Positions 1 to 64,000 of a stretch of DNA of 64,000 bases are shown here, piece after piece. The position numbers were made by a program, and so were the translations under genes. The DNA is taken from contig NC_088300.1 of the NCBI RefSeq assembly GCF_032854445.1, forward strand, positions 23,727,608 through 23,791,607, given 5' to 3'. Below the pieces are notes generated by a model that had not been told where the DNA came from, did not search any database, and saw nothing but the letters and a program-made list of their open reading frames with translations. This stretch comes from Liolophura sinensis. Lineage: Eukaryota; Mollusca; Polyplacophora; Chitonida; Chitonidae. Every line of letters begins with the position of its first letter. Position 1 is the first letter of the stretch.

Positions 1-3000
1 TTGATTCGAAAAAAAAATATAATACATGCAGTTCATGAAGTGCGTAAGATTACCACCGGAAGTTACCACTAACTTACCCGTTTTTCTTTCTTAATGTATT
101 GCAACACTTTATGTACATTGTGTGGGAGTGTAGGTCTGTATTCGCCTAACTTTTTGAGGCAAGCTTAGCAGTCTTTTTTATTATAAGGTTTGTTTTGTTT
201 TATACCAGTAGGCTCGACGTTTTGTTCGGGTATGTCCTTGACATTGTTTGAAAACAGTTATAACGTCCGGCTCTCGTGCGTTATATCCGGGTTTGCTTAG
301 GGATGAGTAACCTTGATCCGGGTCACACCATGAAATGTCAATGGTGCATTTTGTTTTTAGTTGTTGAAACACTGGTTTTAGAGCCACTTCCCTTTACGTA
401 ATGGTGTTGGATTCTCGCTATAATAAGGTACTTTATAAATGCACGTATTTTTAGGAAAAGGTTGATGTTTAGGAATAGGTTGATGTTTAGGAATAGGTTG
501 CATTCTGCAGGACTATGTTATTACAGCCAAATGAATGAACCCGTCTGTAACTTATTTGCTAGAAGTTATACATTCAGACAATCGCGATTTAAGCTGCAGA
601 AATGGGAATCTGCACTTGGATATACATGTCGTTCAAGGCTTGCTTGGTTCCAGATAAAAAAACTGACCAGAGGTTTTCGGGTTATGAGCCAGTTTTTCGC
701 ACGCAAGACTTTAATTCCTCTTTTTTAATATAACCTTAATTGAATTATGGTGTTTCCCTAGATGCCCGTATAGTTGTGGTGTAATTAAACGGCTTTATAG
801 ACTTGAATAGCACACGCCACTCTTCCAACATTACCAGCATCATTTGACTAAATGGCGCTTAGCATTTAGCATTTATGACGTGTTATCGCAGTTCATGCGA
901 TGCCCATAGCGAAACAAAATGCTAATTCTGTACAACTTTAATAATGTTAGATCCAACATTTTGGCAGTGAAGGGAAAGAATTATTAATGTTAGCTAAACA
1001 CTTTTCTAAATTCTTAGAAATTAGAACACTTTGAACCCCTACTAATCTAACACTTATCTTTGTTAAATTAAAAATGTTGAAAAACTTGTAAAAATCTTGC
1101 AAACATCCATTACTTTTGCAGTCACACTTCGTAGCATTTAACGTTCTGCATCATTTTAACCATTAGAAAATGTCGACAATTTAACACCTGCGTTTTAAGA
1201 GAGCACTTTTACTCAAATGGTTTAATGGCGTTTTAAATTGTTTTAAGGGAAAGGGATGTGTGTCAGTGTAGCCGGTAATGTGCGCGATTGTCAAGCGCTG
1301 CCACACGAGGCGCGGGTTTAATCCGCTCCCATTGTTAGTTGTGCACTGCTGACAACGCTCGACAACATTCCTGGATTAGTTTAATCCAGATCCAGATTTA
1401 CTGACTTTAAGTGAAAAAGTTTAGGATACAGTGTTATGTAACATTCAGATAAGTAAATGAATACATAGATAAACGCTTTGGATGCGCGTTCTTGCCATAG
1501 CAGATGCGCTAAAAATACCAACATATTATTAATTTTAAACTGGTACAAAATGTTATATACTTTAAAATATAAATGCCAACATCTTAACCTGTAATGCTGC
1601 GTAATTATTGTCTGCAAGTCTTAACAAAATTTAAGCTTACACGAATTTTTTTTTAAATTTTTGATTTATCATCTGATTGTTGCATAACCCCATACTCAAA
1701 AGCTTTTTCTGATGTGTTTTATGTTTTATGAGTGTAGGAGTCTGTGCTCGAGGAATTTTCTTTAGCATTTATAACGTTAACCGTATCAGAAAGGTGCGGT
1801 GCATAACAACACTGATCTTTCCAGCATTTTGTACACTTTTTAATACTTTGGAAAGTGTTTATCTAATATTAGACATACATGATTTCCTTTCACCACTGTT
1901 AAATGTTGGCTTTAACATTATTATAAAATCTGAAAAACATTTCGATGTCAAATACTGCATGCATGTCATAAATTGTAAATATGAATACGCTAGGCTCTTC
2001 AGCTGGCATAATTAGTCGATTTACACTTGTTTTGGAAATCAATGAACTTAATCAAATTATCTGAATTTGATATTTGTAAGCCTTATAATAACAGCACACC
2101 TATTCAGATTTAATCCCACATAAATCATATACACTTACACTTTTAATAGTTAATTTTATATATATTATAACTTTTTCCATGTCTCCCCTAAGACCCGAGG
2201 ACATAACGTCTGAAGAAAAGTCTTCTCAGTGGATAGGCCTCACAATGTTACAAGCGTCTATAATTCATTAATTAATGCCTTCACTGGCGTGTAAAACGCC
2301 TTCTTAGTTTCAGGGTTCCTTTTTATAGATTTGGTTTTGCTCGCATAGATTTAGATAAAATGTAGATGTAAAAAGGTAACAGTTTTTCATAGCTAAATTA
2401 GTGCTGATGCTATATGTTTATTTTGTTTAATTCAGTGGTGTTTACGTCGTACTCAAAAATAATATAAAATATATAATGCAACGATTTAAACTCTGTCAAA
2501 AGTTTTGTTCAGTGATTCTGGTTTTTAACTTCAGAGCATGTGATGTATAAATCTATACTACACACTAGTTTATATCCTTTTTAATAAACGTGAAAAAGTT
2601 AATTTAGTTTTGCTGAAAGTTTGTTTAAACATTGGAGTCTTTTCGTAAAAACTGGATATTTTCACGTCCAAAAGTGATGTTGTTCGTGAGGAAGACCCCG
2701 GTGTTTTCTTCACAGTTTCATCGTATGGCTATGAAAATGATTCTTATCACAAGTTTTGACTTATCAATATCGCTGAAACGTGCATAGCTTAATAAAATAA
2801 GTAGAATGCACTTCGCACCCCGAAAGGACATCAGATCATGGGAACACCCTTTTCAAAAGGCTACGCCCGCCTGGCATATTTACATTTGCTGATCAGATAT
2901 GGATGGGTCGTAGTTTAGAGCGATACAAATAGTGATGTGCTTCAAACAAAACCAAGAGTGACGGCTTAAATGAAAAACCTGCCAGTCGTTTTCCAAAATA

Positions 3001-4400
3001 GGCTTTGACTGCTAGTAATGTAAACAGTGACAAACTCGATTTATCTTTAATTCTTCAAAGCTACAAGCTTCACTTGCCATATAATGTTCTACCTAAAAAG
3101 CAAGTATGTTCCAAAGTATATGATGACTTTGGCTTTTCTATTCAATTTAGACGGTGACCTCTTCCTTCCAACTGTTTTTTACATACCTCACATCTTTAGC
3201 TGATTTTTATCATGAGAAAGAACGTTCTGGAAATGTCCATTGAAATCTGTAGAAGGAAAAGATATTTTCTGCGAGTGAATCTTTATTTTTACTCTTCGTC
3301 TTGTATTTATAGGTTTTAATATCAATATCAGAGGGCGTGTCCTCATAATAGGCCTGTGGAATGCACCGGAACCTATTTATACAACACAGGCAATTTATCC
3401 TGATCTAAGACAAGACAGGCATCTTAAAATGTTTTCATCTGGTTTCATTCCAGAGACACATGGTTGAGCGGGCAGTGGTCTAGTTGTTACTGAATCACCA
3501 CACAAGTTACGAGATCAAACCGAGCCTTGGAAAGGCAATTTGTACATTTGCCCGCTCTCATTAGTTCTGCTTCTGAGGTCTTGACGACACTCGCGTGGTT
3601 TTTTGAGCAGTTTAGCATTCTGTGAAGGTCACTTGTCTTGTATCACGTGTACGTCACGTGTCGGATAGTTGGATCAGTAACTTGCCAGCTGTAAATGACT
3701 CCCATTGTATATAAGTAAAACATTCTTAAACACCAATCAAATAACTAAATACAATAGATTCCAATAATAATAATTGACAATAATGCCCTTTTCAAATGAT
3801 TTCAGTTATATATTTTATATGAAGCCTTACTATTTTAGAGATTGCAATAGGTTAATAGTAAATATATCCTCCACCGCTGTTTATTTGGAAAAGGTTGAAA
3901 ATAGGTGATCGACGGCGCTAGAAGAGCAGTTAGCATTGTATCACATTTCTGTTGGTCACCAGTGTCGCGTGTCAGTCTGTGCACGACAAAGGTAGACTGC
4001 TCACCCGGCGAACCTCGGTTTCCTCCACCCAAAAGAAAGACCAAAGTAAAGTCTTCTAGAGTATCAAATAACGTACTAATACTGCAACTCTGTACAACAT
4101 TTGAATGTCAGTTCCCACCAACCTTTTCATGGTCACGTTACTGCTGACCGTATGGAACCTGATCAATATCAGGTATGTTGATGGAATGATCTAGACGGTT
4201 GACATGAATCGCTGGTGATTATAGTTGAGTTGTTCAGCTACGGGTGTCCATTCCAGTCATTAAAGGTGTGGATGCAGGTTTGCCTGCCAGTCAACCTGTT
4301 TGATCCCTCAGGTTTGTGTACACATTTACAGATTGTGCATATGTTTATGTTGACTCTGTGGAAGACGGGCCTTGCTGGCTGAGTAATTTAAGTCATGAAA
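1..4400. other. Noncoding flank
   Basis: No supported gene. Only degenerate tRNA-like fragments (about 1265 and 3465) were noticed. Open frames of 60-95 codons show no start context, splice partner or recognisable motif. Confidence 0.5.
1265..1385 (+). mobile_element. Degenerate tRNA-like SINE fragment
   Basis: gcgggtttaatccgctccc looks like a B box, followed by a body resembling 3540-3600. Similar pieces lie at 3465-3610, 12293-12445 and 42570-42665. Confidence 0.3.
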
Positions 4401-4419
4401 GCTGAATGAATGACGGGGA

Positions 4420-4635
4420 TGATAATGCTGATATCGATTATGGTGATGATTATGACGATGCTGTTGCTGCTGTTGCTGATGATGGCTATGATGATGGTCA
4501 TAATGAGGAGGAGGAGGATGACGATGACGATGGTGATGGTGATGAGGATTATCATTATTTGTGTCGTAACGTTTAACGTGATGATCGTGATGATGGTGGT
4601 GGTGATGATGATGACGAGGAGAAGGAGGATTATTT
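4420..4635. repeat. GAT-rich trinucleotide tract
   Basis: Imperfect gatgat/gaggag/gatgac array. Its apparent Met-rich frame is a by-product of the repeat. Confidence 0.75.
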
Positions 4636-4745
4636 TTATTTATTTGTTTAACGTTTAACGTTGCTTAACGTCACACTCATGAATATTTCACTTATACGAT
4701 GGCTGTGGAGGAAATCGGAGTGTCACTGACAAACCTTCCCATGTG
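4636..4745 (-). mobile_element. Diverged SINE family A fragment
   Basis: Reversed tail block (aatatttcacttatacgatgg) after a TTTA run; strongly diverged. Confidence 0.4.
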
Positions 4746-6127
4746 AAGAACAAACACACATTCCATACTGGTGGAGGACGGGTCGTCGGCGCAAACAGGC
4801 CTCACAAATTTGAACCCTCCCTCGTGTCTTCCGGTAATTGAGAGAAAAGTGTCATTAACCACTAGATTAAAGCCCGGCACTTCTCTGTACTGCCTATTTC
4901 ACACTTCATTGAGATTTACGAATACCAGAATACTCTCTCAAATCATTATCGGCTTTCAGGATTTTGCGAGAAGTAGAATGGTATGGCTTGCGGAAATCTC
5001 GCTAGATCCCGTGCATATTGGTGGGAAAGTTAACATTTTCTTTGAACATAATTTCCATTTGTACAATGGATAAAAAAATGCATATTTATTTCTTTGCATC
5101 AAAGTTAATACTTTATGCAAACAGGGTATAATGGGGTAAAAGAAGGTATGAGATATTTATGTCATTGGCGTTTTGACATTTTATAAAGTACAACATTACT
5201 CTTATGGTTATCATTATAATTGACGCTGAATTGTTAAAACGAAAATTATGTAAAAACGCCATAAATGAATATAATTTCCCTGTTATTTCAACTTTTAATA
5301 GTAAACGGAAAACATCATTTGATCCGATGTGATGTTCAAAACTCTGAAATATTGATAATATATGCAAAGTTTATCGCAGGGCCTTCCCTCTGAGATGTAA
5401 CTAACGGTTGTGACTATATACTGTATGCAAACCTCACTGTAACTATATTTCGAGGACAAGAATGAGATAGGATGCAGGTTTTGAGCTGTTTCCACTCTAA
5501 AAATAAACCCTAGGTCATGAGCGATGAACATAAATAAATCAGTAAATAAGACATAAATTGAGAAAAGAATGTTTCAGTATTTTAATGAATGCGTGGATTG
5601 ATGAAGATGAGACAAGTGAAAGCATGACGCTACATAAATAGATATGACATAGGAGTGGACTGGTCACAAAGATAGCAGTGATTGTGGTCATGCCCGAAGC
5701 GAAAACATGTAAAACATTAAACAATCGGAACACAACGCCACCGGCAATTCATCACGCATATTATTGAGACACTTGGCAATGCGGGCTATAATTGTCATAT
5801 TCCTATATACGAGTAATTAACAAAAAAAACTAATTATACGAATTTCAAATAATTACTACACAATTAACAAACATACAAAATAATTTACCCAGGATAAGGT
5901 GCATAACATATATAAAGGGATTTAAAAGTCCCTCGCAAAGATGTAACAAATTTACTACAAGACCTTTAAAGTTTAAAAAAAAGGGGTGGGGAGAGAAAAA
6001 TACGACCCAGAGAAATTGGGGTGAAGTCAAACGTCTTGGCGATGACGTCATGAATGAATCTATTCCCACACAGTGAGGGATGGTAAGTTATAAGTAGCAG
6101 AGATAAAGGCTGGGTTGGTAGGATTGC
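4746..6127. other. 3' flank of copy 1, no feature seen
   Basis: AT-rich sequence downstream of the copy 1 stop. No canonical AATAAA was found within the first 150 bp. Confidence 0.4.
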
Positions 6128-9100
6128 CTAAGGCGATATGCTCTTACAGGAGCAGTACGAGTCCACTTCAAATGGCTCAAATCCTGTTGGCCAATCTGGG
6201 TCGTCTTTCCATACCATTAGGTACACAATGGACTTTTCTTGTAAACACGAACCACCATTACAGCTCTGAGTGGAAGAAGACCTAACAAAAGAGAGAATTT
6301 GTATGTAAAGATACAGTACTAGCTATTCAGTTGATTAGGGGCTTGGCGATCTGGCATGTCCAGTTTTACTGTTTGGGAACAGAATACGTATCTGTTACGA
6401 CTCTTAAAGATTGGTTTATTGAAATCTATTATAACATTAAAAGATGGGTAAATGTCGGTTACGACGCTAAAATTGACTGATGCATGTCTGTTACAACGTA
6501 AAGATCGGCTTATGAATGTCTTTTAGCGACGTTTATGTTGATTTATTTATTTTATTGATGTTTTACGCCGTACCCAAGAATATTCTACTTATACGACGGC
6601 GGGCAGCATTGTGTGGGAGGATACCAGAAAGAGCCAGTTGAAAACATTTACATTGGTTTATGAATGACGCGTGTGGTGGTTTATAGAGCTATGTTACGAC
6701 GTTTACAATGGTTAATGAATGTCACGACTCCTAAGGCAAATGTTTTGTGTGTTGCTGTTTGAACGCCAGTTAAGCCGACTTACCAAGGTCTATCAACTGT
6801 GCGTTGAGAGTAAATTAGTGTATTAATGCCTGTTGGGGCGACAAGGTCGTTGTATGAATATCTGTTGCGATGACAAGGTTGTGGTATCAATGTCTGTTGC
6901 GACGACAAGGTCGTTGTATCAATGTCTGTCGCGACGACAAGGTCGTTGTATCAATGTCTGTTGCGACGACAAGGTCCTTGTATAAATATCTGTTGCGATG
7001 ACAAGGTTGTAGTATCAATGTCTGTCGAGACGACAAGGTCGTTGTACCAATGTCTGTTGCGACGACAAGGTCGTTGTATTAATATCTATTGCGAAAACTA
7101 GATCGGTGTACCAATGCCTATTGTAACGACAAGGTCGCTGTGTATCAATGTCTGTTACGAAGAGTAGATCGGTGTATCAGTGTGTGTTGTGACGACAAGG
7201 TTGTTGTCCTAATGTCTGTTGCGAAGACTAGATCGGTGTGCCAGTGTGTGTTGCGACAACAAGGTCGTTGTTCCAATGTCTACTGAAACGACAAGATGGT
7301 CGTATTAATGTCTGTTGTGATAACTAGATGGGTCAGTCAGTGTCTGTGGAGAAGGTTAGATCGGTCTATCGGTGATCGAGATACGAATGTGTTAGACTTT
7401 TGTTATGTCTGTTATCTGTTATGTTCAGTTGTACTGCGGACGACCGATACAAGGCTTTACTATGCTTAAACAATTACATGCAAAACGAATGTATACTGCG
7501 ACATCTAACTTGGAATACAAATGATTATAACGGATTAAATGATTAATGAGCTAAGGATTAAAAGAAGTATAACCATAAATTTATTCCAACACATCGCAAC
7601 GTTTAACTAAATTAAAATGAATGTTGCAAGTTACCAGAATCTCATATACATATATGTATGCATGTACTCAGTCCAGAGTTTGCAGACCATTACCTGCAAT
7701 CAGTTCGTGAACAGATATGTGTGTGATCCGCATTATAACGGCTGAATAAACCGAAAGTCATTAAAATTTAGAAGTTCCAGTTTTGCTATTCGTTGTCAGC
7801 GCATAGTGAAATTTGACTATTTTAAAACTAGATATTATTTTTAATTGCTATATTGAAATGTTGTTATCTGAAAGAAATCTATGTGCCCACATTTTACAAT
7901 GAACTGCGAGAGATTTGTTACATATCTAAACAAATAACACATTATCTTAATAATAAATAAATTATTTTTTAATAATAAATGTAATGTTTTACAATTTACA
8001 AAATACAATTGAAAGGAAGATCAATTTATACACAAATTAAAACTTTTGTCTCACTTCAGTATGGTACCGCCTTTCCTAGTCATGTGCTCAAGCCGCAAGT
8101 TTTATAAATTTTTTCAAGCATCCTATATATAGGGTGTACTTAATATATAAAGAATTAATACAAATTGAGTTATATTGTAGACATATTTACTGGGAGTATA
8201 GACACTCTCGCCGTGTCAACACTGAGGATGCCTACACAGTCATTTAAACGCGGCGAATGGCAGAATTCCGGTCCCTACAGGTTAGACTAGATGGAGCAGA
8301 CATGGAGCAAGTCCCTCGGCTTTCAGATCACGTCTCACTTTGACGGTGTTTTTATACTCATTTTGCGATTGGCTGATGTTAAAACCATTAGATGCAAGAC
8401 TGAGTTTAATGAGTCTAAATCTAAATTAATGTAGGACAGACTTAAACACCGTATGCATGTTTATCGTAAAAAGTGATTGTCTTTCTAGTAGAACTAGATA
8501 GCTTTTCTAGCCAGTTTCAAGTTCAACTCCCTAATTATTATCTGTATCTCATATTCACTTATAACAAAATTTCATTTTAATCATTTGTTTTCCTTTTAAT
8601 TCATGAAAATTCAAATAGCTCTTTGTTCCTTGAATCCCTTCTTCATTTGTAACAAATACACATATGACCTTAACTATCTGTTTTTATAACTGAATGAAAG
8701 CTCGCAATTATGCTCTTTGTTATTTGAATCCGTCCTTCATTTATTCCAAGCATTTATCAGAATAACCATTTTTATATAAATGGATGAAATTTCAAGATGT
8801 TCCTTGTTATCTGATTAATCAATTAATTGTTCGTATAACTAAGTGATAGAAAATAATATGTCCACGACTTACCCACAAATTCCTTTGTGGACGTACTGAT
8901 ACACGTCTTCGGAATCAAAGTGGACAATGTCCCTGCTCTCGCTATTAATATTCATTAGGTTACTCGGAGCTTGGGACAATTCACGGAACCTAAAAACTCA
9001 ACATAGTGCATTACGTACAATCGATAAAGTTGAAGTTTTATAATTTATCCCGACATTTTCGTGCACTTTTACAATGCTCTTTTCCCTGCACTTTACAAAA

Positions 9101-9803
9101 GACTGAAAAGTTTTCCATTTTTTTACCACGTTATGTCAGACGCCCTGACATAATATAGACAAACTGTGTTATTATATTTCCATGAAAGAACTCCTATGTG
9201 CAAAGGATATCTATAAACATGGATTTCGATGCAATCATGCATTTTCACTTTACATTTTCACGACATTTCAATCATGACATTTCAGTTAGATTTTACTCAA
9301 CAGATCAAATTGCGCATACTACTGTTGGAAAGCTATGAAAACGATGTAAGAGCTTACGTTGGACAGTGCAGATCCCCATCATGTTCGACGTTGGGAAATT
9401 TTTCTGGCCTAATCCCTTTCTCAATCTCTGGGCGAATCGCGGGGTTGACTGGGCGAACAGGCTTGCCTGGACGAATGCTTTCCTTTTTCAGCTTAGTGTT
9501 TAATTCGTTGGCAGTTTTCTTGTCCAAGAACAGACCCGGGAAAGATTTCATGAGCTCTTTAGCTATGAGCTTGTTATCCCGTACTTTATACGTTGTTGAC
9601 AAACTGGGCCTGGGTGATTGGTGTCGATGACCTTCACGTAGCCAAGCAAAGGGCACGCTTGGCACATATCTACAGACCCGCTCTGGTATGTTGATAGTCC
9701 TTGTGTAACGTTTTGTTCTGTTGACACACCTTTCTTTTGCTGGTGGCCCTTTTCCGAGCGCCACTACGACAAGAGCTGACAAGACACATATCTTCAAACC
9801 CAT
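6128..9803 (-). CDS. Secreted Spatzle-like cystine-knot cytokine, copy 1
   Basis: Three exons, read on the minus strand: 9803-9358, 8989-8873 and 6281-6128, giving 238 residues with both introns in phase 2. The ATG directly follows a polypyrimidine acceptor (ttttcaacag), so the 5' UTR must lie in an upstream exon. Residues 1-17 form a signal peptide (MGLKICVLSALVVVALG). Next come C26 and C44, the FPGLF motif (88-92), a linker of repeated RP dipeptides (about 110-133) and DGDLHCPT at the exon 1 end. Exon 2 carries IVHF...VYQYVHKGIC. Exon 3 carries C195, C200, LMVW and the terminal YCSCK (C231, C233). Cysteine order and spacing fit the Spatzle/NGF-type cystine knot: an early Cys, a Cys about 40 residues on, two close Cys, and a final C-x-C. 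IL-17 is the alternative, but it lacks the full six-Cys knot. Intron 2 (2.6 kb) holds a minisatellite. That the exons are real is very likely; the family name is inference. Confidence 0.88.
6541..6636 (-). mobile_element. SINE family A tail fragment
   Basis: Reversed (TAAA)n and tail block with acgccgtacccaagaat and atacgacggcgggcagc. It lies in intron 2 of copy 1. Confidence 0.65.
6830..7340. repeat. 32-bp minisatellite in intron 2 of copy 1
   Basis: About 15 imperfect units built on gacgacaaggtcgttgtatc plus aatgtctgttgc, drifting toward the right end. It is intronic and has no reading-frame role. Confidence 0.85.
8480..8860. repeat. Degenerate tandem repeat of about 115 bp
   Basis: About three loose copies of a unit with ctctttgtt-c/a-t/c-ttgaatcc and cttcattt, in intron 2 of copy 1. 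Confidence 0.4.
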
Positions 9804-11640
9804 CTGTTGAAAATAAACACAAAAAGCCAATAAAATTACCTCGGGTAAGATAAAATTTTCTTAAAATTTTTGTACAAAGCTTGTATTTGCTATCTCTCAT
9901 AATATCTATTTGTTTAGGTATGTTAGAATTGAGATTACGCCACAATTGATTTGAAAACAGAAAGGCTGGTCCGAACGCTTTATGCTCTGATACTTCTTTG
10001 GCTCAAAACGACACTTATTGCCAGTACATGCTGGTAGAGCCCTTTAATCGAGGGAATACATGCATTATATATCAGACTGACATGGTAGACATTTTGTCTG
10101 TTTAGTGCTAAAAAAGCAACTTGACATACCTCCGCTTTTGACTTCATCACGCTTTGGGAAGGACTTTTCGAATAGCGCAAATAGTCACCAGTGTTTGGCC
10201 ACAGGTATAATGTTAGGTTTTATCAGTTAAGCACGTCTAGATAACCCTTGCTGTCAATTCCAGCGTGTTATTCCTAGCTCGGTCGCGGTACACTATGATC
10301 TTAATCGCGCGCTCCCTGTTTTGTTCAAGGCTACAGCCGCGAATCCGTATTCTATATTTAACATATGACACACAATATAGTTTGTAATTCCCATGCGTTC
10401 GGCCTGTTAAGAAAAAAAAAATTCCTCTTAGGGCCACGCATCGTGCGCATTTGAAATGCACACAGTAATATTAAAGCGTAAATCGCAAGATCACGCTTCA
10501 GTGCGCATCATCCTGGCTCTAATTGCCCCATGGCTACTGTATGATAGCCTTTTCGAAGCTGATCTCTAAATAAGCATATCGAAGCTATCTCTTAGCTCTT
10601 GCAGCACTGGTTAAACGCCCTTTTCTCTCTCTCGCTTTCATGTAGAGACACATAGCCTAGACTGACATATAGTTTACATGTGTACAATGACGTGTAACAT
10701 TGACAGATCCTGACTTAAACTGTTATTCCATATGTTTTGGTTTGTTTCTTTTTTTCTCTTTTCTCATAACTCGGTCCTGTGCTCAGGAATGAAATTGTAG
10801 AATGGCAAATTTAGGCACAGTGAACTTAAATTGTGAACGATGTCTTTCATTACCTCTCACAATATCGTGTTAACAATGTTCCAACTACTACCCCCCCCCA
10901 ACCCCCACCCTTCCCTTCTCACCTGTGTTTGTTTCTCTTTCTAGCTATATACAGTTGTTTTGTATAAATAGTTTGCCCTCGTGATTCACTCTCATACTTT
11001 CCCTCATTTACAAACCGCAAATGTTTTCCATACTCATGGTGTAATAACACGAAGGGTTTTCACTCTGTGTTTTTTTCATCTGTAGCTGAAAGTGTTGAAA
11101 ATGGTTGTATGATAGAACTAAGATTTCTAATGAAACGCTTATGATGATAATAAAATACAAATGAATACTATCGTGTACTATATAAATACATATCTGAAAT
11201 TGTGTATGCAATTGCCCTGATGTATATAACACAACATAGATCGTTTTGCGTATATATATATTGTCTGTGTGTGAAAAGGGTGGCAACACGTGACCAATTT
11301 GCACAGCCCCCAGCCAGAATTTAACAAAATACCGGTATATATTATGTTTTTTCCAGTGCCTTTACTTTAGCATAGTACTATGGAAACAAATGTTAGCTAC
11401 ACCATCCTTTGTAACTCTCCTTGTATTACAAAGATCTATGTAGGGAAATGTCCTATATCGACAGTACAGTTGAAGAGTTCCCATCGGAAAGGAGGAAATC
11501 GCCTCTTTGTGCTCTCGAATTCAAGAACATAGGACAGCAGCACAGCATCAATTAAGTGATCAACTGGGTCCAAAGGAAGTTCAACTTTCCATATTTTGTC
11601 ACATGTATGTTTTTTATAACAATGAAAAGACTAAGACAAC
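9804..11640. other. 5' flank of copy 1
   Basis: Should contain the untranslated leader exon and promoter of copy 1. A minus-strand donor-like GCGGAG|GTATGT at 10130/10129 is a weak candidate for the leader end; no clear TATA box was identified. Confidence 0.3.
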
Positions 11641-11641
11641 G

Positions 11642-11763
<122 letters not shown>

Positions 11764-11837
11764 ATAGTGGACCAGCTGAACACAATGTAGGTTCTTTTCC
11801 ATTTTGACATAGTTTGTCGTTGATAGGGAGCGTATCC

Positions 11838-12222
11838 CCCCTAGTGTACTTCATGTGTAGCCCGGTACAGAATGCCCGAGTGTATTTCATGTGTACTTCA
11901 TGTGTAGCCCAGTACAGAATGCCCGAGTGTGCTTTATGTGTGGCCGTGTACAGAATCCCCGAGTGTGCTTCATGTGTAGCCCAGTACAGAATCCCCGAGC
12001 GTGCTTCATGTGTGGCCGTGTACAGAATCCCCGAGTGTGCTTCATGTGTAGCCCAATACAGAATGCCCAAATGTGCTTCATGTGTAGCCCAGTACAAAAT
12101 CCCCGAGCGTGCTTCATGTGTAGCCGTGTACAGCATCCCCGAGTGTGCTTCATGTGTAGCCCAGTACAGAATCTCCAGGTGTGTTTCATGTGTAGCCCAG
12201 CACAGAACCCCACACATTCTTG
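11838..12222. repeat. 36-bp minisatellite
   Basis: About 11 units of ttcatgtgtagcccagtac plus agaatccccgagtgtgc. The 36-bp period keeps frames open on both strands, giving repetitive 12-residue pseudo-proteins that should not be annotated as genes. Confidence 0.9.
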
Positions 12223-12445
12223 CCGACAGTGTGGACTTGGCCAGAATGCTGCAACGCTGATCCTATATTTCCATTATATGTAGGAAGCGGTCTTTGGCCT
12301 AGCGGTTAAATATGCCCACTTTTCAACAGCTACGACATAAGTAGTGCGGGGTTAATTGGACAAGGCTTTTGTACATTACCATGATGTCACTACTGGCGTA
12401 TGTATGTATATATACGGCTTCCGTCATATGATTGAAACAGGAAAG

Positions 12446-14410
12446 ACATAAATTGCACTTACATGCACTTTTACCGAATCATAAGATTTAATTATATATT
12501 GTAAAGCTTTGGCTATCATAATAATGGAGAAGTTTGTTTCATAAAAAAAAACTGTACATCCGTATTATGTTGTGCACTGGAAGGAATTGCGGTTTCTGGG
12601 GAGAGACCGTGCAATTTTAAGCCCGAAAAACTAGTGTGACCTTTGACTAATACCGTAAATTTAAATTCTTTGTCATTACCATGAAAAACTTATGTTATTT
12701 GTTGTTGAAAATACACAATATATATGTGACAAGGGCGAATTCGGTATAGATACGATATCCCGCAAAAGATTGATGTCTTACACTCAATGGGCCATGGTAA
12801 AAAGAGATGATGTCAGAAATTTGACCTTGTCAGACATGCAGGGTAAGATACAGGCTGTAGAGCCAGTCGTAGAAGCTAAAATGGAAAAGAATTCTTATAA
12901 ATTATATTTTAATATAGTTTGATAACGCACTGAATAGTCTCCTCTTAGTTCATTGATAAATTGTTAAAAGTTTCAAATGCATACCGATGACTGTCTTTCG
13001 GAAGTCCGCTGCTCTGGTGAAAAACTATAGACTACATAGAGATAAAAGATGACTTTTTGGACACGATTAGCATTTCAACTTGTTCAGCTACGTCCCACAA
13101 GACACGACTCAATATAGAAATAACACTGGCGGGTATACTCCCCCCCCCCCTCCGACTTCCAACAGATCCCCCCCCCCCGTCCCCACCGAAGATGATATGT
13201 AAAATATATGTATGTGAAATGACTCGATTCAGGTAGTGAAGGTTGTCAGTTTACCTGTAAATGAAGCTTCTGTTTGACATGTAACCTGTATACCATGTTA
13301 ATTAATTTTATCCATACCGAAATCTTAATATGGAAATAACCCTCAAAATGTCGTCATCTGAATGTCAAGTTCTTATGGAGAAGCATGGAACTTACAACAT
13401 GAAACGATGATTACCTCTATTACCTGTGCAAATTTGAACCCCATGTTACTGTTAGGCCTGTGACGTCTCGTACAACACGGATTTTCAACAAAACATGGAC
13501 TCGTACAACATCACTTTATAATATACAGAATATTTCTCGATAACCTGAAAAATTTGTGGATTTTCTTGGGTTCCCCCAGGCTCTGCCCGCTCTGTCCCAT
13601 TGTTACGCCCAGGTAAAGAGCAGGGACAAAAATGTGTACAGTGACCTACACCTGACTTCCAAGTGCTGTAACTGTTATAACGGGTAAATTTAAAGGATTA
13701 CTCCGAAAAATGGGGTGAGCGTTAGGAAAAGAATTTTTTGTCTGTGTTCTCTGAATTAAATGCAGTCAGATAAGGTGGGCTACAAGGACCAGACTGCCGG
13801 TGCATGGCAACGCACTGACATCACATCACTATAAATTATTAATATTCACCAACAGGCGAATGTTCTGAGAACGTTATCAGAGCAATATATTTTACTCTTT
13901 GGTAATAAGAGCTATATATCCACAGAAAACCGTGTTTGAGTGAGGAAAAAACTCTTGAGACGTCAGAGCACCTAAACACCAGTTAAATGGCTCATAAAGT
14001 CCAACATAAAATTGAAACATTTGAAAGCATTTAATTATTTTTAAGAAATGTCTTTGAAAAAGTAAATTTATGTACGTTAACGCCTAAATTTCAGCTGCAT
14101 ATATCTGGTGAGTCTGAATTCATTTTTTACATGTCTTTAACTTAGCACATCTGGTGGACATACACACGGTATTTTGCTGTGGTTGAGCCTACTCCGGTAA
14201 ATAGTAAATGGGATAGACCGTTTGAGGTAAATATCGGAAGTAATCGCCTGCTAACGTGGTTGTTACTACAAAACCTTCCCATCCCTAGATAAATATTTGA
14301 CCTTTCATAACTAACAGTTTGAAATAAGTAACATCAAGCTGTGTTGAAAGACTGATTTTCTTTTACATTTTTATTCTGTAATCACAAATGTTTGACAACT
14401 GATTCTGTTT
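12446..14410. other. Intergenic, nothing recognised
   Basis: Includes C-rich runs at 13140-13180. Short open frames (for example 12692-12922, plus) show no family features. Confidence 0.4.
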
Positions 14411-14652
14411 CATTTATTAGTAAGATTATTGTTTTTTGTACTCAAGAATGTTTCACTTATACGACGGCGGCCAGCATTATGGTGGGAGGAAACCGGGCAG
14501 AGCCCGGGGGGAAACCCACGGCAGACCTTCCCACTTACGGCCAGAGAGGAAGCCAGCATGAGCTGGATTTGAACTCTCATCGACCGCATTGGTGAGAGGC
14601 ATCTGGGTTATTACGCTACGCTAGCGCGCTAACCAACTGAGCCAAGGAGGCC
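14411..14652 (-). mobile_element. Near full-length SINE family A
   Basis: Reads from tail to tRNA-like head, ending gctaaccaactgagccaagg, which on the minus strand is an A-box-bearing head. The body carries the shared gagaggaagccagcatgagc block. Confidence 0.8.
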
Positions 14653-14773
14653 ACGATTGCCTCCTAAAGCTCATAAGTATTAATATTTTATTTGTTTACT
14701 TGTTGTTTAACGCCAGATTGAGGAAATCCACTTATTCTCTCTCCAAGGCCGATTTGTTCATTTAATTTACAAA

Positions 14774-14915
14774 ATTATTTGACTGGTATTTAACGCCGCA
14801 CTCCAGTAATATTTCACTTAGACGACAGCGGCCAGCATTATGGTAGGAGGAAACTGAGCAGAGCCCGAAGGTAATCCGCGACCATTTGCAGGTTTCAAGA
14901 CCAGCATGTATTTGT
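14774..14915 (-). mobile_element. SINE family A, partial
   Basis: Reversed tail and central block (ttcacttagacgacagcgg), lacking the head. Confidence 0.65.
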
Positions 14916-15256
14916 GACTGTATATATAAATGGATTGAAATAAGAAGTGACTGATAATATGAGTTTTACGGTATAGAGCTATGCATTTCTATATGTCTTC
15001 TTTAAGTTAAATGAGTGTGAACAAAGGAAGAATTAACCTTGTTAGAAATTATGTAAATAACTTAGGAAAGTTAATTAAGAGTACATGTTAACGCAGCTAA
15101 GTATGGCAGATTTCGACCCGTTTTTTTGTTCATCTGCTGCACCTTAATGAATCCTCTTCTATGTCACATTTATTCCACATACATCGTGGATCAAGTCAGT
15201 GCAGATCACAAATGCCTGCATTGTCATCCTATATATCCTTATAATGCATCCTTTAT

Positions 15257-15352
15257 GGTTTCCTCCCACCATAATTCTGGCCGCCGTAGTATATGTGAAA
15301 TATTTTGGTAAAGCGTAGAGCACCAATCAAATAAATAAATAAATAAATAAAT
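15257..15352 (+). mobile_element. SINE family A tail
   Basis: tttcctcccaccataattct, a degenerate tail block, then (AAAT)n. Confidence 0.65.
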
Positions 15353-15422
15353 ATCCTTTATGAATATCAAAAATACATATATGGCCGTGTATGGCCGAAT
15401 GATGAAAGTGCTTGTTTTTCAA

Positions 15423-15752
15423 TACCTGGGGACCGGCCCAATTACAGTTGCTTGAGCGTCCGCTTCGGGGGAGGTAGACCCAGGGCGAATCCAGGGCTAG
15501 GTCACACCTAAGACCTTAAAAGAGGAACTGGTAGCTTCCTCGTTTTGGCGTTCAGCATTAAGTGGACAGTGCAACGACTGGTTGACCCGTATCAGTAAAA
15601 TGGCTCGGGCGGTGCGGCTTACTTGCCTTCGGTAAGTCGCCTGAGTGAAGCAGCACTAGATAAAAGAGCGGTGGAAATCCGTAAGGAGGCACATTACCTG
15701 AATACGCACCCTGAGGACTCCTTCGTCGTCATATGACTGAACAATTGTTTTA
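15423..15752 (+). mobile_element. SINE family B copy
   Basis: tRNA-like head followed by the family B body (gcaacgactggttgacc, gaagcagcactagat) and tail block (cttcgtcgtcatatgactga). Nearly complete. Confidence 0.7.
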
Positions 15753-15767
15753 GTGTGCACGGCACAT

Positions 15768-15930
15768 ATATTTATTTATTTGATTGGCGTTTACGCCATA
15801 CTCAAGCATATTACAGTTATCCGACGGCGGCCAGCATTATGGTGGGAGAAAAGCGGGCAAAGCCCGGAGAAAGCCCACGACCATCCGCAGGTTGCTGATA
15901 GACCTTCCCACGTAACCTTCCCACGTCACA
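15768..15930 (-). mobile_element. SINE family A, 5' truncated
   Basis: Reversed tail and central block adjacent to a family B SINE. Confidence 0.7.
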
Positions 15931-15999
15931 TAGTCAAACAACTTCGATTTACAAACATCATATGACAGACATATACTTACAAATTTCAGTAGATGATAC

Positions 16000-17600
16000 T
16001 GTTAAGACTATCCACAAATTGGGTAGAACTAGTTGTGGTAAACAAAAATATTGTTTATACAAAGAACTGTTTCTGTAAAGACGACAACGGGAATTGTATT
16101 CTATAAACATTCCTGGCCTGACTACACCCTGGAGGACAGATTACTAACGGTACTACGCAGTTTTGTTCATTAATCACATGGTCTATGTTTTGTTGTTATA
16201 GTAACAAAGTAGGAATAAAACCCCAATCAAACAAGCAAACAAACAATAAAAACTTGTAAATAACTTTTAGAGAGGGTAGAAGGAAAATCACCAGATCTTT
16301 TTTAATATTCCTTTATTTATGCAACGTCTGTTGTTGAAATCCGTAGGTCTCGTCTCAATTTCAACTCTGACCTCCACTGAGCTAAATGGAAATTCCCATC
16401 AGTTACTGGACATGTACTCCCATTACACTCCTTTCCACTTAACTCCTCCCCTCCCCTAAGACTCACCCACATTCACGGAGCCATGCAGAGCCCAGCGTTT
16501 CTTGTATCATGTTTGGTAATGGTACTTGATGAACCACAGAAGGATTTGAACTTTGGTCTATAAAGCCGAAGCTCAGCGTTCTGCCCCCTGACCTAAAGGA
16601 AAATTCTCTCTCGCAGCTGCTAGTATAAACACTGGAAAGCTGCGTCCGTTATATCACAAATGCTCTTGGTTCTTCATATCCATTTCTGTGAAAATTTTAC
16701 CCATGTCTATTTGTATCAGACCTACGTTATATATTTATAACTTGTGTAGAGAATACACTGTTTTGAGGTGATCGTTAGATTGTCAACCGTGGCATTCAAC
16801 ATGGTACTCTCATCCACCGAGTTCGGTACATGTAGGTGGCTACCCAGTTGTTGAGTTAATCGGATAGATTCGAAATCTATATGTGGAGAACAGCAACGCC
16901 GGGATTCCTTTTAAACTGGAAAGGTCCCCATAATGTTCCTTTGCCTGCTTGTTGTTTGACATTACTTCCATAATAATTTCTATCCAAACGTTGTCTCCTT
17001 GTAGCACGCTGTGCCCAATGCTGACATGATAAACAATCTTACCTCACTAAAATACCATGCTGAAGACACCAAGCATGGTGTCCACCCGGTCAAATTACAT
17101 TTTCATTGATCCTTCTATTCCTCGGCCTATGCCCTAATGGTAAGTGACCAACTAAGGAAGTAACGAGTCTTCAAAGCCTTTGATATAACCCAAAGCAGGT
17201 TTGTAGTTTGATATTTCGCTTATGGAGCTGTCGCTCTACGCACACCCACTCCATACCCCCAAGTTAGGTGTAATGAGAACACGTTTGTAAACTAAACACT
17301 TGTTGAATACCCCCAACCTCTTTTCCGCGCACCGTAGTTCTATGTGTTGAATTGGGTAATATTGGGTAAATGAAAAAGAAATCATATGCTATCAGAGTCA
17401 AGGATTGCATCAATACAGACCTAGATTTAATTTCCCCTACTGGAACAACTAAGTCGTGAATTTGTGTCTCATACAAGCTAGTATTTTCACCGGTCTCGAG
17501 ATAGCTGTTTAGATGTAGGGAATTGTCTATACTAAAAACCAAATTATCTGTATGAAACCGGATTCTTGTGTAGTAGTAGAACTGCAAAATCTCAACTCAT
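16000..17600. other. 3' flank of copy 2
   Basis: No gene seen. Contains the first copy of the 44-bp direct repeat at 17264. Confidence 0.4.
17264..17307 (+). repeat. 44-bp direct repeat around copy 2 exon 3
   Basis: Matches 18540-18583 with three mismatches (core cacgtttgtaaactaaacac). One copy is downstream of the gene, the other in its intron 2. Confidence 0.6.
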
Positions 17601-17602
17601 CT

Positions 17603-17608
17603 TTTATT
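17603..17608 (-). terminator. Polyadenylation signal of copy 2
   Basis: AATAAA on the minus strand, 67 nt beyond the stop codon of copy 2. The distance is suitable; cleavage itself is not visible. Confidence 0.5.
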
Positions 17609-17674
17609 GTCCTATATCACGCCATACCAACTAAACATGCATTTTTTCACTGTTTGGCATTCCATTTGCATGAC

Positions 17675-19865
17675 TCAAAATATCCCGCGACAAGAACAAT
17701 ACGAGTCCACTTCAAAGGCGTCGAAGGTGACAGGCCAAGATGGGTTGTCGTCATCATAGACTAACAGGTAAACCACAGACTTCTCCTGAAAACACGATCC
17801 CCCGGAACATCGAGAGCCCGATTGTTGCCCGGGCTTCCTGGAGAAGTAAGAGAAAACATATACAGCGAATGTGGAACAGACTACACAGTCTAAAAATAAA
17901 AATAATACCCTACACACTAGTTCGTATTAGAAAGGTAGAAATCATTGTATTCTGTGAATTTATTAAAAAAGAATATATTATGTTGTTATTACAAACAATC
18001 ATGTGTAATAAACCCGGTTTCCTCCCACCATAATGTTGACAACAGTCGTATAAGTGAAATATGCTTGAGTACAACTTAGAATACCAATCAAATAAATAAA
18101 ATAAATAGTAAATTAAACAATTAATAAATAAATATATAATCATGTGCTTTATATAGTTGATATATTCTGTTATTACAACAAAATATTTTGGTTGGTGAAA
18201 CGGGGTATTGTGTTGTCCATAAAATAATACTATGTTTCCGTGACACAATATTGGGCATTACTCAGAAAAAAAGGATACTATGTTAAATACAACAGATTGG
18301 TTTTTTACAATATATAAAATTACTATGTTTACTATTGTAAACACCTCTCTATAAACACTTTCACATGTCCATAGGCTTGTTACACTTAACATCACAAAGT
18401 CTTGTTTAATGGATTACGTCTATATACTGAAAATATCTGCCAAAATACTATTGAGATATTTTTCACCACAGTAAAGACGTTACTGTAAGACACAGTAATA
18501 ACTAAACATGGTCTTTATTAATAACCACGGAGACGTTTATTAGGTGCAACGGGAACACGTTTGTAAACTAAACACTTGTTGAACAACTATCATTCCTATC
18601 GGTGTAGTGGTGGGCGAGCTAATGCAGCACAATAACCCAGGAACCTCTCATCAATGTGATTGCTGTGAGTGCAAGACGATCCCCCAGGATCGTCCAGGTT
18701 TTCTCCGACCATAATACTGACAGCCGTCGTATAAGTGGCATATTCTTGCGTTCGGTAAAAGTTTATTTACAATACTTTTACACATTTGTATGTCCCCCAT
18801 TTATGGGAAGCATGCATTGGTAAGTCCTGATCTTAGCCGGCTAAGGCATGATATTCCACTTAAGGCACTGAGACGTTTCAGACTTTAGGCACCCAAGGCC
18901 TTGATTATATGGCAGTTAAGCAGTAATGGCAGTAATGGCTAATAAAAATTCTTGGTAGTTCTTACACACAGGTGCCCTTGTGGTAAAATTGATACACCTG
19001 CTCCTCGTACATGTGTACTATTGTACGCATCTCGTTCCCCACATTCATTGTTCTGTTTGGGGCTTGTTCAAAGTATCGATTCCTGCAGATAATGAGAACA
19101 ATCAAGTAAGCATTTAGATACGATGATTAATTTTAAAGGATACTTATAAACTGCAAGTGCATATATTTAATGATTTATTTGTATCTATATTTTCTGTCTA
19201 TTTTTTTTTAAATACACTCGACAAATTCATCTGTTAATTTAAACAGAAAATCTGTTGTCTGAGTGATGCTAGGATGTATTCTGTTATTATAACACAATAT
19301 TTTGTCGTATTCAACATAATCAACAGAATCTTTATGTTGAATTAATTGAATATGTGTCTTGTGTTTAAAAGAATAATCTGCTGCAAATAACAGAATACAT
19401 TCTAGCATCACCCATATAACAGACTTTCTGTTAAAATTAACAGGCGCCTGTCTGTCCACCTTATACTAAAGAATTAACAGGTGTGTTAGAATAGAACAGT
19501 TGAAGTATCAATACTTACGTTTGACAATGTAGATCGCCATCATAATTCGTGTTTCGGCCTCGTTTATACCCCCGGGATTTTGGGGATATGTTTAACTTTT
19601 CCACCTCTTCTCGCTTGTAAAAAATCCCAGGAAAAGTTTTTCTTATTTGGTTTGCCGTTTTTCTTTCTAACGACATGGCAGATAGCGCACGCAGAGGGGC
19701 GTTTGGACTGCTCGCGTGCCGGAAGACGAACCTAGGGCAGTTAGGAATGGGTAGGGTTATGGTTCTGGTATAAGACTTCCCCTCCCTCTGACACCGCCCA
19801 CGAGCCTTGCCTTCGCTGATGCCCATGGTAACATAACACCATACCACAGCAATAATAAGAAGCTT
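17675..19865 (-). CDS. Secreted Spatzle-like cystine-knot cytokine, copy 2 (initiator Met in an unseen upstream exon)
   Basis: Exons on the minus strand are 19865-19519, 19082-18966 and 17837-17675, both introns in phase 2, giving 207 residues plus an initiator Met. The first exon opens after acceptor tactttcag and reads directly into a hydrophobic leader (KLLIIAVVWCYVT). No in-frame ATG precedes it, because an in-frame TGA lies just upstream. If one Met comes from an earlier exon, the Cys pair falls at residues 26 and 44, exactly as in copy 1. Further features are FPGIF, DGDLHCQT (Gln replaces the usual Pro), IVHM...VYQFYHKGTC, then C-SGGSC, YLLVY and YCSCR before the stop. Copy 1 is its closest relative in the window. 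Intron 1 carries a MITE and intron 2 carries SINE fragments. AATAAA at 17608-17603 lies 67 nt past the stop. The family call is the same inference as for copy 1. Confidence 0.86.
18012..18108 (+). mobile_element. SINE family A tail
   Basis: Tail block and (AAAT)n within intron 2 of copy 2. Confidence 0.65.
18601..18762 (+). mobile_element. SINE family A, internally deleted
   Basis: Head-derived block (cccaggaacctctcatcaat) fused to the tail block (cagccgtcgtataagtggc); the centre is missing. It lies in intron 2 of copy 2. Confidence 0.55.
19231..19443. mobile_element. MITE with 58-bp terminal inverted repeats
   Basis: The left arm 19231-19288 and right arm 19386-19443 are near-perfect inverted repeats (both outer ends read ctgttaatttt/a inward) around a 97-bp core, with no coding capacity of note. 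The element lies inside intron 1 of copy 2. A terminal-inverted-repeat DNA transposon derivative is the best reading. Target duplication was not resolved. Confidence 0.7.
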
Positions 19866-20069
19866 CTGAAAGTAAAATTTTCACATTTTTGTCATCATCA
19901 TCAGACACTTTCAGGTAGGGTCGTAGGGAGCTGTAGGGTTGGATATTTTAACCACCAGTCGAAGTTAGTCCAGGCAGTAAATGGTGCCGGCTGTTTTGTT
20001 TGTAAGGTGCAGATCAGATTTTTTCACATTACTAACATTGTTTATTATGTATATTTATTTCACTATGTA

Positions 20070-20215
20070 TTTATATGACGATTTACGCCGTACTCAAGGA
20101 ATATTTCACTTATGAAATTTAACATTATGGTAGGACGTTGCTGACAGACCTTCCCACGTACGACCCGAGAGAAAGTCAGTATGAGCTGAACTTTGAACTC
20201 ACAGCGATCCGTATT
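20070..20215 (-). mobile_element. SINE family A, internally deleted
   Basis: Reversed tail block followed by the accttcccacgtacgaccc body and the agcgatccg remnant of the head. Confidence 0.6.
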
Positions 20216-21385
20216 ACTTACTCCCATTTACATGCATGCTTACGTGAACTCATATTTTTTAGCCATGTTTTTTATACCCAATTCTGATCGACGTTTGCAC
20301 AGTATTTATCGATCCTTATCCCTTGATCTACATGCCTAAAATGACTTATAAGAACCTAAACGTTACTGAAGTCTTCTTTTCACTTGTCGCCTATATACAG
20401 CTATCTGCAAATCACTCATACTCGCTACCAAAATTGATATACATTCCTGTGTTGGACGCCTTTATATTACAAAGAAAATGCAGTTAGAATATTTTCTCTC
20501 ATCCGTAATATTAAGCTGCATGAGCTTGTTTTTCGACATTGAGGACTCCTTGCCTCGAGTGACGTCTTAATTATTCAAAACAACAGTATCGTGTCGAAAA
20601 ATGGACGTGGAGAATAATTTGTTTAAAAATAACAACGCTCGTGCGATTAGAACAAACTCCACGCAGTTACATAGCGTGCACTTCTGTCATTTGATAGGTA
20701 CAATGTTCTGTTGTAGCAAAATTTCCTAACATTATCCTTTGCAGCCAAATGTTAATACAAACTCAACCCCACCCTTTATCAGAAGACAATAAAGTCTTCG
20801 TGTCGAAAACAAGCTGATGAATTTTAAACCTTATGATTTAGGAAAAATATTCTACATTTTCCTTGCAATATGGTATAGAAGTACAACATATCAACAGAAC
20901 GTTTGTGGTGATACGTATCACTGGCTAAAGGCAATTTTGACAGTAAATATATATGAGTGATATTACAGAGAGCGATAATAGGCCACTCACCCGCGCTATA
21001 AGCCTGCCACCCTTTTGGAAACGCCATGCATAGGACCATGCGTACCCCATAGTGTATACAAGGCGATGTCGGCGTGCTGTGCTAGAATGCCGCAAAATGA
21101 GCAGAAATATGCGCATCACAATCCTTTATGTGTTTAACCTGATTTCATTTAGAGTTAAAAAAATAAAAAAACGTCTAAAGGCTTTAATATATTCCAAAAT
21201 TTTCGGCCGTCTGGTGTGAGCCAACGCCGGCCTAATGCACTTGTGATTGGTACGTTGCGCTTCACGTATTCTATGCCTTTTTTCCTCCACGTCTTTGTTA
21301 GACAGCTCGTAATTTATGCTTGTCTAACTCGTTCGCGTAATACACTCAGTGTACAGCAGCCTATCTGTTAAAAATGATGATACAG

Positions 21386-21658
21386 GAGCCTCCGTGGCTC
21401 AGTCGGTTAGCGCGCCAGCGCAGCGTAATGACCCAGGAGCCTCTCACCAATGCGGCCGCTGTAAGGTTCAAGTTTAGCTCATGCTGGCTTCCTATCCCTG
21501 CGGATGGTCGTGGGTTTCCTGCGGATGGTCGTGGGTTTCCCGGGCTCTGCCCGATTTCCTCTCTCCATAATGCTGGCCGTTGTCGTATAAGTGAAATATT
21601 CTTGAGTACGGCGTAAAACATCAATCAAATAAATAAATAAATAAATAAATAAATAAAT
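21386..21658 (+). mobile_element. Full-length SINE family A
   Basis: Begins with the tRNA-like head gcctccgtggctcagtcgg (A box) and a B-box-like ggttcaag. The central ggatggtcgtgggtttcc is tandemly duplicated. It ends with the tail block and (AAAT)n. Best reference copy in the window. Confidence 0.85.
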
Positions 21659-21894
21659 ATGATGATGTCTGAAAGAAATCAAACGAAAGCTCAAAACAAA
21701 ACATTGCGTAAGGAGTCGTTTCAAAATTCGCTACAGACGATACAGGCTGACTATCCAGAACGTGAATGCCTTTGTTTCGGATAGGGTCATACGAAAGTAG
21801 ATAACTTTTAAAATGTGGAATAAATAAGATAACATCCGAACAACAAATTCTCAGGCTGAACACTATGACCTTCACCATGTTTTCCCTTGTGTCC

Positions 21895-23830
21895 CCTTAT
21901 GTGTCTACAATATGCACTAGCCACAGGACGTGTATGTCTGCAATACACAATAAACACAGGATATGTGTGTCTACAATATACAATAAACACAGGATATGTG
22001 TCTACAATATACAATAAACACAGGATATGTGTGTCTACAATATACAATAAACACAGGATATGTGTGTCTACAATACACAATAAACACAGGATATGTGTGG
22101 CTACAATATACAATAAACACAGGATATGTGTGGCTACAATATACAATAAACACAGGATATGTGTGTCTACAATACACAATAAATACAGGGTATGTGTGTC
22201 TACAATACACAATAAACACAGGATATGTGTGTCTACAATACACAATAAACACAGGATATGTGTGTCTACAATATACAATAAACACAGGACATGTGTGTCT
22301 ACAATATACAATAAACACAGGATATGTGTGTCTACAATATACAATAAACACAGGACATGTGTGTCTACAATACACAATAAACACAGGATATGTGTGTCTA
22401 CAATATACAATAAACACAGGACATGTGTGTCTACAATATACAATAAACACAGGATATGTGTGTCTACAATATACAATAAACATAAGATATGTGCGCATAT
22501 AATATGAAATAAACACAAGATATGCAATACAATAAACACAGGATATGTGTGTCTACAATATACAATAAACACAGGATATGTGTGTCTACAATATACAATA
22601 AACACAGGGTATGTGTGTCTACAAAATACAATAAACACAGGATATGTGTGTCTACAATATACAATAAACACAGGACATGTGTGTCTACAATACACAATAA
22701 ACACAGGATATGTGTGTCTACAATATACAATAAACACAGGATATGTGTGTCTACAATATACAATAAACATAAGATATGTGCGCATATAATATGAAATAAA
22801 CACAAGATATGTGTGTCTACAATACACAATAAACACAGGATATGTGTGTCTACAACATAAAATAACATAGGATGTGTGTGTCTACTATACACAATAAACA
22901 CAGGATATGTGTGTCAACAATATACAATAAACACAGAATATGTGTGTCTACAATACACAATAAACACACGATATGTGTGTATACAATATATAATAGACCC
23001 ACATGATGTGAGTGTCTACAATATACCATAAACACAGAACGTGTGTCTACAATATGAAATAAACATAGGATGTGTGTGTGTACAATATACAATAAACACA
23101 GGATATGTGTGCTTAAATTACAAGATAAACACAAGATATGAGCGTCTACAATATACAATAAACACAGGATATGTGTGTCTACAACATACAATAAACACTG
23201 GATATGTGTGTGTCTACAGTACACAATAAACCTAGGATATGTGTTCCTACAATATAAAATAAATACAGGGTAAAGTGTCTACAAAACATAATAGCACAGG
23301 ACATGTGTGCCTACAATACACAATAAAAACAGGATGTGGATAAACCCAGGATATGTGTGCCTACAATACACAGTAAACACAGGGTATGTGTGTCTACAAT
23401 ATACAATAAATATATGATATATACGTCTAGAATATACAATAAACACAGGATGTGGATAAACACAGGATATGTGTGCCAACAATACACAATAAACACAGGA
23501 CATGTGTGCGTGCAATTCCAAATGAACACAGGATGTGTGTGCCTACAATATACAATAAACACAGGATATGCGTGCCTACAATATACAATAAACACAGGAT
23601 ATATGTGCCTACAATACACAATAAACACAGAATATGTGTGCCTACAATATACTATAAACACAGGATATGTGTGTATACAATACACAATAAACAAACGATA
23701 TGTGTGTCTACAATACACAATAAACAAACGATATGTGTGCCTAAAATATACAATAAACACAGGATATGCGTGCGTGCAATTCCAAGTGAACACGGGATAT
23801 GTGTGCGTATAATATTCAATAAGCACAAGA
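21895..23830. repeat. Large 33-bp minisatellite
   Basis: About 58 units of gatatgtgtgtctacaatat plus acaataaacacag over 1.9 kb. Units are most uniform at 21.95-22.85 kb and worn toward 23.8 kb, where variants with tgcctac and gtgcgtgcaattcc appear. A variant block (gtgcgcatataatatg) recurs at 22491 and 22778, a higher-order repeat of 287 bp. The 33-bp period leaves long frames open on both strands; these are artefacts. Confidence 0.95.
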
Positions 23831-23888
23831 TAATTCTGCTTTGGCCGTAATTAAGTCAGCAGGTTTGTCAGGTACCAAATGTGCTCAT

Positions 23889-24112
23889 GGTGCAACGACT
23901 GGTTGACCCGTATAGGTATAATGGCTCGGGCGGGGCGGCTTACTTGCCTTCGATAAGTCGTCTCAGTGAAGCAGCACTAAATAAAAGAGTGGTGGAAATC
24001 CGTCCTGCAACAAGGAGGCACATTACACATACATGCACCCTAAGGATTCCTTCGTCGTTACATGACTGAAAAATTGTCGAGTACGACGTTAAACCCCAAG
24101 CACTCACTCACC
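23889..24112 (+). mobile_element. SINE family B copy, 5' truncated
   Basis: Body and (CACT)n tail match 15423-15752 and 47873-48212; the tRNA-like head is missing. It abuts the 3' end of the 33-bp minisatellite. Confidence 0.7.
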
Positions 24113-26230
24113 CCAAATGTGCTCAAGAGTTGTCTCCCATGAGATGTATGTGTGGTCATTTTGTCGAAATCCTACCTTCTTCTGCGCTAACCCCGTGGTG
24201 AGAGAACACAGCCAATACTACGACGCTGAGAATTATATGAGCTTATCCTATAACTAGATCACTTGTTATTTGTTGAATCACGTGATGCATGTCGGGTACA
24301 CAGTTAATCTACGACCCCTTTGTTTGGTACAGAGAATAAATCCACTAGCCCCCCCAAAATGAAACTTTAAACTTGTTGGTAAAATTCGATTAGAATTTTC
24401 GCATTTTGTTTCATTTCGTCATATTGTTCCACCTGTACGCCGTAACATTTATAATTGACACTGAAAATTTATTACCACTTAAAGGCAAAGAAGACGCTAT
24501 CGTGAAGTATATATGTCAGACGATAGATCACTAAACACTGTTGAGTAAATTAGATCAATTTATAATTTCCGAATTTTTTTAACCTAGTAAAAGGCTTTGG
24601 ACTTTACGCCGGCGTTTTCTGACCACAAGCATTAAGACCAACGACGCCACATCAGGTTTTTGGTTTGTTTTTAAGCGACGTCATTGAAACCTTCTGAGTT
24701 TCAACAGATCACCACAGAATCCGATGTTCGGAAAGCGTTTTATTTGGTTGGAAAAATTCTAAAAACTGTTAATATGTGCTCAAAATATTATTTCTTTTGT
24801 CATTATTATTATTTGTTTGTTTACTTAATTAAATGTCTGGTAGTGGTACTTCATGATGTCTTCAGCATGGTGTTCCAGTGAGGCAGCATTGAAAATATGT
24901 CACCATGAGGATCGACCTGCCACAAGGAGACACTGTCGTGATATGACCGAAATGATGTTGAAAGCAACGTTAAACTCCACTCAAACCAGCAAACTGTCGC
25001 TAGCGCAAAACATGAAGCCAAATGCCGTGTGGTGCCTAATCGGACAGCTGTCAAAATACTAGCTTTGGTATTAAATCTGTTGTCTTCCGTATGGCGTTCC
25101 AGTTACAACGACCCCGACCTGTTATTCATCGAAATTTCACGGAAATGATGGAGATGGAAAACGCCAAGAAAACATTTAAATCATATCACCTTAAAACCGT
25201 TACCAAGCAGGAGACATCGTGCCTAAAGGCTACTGTAGTGTGAACTGCATTTAGTTCAATACATTGACCCTTGTGACCTCCCTTGTTCTGAAACACCCAG
25301 TTTACTGGTTACCTTCACTGCTGATCTGACGCTGTTTCATTAGCTGAGATGTTCTCTAGGCAGAGGTCATAAATTCAAAATTGTGAACTGTGAGTGAGAG
25401 GACAATCGCTTGAGAATTCTCTTTCAGGTGCTTTACAGTGGTGTGGCAGAACCTGCGCTGGCTCGTTTTGTGCTTGAACATGGCGGGCAGCACAAGCGTG
25501 AAAACCCCGCGAAAATTAAATCAGGCAGCTTTTATTCTTCAAGTACCTGAAGGGTAGAGTTTCGAGACTTCCCGTATCCGGTGGCATATGACGCTCACAT
25601 GTTCACCCAGCCGAATGAGCCGCAGGGTGTAGGCCAAATAAGTAGTAGTTCAGTGATCTCCCGTACGTCACGATCTTTTCGAGTGATGTCAGCACTGAGA
25701 AGAGTAACAGGCCTCGGACCCCCATTAATTTTCCATAAGCGACAATGTTAACGTCTAGCGCTGTAGCTCAGTCCCAAACATTCCGTGGCCATTAAGCTTT
25801 GGTGCATACCTGGCCCAGCCTGTGAGAAAGAAGCCATAAAAATCTTGACATAGGTTGACCGTCAAAATCTGGACCTTTCCATGCCGGCAGCTGGGAGGCG
25901 TGCCTAGCAACGCCAAGGGGACGTCACTCGCAGCCTCATCACTACCTCACACCTTGTGTCCTCTCGCCCAGAATTTCAAACTTTCATCAATAAAGCTCAT
26001 ACCTCCTCAAAGTTTAGACAGTTTCCAGCATTTTAATACCAAGCATGCACCTGTGCACCAAAAATGGACTCCTGGGAGCAAAAAAAGACTTTATACCCTA
26101 AAATTCACAGAACTACAATCGTCCCCACCGAAAAACGGAAGTTGTAATGGGGGTCTGTGTCCAACAGCGTTGGGATCTACCTAGCAGTCCATGACTCGGA
26201 TTGTACAATCACCTTGTGTGTCGAAAAGAT
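24113..26230. other. Intergenic, nothing firm
   Basis: Plus-strand frames at 25092-25244 (50 codons from ATG) and 25855-26184 (109 codons) are open but show no recognisable motif, signal peptide or splice partner. Confidence 0.35.
24835..24990 (+). mobile_element. Diverged SINE relative
   Basis: gtgaggcagcatt and the catgag...ccacaaggaga...gatatgaccga...acgttaaac order resembles a worn family B body and tail. Confidence 0.35.
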
Positions 26231-26410
26231 TTATTTATGTATTTAATTGACTGATGTTTTCCGCCGTACTCAAGAATATTTCACACGACAGCGGCTACCG
26301 TTATGGTGAGGGGAAACCCATCATCGGCCGGTTGCTGGCAGATCTTCCCAAATATCCCTGGAGATGAAGCCAGTATGAGCTGGAGTAGAACTCAAAACGA
26401 CCACATTGAT
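26231..26410 (-). mobile_element. SINE family A, partial
   Basis: Reversed tail, centre and body reaching the B-box side of the head. Confidence 0.65.
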
Positions 26411-27813
26411 CACACTTTATAAGGGCGTTCAGGCGGTTATCCATGAAGATTCTGTTTAGTAATTAGTGTTGTGTTTATTATAGTAGATATGTGAAACGTT
26501 TACATAGAATTCTGAAAGATATAACCACCAAACCACTAAAAACCCATCACCCGCCCCCCCCCCCGAAAGATTGAAAGGCAAATTTCTTAACCGCACGGTC
26601 ACGAATCAACTGTTTACATTATAATAAGTCACCGTAAAAACACTTTGCTGTTGTACATGACATGTTTTATTTCGTGGTGTATTTTTGTTAACATAATGGA
26701 TATACATGTGTTCATGTCATTCTGCAGTAAACATTCACTGTTCACATCCGGTATAAATATTTGACTTATTCAGAATAGGTATACGCTTCCACGTTTCTTA
26801 ACATATGTAGGTTACGCCTGTCACTATTTTTCTCTTAAAACGTAATATGCATTGCGCATGTTGTAAACATCAACCTATTTCCCCCAGAGTCTGGTGATTT
26901 AGTGAAAAGATATTAAGGCCATTCAGTGACAATTATATAAAATATTTATGAATTTTGACAGGTTATACGTGTTGTAGGCGGGATTAATATTATAAATTGT
27001 ATCACTGCTTAAGATCTATACTTAATACGCAGAACGAAACACCCATACAAATGCTTGTCACAATGAGAAATGTCTGATCTAGAAATCTGTTTACTTCAGC
27101 AGAATGCAATATATTTCATACAAATACGGAACAGATCAATATCTACAGAGGCAACAGATGATTCCGGAATTAAGTGCATAAATATTTATCAGCTGCCACT
27201 AATCCAGTCGATATTTCTCTTATTTCTTAATAACATTTCTTTATTTATTGATTATTCGTTTATTTATTTAGTTAGTTAGTTATATTAACTTAATTGTTTT
27301 ACTTGATACTAGAAATATTTCACTTATTTGAAGGTGGTCAGGTTTGTGGCTAGAGGAACTTGGGGCTTCCTTCAGGATGTAAGAATCTCGCATGAATACA
27401 GATTACGTCCAACGTTATCATGCACTTTTAAAAACAGGTATTTTTTAATTGAAGTACCAGTTTTTGTGTGCATAAACAGAGACGGATGAAGCATACGCAA
27501 TATATACACAGCAGATGAAAGTAAGGCAAATGTATACTACAGATGGAACTGCAATATAATATGTACAGAGCTAATGAAACGAAGGCAATGTTGGGGGCGG
27601 ATGAAATTATAGTATTGTATAAGACGTTGGGAATTCTTTGTCAGTCGTCTGAAGGAGAGTTTTATGCAGAGTTGTTTCCAAGTCTGCATCGACAAATGTC
27701 TACAACATTTAATAAACAATGTCTTTTATGTGGTACAAGACTGATTTATGTATGTTCGATGTCATTGTAAAGATTAATTAAAATCTTAAGCTTTCAAATG
27801 TAAATTTTCAAAG

Positions 27814-28450
27814 TTACAACCAACTATCAGCATTCTCTTGATACTGGTATCTTTTCCCTCGATATTCTTGTAACTTGGTCACTTTGTCCATGTATTCACC
27901 GTGGTATAGATCAGCTGTACCGGAGTGGCTATAGGCCTGAATGTACGAGCCTTCCACACAAAGCACGAAAAACGTCTCAAGCTTTATAGTGTGAAATGGG
28001 AATATATCGCATTTGTGTGACTGAAGTCGTGAACTCTCGTGCAGAAAGTCCATAGACAATCCACCGGCCTTGAGTGGGAACTGCTTGCAGTGCAGACTGT
28101 ATTTATTTCACTTATCGAAGCTTACAATGTACCGTACACCCAAAACATAATTGTTTTGTTCCGATATGACCCTAGTTAGTGTGCTTCCGTCCATTGATAC
28201 GGTTAGCCAATAGAATGCGTTTTCCACTGGTCAACAACTCAAAGTAAAACGCTTCACTGAGCATGATTGGAAGTACACATATTCACCCAGCTTGGAATGT
28301 CACCCACCCAATATGTATCCGCAGTTCCTTCAACCCACGCTTTGTGATCACATGGCCTGCATACGTCATACGTGGAAAACCCTGACTTAAATGTTCGACA
28401 ATATTTCTCTGATCTGTTATCACGGATGTCAATAAGTTGAGTGGTGTCCA
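27814..28450 (-). CDS. Unidentified gene, two 3' exons (secreted or Cys-containing protein)
   Basis: I do not recognise the product. On the minus strand an acceptor (tgttatttcag) at 28451 opens a frame of about 65 codons to 28254 with four closely spaced Cys (KYCRTF, VCRPC, NMCTS). A second acceptor-like site (aaataaatacag) near 28098 opens a frame running to TAA at 27814. That frame includes HCKQF, SHKCDIFPF, FFVLCVEGSYIQAYSH and a basic/aromatic tail (YRGKRYQYQ). The second segment is about 95 codons with balanced composition unlike the surrounding AT-rich sequence. The FPF...FVLCVEGSYIQAYSH stretch is loosely galectin-like, but conserved carbohydrate-binding residues are not evident. The joining splice phase between the two segments is unresolved, since several GT sites end the first. 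Upstream exons were not found. Confidence 0.3.
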
Positions 28451-28904
28451 CTGAAATAACACCAGCTTGCAGAAGTTAAAGGCTTCACGTGGATACAAAG
28501 GTAGGTCTTACATAATGTCATATAGGCCTATCGTAGGTATAATACTAATAGAGGTTTAAACCATTAACGACGCTGTCACTTAGAGTATATGGATAAAAAA
28601 GGCAAGAATAAGGAACTGGCTTTGTGTCTTTCGAGTGTTCTTATGCCGTGTAAATAAGCTTTCATGTCTTTCTCAGTAAATTCGCGGTTAACTGAGAGCC
28701 GTTGTTCCCCATTCTAAAATTGTTAAAAATTGTTAAAGTCCATGAAATGGAATAGTAGAAAAGTTGCTAATATTGCCATAAATGCTCTCAAGAGGCAAAT
28801 GTAGAAAAAAACGGGTTAATATTTCTATTAAAGTGATCGTAGTTTAGATCTGCCCCCCCCCCCCCCCCGCCGTCCCCCTCCCCAAGCATCTTACGTCATC
28901 ACAT

Positions 28905-29740
28905 TTCCAATGCCTCCCTGCATCATCATAACTACGCTTCCTTTTCCTAGTCTCCCTTGAATCATAACTACGCTGCCTTTTCTTAGCCTTCCTTGAATCT
29001 CACAATTACACAGCCTTATCTTAGCCTTCCCTGAACCATCATAACTATGCCTCCTTTTCTTAGCCGTCATTGAATCATCATAACTACACTTCCTTTTCTA
29101 AGCCTTTCTTGAATTATCTTAACTACTCTGCATTTTCTTAGCCTTCCTTGAATCTCACAATTACACTGTCTTATCTTTGTCTTCCCTTAATCATCATAAC
29201 TGCGTTGTCTTATCTTAGCTTTCGCTGAATCATCATAACTACGATGCCTTATCTTAGGCTTCCCTGAATCATCAAAACTACGCTTCCTTGAATCATCACA
29301 ATTACACTGTCTTGTCTTTGTCTTCCCTTAATCATTATAACTGCGCTGTTCTGTTAATCTTCCTTGAATCATCACAATTACACAGTCTTAATGATCATAA
29401 CTGCGCTGCCTTATCTTAGCTTTCCTTGAATCATCAAAACTACACTGTCATATCTTAGACTTCCGTGAATCAGCATAACTACGCTGCCTTATCTTAGGCT
29501 TCCCTGAATCATCATAACTACGCTACCTTATCTTAGGCCTTATCTTAGCTTTCCTAGAATCATCATAACTACGCTGCCTTATCTTAGGCTTCCCTGAATC
29601 ATCATAACTACACTACCTTATCTTAGGCCTTATCTTAGCTTTCCTAGAATCATCATAACTACGCTGCCTTATCTTAGGCTTCCCTGAATCAGCATAACTA
29701 CGCTGCCTTTTCTTAGCCTTCCCTAAATCATCATAACTCA
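28905..29740. repeat. 39-bp minisatellite
   Basis: About 20 units of tgaatcatcataactacgct plus gccttatcttaggcttccc, with a duplicated block of about 100 bp near 29.5-29.7 kb. A run of C with one G lies just before it (28853-28870). Confidence 0.9.
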
Positions 29741-31094
29741 GTACAATGTCGCCAAGAACATATCAGTGCATGCAACATTGAATTTATTCACTTTAACTTA
29801 TTTACTTAATTTTTAAGTGATAAAACGAACCCCACCTATATTTCTTGTGTCCTGCCAATAATTTAATGAGGACATAAGTCTACCAGATCACGTGAGTAAA
29901 TAAAGTTTGACCTCCAGGTCGTTGTGTGAGCATGTGTACCCAGACGTTTGCTTTAGAACTCCGTCAAGGTCGGTTCACTTGGTGTTCAGAATTAATTCCA
30001 CCCGCATGAAAAAGGCTATTTTGTCATTCCCAGTGAGGGCCGGCTTTTGAACGAGTGATCTTTTATGACCTACACTAGCTTACGGATCAGAGCCTGTGTC
30101 GTACGCATACCGTGTTTTACCTGAATGTAGAATGTGCTATAGTGTCACCAAGACTAAATCAGTTCAAACTATAGCACTACCAATTATGAGGCATTCGTCA
30201 TGAATATCAAGTTATAACACTGAAGTAGCATAAACTGTACGCTACAGTTATAGAAACGATCATTTAAATACATAACAGTATAGTCTGATTTCTCTGAGTG
30301 CAAAAAACACGAGAGAAAAAAAGGGAAAGTAAGCGCACTGTAACAGGTCTAGGAAAAACACCGCTGCCGAGAGCTGAATTCGAACACGCGACCTGAGGTA
30401 TCTGAGTATTTGGACGTAGTGTACTTTAGCGGGCGTGGTTACTTAATTATTATTATTATTATTACTTCCGGCACAACGAAAAAGGAGCACTTGACTATCG
30501 ATGGCTGAGAGACATAAATACTTCACACAAAAGACACGTAAATGAATAAAAAGTCAGCGATTCGTGGAGTGTAGATTTGACGTGGATAGCCCGGATGTAT
30601 ACTTTTCCACATGTAACATTAGTCACGCGTGATAAGACAGGTATTATTCGCAACCCGTGAATGGGGCTATAAACAGAATGTGTTACGCCGTCCCGTAGTA
30701 GATGTGTAGTAGTGTTATATATGAGGCGTTCGGAAGTAGCGCTGTTTGTGACTGTATACACTCGTTCTGCAGACACGCTGTGTGGTATCATGTTGAATAA
30801 GGCATTTAAGCTGTTTTGTCCCAAGTCACGAATTCTCAAGCTCGGTTTACCCAGAATCAAGGAAGCGTACGACGTGTGAATGGTCTAACCGTCAGGGATA
30901 CCAGATCGGCAATTACGCGTATGACTTAGTCCTTGCCAATTGGCTGTTTGCCTGAGGTGAAGCGCTGACAGGAGTCCAGTAAGACTATCGTTCCAGTTTT
31001 TCCTTTCTGTACACAAGGGGGATAATTAAATCAGCCTGTGAAGGTGTGAAGCATTTCCATGCAGTTATTTGAAAAACGAGTGAAAATACCAAAT
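29741..31094. other. 5' flank of copy 3 (distal)
   Basis: A minus-strand frame at 30495-30860 (about 121 codons) is open but unrecognised. Any leader exon of copy 3 should lie here or at 31.4-32.0 kb; none was identified. Confidence 0.35.
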
Positions 31095-31360
31095 ATATTT
31101 ACTTGATTGGTATTTTACGCCGTACTCAAGAATATTTCACTATATTTCATACGACGAAGGCCAGCAATATGATAGGAGGAAACCAGGCGGAGCCCCGGGG
31201 AAACCCACGACCATCTGCAGGCTGCTGACAGATTTTCTCACGTACGGCCCGAGAAGAAGCCAATATGAGCTGGACTGATCTCACAACGACCGCATTGGTG
31301 AAAGGCTATTGGGTCATTGCGCCGTGCTGGCGTGCTAACCACCAGATCACGGGGCCCTCG
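31095..31360 (-). mobile_element. Full-length SINE family A
   Basis: Reversed tail, central, body and tRNA-like head blocks all present (31095-31360). A further head fragment lies at about 31440-31530. Confidence 0.8.
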
Positions 31361-32045
31361 TATTTGAAATAACGTCTGTCTCATTTTCATTGATTCGACT
31401 AATCTAATCTATTTAACAAATTACACCGTGTAAACCTGGGGTAAACTGCCGACGCATGGCAAGTTGCTTACGAACTTTCCCGCTCACAGCGACCGCATTG
31501 GTGAGAGACTCCTAGGTCATTGCGCATTTCCCTATATAGCTGCGAAATTTCTCACTCGGATCTCAAGTTAAGTGAATGGCCTGGCTATGTTAAAATAGGC
31601 CTATATGATTTCTCAAAATTGATCAGCGGAACAACGTAGCAACTTATCTAGCTGCTTGTCATACTTTTTTCAAACGTAAATGTTAAATTGTCAAATGAGA
31701 AATTGATAAAACATGTTAAATGATGAGTAATACGAGTAACAACATTTACTGGTAACTGTCCAATTACAAAATTTCTGACAATATGAATACTTTCCTTCCT
31801 CCATCACTGCCAAAATGCTGGATTGAACATTATAAACGTACCTTATTTCTGATTTTAAAATGACACCTGTAATAATGTTTACTGTACCGGACATGATCAT
31901 GAACAAAAATATATTTTGAGCTCTGAAGGCACCAAACATTCATTTCTGCGTGGAACAATTCAAACTTGGACTTTAACATAGGTACATCTATCCCCGACTC
32001 ATCTGTCTTAATGTTCATTTTATTTCGAAAATATCTCCGTTTTAG

Positions 32046-34668
32046 ATGCAGAGTTATCTTCCTTTAGCCCTCTGCCTGGTTGTCATGACAACAGTCTGCT
32101 GCAGTGACGCTTCAGTCAAACTTCTGGAGAATTTTCTTGAACGGCTTCAGAGTGCAAGGTTTAGACAGTGCTCAGCGAGGAAATGGATCAAATACAAGAT
32201 TGATGTGGATATGACTCTAAAAGTGTGCAAACGTCCTAACTTCTCACCCCCAAGGTTGTCTCGGCGACAGAGTTTCCAGATCAAAAAACTCTTTCCCGGA
32301 ATGTTTCTGTCTTGCCTCCAGTACACAAAACTCACACGGAGAACTGAGTCATGGAATATGAATGATGGAGATATGTGCTGCCCAACGTAAGTATCGAATA
32401 TGGTTAAATCCAACCAGTTTTATTTTTTAATTATCCAACTCCTTCTGTAGACTCAAAGACCAATTGCATCGCATGCTATTGTTCATACTTAAACATTCAT
32501 TCATTAAGAAAACATGCGTAAACAATGATATATCTGCAAATGGTTATTTCAGTGTATAACGTGGAAGAACAAAAAACTGCACAGTTAACCTGCATCTAAG
32601 GAAAAAAGAAAACAAATAATATAACACGAGTGTTATTGAGGAATAGGGGTGATAACAAACCTAAGCGGTCACGGGCCTTTTTCTGACGTGCTTAGTAACT
32701 ATAAACCTACTTTTAATTGGGAAATCTTGCGAGGCCATACGTCATGTTAGAGCAACCGGAAACACGATGTGGGGCTACTCATATGCGAACATATGGTTAA
32801 TAGGCAAGACAATGTTCGGGTGACGTAAGCGGAAATAGCTGCGCTCTCGAGTTATAAAAATAACTCGCGTCTGATTGGTTAAAAGTGATAACATGGCGGC
32901 GTTTGAGATTGTCTCCATATGCGCGATTGTGCTTACATAGATCTGTGATATCTGGTCTGTGCGAACCAAAAAAATTACAAAGTTATTCTGTTCAAACTTT
33001 CTGTGAGTTTCTTTATCTAAGCATATATTTGGTCTAGTGTTGTTTTTTCATTTAAGTTCGATCATACTTTTCCAGCGTTAGGCATTTGTTTCGTGCTGAA
33101 TAACGTGATAATGTTTGACTAAACTCAATGGATTTTTATTATTTAATATGATAAATGCACGGAAAGATGATCCCTAAATGCTGGCATTTAACATTAAGTT
33201 TCGTTCAATAGTGTTTTACATGTTTTCTATCCCTACAGTGTCAAGTCGGATCCTGTAAAAGAGGATACTCTAGTAAACGTTTTGGGAGAGACGAAAACAC
33301 TCGTTCATCTGGACTCGGTAGACATGTACCAGTGGATAACTTATGGAAGTTGCGCGTGAGTACCCACTAGCTATATTTCAGTTAGAGATTGCGTCAGAGA
33401 TTATACGCCACACAGATATTATTTCCAACTCTAAACCAAATCCATATTCAGTATAGTCTTGGACAATGATTACAGATATAGCTTTCGAAACCTCAAGCCG
33501 TATTTTATAAAGTAAACGTTTAATCAATGTTTTTCTATTCAAGAAGCATTTATACATTCATTATACATACAATGCAATATAGATATAATGTACATATACA
33601 ATATTCAGTTATACATTTTCCACCACGTTCTTACTTGGATTTCTTAACCTGAGAAAAATATAACACAAAGCAATATATCTATCAGTGGAAGACTTATCTT
33701 TAAAAATGCATCGGCTATTAGTTAACCTCGAAACCACGTGAAGCTCTTACTTGTCTGAATAACCCTCGGTTCCTTCACAAGCTTAGTGTCGAGAGCTTCT
33801 CGACTGGAGTGCAGTGGACAGTCTTTCTGAACCGTTCTAAAACTTCAAAAACACTTGGCTGCTCAAAACGATGAACATAATGGGGAATCTTTTCCGCCTA
33901 ACGTATTTCGAGCGAAAGCTTTGTAGTGTGTTGTTCATTTCTGTCTTTTCGGTAACGTTTAGTGAACAAACTGGTAAGTTTAACGCAGTACACTTTCATT
34001 ACAAGAGACTGGTGGTCAAGTCAGTTTGGATCTGATGGATGATTGCGCGTGAAAAGCATCTTCAAACCAGCATTGGTTTGTTGGTTTTCCGCTTGTGAAT
34101 CTGTCTACTGTAAATGTCTGAGCGCATGTCATGTTGCGAGGAGCCAATCAGAGCTACCTCACGACATGTATATGTTGTTGTTGTTTTTGGAACGTTTTGA
34201 ATGATCTGTTATGGGGCTGTCAGCTTGAGGCAAGGCAACGCGAGGCAGTGCAAGGTAAAACTGGGATTCTGTTACTAGTACACACAGATGTCCGCTTTTA
34301 TTTCTCTGTAAGAAACGGCTATTCAAACTAGTAAATATCCCATACAAATTCGATAAACTGAAAACTCAAGCTACATTTCATCAACCATGACTTGCTACAG
34401 TCTGCAAATTGTCACATTGTAGTCGATGTGTTGATTCACGTCACTTTGCTATGCAACTTTTTCTGCATTCTCAGTTAATTACAAATTACAAACAGATGTG
34501 TGTATGCTTTTATCTTTCAGAGAACCAAAATGTATCTCTACTGATGGGACATGCGTTATTGAGAAGACTACAAGGTTCCTTTTGGTCTGGGACTTCAGTA
34601 ACCCAACCTTGCCATTTTCGTACGACGCTTTCGAAATTCCTACGTACTGCTCTTGTAAAAATTTCTGA
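32046..34668 (+). CDS. Secreted Spatzle-like cystine-knot cytokine, copy 3
   Basis: Exons are 32046-32386, 33239-33355 and 34521-34668, giving 201 residues; donors are GTAAGT and GTGAGT and both introns are phase 2. The ATG directly follows the acceptor ctccgttttag. A signal peptide spans residues 1 to about 20 (LPLALCLVVMTTVCC). Then come C42 and C61, FPGMF (83-87), an unpaired-looking C90, and an LTRR dibasic stretch (97-100) that could be a processing site. Exon 1 ends NDGDMCCPT (C111, C112). Exon 2 ends LVHLDSVDMYQWITYGSC (C152). Exon 3 has C157, C164, FLLVWD and AFEIPTYCSCKNF (C196, C198). The LLVWD...F..F.IP.YCSC ending resembles the terminal strands of arthropod Spatzle proteins. It is the first plus-strand member and heads the 3-6 subfamily. 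No canonical polyadenylation signal was seen close to the stop. Confidence 0.9.
33871..33973 (+). other. Possible signal-peptide exon inside intron 2 of copy 3
   Basis: An ATG opens 34 codons containing a hydrophobic run (SVLFISVFSVTF) and ends at a strong donor G|GTAAGT in phase 1. It lies between exons 2 and 3 of copy 3 but cannot splice in frame to that exon 3, which needs phase 2. It may be the first exon of another transcript, a relic, or chance. Confidence 0.22.
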
Positions 34669-34985
34669 ACTAATTATTCGTGATATATAATATTAACAGA
34701 ACGCTTAGCATGACTATAGCTTATACAGTTGAGAAACTCTGTATGGATAAGCCCTCACGATTCTGTAGACGTCCTTATCAAAGAAATGGTTACTACATAT
34801 ATAGGGTGTCACCAAGTATTCCGTTGTATAAGTCGTTCTGTCATTAGTGCAACCCGAACAGGGGGATGTCCTAGCGAAAAAAGTAGTATTAATGTGGTTA
34901 GCTCGCTGTTACATGTTGCATTCCCGACACTCAACACTGTGGCTTGGACTGAGATTGATTCAACGCATAAAGTCTACTTGATTGG

Positions 34986-35180
34986 TCAAGTGACTGTAGC
35001 CATGAGATCTAACAACCTCGTTTCTGAAAACAGCAAAATGATGGATGGAACGCCTCTGGGAATACCGCTCGGTTTTCTTAGCTTTTCCAGCTCTTCTCTA
35101 CGTTTGTCGTCAAGAGGAATATTAATTCCTGCGGTATCCTTTGAAAGTGTGAGGGTTTTTTTTGGTGGCTCATGACTTTA
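34986..35180 (-). other. Coding-like segment of unknown product
   Basis: On the minus strand an open frame of about 65 codons without an ATG ends at TGA (34986-34988). It reads through a charged, helix-prone stretch (DDKRREELEKLRKP) followed by SGIPRGVPS. The composition resembles a real exon more than the local background. No convincing acceptor is visible; a possible donor GGTATT follows the KPS codons. It lies just beyond the 3' end of copy 3, on the opposite strand. It could be an exon of an unrelated gene or a retrocopy fragment. Confidence 0.25.
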
Positions 35181-35768
35181 TTTCATAAATCGTACGTACA
35201 GGATTGGGCATTTTGAAAAGAACAGTTATGAACAAAGAGCGAAACTCGCCTAAATCACCACAGAGAACTATGTAGCTTGGTCGTAACCCGTGCAGCAAAA
35301 GTTTCAAATCTGGTTTGGTCACGTGAGTGTTGTTTATGAAGGATGATATAGCAATGGTCATGAATGACACATTGTAAACGTATAGCCCATCGCCATGACA
35401 TCCTGCGTCCAGATTGGTCAATAGTGAGATTCGTCAAACCACTTCTTAAAAGATAGAGTGTCCATGGTACGATTTGCTTACTTCATTGAATGCTACCACA
35501 GGTACAATAGTCTGTTATGACAAGTACGCCACAACAAGTTATACTGAAAACAGTTTTAATTGTTTCATACTAAATTTGTCAGATCACTTTTACGGCTTAA
35601 ACCTGCACATGTGCTTGACCTTTTGTAAGGTGTTTTGTATCCGTCCGGGATAAACCCATAGATGAATGTATTACACTTGTGTAATCAGCCCACCAGAATA
35701 GATATATAACTAGCCTACATTTACCTTAACCAACTGATGTTACATGAGCTGATGTAAACATGGTCTGA

Positions 35769-35970
35769 AATCGCTGTGAGTTCAAGTCCATTTCATGCTG
35801 GCTTCCTCTGCGGCAGTACATAAGAAGGTCTTCCAGCAACCTACGGATGGTCATGGGTTTCTCTCAGGCTCTATCCGGTTTCCTCCCATCATATTGCTGG
35901 CCGCCGTCGTATAATTGATATATTCTTGAGTACGGCGAAAAACACCTTTGAAATAAATGAATAAATAAAG
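35769..35970 (+). mobile_element. SINE family A lacking the A box
   Basis: From the B-box side (gtgagttcaagtcc) through centre and tail to (AAAT)n. Confidence 0.75.
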
Positions 35971-36834
35971 CACTACCTCTGTTAAATGCCGTCATTTGTG
36001 TATGTATATGTTATGGCTTTGTGAATATTTGGCTGTTATTTATTTAAACACAGTTTGTGACAATGGTATCAGAAATAAACATGGAAGACTTTGTATTTCC
36101 AAGACATTTTTGTCGACTTGCATTTTTCTCTGCTTGCTCAACAGTAATCATGATTAGTTCCGTGCCACAAATTAAAACTTGCTGTTACCAGCTGAAACGA
36201 CGTGGGATGACGAGTTCCTCTGACTATGCTGAGATTATCATTACCACCTATAGAGTGCTAGGGGCTTAAGAACCCTTAATGAGGTTCAGTTTTGCCAGTA
36301 TCTATATATTTTAAAACATTACGTGTATACAAATATTGTTTTTCTGTCTATTTAGGAAGAAGAAATCTACAATTTTAATGTGCTTTTTATTTCACCGACG
36401 TTATCATTTACACAAATGTGCGTATTATTGTCACTGTTATGTCCTGAAACCCAATACTAATACATAGTATACATAGCCTAATATATAATATTATTAAGGA
36501 GATGTTAAATAAGATTACTGTTTTAATGAATGTATCACTATATGTCCAGTTATGGATTTATCACTGTATGTCTGTTAATAAAATCGTCATGCAATGTATG
36601 TTATATTCACGTGTAATCCAGACACACACGTATATACACAATGTGTGTATATGTTTAACAGTGTGTACAGGTGCAGGGCGAGTCACTAGAGGACGCAATC
36701 TGCCAGTTAGGTATCATTGCGTTTTATGACCATGGGGGCCAGTTAGGAACAATGCACGCCGGCTGACTTCCTGAAGTAATCTTGAAAGAAGATTTTATCT
36801 TGCCACCTGGACGGCTGGGAATTGCTGGGTAGCA

Positions 36835-36924
36835 TATAAACCCAAAATCTGAGTGGCATGCCATATCTGCCTTGTCTGCTACGCCAGAAATACATGCTAT
36901 TCCAACGATTCCTGTGTTGTTCAG
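36835..36924 (+). promoter_or_regulatory. Candidate TATA promoter and 5' leader exon of copy 4
   Basis: TATAAA at 36835-36840 is followed about 28 bp later (36863) by a block that ends in a consensus donor CAG|GTAAGT at 36924/36925. No ATG-led frame of note is present, as expected for an untranslated leader. Copy 4 begins with an ATG placed directly at an acceptor (40133) and needs such a leader; this is the best candidate upstream of it on the same strand. The block 36863-36924 recurs at 37228-37289. Assignment to copy 4 is inference. Confidence 0.42.
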
Positions 36925-37227
36925 GTAAGTCATTTATAGTTAGTTGCGTGTGCTTTTGATCTCAAGTAGACGGTTCCTGTATAAGATGGGTAGATATTGT
37001 AAAATGAATTTAAATGCATACGACATAAACGTGGTTTAATATTATTAAATGAACTTATGTGTGCACTGTATTAAGGGGGTGGGGGTGGATATTGTAATGA
37101 AAACTGCATAAAATGATTAGACGTTGTTAAATGGAATTAAATGTATATCGTTCAGGTACGTTTAGGTAATTTAAACGTACCTTGGGGATGTAATAATGCA
37201 TCGTTTAGATAGTTGATTGTTTTTGAG

Positions 37228-37289
37228 ATATCTGCCTTGGCTGCTACGCCAGAAATACATGCTATTCCAACGATTCCTGTGTTGTTCAG
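37228..37289 (+). repeat. Second copy of the putative leader exon
   Basis: 62 bp matching 36863-36924 with one mismatch. It starts where transcription would start in the first copy and stops exactly where the first copy's donor begins. The following bases contain TGCAGAGTTAT, which also occurs at the start codon of copy 3 (32047-32057). A spliced-message retrocopy or a local duplication would both fit. Confidence 0.6.
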
Positions 37290-37885
37290 TTTTGCAGAGT
37301 TATGCTACCTTAAGACTACGACAATTATTATTATAGAGAAGTGACAGACGTCGGCTTTTCTATAATATATATTCATCCATTTTCTCATTGCATGTTAGTT
37401 CATCTTGTGCTGTTTATTGATACATACAGGCCTTAATAAAAATTACAGAATTTTCGAAACTTAACTCCTTGAAGTGTTATCAAACCGAAGTGGGATATAA
37501 ATAAATATTGTTATAGACATTATGTTTTCCAAGTTACACATATTTATTTCTTGTGTTCTTTATGAATTGGATGCACTTGGTTAATACCAGCCTTACATGG
37601 GCAAGGAACTTGTGGATTCCACCCCCACCCCCCTCCTTCCCCCCTTATCTCTGTTCTTATGGCTTTGGGGACCATGAGCGATAGCGATAGACAACACTCG
37701 TCTGACCGTTTGAGCAGCTTAACGTTCGTCGAAGACCTCCTGTCTTTCATCAGTTTAAATGATGTGCATATTTCAGAGGGAAAGTTCGTATGTAACTTGC
37801 CAAACGTCGGCTATATACCCTTGTCCTCCAGGTTTACACGGTGTGATTTGCTGAATAGATTAGACAAACGGTATTTCATATATAA

Positions 37886-38140
37886 GGGGCCCTCGTGGCC
37901 TGGCGGTTAGCGTTCCGGTGCGGCACAATGGCCAGGAACCTCTCATCTATGCTGTCGCTGTGAGTTCAAGCTCAACTCATGTTGGCTTCGTACGTGGGAA
38001 GGCCTACCAGTAACAGGCGGATGGCCGTGGGTTTCCCTCGGGCTCTGCCCCGTTTCCTCTCACCATAATGCTGGCTGGTGCGTATAAGCGAAATATTCTT
38101 CACTGTCACGTAAACCACTAATAAAAAAAGTAAATCAAAT
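37886..38140 (+). mobile_element. Full-length SINE family A
   Basis: Head ggccctcgtggcctggcgg with A box, body, centre and worn tail. It interrupts a short open frame that precedes it (37671-37885). Confidence 0.75.
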
Positions 38141-38620
38141 TTCATATACGTTTTCGACAAATCTCATCCTGTGAAGGCTACAAAACAGAGCCTGCCCTAT
38201 TTCCATCTAGTCGAATTTAACCAGTCGACACGACAAACAGGCCTTTCTGAGAAACACTAGCCCGAGAAGCATCTGCAATTTGATGAGAGGCACTGAACGT
38301 AATAAATTTGAGTTTACACACTAAAAATAAGTGTTCAGTTTTTAAACACATTTCTGTTACCGTTTACAAAGTTAGTTTCCTTAAATGAACATATGACATA
38401 TTTACTATAATAAACACACCCGTTAGTTACTAAACACATTGTTTCTGATCACCGGTTCTAAGTAGTTACAGAGAGGTGTTTAAAAGCGAAACACTTACTG
38501 TGTACACAAGCGTTTCTGAGCCGTTTTATGTATTTGGAGGAACATTTTTTTCCTTGTACTAGGAAGTCATGAACGTCATGTAAGTGATTTTCTGATACGA
38601 TAAGATAGACGTAGACTTAC

Positions 38621-38793
38621 ACAAGACGTAAGATGACATTTCTTGCAATCAAAATTTATGATGCGGAATTTTTTTATGACTTTTTGAAAAGCTGCTAGGG
38701 GAGGAAATCAGCATGGGCCGTGGACTCACAATGACCGCATTGTTGAGAGGCTCCTGAGTCATTACGCTCTATAGGCACGCTCACCACAAAGGT
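38621..38793 (-). repeat. Duplicated segment ending in a SINE head
   Basis: Shares the block atgacatttc-t/c-tcgca...aaaatttatgatgcgg and the following SINE head remnant with 40951-41117, which lies in intron 1 of copy 4. This suggests a segmental duplication or a composite element. Confidence 0.55.
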
Positions 38794-39532
38794 CCAATTG
38801 ACAAACACTCTGGGCTGACTGCATTTTGGAAAGTTCCCAGGGCATGTACATCAGCCTATTTTGTATTCAAGCGTATATATTGAAAACTGGCCTATTCATC
38901 ATTCAGTATTCACTTAATTAAAAAAATTATGAATAACAAATATTGGTACGCCATTGGTTATGTTGGTACGACATAAAAAGTGGACTAGCGCATAAGTAAG
39001 CAGTTTTATACGTGTGCATCAGGAAGAACGAGATACATAAAAGCACCTGAGGCCACTCAGGTTTGACTCCTTCGGAAACACCTGCATAGTGTGATCGTAG
39101 CCAAAACTGCAAGGAACTCGAATCTTTCGTTGTTACCAAGAAATAAGCGACATAGGAAATGGTGAGTCTGTATTGTAAAATAGACAAAGGGAAATAAATG
39201 CAATTGCGGCGTTATGTGCAAGAAAAATACAGCATGATACCCAATAACTCAAGCGTAAAAGTATTTATTTACTCGTGTAAAAGTATGTACATAGAAATAT
39301 CAACTGGATACTAATGTGAAGGTGTTGATTTTGCGTAGTTTAATTCAGCGAAAATACTGACTTCTAGAGGAATGTCTAATTTTCCTTAGGTTAACGTGAC
39401 GCTGGTTCATCACCAGCCTTTGACAGCGGATATTCAGCTTCCCTTTCTTTTGCTGTTTTCTGTGGGCTTACGTCAAAATACTTGCATCCTAGATACCAGT
39501 GAATTGTTTAGCTATGGCTAATGCTCGTATGG

Positions 39533-39640
39533 TTATTTATTTATTTATTCATTTATTTGATTGGCGTTTTACGCCGTACTGAAGAATATTTCACTTATAC
39601 GACGGCGACCAGCATTATGGTGGGAGAAAACCGGGCTGAG
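39533..39640 (-). mobile_element. SINE family A tail and centre
   Basis: Reversed (TTTA)n tail and central block about 500 bp before copy 4 exon 1. Confidence 0.65.
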
Positions 39641-40132
39641 ATTTTGGCAGACGATACACATATAGTCGATGCTTTTATGCCAAAAGACATGCAAGTTGTG
39701 GGAAAAGATCAAGTGCCTGTCGCCTACACCCTAGATAACAGGCTAAGTTATGGCTGATACACTTATAGTATTAACTGCGAATTTGATGAGGATAACTGAC
39801 ACTTTAAATGAGTTAGGCACAAGCAAGTTGTTTTTCTACATAGTGAGGATTTTTCTTTAAATCAGGATACTAGACACACGACAATACAGTTGGAAAATTC
39901 AGTAGTAGTAAATATTCAGTTTATTTCACTTTCTGTTAATTGCTTGCTTAGGTTGGCATATGGTTAAATACAATTTTTGTCCTTTGACAATTAAATTTGT
40001 TTTGTTTTCTTTCTTTCCTTTTTTTTTGGGGGGGGGGGCAAGTCAAATCACATTATCAGTACCACGTTCAGTTTCATTGTATTATGCTTCATTTTGTGTT
40101 AAATTGTGTGCCAATTTCATTTCTTTCCCCAG

Positions 40133-42000
40133 ATGACTAGTTTTGTTCCTTCCCTCCTTTGTGTAATGTGGGTAACATTTACCAGTATCACCTCCCAACG
40201 GGACGTTACGGTTGGTGAGCATCTGCTTTTACCCTGGAGTGTGGGATCAGGAAGATGTTACAGACGAATAATGCTCACGAATCTTAATGCTCAATTCTGC
40301 GAGAGGCCTTACCTTAACAAGGAACAAAGCCTCAAAGTGATGAACCTTTACCCGGGCCTGTTTACTTCACAACGCGAGTCTCGCTTAGTAGAAGAGTTTC
40401 ACTCAGTAAATGTAAAACGCGAAGGCGATGGCGATGACGATGGCGATGGCGATGTCTGCTGCCCGACGTAAGTGAAGAATATACTGAATTCGCGACATAA
40501 AGCATTCGACTTTTATTGATGTAAATAATATTTACTTCTTTATTTGACTCAAGAACATTTCACTTATACTACGGCGGCCAGCAGTATATACTGGGGAGGA
40601 AACACGTCCAGAGAGGAAGCCAACATGGACTGGGTCACAGGCGCCTCGGCCATTGCGCCACGATGGCACGCTAACTAACTCGGCCACAGAGGCTCTCGAT
40701 GGAAATAATAAAGTCCGCATCATGCAGCCTTCTTCTCCTGCTATGCGTGGGAACGTCTGCCAGCAACGTGTGCATGGTCGTGGGTTTCCCATAGGCTCTG
40801 TCCAGTTTCCCTGCACCATAAGTAAAATTTTCTTGAACACGGCGTAACACACCAACCAAATAGATATAATATAACATATTATATAAAAATATATTTAAGT
40901 TCACCGTAGACAGCTTCGTTATAGACTAGTACGTCTCGCATCAGCCATGTATTTATACAAGCCGTAATATGACATTTCTCGCAGTGAAAATTTATGATGC
41001 GGAGACGTATTTTTGAATAGCTGCAATGAGAGGAACTCGGCATGAGTTGTGGACTCACAATGACCGCAATGGTGAGAGAGGCTCTTGGGCCACTGTGCTT
41101 CACTGGCGCGCTCACCACAAGGTGTTCCGGGGGTGACCTTTACATGATTCACAACCGGACATGTTCACAATTCACAACCAGACATTTTCTCAGTTCACTA
41201 CCAGACATGTATTAAGGATTCAGTAATACTTAATATACTTAACAGCTAATTGTCATCTATTCCATGTATCTTTCATCCGACAATCCAATGAGATGTTTTT
41301 TTTTTATCTGTAGCCGTAAATGGATGGAAAGACCCAGGAAATTGAGGAACGTGTCAGGACAAATGAAATGGATTGTTCACCTTTATGCTATAGATTTGTA
41401 CCAGTTCGTGCAATGGGGAAAATGCTTGTGAGTATGAGTTTGTCAATCGGTGTAAGTAACAGCACAGCACTGTGAAAGCTTGGCTGCATGATTAAGCTTT
41501 GGCGGTTAAGTGGTAATTAACATGCGAGAAGCTGCCCTAATAAACGTCAAGAACAATAATCTCATAAACATCTATCAGTCATTTTGTTGTTGTTGTTATT
41601 TAATCTGAATTATGACCAGATGAATGTGTAGTCATGATGGCTTCCTCTTCGGCCGGATGGTCTGCGGACGGTCGTGGATTTCCCCTTTTGCCTGGTTTCT
41701 TCAAATCATAAAGCTGGCTGCCGTCGTATAAGTGAAATATCCTTGCGTACGGCGTAAAACACCAATCAAATAAAAAAACATAGATAAATCAATTAATATA
41801 GTCTGTAAGTGATTATTACCTATCTATACAATGTCACTTGTTTCAGGCATTCAAAATGTAAGAGTGCAGAAGGGATGTGCATGGTTGAAACGACTATACG
41901 CTATCTGCTGGTATGGCATTGGAAGTCGAAAGTCAAGTCCTGGACATTTACTTTTGGTGCCTTTCCGATTTCCACCTATTGTTCCTGCAAGAACGTGTAA
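40133..42000 (+). CDS. Secreted Spatzle-like cystine-knot cytokine, copy 4
   Basis: Exons are 40133-40467, 41314-41427 and 41847-42000, giving 200 residues with phase 2 introns. I chose the ATG that abuts the acceptor ttctttccccag rather than one 27 bp upstream, because the upstream one lies before that acceptor and the chosen one starts a clean signal peptide (MTSFVPSLLCVMWVTFTSIT). Then come C42 and C56, YPGLF (73-77), a short acidic Asp-Gly run (98-107) encoded by a gatggc-type microsatellite, and GDVCCPT (C109, C110). Exon 2 contains WIVHLYAIDLYQFVQWGKC. Exon 3 contains C154, C161, YLLVW and STYCSCKNV (C195, C197). Introns hold SINE fragments in both orientations. A TATA box and candidate leader exon lie about 3.2 kb upstream (36835-36924). 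AATAAA is at 42416-42421, beyond a SINE in the 3' flank. Confidence 0.9.
40536..40866. mobile_element. Two SINE family A fragments head to head
   Basis: 40536-40698 is in minus orientation (tail to head) and 40735-40866 is in plus orientation (body to tail), making an inverted pair inside intron 1 of copy 4. Confidence 0.65.
41632..41790 (+). mobile_element. SINE family A, 5' truncated
   Basis: Body, centre and tail in intron 2 of copy 4. Confidence 0.7.
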
Positions 42001-42155
42001 ACCGCATAGAGGATTCATGGTTTGAAATGCTGTTGTCGTCATTGGCAGTGTTAAATGTATCATTAATGGCCACGGGTAGCATCCACATCGAAGACTTCAT
42101 ATAAAAAAAAAAATTTTTTTGCGATGCATGTTTTTGCGATGTATGTATGTTTTTG

Positions 42156-42335
42156 TGATGGCGACCAGCATTATGGTCAGAGGAAACGGGGTGACCCCGG
42201 GGTGAACCCACGGCAATCCGCCAGTTGCTAGAAGACCGGAGATGAAGCCAGCATGATTGGCTTGAAGCCCATTAGTGAGAGGCTCCTAAGTCATTGTGCT
42301 GCGCGAGCACGCTAACAGCCAGGCCACCGTGTCCC
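42156..42335 (-). mobile_element. SINE family A lacking the tail
   Basis: Reversed central, body and head blocks in the 3' flank of copy 4, ending gccaggccaccgtg. Confidence 0.65.
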
Positions 42336-44900
42336 CCGATATTATATATATTAACTTGTACAAATTAATAATGTTTTGAGAACTACGTGATTTCTGTAAA
42401 ACAAATTGAACCAAGAATAAAAATATAAGCTGTACGTTCCTTCAGTCTAAGTCATTTGTTTATTTATATGTTTGTTTATTTCCGCATTATTCCAAACTAT
42501 ACCTCTGATGCGAAAACATTCATGAGCAAAGGAAAAGTTGTAAATTCAGAGAAACTCTTTAGGCGACGACAGAGCGTCTCCCTCCTGAGTGGTGTTTCCG
42601 GGGTTCGTTCCCGAGCTTTTAGCGGGTGACGATACTCGTGTGAGGCGTCGGTGACAATATACCGATGACGATACTAGTGTGGCTGTTTGTACAGTCTAAA
42701 AGTTCCTTTAAGTTCAGCTGTCTTCCTGCAATGTGGTGTGCATATATGTAGGTAACTTTTGGTAAAGTTCGTTAGTAGCTTGCCAAATGTCCGTGGTTTG
42801 TTCCAGTCACTCTGGTTTTCTCCACCCGCTTCGTACAAGTGAAAAACTCTTGTGTATTGTGTTCATAAATATATAAATAAATAAATACAAGTACATGGAA
42901 CTTCCTTACATTTCTTGCACATAATACTGGTATGTCCGGCTTTACCACAATCAATGTACATTCCCGGGTCATGTGACCTTGGTTTATTATTATCAACTTC
43001 GACTTGATTGTGAAGAATCCTGAATCACAACTAGCCCGGTATGATCGCAGTTTCAATTTATTTATTATTCGATTGGCGTTTTACGTCTTATTCAAGAATA
43101 TTTCACTTATACGACGATGGTGGGAGGAAACCGAGCAGAGGAGAAAAATAAACTATACACAGTCCCGGAACATACGGTCTCTTGAGAATTTACCTCAGTT
43201 TGGGGTTAAATTTTAACTGTTCACGCAAATGCTTAAATAGTTAGAAGTTACACGACCTTTATCTGAGATAAATTCACAAGAGGTCGGAGTTCACCTAATA
43301 CGTGTGACCATTTGCCAAATCTCACAATGTTGTCTCTTCTGTTGGTTGTATTTTCTTTGCTTGAAGTATTTTTTATAATCTATGCTTGATAGTTTCGAGG
43401 TTACGAGTGGCTGTTCCTCTCCGGTCGTACGTGGGCAGATCTGTCAGCAACCTGCGAATGGTGGCTCTGCCCGGTTTTCTCCCATCCTAAACTTTGCTTA
43501 TGGCCCCTGTCTTAACTCTTAGTGAGCCTGATATGTGACTGATGGAGGCTGATTTTAATAATCATTACGGTGATATATTATAAAACATACATGTACACTA
43601 CACGAGTGTCAACACATGCAAAGTTTCTCCATTCAATAACGTGACACGTACAACTGCTTATTATTAGCCGTCACAAGTATTGCAATGTGCTACGACAGCT
43701 CTGTATTTAGACAGAATCTTGAAACCTGTAAAACGACAAGCGTCTTAAACAAGCGCTTTCATGACTTCATTTTCACTTGGCGGCTTGTATTGAGATTGTT
43801 TCTGTGGTGATGAGATTTTCTGCTATACATGTCAACAGTAGTGCCTTGGATTCATTAGACGTATTCCTTACTGTGAAGCATATGGCTGCTCGACTGATAT
43901 AATTTAAAAAGCATCCATTGTCTCGTTATACAGTGGCACTTCTAAAGAAGCCTGACCTTTATATGATTCATGATTCAAATGGCTCTTTATTCAGACGCAT
44001 TTAGGAAAACACAGGTGTTGTTATCTAAACACTTGTTTAAACACCATATACTGAAATTCATGGTTCACAATAAAAACTTAATAATACCATATACCACGTG
44101 TGGTCATAGAATTTTGTCATTTATCCAAGAAAATAATGGCAGGTTTAAATAAAGTCAACCGGATTTCATTTTTGCTCTCTGCTCACAGTGCAGCACCAAC
44201 CTGACGCCTCCAGCACAGCGATCTGTTAACAAATAGAGTAAACTTGTAAACGTGTATTTTGAAAGAAAATTTTATGATGTTCAAAATAATGGAATGTTCC
44301 CAAACCTGTTCTCACACAAACGTATAAGTATGAACAGGCATGGAATTTTTGTTTAATAGTCATTTCAACGGCCTATGTAAAAGCATGTGTCCAAGAACTA
44401 CATATATTTCAAAGTATAGGTAAAGATACACAAATATCATAGTGGTTTTCAATAACAGCAGAGAAAAACCGAAAGGTTTGGAGGGCAATACAAATTATAT
44501 CTGACCCACAGATTGTAGTCAAAATTTGGTTGGAAGTTGGATTTTCAACAGACAGCATTTCTTATAGCCCTGCAAGCTACATTATACGTAAGTAAATATG
44601 AAAAACGAAGGTTGGTTTACTTGAGTTAATTGAGTTAAAGTGCACAGGTGGCCAATGAGTATACCCTGTGACACAAAAAACGGGTTTTGCGCCTTCTTTG
44701 CGCAGTGTTTCACACCCGCACTGGAGGAAGAATGAACCTGTTGTACCGTTGTACAAATGTGTCCGACCGAAGCCACTAAGGGACAAGGGTTTCGTTTACT
44801 GCGAACACACACCCACATTGTTTGAACGTCCCAAGAATTCTAACTGAGTCATGCAACATTGTCAACAGTTCACACATAGGAAAAGGTGAATCTGTTCTAA
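42336..44900. other. Between copy 4 and the pseudogene
   Basis: SINE scraps only. AATAAA at 42416 could serve copy 4. Confidence 0.4.
43056..43142 (-). mobile_element. SINE family A tail
   Basis: Reversed tail block with a short piece of the centre. Further plus-strand scraps lie at about 42760-42890 and 43428-43490. Confidence 0.6.
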
Positions 44901-44904
44901 ATAG

Positions 44905-45012
44905 CATGGCGAGACAGCGAGGTAACGAAGTAGCGATGCGAGGTAACAGGTTACGAAGTAGCGAGACATAATCTTGCTACCTCACTGTCTCGCATCGCTA
45001 CCTCGCTACACA
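44905..45012. repeat. Imperfect foldback of AGCGAGG-type repeat
   Basis: gcgaggtaacgaagtagcg-type units followed by their complement (ctacctcactgtctcgcatc). Same motif family as 46025-46192. It lies just upstream of the copy 5 pseudogene. Confidence 0.7.
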
Positions 45013-46024
45013 TATAATTGTTTAAAAGACCACTTGTCCAGACGTTCAGACCCATCAGCGACAACCTATTGATACAATCGCTGCCTTCACAGCTTTTCAG
45101 ACAATTTGATAGCGTTTAGCTTGCTTGTGATTTTCGTTTCTGTGCGATTGTAAATACTGACGTTATTTTAAGGACGAAGACATTAACTGATGTGTTTAGC
45201 GGTTGTCTGCTAACTGTCATTAAAACTAGATTTTTGTCCTGACATGTTACATTGTGCTTACAGTATTACGTTGGTTTTCAGTATATTTCCTTATTGCATT
45301 ATTTTATCTTGTGTTAAATGTGAGCTTATGTCCAGAAATGTTCCTTTTATTCTTTGTTTGATTTAGACCACGTTTGTAGCAGGCAAAGACAGCTTATTGA
45401 GATTCCCATGAATTTTATCACTAACTTCTGTCCTAACCCTTACATTGACGAGGATCAAAGCTTCTTATTGATGCAACTTTACCCGGGTCTCTTCATTTCA
45501 GAAGACCAAATTTCTTCACAAGAACAGTTTCACTTACAAGACCAGCCTCACGGACGCCCCCTAAGGTCATGGCGACATCACCATGGCGATGTCTGCTGCC
45601 CAACTCAAGTGAAGAGTATGATAAAATTATGCAACACGACATAAATAAGAATCTGGCCGAAAAGGAGAGACACAGATCAGTGGACAAATTCATTTTAATC
45701 CACAGGAAGCAGACACGGCTGACTTACATTCAATATTACCAACCACCAGTCTAATGTGAAGTTTTATATCTTTAGCGTTAAACAGATGGAAAAACCATGG
45801 GCATTAAGGAACGTGTCAAGAAAAAAAGAAATGAGTTGTCCACCTAACCAGTTTAGATTTGTTACAGTTCCTACAAGGGGGGGGAGGGGGGCGATGCTTG
45901 TGAGTATGAGTTCAACATGAGTAATTGACATTCACAGCAGTGTGAAAGTTTGGCAAATGTATTACCCGGTTAACACGAGTAAGGTTAAGCTGGTTTAAAT
46001 GCAAAAGCATTTATGTATAAATGC

Positions 46025-46192
46025 ATTACCTCGCTGCCTCGCTTCTTCGTTGCTTCGCTACCTCGCTGCCTCGCCGCCTCGCCGCCTCGCTACCCCGACC
46101 TTTACAAAGGTCGAGGTAGCGAGACAGCGAGGCAACGAGGTAGCGACGTAGCGAGGGAGCGAGGCAACGAAGAAGCGAGGCAGCGAGGTAAT
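46025..46192. repeat. Long near-perfect hairpin of AGCGAGG-type repeat
   Basis: Arm 46025-46103 pairs with arm 46106-46192 around a 2-nt centre (gaccttt-ac-aaaggtc). The outer 29 nt are exactly complementary and the inner part has scattered mismatches and one length difference. Units are 8-9 bp (gcgaggta, gcgaggca). It sits in intron 2 of the copy 5 pseudogene. Confidence 0.85.
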
Positions 46193-46574
46193 GAGGTAGC
46201 GTGGTAGCGGGACAGCCAGGCAGCGACGTGGGGAGCAGTTATTTATTACTTTAGTGTAAGTTCTTGAGACACCTGGCCGGATGTGATGCGGGTTGAAATC
46301 AACACACTCAAACTGTCATGCCCTGGATCTATTACATAATGGTCCCGGCTAGGTCAGTACTTCTGTTTAGCTGAGATGTGAAGGGAAGCTATGGGAGTTG
46401 GGGTGAAAAAGGGTTGGAGCTGGAGGGGCTTTTGGCGCGCTTGGACAGGATTTTTGTTGGGATATATATAGTGATAGCTTTTCCTTCCATCACTGTCTGT
46501 CTTGTTAATCTTGACTACGCCATATTTTATTACTGGTTGGTGGTAGGAATCTGAAATTTGAAAGAAAATTTAAA

Positions 46575-46581
46575 AATCTAT

Positions 46582-46612
<31 letters not shown>

Positions 46613-46890
46613 TTTGTTCATTTATTTATTTATTTATTTACTTATTTATTTATTTATTTACTCAGTTGTTGCTTTACCCATTACTCAAGAAAATTCATTT
46701 ATACGGCGTTAGCCAACATTACTTTGGAAGGGAACCAGACAGTGCCCGCGGAAAACCTACGACCACCCGCAAGTTGCTGATAGGCCTTCCTGTGTCCAAC
46801 CGGAGTGGAGAGCGGTCAGAGCTGGTCTTGAACTCACAGGGACTGCATTGGAGAAAGGGTATTGGGTCATTACGCCGCCCTAGGCGGCTG
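46575..46890 (-). mobile_element. Diverged full-length SINE family A with long TTTA tract
   Basis: About 85 bp of TTTA-type repeat, then reversed tail, centre, body and head, in intron 2 of the copy 5 pseudogene. Confidence 0.65.
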
Positions 46891-47583
46891 AAAATTTGAG
46901 TGACGTAGTCGTGTGGAGTGATGTTATACTTCATAAGGCAATGGGATGCAAGAATCGATCCTAAGAACCCAACTTACATGCGGTGTATGCCTCAGCCTGA
47001 CACTAATGTGATTATAAAGTTTGCTCCCCACCTCGCTACTGTTATGTTGTGAACGCTAGTTTTTCCCAACTCGCTTCCATTTAAACCGGTTGAAATTTGA
47101 TCCACTTTAAATTTTAACCGTGTGAATGGGGTATAAGATACAGCTTTCAACCGTATTAATAATTAACATACGAGAATATACATGACCAAACGTGTAACAA
47201 CAACAACCCATTTAGCTTGAGACTGCTGAGCCGGTGATAGTTTCTTTGATGTTTTCTAAATCTCAGGTGTTGACCTTTGTTTTAAATACATATAACATTA
47301 CATGATAAATGTTAATATAAGGTTTTATATACATAGTCATGTAGATAAATATTACATTCTGTGAAATGCTTTATGTTTCAGGCAGGGGCAGTGTTCAAAT
47401 CTTGATGGAGAATGCATAATGGAAGCGACTATACATTATATTCTTGTATGGGAACTGCGCTCAAACAACAAATGCTTGCGATTCTCATTTGATGCTTTTG
47501 AAATTCCTACCTACTGCTCCTGCAAAAGCTTGTAGAGCAAAAAGGATGCGTGGTCTCACACCCGCGCAAGTTACCTGCACTTT

Positions 47584-47589
47584 AATAAA
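47584..47589 (+). terminator. Polyadenylation signal retained by the copy 5 pseudogene
   Basis: AATAAA lies 49 nt past the intact exon 3 stop, the same spacing as in copy 6. The 3' end has therefore decayed less than the 5' half. Confidence 0.45.
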
Positions 47590-47684
47590 ACAGAATGCCT
47601 TGTCTATTTTGAATGACCACATAATGAAATGTGATCCTATCCTAATCTTTTTTGCCAGCATTTTTTTTTGAATGCCAGCTATCA

Positions 47685-47870
47685 CTTTTGCCAGCGATCT
47701 GTTTTGCCAGCGATCTGTTCGTCAGACATCTGCTTTATCAGCCATCTGTTTTTGCCAACCATCTGTTTCGCCTGTCACCTGTTTTACCAGCCATCTGTTT
47801 CGCCAGCCGTCTCTTTTGCCAGCATTCAGTTATCAGTTATCAGTTATCTGTTTTGATGGCCATCTGTTCG
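47685..47870. repeat. Short tandem repeat of about 20 bp
   Basis: Units of the type gccagccatctgtttcgcc, strongly varied, between the pseudogene and a SINE. Confidence 0.7.
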
Positions 47871-47872
47871 CC

Positions 47873-48212
47873 TCAGGACGTCCCCACCCCGAGTGGTAGA
47901 TCAAGGGTCAATCCTGGGTCGAGTCACACCTAAGACCTTAAAATATGAGAAAGTTGTAACTTCCTCGCTTGGCGTTCAGCATGAAAGGGATAGTGCAACG
48001 ACTGGTTGACCTCTATCAGTACAATGGCTGGGGCGGGGCAGCTTACTTGCCTTCGGTAAGTCGTCTCATTGAAGCAGCACTAGATACAAGAGCGGTGAAA
48101 ATCCGTCCTGCAACAAGGATGCTCATTACATACACTCTAAAGATTCCTTCGTCGTTATATGACTAAAAAATTGTTAAGTTAGACGTTAAACCCCAAGCAC
48201 CCACCCACCCAA
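47873..48212 (+). mobile_element. SINE family B copy
   Basis: Degenerate head, then the family B body and tail ending in a CACC repeat. It lies about 340 bp past the copy 5 pseudogene. Confidence 0.7.
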
Positions 48213-48796
48213 ATTAAGGGTAAAGAAAACATAAAATTACATCATTTTAAATGAAAGAGTGTGAAAAATTAGTGGAAAATGCGGTCTTCAATATTTTTTC
48301 CACTTTTCGCTAAGGAGAAAAAGACACTGGTAAATAATTTCTGTATGTTGAATACTTGAAACCACCACTTGGTAGATACTGTCTTTGCGTGATAATGCTA
48401 TAAATGAGGATGTAACACATGTTTAATAAATATGTTTGCACTTAGACTAAGTTTTTTCAGCGAACAAATGTGTTCAACCTGGTCATTGAACATATTTATA
48501 TTTTGTTATAGATATAATCATAATTCGGATTAAATGCATATGTATTATGTGTAAAAAGTACATTTAAATAAATTTATTAGATATCACATTCTTATTTAGA
48601 CCCTTATTATGCAAAGAAGATATGGACCCAGAAGTGGTACAAGTGGAGCAAACAAAAAATTCTGAAATGCACTTAATATATATAAGACAATATTTGTAAA
48701 TGTTTTCATGCTCTTTCGTAAGATATCGGCGTGAGTTTATGTTTTCTCCTTTAAGCTTATGGGGTTAAATATTATGACTAAAAACTATTCTACGCA

Positions 48797-48895
48797 ACCT
48801 ATGAATGGCCGTTGGGTTCCTCCCACCACAGTGCTGGCTGCCGTCGTACAAGTGAATTATTCTTGAGTTCGGCATAAAACACCAATCTAATAGAT
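48797..48895 (+). mobile_element. SINE family A tail
   Basis: Centre and tail blocks (ctgccgtcgtacaagtgaat). Confidence 0.6.
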
Positions 48896-49257
48896 AAACA
48901 CATTGTTATCTTTATTGTCAATGGTTCTGGCTCGTAAGCGATAAATCTGGGATTCGATCCTAATCCAAGTCATACATAGAAGACTATAAAAATGACAACC
49001 TTGGTACTTTCCCTTGAACGGTAATCAGCAAAAGTGTAGGTCCAGTGTGAATGGGAGGAGCGTTGTGCCGGGTGTCTTCAACGTGACATTTCAGTGAGGC
49101 AGCACAATAAACTTGACATTTGGGGAACTATAAAACGAGACTGGATCCTAGCATAGACAAAAAGGGAGGTCAGGAAACAAAAAGCCATGCCATTATGCAG
49201 AACAAATAATTAGCTCATGGAACAATACAATTTAATAGATATGTGGAGACAACTACA

Positions 49258-49428
49258 CCCGGCCGTATGTGGGAAGGTCTGCCAGCAACCTGTGGATGGT
49301 CGTGGGTTTCCCCCGGGCTCTGCCCGGTTTCCACCCACCATAATGCTGGCCGCCGTCGTATAAGTGAAATATTCTTGAGTACGGCGTACAACACCAATCA
49401 AATAAAAAAATAAATAAATAAACAACTA
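49258..49428 (+). mobile_element. SINE family A, 5' truncated
   Basis: Well-preserved body, centre and tail just upstream of the LINE remnant. Confidence 0.75.
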
Positions 49429-49614
49429 CACCCAGAAACTCGACAATTTACATTCAGACAGGAGTTGCCCTTGGTGCAAAGCAGGCTAGATTTCTGACTT
49501 ATATCCGCACATCTCTCGCCATACATTACCCCGTCTGTTTATCCCTACCATAACTTCATACATATATCAATTGTTGGCAAACTCTTTGAAAAAAAGGCGC
49601 AAAGGCTTCTGAAA

Positions 49615-52025
49615 GTTAAACTCAACTCTACTATTTGATAGTCAATATACAGCTTAGAGAATTAATTAAGGAAAATCAAGAAAAACTGGAAAACATAGAA
49701 GGCAAAGGCTTGAAATGCGAATTAGTTAAATGTAAAATTAGAGACTTTACGACTAGGTTACCAAAATTCAAACGAAAAAAAGAAACCATAACGGAACAAA
49801 GAAGTACTGAGTATTTTAGAAAAAGAACAAAATGAAAATCCCAATCCAGAAAATCTATCTACACAAAAAACTGACCAAGCAATTTTTCGTAACAAAGCCA
49901 GGTGTTATGAGTACGGCGAAAAAAGTTTAAATCACCTTTTTGGACTAGAAAGAAAAATATTCTTTCTAACTATATTATTAATTAACTTTTTAACTATATA
50001 TAATTAATCTATAACCAAATACTATGATGCACTATGATGCAGAGAAAAAATTAGGACTATATCACAAATACAGTGGGAACATTGAACCCGGAGAGAAAGT
50101 TCTATTAATCACTATACTCTAGAAACGATGAATGACAACTAGAAAAAATTGCAGATTTTCTTGATCAACAACAATGTCCCCAAAATCAGTGAATAAGATA
50201 AAGTTAAATGTGAAAGACTATTCTCTGAAAATGAATGCAGAGAAGCATTGAAACGGCTCCAAAATAAGAAATGCCCCTGTTGTGATGGTCCACCAGCAGA
50301 ATTTTAAAAATTAAATTGAAATGATGTTTGGGGTAGACAGCCTCATGTATGCTGACACTAAAGGACATCTTTCTGTGGATTACAAGAGGCATTATATCAC
50401 TTATAGCGAAACAAAATAAAGATAGAATCTGCCTTTAAAGGTGGAGCCTAATCAGTCTGTTGAATGCAGATTAAAAGATTATGGCGACAGTTATAGCAAA
50501 TGGATTAAAAGCAGTTATACCATCAATTATTCATGAAGACCAGACCGGCTTCATGTAAAACCAACGCATAGGTGAAAACATTCGACTGATCTTTGACATT
50601 AAAGAACAATGCCACAAAATTAGTAATCCTGGGCTAATAATGTTCCTGGACTTCGAAAAAACATTTAATAAGCTTAACTGGGTTTATTTAAAAAAATGTT
50701 TTGAAATTATTTGGACTTGGAGAAACTTTAATACAATGTATAAACACTCTGCAAACCGTTTATACGCTTGGGATACACTTTTCAACCAATGTCTGTGAAT
50801 CAATGATAAGAAACTACAATGAAAAATTAAAAGATCTTAAGCGGATTCTCATCACATGAAGAAAACGTAAGTTAAACCTGCAAGGTAAAATTCTTGTTAT
50901 TAAGTCTTTGGCAATGTCAAAACTTGTGTGCTTATTTTCTGTATTACGCACTCCAGAATGGGCCACAAATGAATATGACAGATATATACTTGATTTTCTG
51001 GGGGATGGGAAAAAACATAAGGTAAAATATTGTTCCATTATAGGGTACTACATTAAATATATGTATCAATTATTTGATGAGAATTGTATACTTTATTTCA
51101 CAGATCAGTAACATACAATGTATGGCATTTCTGTTGAGGATAACTGTCTGTCTTATTTTATGGCACGCCATCCCATTTTCCTGGAAAACAAAGCTACAAA
51201 GCAGTGTAATAAAAAATGTACCCCAGGGTTTTTCTGTCTGTTTTAAGGGTAAATGTCACAAAAAACATACCTGGTATCTTGTTACAAAAGTTGCCATTGA
51301 ACCTCCTGGGTGCAGTGAGATGGAACAGTGTACTCATGCTAGACTGTGTCTTGTTGACATAGCTCTGTGTTTTTGAACAAAACCTGTGCAGTTTGTAAAC
51401 TTATGGACTTTCCACATGAAGCTGTTATATTGTATATTACCGTGCAAGAAAGTTCGGATTATGATTAATCAAGTTGATTTTGTACTATTTTGTACGAAAT
51501 GCGGTGACACAGAAACTTTAGATCATCTCTTACACGATTGCCCAATAATATTCATATTTTGGAAGAATGGTGGAAAACTGACATAGAAGAGATAAAATAT
51601 TTAAATAAAGAACTATTATACTGGGGGCAGAACTATCCAAAAGAAATACCCTTTTAAATTATTGTATATTACTAGGGAGGTGGCTCATTTACAAATGTAG
51701 CTTTGAGGATAAAGAACAGAATTTTCAAACCTTTTCTATACGAAGTAAAAAAAAATTTAACCTTTAAAAGTATATATGTATGAAATTCTGAAGATTGTCA
51801 AGAAAAATGGATACAACTATGTACTTCACTTGAGACTAGGTTTCATTTACAAGAAGCAAGAGTCATTTGATGTTTATTTTCATTCTCTATTGTGAGTTAA
51901 TGAATTCTGCATGAGGTGGTATCTTACTTCAAATGTCTGTTCTAAATAAGCTGATGTCATTTACATGTACATATATGTTCTATAATTGATGACCTGTAAA
52001 ATGTAAAAGAGAATAAAGATCAGCT
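49615..52025 (+). mobile_element. Decayed, internally deleted LINE (L1/Tx1-like)
   Basis: Frames broken by stops and shifts encode recognisable non-LTR retrotransposon fragments in order. They include CYEYGEKS...LFGLERK near 49.9 kb, then ATVIANGLKAVIPSIIHEDQTGF and LIMFLDFEKTFNKLNW (reverse transcriptase finger/palm) at 50.48-50.68 kb. Then come LNLQGKILVIKSLAMSKL (50.87-50.94 kb) and CGDTETLDHLLHDCP near the 3' end. The segment that should hold the catalytic YADD is missing. The element ends with AATAAA and an A run near 52.0 kb. It cannot be active. Confidence 0.75.
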
Positions 52026-52043
52026 TGTGAAAAAAAAATATAC

Positions 52044-52074
<31 letters not shown>

Positions 52075-52084
52075 AATTTTACAG

Positions 52085-52272
52085 TCCCGTGTCTAGCCTG
52101 CTACAAAGGCACACCGATAAGACATGCCCGAAAAATATGCTGTTTATTACATAGAGATTGGGAAAAAATGGATTGTGGTTGTAAGTTTGCAAGGCACCAT
52201 AAGCCGGGCAGCCATTGTATGTGTTCTACGTTAAATAACAATCGAATAAATAAAATATATATTTGTCTGTAA
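52085..52272 (+). CDS. Possible last exon of a small Cys-rich secreted peptide
   Basis: After an acceptor-like tgtaaattttacag the frame encodes C-x2-C-x13-CC-x10-C-x-C-x11-C-x-C (PCLACYKG, KICCLL, DCGCKF, HCMCS) and ends at TAA, with AATAAA overlapping the terminal codons. The dense cysteine spacing suggests a disulfide-rich peptide, but I recognise no family. It directly follows the A-rich 3' end of the LINE remnant and an AT microsatellite, so chance or a repeat-derived origin is possible. No upstream exon was found. Confidence 0.25.
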
Positions 52273-53942
52273 AGATTCAAGTACCGGTATTCAAATATTT
52301 CACCGAATACACTGTATGCAGGATGTCATGTGTATGTCACGTAGACCATTTTGATGAACTGAAAGACAAAAACCCTCAGCACACCCGCATTGTGCAGTAC
52401 AAAAAAGGTAGGCAACGAAAGGAAGAAAAACTATTTAGCCGTTGATGAAAGAATAATACAGTAGTGTGTAAGGAAACTCGGCAAATCCCTTAAGATTGAG
52501 ATTTGTGTGCAACACAAAGTCAGTTATTGTCAGTGTGTTACTTATTACCAGCGAGTTGTGTTTTGTAGCATTGTTTGTAGTTGAGTACAAAGCAGTCAAT
52601 TTTAAGAATGAGAATAATACACGCTTCGTTGGAGATACATATAAATTGTTTACTAGGCCCAGGTTTAGAGCACAAATCTGGAGTAATACATCCACAGTAC
52701 TGTCGCATGTGGATGTGTCGCCCACAGAGCTAGTAAGCTGCATCACTACAAATGTGAGTACCAACTTCGGAATGCATATCAATCACTTTAATACATTAAC
52801 ATTATCATTTCTGTCGTCTTTCAAAGAAAATATTATGAGAAGTATGGGCATGCATCTGGTTTTTGGCACATGTGTACAATGTCATACCTTCTGGCGAAAG
52901 AATACTTTCGTGCGTGTAGTGATTCATAAGATGGACGCAACACCAATCTTTACAGTTCATTTGTCCCATGCAGTTGTTAAAAGCTATCCACCTTGTATAC
53001 ATCAAAACGAACCACAATATTCCAGTAGGCTTAAAATGTAAGTAAAATGTTAGCTATAGGCTTAAGTTGGGTATTTAGTTGTATGTTACTTGGTTAATTG
53101 TGTATATTCCGAATGCTTCTAGATTGGCCAGAACTTACTTGATTGACACGATGCTGCAGACAAGTGGACTATGGGCAACTAGTAAAACTCCTAGCTCTTT
53201 AATAAAGTGGTCAAAAGTTATACACTCTTTTGTTCACATCTTACTACAGAATATGTTTATTCGTAAAACACTCATGTAGTACACAAGGACCGCAGAGTTG
53301 CATCAGGAAAAGAAGTGTTTGTACAGTAATTTGAACGTCTTTGCGTATGTCTCTCATATGCGGCTGCCGATGACCAATAATAAGGCAATATGGGTATAAA
53401 CAATAGATAACATTGTTATTAATTGGCTACAACCCTAGGTTAAAACCATTTGCAACATATAAACATTAGAACTCAAAACTTTGGCTTGATGATATCCTCA
53501 AGAAGGCTACCTTCTCTCCTTGCTCAAACATCACCAAGGCCTTTGAGTATTGCGACTGGCATACCGTGATATTTGCGGTGTATAACCATTGATGCATTTT
53601 TTCTATTTATTCCACCATCAAAGTGTGTTTCGAATTCGATCTTAAGTTCGACTGACGATAACGTATGCTTGCATAAAATGCAGACCCAGGAACTCATGGG
53701 TTCTGGTTATAATATGTCATATCGAAGGACATTCACCAATACCGGAAGAATAAGAACAACCTGGACTGGAAAGAAATAAAGACGATGTCCAGGCAGATTT
53801 CAGACGTAACTTAAGGCTACAAGGCTACCAAACGGTGACCCTAACGTCAAGAAACTCAATAACTTTCACTCTGAGAGTTAGTCCAGTACTGAGTGGATGA
53901 TATCACGACAATCTATTTTCCCTTTATTGGTTTATTCCGCAG
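52273..53942. other. 5' flank of copy 6 with overlapping antisense frames
   Basis: A plus frame of 181 codons (52496-53041) ends near AAAT|GTAAGT. A minus frame of about 115 codons (52435-52782) has a hydrophobic start but begins with TTG. Neither resembles a known family, and at most one can be real. Confidence 0.3.
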
Positions 53943-53949
53943 GTTTCAA

Positions 53950-56417
53950 ATGAAAAACTTTCTCCGCTTTGCTGTCATCTTGGCGTCGTTGTTGCTCCTC
54001 AGTAATGGAAGCTTATTATCACAGCAAGATGGTACAACGAATCACCGTAAAGCCTCGTGTTTTCAACCAATCAGTTATGACTTCCGCTTTGTAATCAGTT
54101 TCCAAGTATGCAAATCTTTAATCAGTTTACCTAGTTTTAACCGTTCAGCTAGCTTACAGTTACAACGGCTATATGGAAACATTTTCAAAACTCGCAAAGA
54201 AATCCTTGGTTTTGATTCCCAAGTCAATGACGGCGATCTCTGCTGTCCGACGTAAGTACAATGACGCAGGCATAAATGTATTGTAAATCATACATCGATA
54301 TGGTTAAATGAATAAATGATATCGATCAATAGTGTTATGAAATTAATCATTGATTAAGATAAATGAATTATTGATATCGAAAGATGGCCCTATTTATATA
54401 TATGGATATATGAATCTTTTAGCCGTTTGATAATTACGGCTGCCTGCTGAAATCTGGCAATAATTTTTACCGAAAGTTTCAAAAGCTTGCCGGAACTGAG
54501 TAAAACAAATGAAAGTTTGCCAGATTTGCGTTATAGGTGTTATACTGATATTACGCAAGAGCATTTTACTTATACGAGCGCGTTCAGCATTGTGGTAGCA
54601 AGCAAAAGGGCAGAGCCAGGGGGAAACCCACGACCATCCGCAAGTTGCTGAGGGCCTTTACACGAACGCCCGGAGAGGAAGCCAGCATGACCCATTAAAA
54701 GATTGCCTTGTCAGTCAATAAAGTTAACTACTTAACAAAATAGTGATTTTTATGCCAGTTCATCCATGTTCATGTAGTTCATGGTTTATTAAATCGTTTC
54801 TTCAGGCAATTCCTCACTTCCTCTCAACAATCTTCATCGTTCAACTTAGAGAAGAATTTTACTCCCTGTATCTGATCTATAACTTTATCATTATCCCTTT
54901 TATAGAGAACCCTTGTATCTGACCTATTTATTTATTTATATATTTATTTATTTATATATTTATTTATTTATTTATTTATTTATTTATTTGGTGTTTTACG
55001 TCGTTCTCAAGACGTAGAAAGAACCATTGTATCTGACCTTAAACTTCTCATTATCTGTGCCATGGAGACCCTTGCATCCGACGGATAACTCTATCATTAT
55101 CTGTGCTATACAGAACCCCTTTAGAAAAGAACCCCTGTATCTGATCTTTAACTTATCATTATCTGTTCTATAGTGAGTGAGTGAGTGAGTGAGTGAGTGC
55201 GTGAGTGCTTGGGATTTAACGTCGTACTTAACAATTTTTCAGTCATATAACAACGAAGGAGTCCCTAGAGTGCATGTAATGACCCCTTGTTGCAGGGCGG
55301 ATTTCCACCGCTCTTTCATCTAATGCTACTTCACTGAGACCCCTTACAGAAGGCAAGTAGGCAGCCCCGCCTGAGCCATTATACTGATATGGGCCGACCA
55401 GTCGCTGCACTATCCCCTGAATACTGAAAGCCAAACAAGGAAGTTACAACTTCCTCTTTTAAGGCCTTGAGTGTGACCCGGCTCATGATTGGCTTTGGAT
55501 TTGCCGCCCGAAAGCGGATTCTCTACCAACTGTGCTATCGGGGCCGCCCTGTTCTATAGAGAACCCTTGTATCTGACCTATAACTTGATCAAAATTTCCT
55601 CTATAGAGAACCATTGCATCTCACCTTTCACATACTTTATCATTATTTGTTGTAAAGAGAACCCATGTATCTGACCTATGTAATTATCTCCACCTGCGGA
55701 CGGTCGGGTGTTTTCCCAGTTTCATGCCACAATAATGTTGGCCGACGTGGTATAAGTGAAATATTCTCGAGTACGGCGTAAAACACCAACTAAATAAATA
55801 AAATTTTAAAAATATAATTATCTCTTCTTTAGAGAACACTTCTTTGAGAACATCCCCGAACTTGTCAATGTTAATGGACAATTGAGACAGTTGGTTCACC
55901 TAACAACCCTGGGGATGTACCAGTGGGTAAACAGAGCCATCTGCAGGTAAGATATGTGGGTTATCTTTCCCTCCTCACCTCACTGTTTGTGAGGCCTTGG
56001 AGACTGCAAGTGGTCAATCGCGCTTGTGCGGCCACTAATATGGCATGCAAATCTGTACTTCAGGCGTGGGATATCTTCACTTGCTAAAGGCCTGTCGTTT
56101 ACAGCCGTTGTATAAGCGTGAAACTTATATTGGCGTTACAATACCAGTGAATAAATAAACTGGTTGTGTCTCTTGAGCTTGTAAAACTTGAATTTCCACA
56201 AGCATGTCAGCATGCTGTTTTTGTACATTTATTCTGTTCTAGGTCATGTTATTTTTTTCTCTGTTACAGCGTGGAAAACTGTTTGACTGGTGTTGGTACT
56301 TGTGTCATGGAAAACACAACCCAGTATTTGCTTGTGTGGAATTTTGGTTCCGTATCTTCCCCTGTCTTATTCGAGGCTTTCTCCATCCCTTCTTACTGTT
56401 CCTGTAAAAATATTTAG
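53950..56417 (+). CDS. Secreted Spatzle-like cystine-knot cytokine, copy 6
   Basis: Exons are 53950-54251, 55833-55946 and 56270-56417, giving 187 residues with phase 2 introns. The acceptor (tattccgcag) is 7 nt before the ATG. A signal peptide spans residues 1 to about 20 (FAVILASLLLLSNG). Then come C37 and C54, and YGNIF (75-79) in place of the YPGLF/FPGLF motif, so the Pro-Gly is lost. Exon 1 ends NDGDLCCPT (C98, C99). Exon 2 contains LVHLTTLGMYQWVNRAIC (C138). Exon 3 contains C143, GTC (C150), YLLVW and IPSYCSCKNI (C182, C184). AATAAA at 56466-56471 lies about 50 nt past the stop. Intron 1 (1.6 kb) holds a degenerate tandem repeat into which a complete SINE has inserted. It is the shortest member and has the most divergent exon 1, but it is intact throughout. 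Confidence 0.9.
54545..54692 (-). mobile_element. SINE family A, partial
   Basis: Reversed tail, centre and body in intron 1 of copy 6. A lone reversed tail with an ATTT tract lies at 54925-55015. Confidence 0.6.
54850..55680. repeat. Tandem repeat in intron 1 of copy 6
   Basis: Units of about 45-60 bp with agaacccttgtatctgacct and taactttatcattatctg, interrupted by a SINE tail and a complete family B SINE. Confidence 0.6.
55174..55548 (-). mobile_element. Full-length tRNA-derived SINE (family B) with target-site duplication
   Basis: The head on the minus strand reads like a tRNA with A box TAGCACAGTTGGTAGAG. The body is shared with 15423, 23889 and 47873, and the tail is (ACTC)n. The element is flanked by ctgttctatag at 55163-55173 and 55549-55559, an 11-bp target duplication. 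It inserted into a tandem repeat within intron 1 of copy 6. Confidence 0.8.
55690..55803 (+). mobile_element. SINE family A tail next to copy 6 exon 2
   Basis: Centre and tail end only about 30 bp before the acceptor of copy 6 exon 2, so the element sits in the branch-point region of that intron. Confidence 0.65.
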
Positions 56418-56465
56418 ATAAAATTTTTTTTAAATTCCTCAATTTACTGTTATTGTTAAATCTTA

Positions 56466-56471
56466 AATAAA
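56466..56471 (+). terminator. Polyadenylation signal of copy 6
   Basis: AATAAA about 50 nt beyond the copy 6 stop codon, with a second overlapping AATAAA just after it. Confidence 0.55.
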
Positions 56472-56649
56472 ATAAATGAAAATGTCATGTATAAATATCC
56501 AGGTAAAAATATTTTAAACAATCCCTACTTATTGTAAAATATCTCGCTAAACATTTCCAAATCATTCCAATTTACAGTTGCTTTAAAAAGATCCAGATCA
56601 AAAGTTAATGTTTCTTTAACAGTCTCTAGATAAAAAGTTTCAAACAACC

Positions 56650-56900
56650 CCAACTTACTATAGTCCGGATCCAGTATATACTGCAAGCGGTGATTCCATA
56701 GGGGGTGGGTGGGTGTGGGAGGGGTGGGCAAACAGCATAGAGGTGGATCCATAGAGTGGGGGGAGAGGGGGGGCAAACAGTAGCAGGACTTTCGTTTATA
56801 GCCCGGATCCAGTATATAATGCAAGCGGTAATTCCATCAGGGTGGGAGTCGGGGGTGGGGGTCAAAAAGGCGCGACACTTTCTTTACAGTCCGGATCCAT
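56650..56900. repeat. G-rich duplicated block
   Basis: Two copies of gatccagtatata-c/a-tgcaagcgg plus a G-run tract about 150 bp apart. The first holds four or more runs of three to five G at 56700-56730, a potential G-quadruplex on the plus strand. Confidence 0.65.
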
Positions 56901-58887
56901 CATACATATTTATTTAGATTGGATCCAATACTGCAAGCCTTAATTCAACCAGCAATCTGTAATCCTTTCCTTTATGCAACAGTCGTAGGTTGGGATGGTT
57001 TGTACAGATACATTCACAATAAGATTGAGTTCATATAATCATGGGCTATCTAACATCTAGATGTTTTGTCAATTAAAATAAACTGGGATTGTTTAAAAAA
57101 AATTTAACCACATGCATTTAACAGGCGGCAATTGGGATTTTCACATGGATAATTTACAGGGGTATAAAGAAAGTCTTAGTCCTCCATGGCCTACCGACGG
57201 AATTACCCCTTACAGCATATACTATAAATAAAATCATACCCCTGTGTGGCCTATCTGTGTGACCTATCTGTAAATCATAGTTGAATGAAAAAAATAATTC
57301 AAAACATTAACAATTAAGTACAATAAAACTCTGTATGTCTGTTATATAAGCTTAATATTACCGTGAAAGTAGCCGTGACAAAGAAACAGACCTAAGTGAT
57401 TTATCTCCACGCGTTTGTTATATAACAGGCCTAGTTCCAATGGACAATGGGTGTTTTCATTGGAACGACACTCCGCTGAGCCATTGATAACACGCAATAA
57501 TGTCATTATGCAGCTGTATGTAAGTAAAATTTTCAAAGAAAGGACATTGAAAAATGATGTACAATTTTACACCCCCAAAGACGAACAATGGGTATACATC
57601 TGCTGTTTTCGTGTTAAAAAATGCACCCGGCTGTGAGACTGATCTCACATCGACTTGTGATGCTCCTATAACTGTGCTTAACTTCAAATAACCACTGCTC
57701 GGTTACTGGCCACAATCCACACATGGCATCTTACTCTATAACACCGCCCCACTCGCTACCCCCCCCCCTACCCCCCCCCCCCCCAGCTACAGAATTCTTA
57801 ACATAAAAGAAACACTGCAAATCAGCCAGATCCACCTTGAGACGATTATCTCGTCTGCACGCACTATAGTTTTTCAGTGTACAGCCCACTGTTGCAGAGA
57901 TACCTTGTGAGTACTAGCCAGTTTTTCATGTCCTCTCTGCATATCTGTGACTGACTGATCACCCGTAAACACTACTCAAGTTGCACTCTGCCCTTGGTAT
58001 TTCAACACCCAACATTTTCCCACTGCATTTGTCTCCACATGGTTTATATTTTGTGAACACAAAGTTGGACCCTGTGCAGTTGCCACTCTGGTGATGTAGT
58101 CAGTAGCAAAATGAAAGCTCACTGCAATATATATAAACCACATGTTTCAAATTGCCATAGTCGCGTTATTCATTGTGAGTACACCTCAAGTTGGGTTATG
58201 AACCCAGATACGCCTTTTAGCAAAGGAACGGTGATCTTCCTGCATGTATCCATGGCTCTGATTGGTGGGATTGGCCAGATCGTCATTAAGATGGCGTTGC
58301 ACCAACCGCACACAGATGTAATTGATTGAAGTATTTACTCTGTTTTTCAGACCGAGACTAAGCACTGTAATAATCAAGATAAATGGAAATTCCCACTAGC
58401 AAGTGTCATTATAAGAGCACACTCCTTACAGCGCATGTACCGCTGTCTACGCTCGTTTTGCATCACTGCCGACTTTAATAAAATCTGTACAGAAATCTTG
58501 AACAACGCCGAGGTCATGTGATGAGGCAGGAAGTGATTTCAGAAAATACAATAACCCTGTCTCAACCTTCGTTTCTAATAATACTTATATATATATGCAT
58601 TCACTTCATGCAAAGTGTGTATGACTTGCCTCTAACCAAAACGTGAAACAATTTTATTGATGAATGCTGATTAAATAGTTCCGCGTGAGGACACCAGAGA
58701 TGAGGCTAAGTCGAAACAAGCCTACGTCGGTCGCACAGGCTGCAAAGGTCAAGCTTGGCTCTAGTGGTGGTAGTGATGTAAATCGAGCGTAGATAGCGGC
58801 ACATGCGCCAGAAGAAGTATGTTATAAGCAGTGAAAAGCTGATGTCATTTGGTATATATCCTTACATAGCCTGCTTGCATGCTAAAC
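56900..58887. other. Intergenic, nothing recognised
   Basis: C-rich runs near 57760-57785; no gene seen. Confidence 0.4.
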
Positions 58888-59045
58888 TGACAGACTGATT
58901 GATTGATTGATTGATTGGTGTTAAACGCCGTGTATAAGAATTGTTTCACGTACCGTCAAGTTCAAGTCGTCTTGGGGGAAGTCGCAGTACTTGGAGTAAA
59001 CCACCGAACTTCAACAGATACCTGACAAACCTCCATAAAGCCGCA
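58888..59045 (-). mobile_element. Degenerate SINE of another family
   Basis: TGAT repeat, ggtgttaaacgccgtgtata and a body (ggagtaaaccaccga) shared with 61090-61115. Confidence 0.45.
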
Positions 59046-59575
59046 ATATAAGCCATTTCGTAAACGGAAGTCTCGTGTAGCAGTTGTTTTTTTTGTTGTT
59101 GTTGTTGTTGTTGCCTTATTGCGCTTTAAGAAGAAAGCTTTTTTGGGTAGGCTTCTTTGCGTCTTTCAGGAATCGCTGAAAGCTGTTAATTGCTTCTATG
59201 TACATGACTCAGTCCCATTTACATTCTTCCTCAGTCGTTTTGGTGGTTTGTGTTGAAAGTTGGTTGTAATGTGGTATTACGATTATTACCTTGGCTTGTT
59301 CCGACGCCCACATTTACTTGATTAATATTTTGTGCAGGAAATATTTCGGAACGAAATAAACATTCAGAAGCTATTACGGTAGATCTCTAAAAGGCGTGAT
59401 CACCAAAATTTTCCAAGACTTAATACTTCAAAATAATTATTTGTGTGTGTTTTCCAAGGACTAAACTTGTCGGCATAACATAACATAAATGCCTGGGAGA
59501 GGTGTGACGTCATGTATACACATAACACGTCATTTTGACGCTGTTTTCTTAATAAGGTCTTACCTCATGCTAGCT

Positions 59576-59698
59576 CCCTTTCCGGCCGTATATGCATGGG
59601 AAGGTCTGTCAGCCGCCTCTTTCCACCATAATGTTGACCGCCTTTGTACAAGTGAAATAGACTTGAGTAAAACACCAATCAAATCAAATAAATAAATA
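59576..59698 (+). mobile_element. SINE family A, internally deleted
   Basis: Body piece (gtatatgcatgggaaggtc) joined to centre and tail. Confidence 0.6.
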
Positions 59699-60499
59699 AT
59701 ATGGTCTTTCTGTTTCATTGGAAAATTCACTGTTACGGATACTTCTGATAATACATGTATTCGATCGAGGATGGTAACGAGAGCAGAAAAACGTGTGGGA
59801 AATACAGATTTATCATATATGTGAAAAGATGTATACATGTGCCATTAACGAAGAGACAAAAACATTCGCTGAAAAGTAAATGATACCGGAGCGAAAACAT
59901 GTTGATTAAGAGTTACTTCCCTTGAAACAAGCATACCTGAAGCATGCGATATTACCCTCTCCACCATTCGAATTTATGGACCCGATGCTCTGTCGAAAGG
60001 CACCTGGCTTTCTGATATAAGTGAAAAGTCATGTAATCCGTGTTTTCCAATGTAAGGGCAAAATTTCTGATCAAACGAGTACAAATTTTTATCGGTCGAA
60101 CTAGAGATGTGTCACATAACATACATGTATACAGAGGCAAGGTGTTGACTACGGAGTCTTGCATTTCCAGCGAAATAAAAAGTACTTCAACAATAACTGG
60201 CTTCCCAGATCTTCCACAAGTGAACCATAAATAGTCTCGACCATACTTAAAACTCGATCTCCGTCAGCTAATGTGATAAAGTTTGGCCCGTAGTCTCCTT
60301 CCCGCTACCTTTGATCACAATAAATTTTCCACAAGATGTTACGGCTTACGATGGCACGGTCGTTTCCATTGGTCGTTCTGGATTAAGTTAGTTAGCCATT
60401 GACATCAGATTTGTGAACTCTTTGAGCAGAGGTGGTAGATGGAGGGCTGCGAGCCTCTGCATGAGGAGATGAACACCATTGTACTGAATGAATTAATGA

Positions 60500-60715
60500 T
60501 TATGGCTTTACGCCACATCGACAATATTTCAGCCATATTGTAACGACCTATTGGACCGAATGAATGAATGAATATGACTTAACGCCACATCGGTAATTTT
60601 TCAGCCAGGTCTGGAGACCTATTGGACTGACTGACTGAATGAATGCATAAATATGACTTGACGCCACATCGGTAATATTTCAGCTATATCGTGGCGACCT
60701 ATTAGACTGTACAGG
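60500..60715 (-). repeat. Three tandem copies of a SINE-type tail
   Basis: Three successive units of about 75 bp share acgccacatcg-g/a-taat-t/a-tttcagc and gacctattgga/ctg, separated by gaatgaatgaatg. The block resembles a conserved molluscan SINE tail. Confidence 0.6.
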
Positions 60716-61424
60716 TGAACATCAAAAACTTTTGCAAGGCAGAAGTTAGTTCCAGTATTTGCTTTAGCATGTACGGTTTATACATCGGGAAAATTGACCA
60801 TAATACCGTCATAAAGAAGAGTGTTGCATGGTAGCCATGAGCCTAAAAACCTTTAATAGCTCAGCCACCTCCCAAATGGATACTTTGAATCGAACCCGCC
60901 AATCCGTGTTATAAGCGCACAGCATATATATATAATGCGATAGACTGTTCAATCCATTCAATGATTCCATGTGTTTGAGATGTTAGTGATACAGCGTTTA
61001 TTTATTTATTTATTCATTTATTTATTTATTTATTTGTTGTTTAACAAAACACACAAGCATTTTTTACATATATGATTCCAGGCAGATTGTTCGGATTGCC
61101 CGGAGTAAACCACCGACCTTGAGCGATTTATTAGCAAAGCTTTCAAGGTATGAGCAGGAGAAACTAGAGAACCAGATAATCTTAAATCATATGCCGGTAG
61201 TGCAACAATCAGTCAGTGGCTTTGTCTTATGGCATCGTACTTTTCTCGAAATCTTAACAGCTTTTTGTCTGGTTACAGAGTTCACCAGTTTTGTACTTCA
61301 TTGAGTCACGCGGACCAACATAGTTCACAAGTGAACCACACGTGTCAGTGAAGTACAGTATCCGTGAACTGAGTGAACCTGAGTAAAATATGTTTGCATT
61401 TTTTTCGTGTGGTGTTAATTTATT

Positions 61425-61600
61425 TATTTATTTTTTTACACTTGATTGGTGTTTTACGCTGTACTGAAGACTATTTCATTTATACGACAGCCAGCGTTAT
61501 GGTGTGAAGAAATCCCACGATCATGCCCAGGTCAATGGGAGACCTCCCCACGCATAACTGGAGTGGAAGTCAGAATGAAATGGACTTGATTTTGCAGTGT
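61425..61600 (-). mobile_element. SINE family A, partial
   Basis: Reversed tail, centre and body; a TTTA tract lies just before it, and another, at 60997-61036, precedes a different worn SINE. Confidence 0.6.
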
Positions 61601-63689
61601 TAAGTACACACTGATTTTACAGTGCGCTATTAACACATTCGATTCATTGGGTATACGATACCATTTATAACATGTCACAAGGTGTTGGTTAGAGACTGCT
61701 TTCTACGTCCCTTAATCTGTTGTTGGTTGACCTTGTCTCTTAAGAAATCTGAAGAAAAGAGATGCTACACTAAAACCTGAAGCAAAAATAAATAATACAT
61801 CAAATACTGATCCCTATGGATCAGCTCCCACACATATCGAGAAGAAGACATTGTTAAAAATACAGTGTATACTGACGTGAGTAATTTATAGAATATCACG
61901 GTAAAGAGGAAAGGAAATTTTGATCCTACCTGTACCTAACCTATGCCTGTAATTTTATTTTCGGTTATGGATCTCTGTAACTGTAATCAACTACCATAAA
62001 AAAATACGATGAATGAACGTGCAAAACGACATGACTTCTTCTTATTGACCTCTTGCACCAAAGTACCCACCATTTGCCTGATGAACAAAGTAATAAAGTA
62101 TTAGAGTGAATGAACGCATATAACAGCTCCCTTGAGCAGCTATTTACAGCTAAACCCCATCAGTCCACTGAGAAGACCCGGGCATGCGGTTGAAACAAAT
62201 AAAGACCTAATGTTTCGGTTGGTTTAAGTCTGTCGTGCATGTCGTGCGCTGTGTGAGATGATGATGGTTGTCAGTGAAGCGTGCAGCCTACGGTTATGCC
62301 GCCATTATGTAGAAGCAAGCTAACAGTACACACGCCTCACGGGGAAAACGGACTTAGAGGATTACCTGCCGACTGTGGTAACAATTTGACGAATTTCCTT
62401 TCATCGTTTTTTCCCTTAACTTGTTTGACTTAACTTGCTCGACAATGGTAAGTTTCACTTCGTTTTGTTGGTTATTAGGTTTAATCGCTTAATGCTTTCA
62501 GCTCGACGTGTAAAGACATTCCATATCTGTATATAGGCCACGTCGTCATTTATTCAGAAACTCTAACGGGGTTTTTATGTATCGGTGCATTTACTTAAGA
62601 CGAAAGTTTTACTTCATGCGATCTAAGAGTGATTAGGATTATTGTTAATCGTATAACATATACAATAATAAAAATATAATAATCCATCGTTTCCTCTTCG
62701 TGCTGAAGCAATAATGCACGCAACGTATATTAAAGTTTTTGTTTCTTAATCCACTGTAACAGTACGTTTCTATATAACAGATGACTAGATATTAAACATA
62801 CTAACATTTGACTTGTGATAGTACATCAAGCCTTGATGTGACGAAAAGAGTCTCACGATTATGCAACTTCAGACGTTTGACCTTGTCAGATATTCTCCCT
62901 CTTCTGGTCACGTGATTTACGAGAACTGTCATCCTGGCATATTAATCGCTCGGCCGTATGTTGTAGGTAATGACTTCCTAGCATGACAACAAAGAATAAC
63001 AGGCTTCTAAAAAATGAAATAAGAATTATATTCATGAAGTCCAAGGCGTTGATGTGGGATATTTCATGCGCGGACTTTACACACTAAGGCATTTCGGTGA
63101 GACAGCATTTCGTATTCGTCAAGCTGAAAAATACCGAAATTATAGAATTATGTGTTAAAATAACTATACAGGGCTGTTGCTTGTCACTTTTGCTATTGCG
63201 TCTTCCAAGAAAACAAGTCTTTCAGAAAAGATATAGCCTGTTTACCTTTTCCTTGACTCATAAACGTGACCGCCATCATGTAAGTGAAATATTCTGAAAA
63301 TCTCTCTAAATTACTCTCAAATTTAGTAGCTACATAATTTGACATTTCTTAGCCAAAGGCTTACTCTTATCACAGAGAAGCCATATTCTGTGGATGGGGT
63401 TACTTTTTTCTTATTTAAAGGGATACCGAATCGCCACTGACTGGCTGACAGTGGACATATGGCTTCCTGGGTTAAACCATGCAGCCGTGATCACGCTTGA
63501 ATAAATCTGCCATACCTAAAATTCATCTGAGGCTAGGCATAGCCTGGACTTGCCAGTCTCTCACTCCAGCCAATCAGAATCGATTCTGTATCCCTTTAAT
63601 CGAAATTTCTCGAATGGTTGAAATATTTCCGTACCTTCTTAGTTTCCGTGGGATAGGGAGATCATCAAACCGGCACTGACTAGTCTTGT
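61601..63689. other. Distal flank, nothing firm
   Basis: Apart from the ATG|GTAAGT site at 62445 and a SINE tail scrap near 63270, no feature was recognised. Confidence 0.35.
62445..62453 (+). other. Possible ATG-ending first exon
   Basis: A start codon in fair context (cgacaATGg) is followed at once by donor GTAAGT. Genes whose first intron directly follows the ATG are known in animals. The rest of such a gene would lie downstream, and nothing in the remaining 1.5 kb confirms it. Confidence 0.2.
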
Positions 63690-63970
63690 GGCCAGAGTAA
63701 GCTTTGCTCTTCAGAAAGAAGTTAGTCCTGAGTTTTAAACACAAGATTCATTTGAATGGGGTATCTGTGCAAACAAACCATTAACATCATCATCGTCATC
63801 ACCATCATTCAACTGACATCAAGAAGACTTGTGGTCAGTGCTCTGCAGAAAAAAAGCTTACTCCTTAGTCTTTAAACACAACATTCATTAAAATGAGGTA
63901 CCTATGCAAACAAACATCATCATCATCGTTAACGTCATAGTCGTCGTCGTCGTCATCATCATCCTCATCA
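63690..63970. repeat. Direct repeat with CAT-rich ends
   Basis: Two units of about 135 bp share gagttttaaacacaa-g/c-attcatt and gcaaacaaac, then catcat/gtcgtc tracts. Confidence 0.6.
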
Positions 63971-64000
63971 TCTTTATTTCATTTGAATTTTATAGAGATC

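What the first reader, a model, noticed from the sequence alone, without database searches (positions are those of the whole stretch)
6128..56417. Six-member array of Spatzle/neurotrophin-like cystine-knot cytokine genes
Seen: six loci share a three-exon, phase 2/phase 2 structure, a signal peptide in the intact copies, and a six-Cys pattern (C ~40 C 3-7 C 4-7 C ~30 C-x-C) ending YCSC. Known: Spatzle and NGF-type ligands have this Cys order and end in a conserved C-x-C strand. Inference: this is an expanded cluster of Toll-ligand-like cytokines in a non-arthropod, probably a mollusc, where such ligands are poorly characterised.
Basis: partly seen in the sequence, partly recalled or inferred. 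Interest (0 to 1): 0.88.

Follow-up and report, generated by a model that had tools for sequence, protein, structure and literature searches.

The report
Chiton cluster of Spätzle-like ligand genes
A chiton genome holds a cluster of about ten related genes, with two more far away on the same scaffold, for apparently secreted cystine-knot proteins that most resemble the insect immune signal Spätzle and horseshoe-crab coagulogen, which suggests that molluscs may trigger their Toll receptors with ligands of their own.

Summary
The window has six copies of one gene: five open, one decayed (E). Each open copy has three coding exons, two phase-2 introns, and a mature domain C-x38/39-C-x4-10-C-x4-6-C-x30-33-CxC. 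The array runs beyond both window edges: ten loci over about 122 kb, plus two 19 Mb away on the same scaffold.

Pfam Spaetzle (PF16077) is the best match for all five window models. Of nine complete models, one passes the curated cut-off and one has no Spaetzle match. No Cys-fixed shuffle matched anything (0 of 9). Among solved structures the family profile finds only coagulogen (E 0.0019). Neurotrophin and IL-17 genes lie elsewhere in the genome.

The assembly fits the chiton Liolophura sinensis (609 Mb, 632 scaffolds). Spätzle genes are barely documented outside arthropods; one clam homologue is cited.

Most likely these are secreted, protease-activated Spätzle/coagulogen-type ligands of the genome's many Toll-type receptors (103 TIR matches). 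Family placement is well supported. Toll binding, processing and expression are untested.

The parts
9358..9803 (-). Gene A exon 1: signal peptide, prodomain with Cys pair and FPGLF motif, DGDLHCPT
   Evidence: model; donor CCAAC|GTAAG
8873..8989 (-). Gene A exon 2 (117 nt, phase 2 at both ends)
6128..6281 (-). Gene A exon 3, ends YCSCKSISP-stop
   Evidence: whole model PF16077 E 4.6e-5
19519..19826 (-). Gene B exon 1 from an internal Met; the reading frame goes on upstream to an acceptor-like site, so the true start probably lies in a 5' exon not located
18966..19082 (-). Gene B exon 2 (117 nt)
17675..17837 (-). Gene B exon 3, ends YCSCRGIF-stop
   Evidence: whole model PF16077 E 4.2e-7, 30.9 bits, above the cut-off of 27
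32046..32386 (+). Gene C exon 1
33239..33355 (+). Gene C exon 2 (117 nt)
34521..34668 (+). Gene C exon 3; alone predicted as a two-strand beta hairpin (mean pLDDT 78)
   Evidence: whole model PF16077 E 0.0047
40133..40467 (+). Gene D exon 1
41314..41427 (+). Gene D exon 2 (114 nt)
41847..42000 (+). Gene D exon 3
   Evidence: whole model PF16077 E 1.2e-4
45324..45604 (+). Copy E exon 1 remnant: no start or signal segment seen in this frame, no GT at the donor
45776..45899 (+). Copy E exon 2 remnant, 124 nt, frame broken
47382..47535 (+). Copy E exon 3, open, ends YCSCKSL
53950..54251 (+). Gene F exon 1
55833..55946 (+). Gene F exon 2 (114 nt)
56270..56417 (+). Gene F exon 3
   Evidence: whole model PF16077 E 0.015

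Best explanation
This is a tandem array, in a chiton, of genes for secreted pro-proteins whose C-terminal half is a Spätzle/coagulogen-type cystine-knot domain. Exon 1 encodes the signal peptide, a short prodomain (a Cys pair and an FPGLF-like motif in most copies) and the first knot Cys (D[GN][DN]-x-[CH]C[PQ]). Exon 2 encodes the stretch up to the second Cys. Exon 3 encodes the C-terminal beta hairpin ending [YF]CSC. Proposed working: the pro-protein is secreted; proteolysis at basic residues just before the DGD-x-[CH]C motif frees the knot, which dimerises and acts as an endogenous cytokine for Toll-type LRR-TIR receptors, of which this genome has many. Gene structure and family resemblance are shown. 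Secretion, cleavage, dimerisation, Toll binding and an immune role are inferred. Probability of the family placement about 0.9; of the Toll-ligand function about 0.6.
For: PF16077 Spaetzle is the top Pfam match of all five window models, and B is above the cut-off. It matches 8 of 9 mature domains at E up to 10, while 0 of 9 Cys-fixed shuffles (three each of A, B and D) match anything. The only solved structure found by the family profile is coagulogen 1AOC (E 0.0019). hhalign against single sequences gave coagulogen fragment 89.6, Drosophila Spätzle C-106 11.8, this genome's own neurotrophin 0.2 and IL-17 0.7 percent. The Cys order is that of Spätzle (spacings). Exon 3 folds alone as a beta hairpin (pLDDT 78), and its non-significant PDB neighbours are mostly cystine-knot factors, including Aedes Spz1C from a Toll5A complex and coagulogen. 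Hydrophobic N-termini are present in 8 of 9 complete models, and a dibasic or R-x-x-R motif ends within 10 residues of the DGD motif in 6 of 9. The genome has 103 TIR-coding matches; of two checked, one has a clear LRR ectodomain plus TIR and the other TIR with weak LRR.
Against: Only 1 of 9 complete models passes Pfam's cut-off. In two models another Pfam family scores better: the gene at C6:23.70 Mb (DUF2155 0.16, Spaetzle 0.46) and the gene at C6:23.81 Mb (DUF6013 0.015, no Spaetzle match). No Spätzle chain was found in the PDB by the family profile at E up to 10, and a single-sequence search with B found only an unrelated protein at E 0.063. The third-to-fourth Cys gap (3-6) is close to that of coagulogen (5), not Spätzle (13), and the first Cys of Spätzle's CC-x-C ending is absent. 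Three of nine models have no basic site near the knot. No CLIP-domain protease match was found, though that control rang nowhere. There is no expression, binding or structure of the whole domain.
Confidence: 0.62

Rival explanations
1. Coagulogen-like proteins: the knot domain does not signal, but after cleavage polymerises into a clot or gel in haemolymph or mucus.
For: The best solved-structure match by profile is coagulogen, and the Cys spacing of the middle part is close to coagulogen's. Pfam Coagulin is the second match for B (E 0.0054).
Against: PF16077 scores above Coagulin for B, and none of the other eight complete models lists a Coagulin match. Multiplied, divergent copies (35-59% identity) suit ligands better than one bulk clotting substrate. 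Coagulogen is itself related to Spätzle (PMC2586362, passages read: Spz4 29% identical to it), so the match does not decide function.
Confidence: 0.13
2. Neurotrophin-type growth factors that act through Trk or p75 receptors in the nervous system.
For: Same superfamily and C-x-C ending. One of this genome's neurotrophin-like frames also has a CCPS start (L055).
Against: No NGF profile match listed for any array member scanned, at E up to 10. The NGF profile does find separate genes on C1 and C8 (best E 1.6e-20).
Confidence: 0.07
3. Cystine-knot ligands of the Spätzle kind used outside immunity (development, reproduction, mucosa), or antagonists/decoys, the array having grown by ordinary birth and death of genes.
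For: A decayed copy (E) and old, divergent duplicates are typical of birth-and-death families. Two members have long Ser/Thr/Asn-rich tails after the knot. Spätzle proteins also have neural roles in flies (PMC2586362, passages read).
Against: Nothing here points to a particular non-immune role, and the large TIR repertoire favours Toll partners.
Confidence: 0.16
4. IL-17 cytokines or another unrelated Cys-rich secreted family resembling Spätzle by chance.
For: IL-17A entries head the non-significant fold list for exon 3.
Against: No IL17 profile match listed for any array member scanned, while the same profile finds 12 IL-17 matches in this genome. 0 of 9 Cys-fixed shuffles match any Pfam family.
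Confidence: 0.02

Closest known systems
Spätzle family (Pfam PF16077; Drosophila Spz1-6, Aedes Spz1C)
   Same: Signal peptide, prodomain, C-terminal six-Cys knot in the same order, F-x-I-P-S-x-C-x-C ending in several copies; PF16077 matches 8 of the 9 domains at E up to 10.
   Different: Chiton third-to-fourth Cys gap 3-6 against 13; ending [YF]CSC against CC-x-C; an extra Cys just before the first knot Cys (CCPT/CCPS) in 5 of 9; 8 of 9 complete models below Pfam's cut-off.
Coagulogen (PF02035, PDB 1AOC)
   Same: Only solved-structure match of the profile (E 0.0019); close spacing of the middle cysteines.
   Different: Only B matches the Coagulin profile, below its cut-off (17.1 against 25 bits); coagulogen has extra cysteines near its C-terminus.
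Single mollusc spätzle homologue reported from the clam Paphia undulata (Yu 2015, cited in PMC7773633; original not held, not read)
   Same: A Spätzle homologue in a mollusc.
   Different: One gene reported, in a bivalve; here a 12-locus family in a chiton with a 10-locus tandem array. The sequences could not be compared.
Daphnia Spz7/Spz8 expansions (PMC2772990, passages read)
   Same: Lineage-specific multiplication of Spätzle genes, some in tandem.
   Different: Crustacean; that paper recovered no Spz from the lophotrochozoan genomes it searched.
Neurotrophins (PF00243)
   Same: Superfamily-level knot and C-x-C end.
   Different: No profile match listed; separate neurotrophin genes exist in this genome.

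Membership tests
Spätzle (PF16077) | Match to the curated profile above its gathering score (27 bits) | tested here: inconclusive
   B 30.9 bits passes; the other 8 of 9 complete models do not: A 24.4, D 23.1, two at 21.4, C 17.9, F 16.3, one 11.6, one no match. Best match for all five window models and for 7 of the 9.
Spätzle (PF16077) | Six knot cysteines in the order C..C..C..C..C-x-C | tested here: met
   9 of 9 complete models, some with extra cysteines; the gap between third and fourth Cys is shorter than in Drosophila Spz.
Spätzle (PF16077) | Secreted pro-protein: signal peptide plus prodomain before the knot | tested here: met
   Hydrophobic N-terminus in 8 of 9 complete models (B's start not found); the knot motif begins at residue 94 to 273. 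Judged by hydrophobicity only; no SignalP run, secretion itself not shown.
Spätzle (PF16077) | Proteolytic release of the knot domain | not testable with these tools
   Basic motif ending within 10 residues of the knot in 6 of 9; none near in A, the 23.79 Mb gene and the 4.35 Mb gene.
Spätzle (PF16077) | NGF-type fold and disulfide-linked dimer | tested here: inconclusive
   Of the knot only exon 3 was folded: beta hairpin, pLDDT 78; PDB neighbours not significant. Whole domain and dimer not run.
Spätzle (PF16077) | Binds and activates a Toll receptor | not testable with these tools
   Toll-type receptor genes exist in the genome; binding needs experiment.
Coagulogen | Match to PF02035 above its cut-off (25 bits) | tested here: not met
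   Only B matches, 17.1 bits; 18.2 bits for its domain alone.
Coagulogen | Polymerises after cleavage by a clotting protease | not testable with these tools
   Needs biochemistry.
Neurotrophin (PF00243) | Match to the NGF profile | tested here: not met
   None listed at E up to 10; the same profile finds other genes in the genome.
IL-17 (PF06083) | Match to the IL17 profile | tested here: not met
   None listed at E up to 10; the same profile finds 12 matches elsewhere in the genome.

The most novel reading that the evidence does not exclude
Chitons, and perhaps molluscs at large, hold a diversified set of endogenous Toll ligands of the Spätzle/coagulogen kind, grown alongside a greatly enlarged Toll receptor set, so that protease-activated ligand sensing through Toll is older than arthropods and in this lineage became a many-ligand, many-receptor code.
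Probability: 0.33. Interest if true: 0.82.

Novelty: new variant of a known kind. Interest (0 to 1): 0.62.

Why it matters
It is unsettled how mollusc Toll receptors are switched on. Four oyster TLRs gave no significant response to 13 microbial ligands in HEK293 cells, and the authors raised an endogenous Spätzle-like ligand (PMC3788107, passages read); other papers cited in PMC7773633 are said there to show direct binding by mollusc TLRs. A 2009 survey found no Spz in the lophotrochozoan genomes it searched (PMC2772990, passages read), and a 2020 paper knew only one clam homologue outside arthropods (PMC7773633, passages read). If these chiton genes are Toll ligands, the Spätzle-Toll pairing would predate the split between arthropods and molluscs, and the question can be tested with the twelve loci located here.

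Tried and rejected
Rejected: NGF and IL-17 membership (profiles do not list the array but find other genes in the same genome). Chance Cys-pattern matching (0 of 9 shuffles). Chance open frames (nine complete models share phases and exon 2 length).

Led nowhere: genome-wide PF16077 search found nothing, probably because introns split the domain, and its control rang nowhere. CLIP proteases: no match, control uninformative. Genome-wide Coagulin: three weak pieces off the array, two of them a frame-broken pair on C5 that passes the cut-off only when joined. Prodomain fold: low confidence (pLDDT 54), not searched further. NCBIfam: two weak unrelated matches. Rfam: nothing in the window. Tree of the nine domains: no branch starred; A with B 93/94. 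NG86 dS could not be computed in 31 of 36 pairs, so no dN/dS is claimed. Paper search was too broad: 25 of 8,773 listed, none holding 'spatzle'. The Paphia paper is not held. The main text of the chiton comparative-genome paper does not contain the words Toll or spatzle. Exon 1 of the 23.82 Mb gene and exon 2 of the second 4.35 Mb gene were not found; the latter stretch holds Ns.

Full report
What is there. The window contains six copies of one gene. Five (A and B on the minus strand; C, D and F on the plus strand) splice cleanly into proteins of 238, 195, 201, 200 and 187 aa, each from three coding exons joined by two phase-2 GT-AG introns (B is counted from an internal Met). The exon 1 donor falls at the same place in all five, within the Thr codon after DGD-x-[CH]C[PQ]. 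The sixth copy, E, is decayed: no start or signal segment was seen in its exon 1 frame, it has no GT at the exon 1 donor, and exon 2 has 124 nt with a broken frame; exon 3 is open. In A, C, D and F the ATG sits at or a few bases after an acceptor-like site, so a non-coding 5' exon is likely. In B the coding frame itself runs into such a site, so its start codon is probably in an exon that I did not find.

The array is bigger than the window. A search of the whole genome with gene A's exon 3 found 12 places, all on scaffold C6; two further exon 3 queries found only members of these 12 (5 and 11 of them). An exon 2 query found 6 places, all at these loci. The tool scores only its best candidates, so 12 is a lower bound. 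Ten loci lie between about C6:23,702,710 and 23,824,507 (three on the minus strand, then seven on the plus strand) and two lie at 4.346-4.358 Mb, with long Ser/Thr/Asn-rich tails after the knot. Nine loci give complete models (A, B, C, D, F, three outside the window in the array, and one at 4.35 Mb). Of the other three, one lacks a found exon 1, one lacks a found exon 2 near a stretch of Ns, and one is E. Exon 2 is 114 or 117 nt in 9 of 9 models. In 36 of 36 pairs third codon positions differ most, and synonymous distance could not be computed in 31 of 36, so the copies are old and appear to be kept as proteins.

Organism. G000 has 609,464,459 bases in 632 contigs. The published chiton assembly has 609,495,693 bases in 632 scaffolds (PMC11068029, passages read); the species was later corrected to Liolophura sinensis (PMC12441733, whole text). 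The totals differ by about 31 kb. The mitochondrial stretch reads ND3, ND2, COX1, COX2, ATP6 in order (gene names assigned by me from recall), which I recall as fitting a chiton. Chiton is therefore likely, by two indirect lines.

Family. Pfam's Spaetzle profile is the best match of all five window models: B 4.2e-7 (30.9 bits, above the cut-off of 27), A 4.6e-5, D 1.2e-4, C 0.0047, F 0.015. Of the four other complete models, two match it best at about 4e-4; one matches at 0.46, behind a DUF2155 at 0.16; and one has no Spaetzle match, its best being DUF6013 at 0.015. Scanned as mature domains, 8 of 9 match at E up to 10. Nine shuffles that keep the cysteines in place, three each of A, B and D, match nothing in Pfam. 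A profile of the nine domains finds one PDB chain at E up to 10, coagulogen 1AOC at 0.0019, and no Spätzle chain; a single-sequence search with B finds only an unrelated inhibitor protein at 0.063. Pairwise hhalign gives 89.6% for the coagulogen fragment, 11.8% for Drosophila Spätzle, 0.2% for this genome's neurotrophin and 0.7% for its IL-17. That test leans towards coagulogen, because the fragment used was the one that had matched. The middle Cys gap (3-6) is near coagulogen's (5), not Spätzle's (13). The end reads [YF]CSC where Spätzle has CC-x-C, and 5 of 9 copies carry an added Cys just before the first knot Cys. The safest name is a mollusc branch of the Spätzle/coagulogen group.

Controls in the same genome. 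NGF profile: six matches, three over the cut-off, on C1 and C8. IL17 profile: 12 matches. Neither lists any array member. TIR profile: 103 matches. Of two TIR loci looked at, one has a clear LRR region plus TIR and the other TIR with weak LRR matches. CLIP proteases: none found, but the control rang nowhere, so this says nothing.

Structure. Exon 3 of C with five window relatives gives a two-strand hairpin, mean pLDDT 78. Foldseek finds nothing significant (best E 1.6; 120 matches at E up to 10, 50 shown). Of the 50 rows shown, 46 are by title IL-17A, VEGF, FSH, sclerostin, coagulogen or Spz1C entries, three are antibody complexes whose chain I did not identify, and one is a nuclease. PDB redundancy in IL-17A inflates this. 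Exon 1 gives low confidence (pLDDT 54).

How it most likely works. Shown: gene anatomy, hydrophobic N-termini in 8 of 9 models, knot pattern, profile kinship, and Toll-type receptors in the genome. Inferred: secretion as a pro-form; cleavage at a dibasic or R-x-x-R motif, which ends within 10 residues of the DGD motif in 6 of 9 models; dimerisation; Toll binding. Three models (A and two outside the window) have no such site near the knot, so either another protease acts or some members are not processed.

Known or new. Ten library searches were answered (one search was for the genome paper, one search was too broad to help, and one search did not run). They led to statements that no Spz was recovered from lophotrochozoans in 2009 (PMC2772990), that one clam homologue was known by 2020 (PMC7773633, citing Yu 2015, which I could not read), and that oyster TLRs might need an endogenous ligand (PMC3788107). 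In those listings I saw no paper on a mollusc Spätzle array. The library misses most subscription papers, so this is not proof of novelty. I rate it a new variant of a known kind.

Noticed in passing
window 21900-23832: Minisatellite of a 33-bp unit, about 58 copies; its frames give long spurious ORFs. Others: 32 bp at 6819-7317, 36 bp at 11891-12211, a 39-bp family at 28915-29738.
   Followed up: no
window, at least 12 places on both strands, e.g. 15792-15914, 21545-21652, 35817-35941, 39527-39640, 49266-49388: A SINE-like interspersed repeat of about 120 bp; recalled as widespread in mollusc genomes, not tested.
   Followed up: no
window 51377-51583: A frame with weak Pfam matches to a baculovirus ME53 model (1.8e-4, below its cut-off) and a reverse-transcriptase zinc-binding model (0.035). 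Possibly a decayed retroelement with the frames at 50559-51108, which themselves match nothing.
   Followed up: partly
G000 contig C99, and C632: C99 holds seven mitochondrial COX1 copies on one strand about 15.5 kb apart, beside the single-copy 15,209-base contig C632: probably an assembly concatemer.
   Followed up: no
G000:C6:4347683-4348243 and 4356930-4357640: The two remote family members carry long Ser/Thr/Asn-rich tails after the knot, unlike the array members; in the one modelled the tail has six N-glycosylation sequons.
   Followed up: partly
L055 (G000:C8:27504158-27504373): A neurotrophin-like frame with a CCPS start similar to the CCPT of the array: a possible link between the neurotrophin and Spätzle-like groups.
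   Followed up: no
G000:C13, C11, C4, C10, C12: Many of the 103 TIR-coding matches lie in clusters on these scaffolds: a large Toll or TIR expansion in this chiton.
   Followed up: partly
G000:C5:16733863-16734246: Frame-broken weak match to the Coagulin profile, 43.8 bits with neighbours in the frame; not examined.
   Followed up: no
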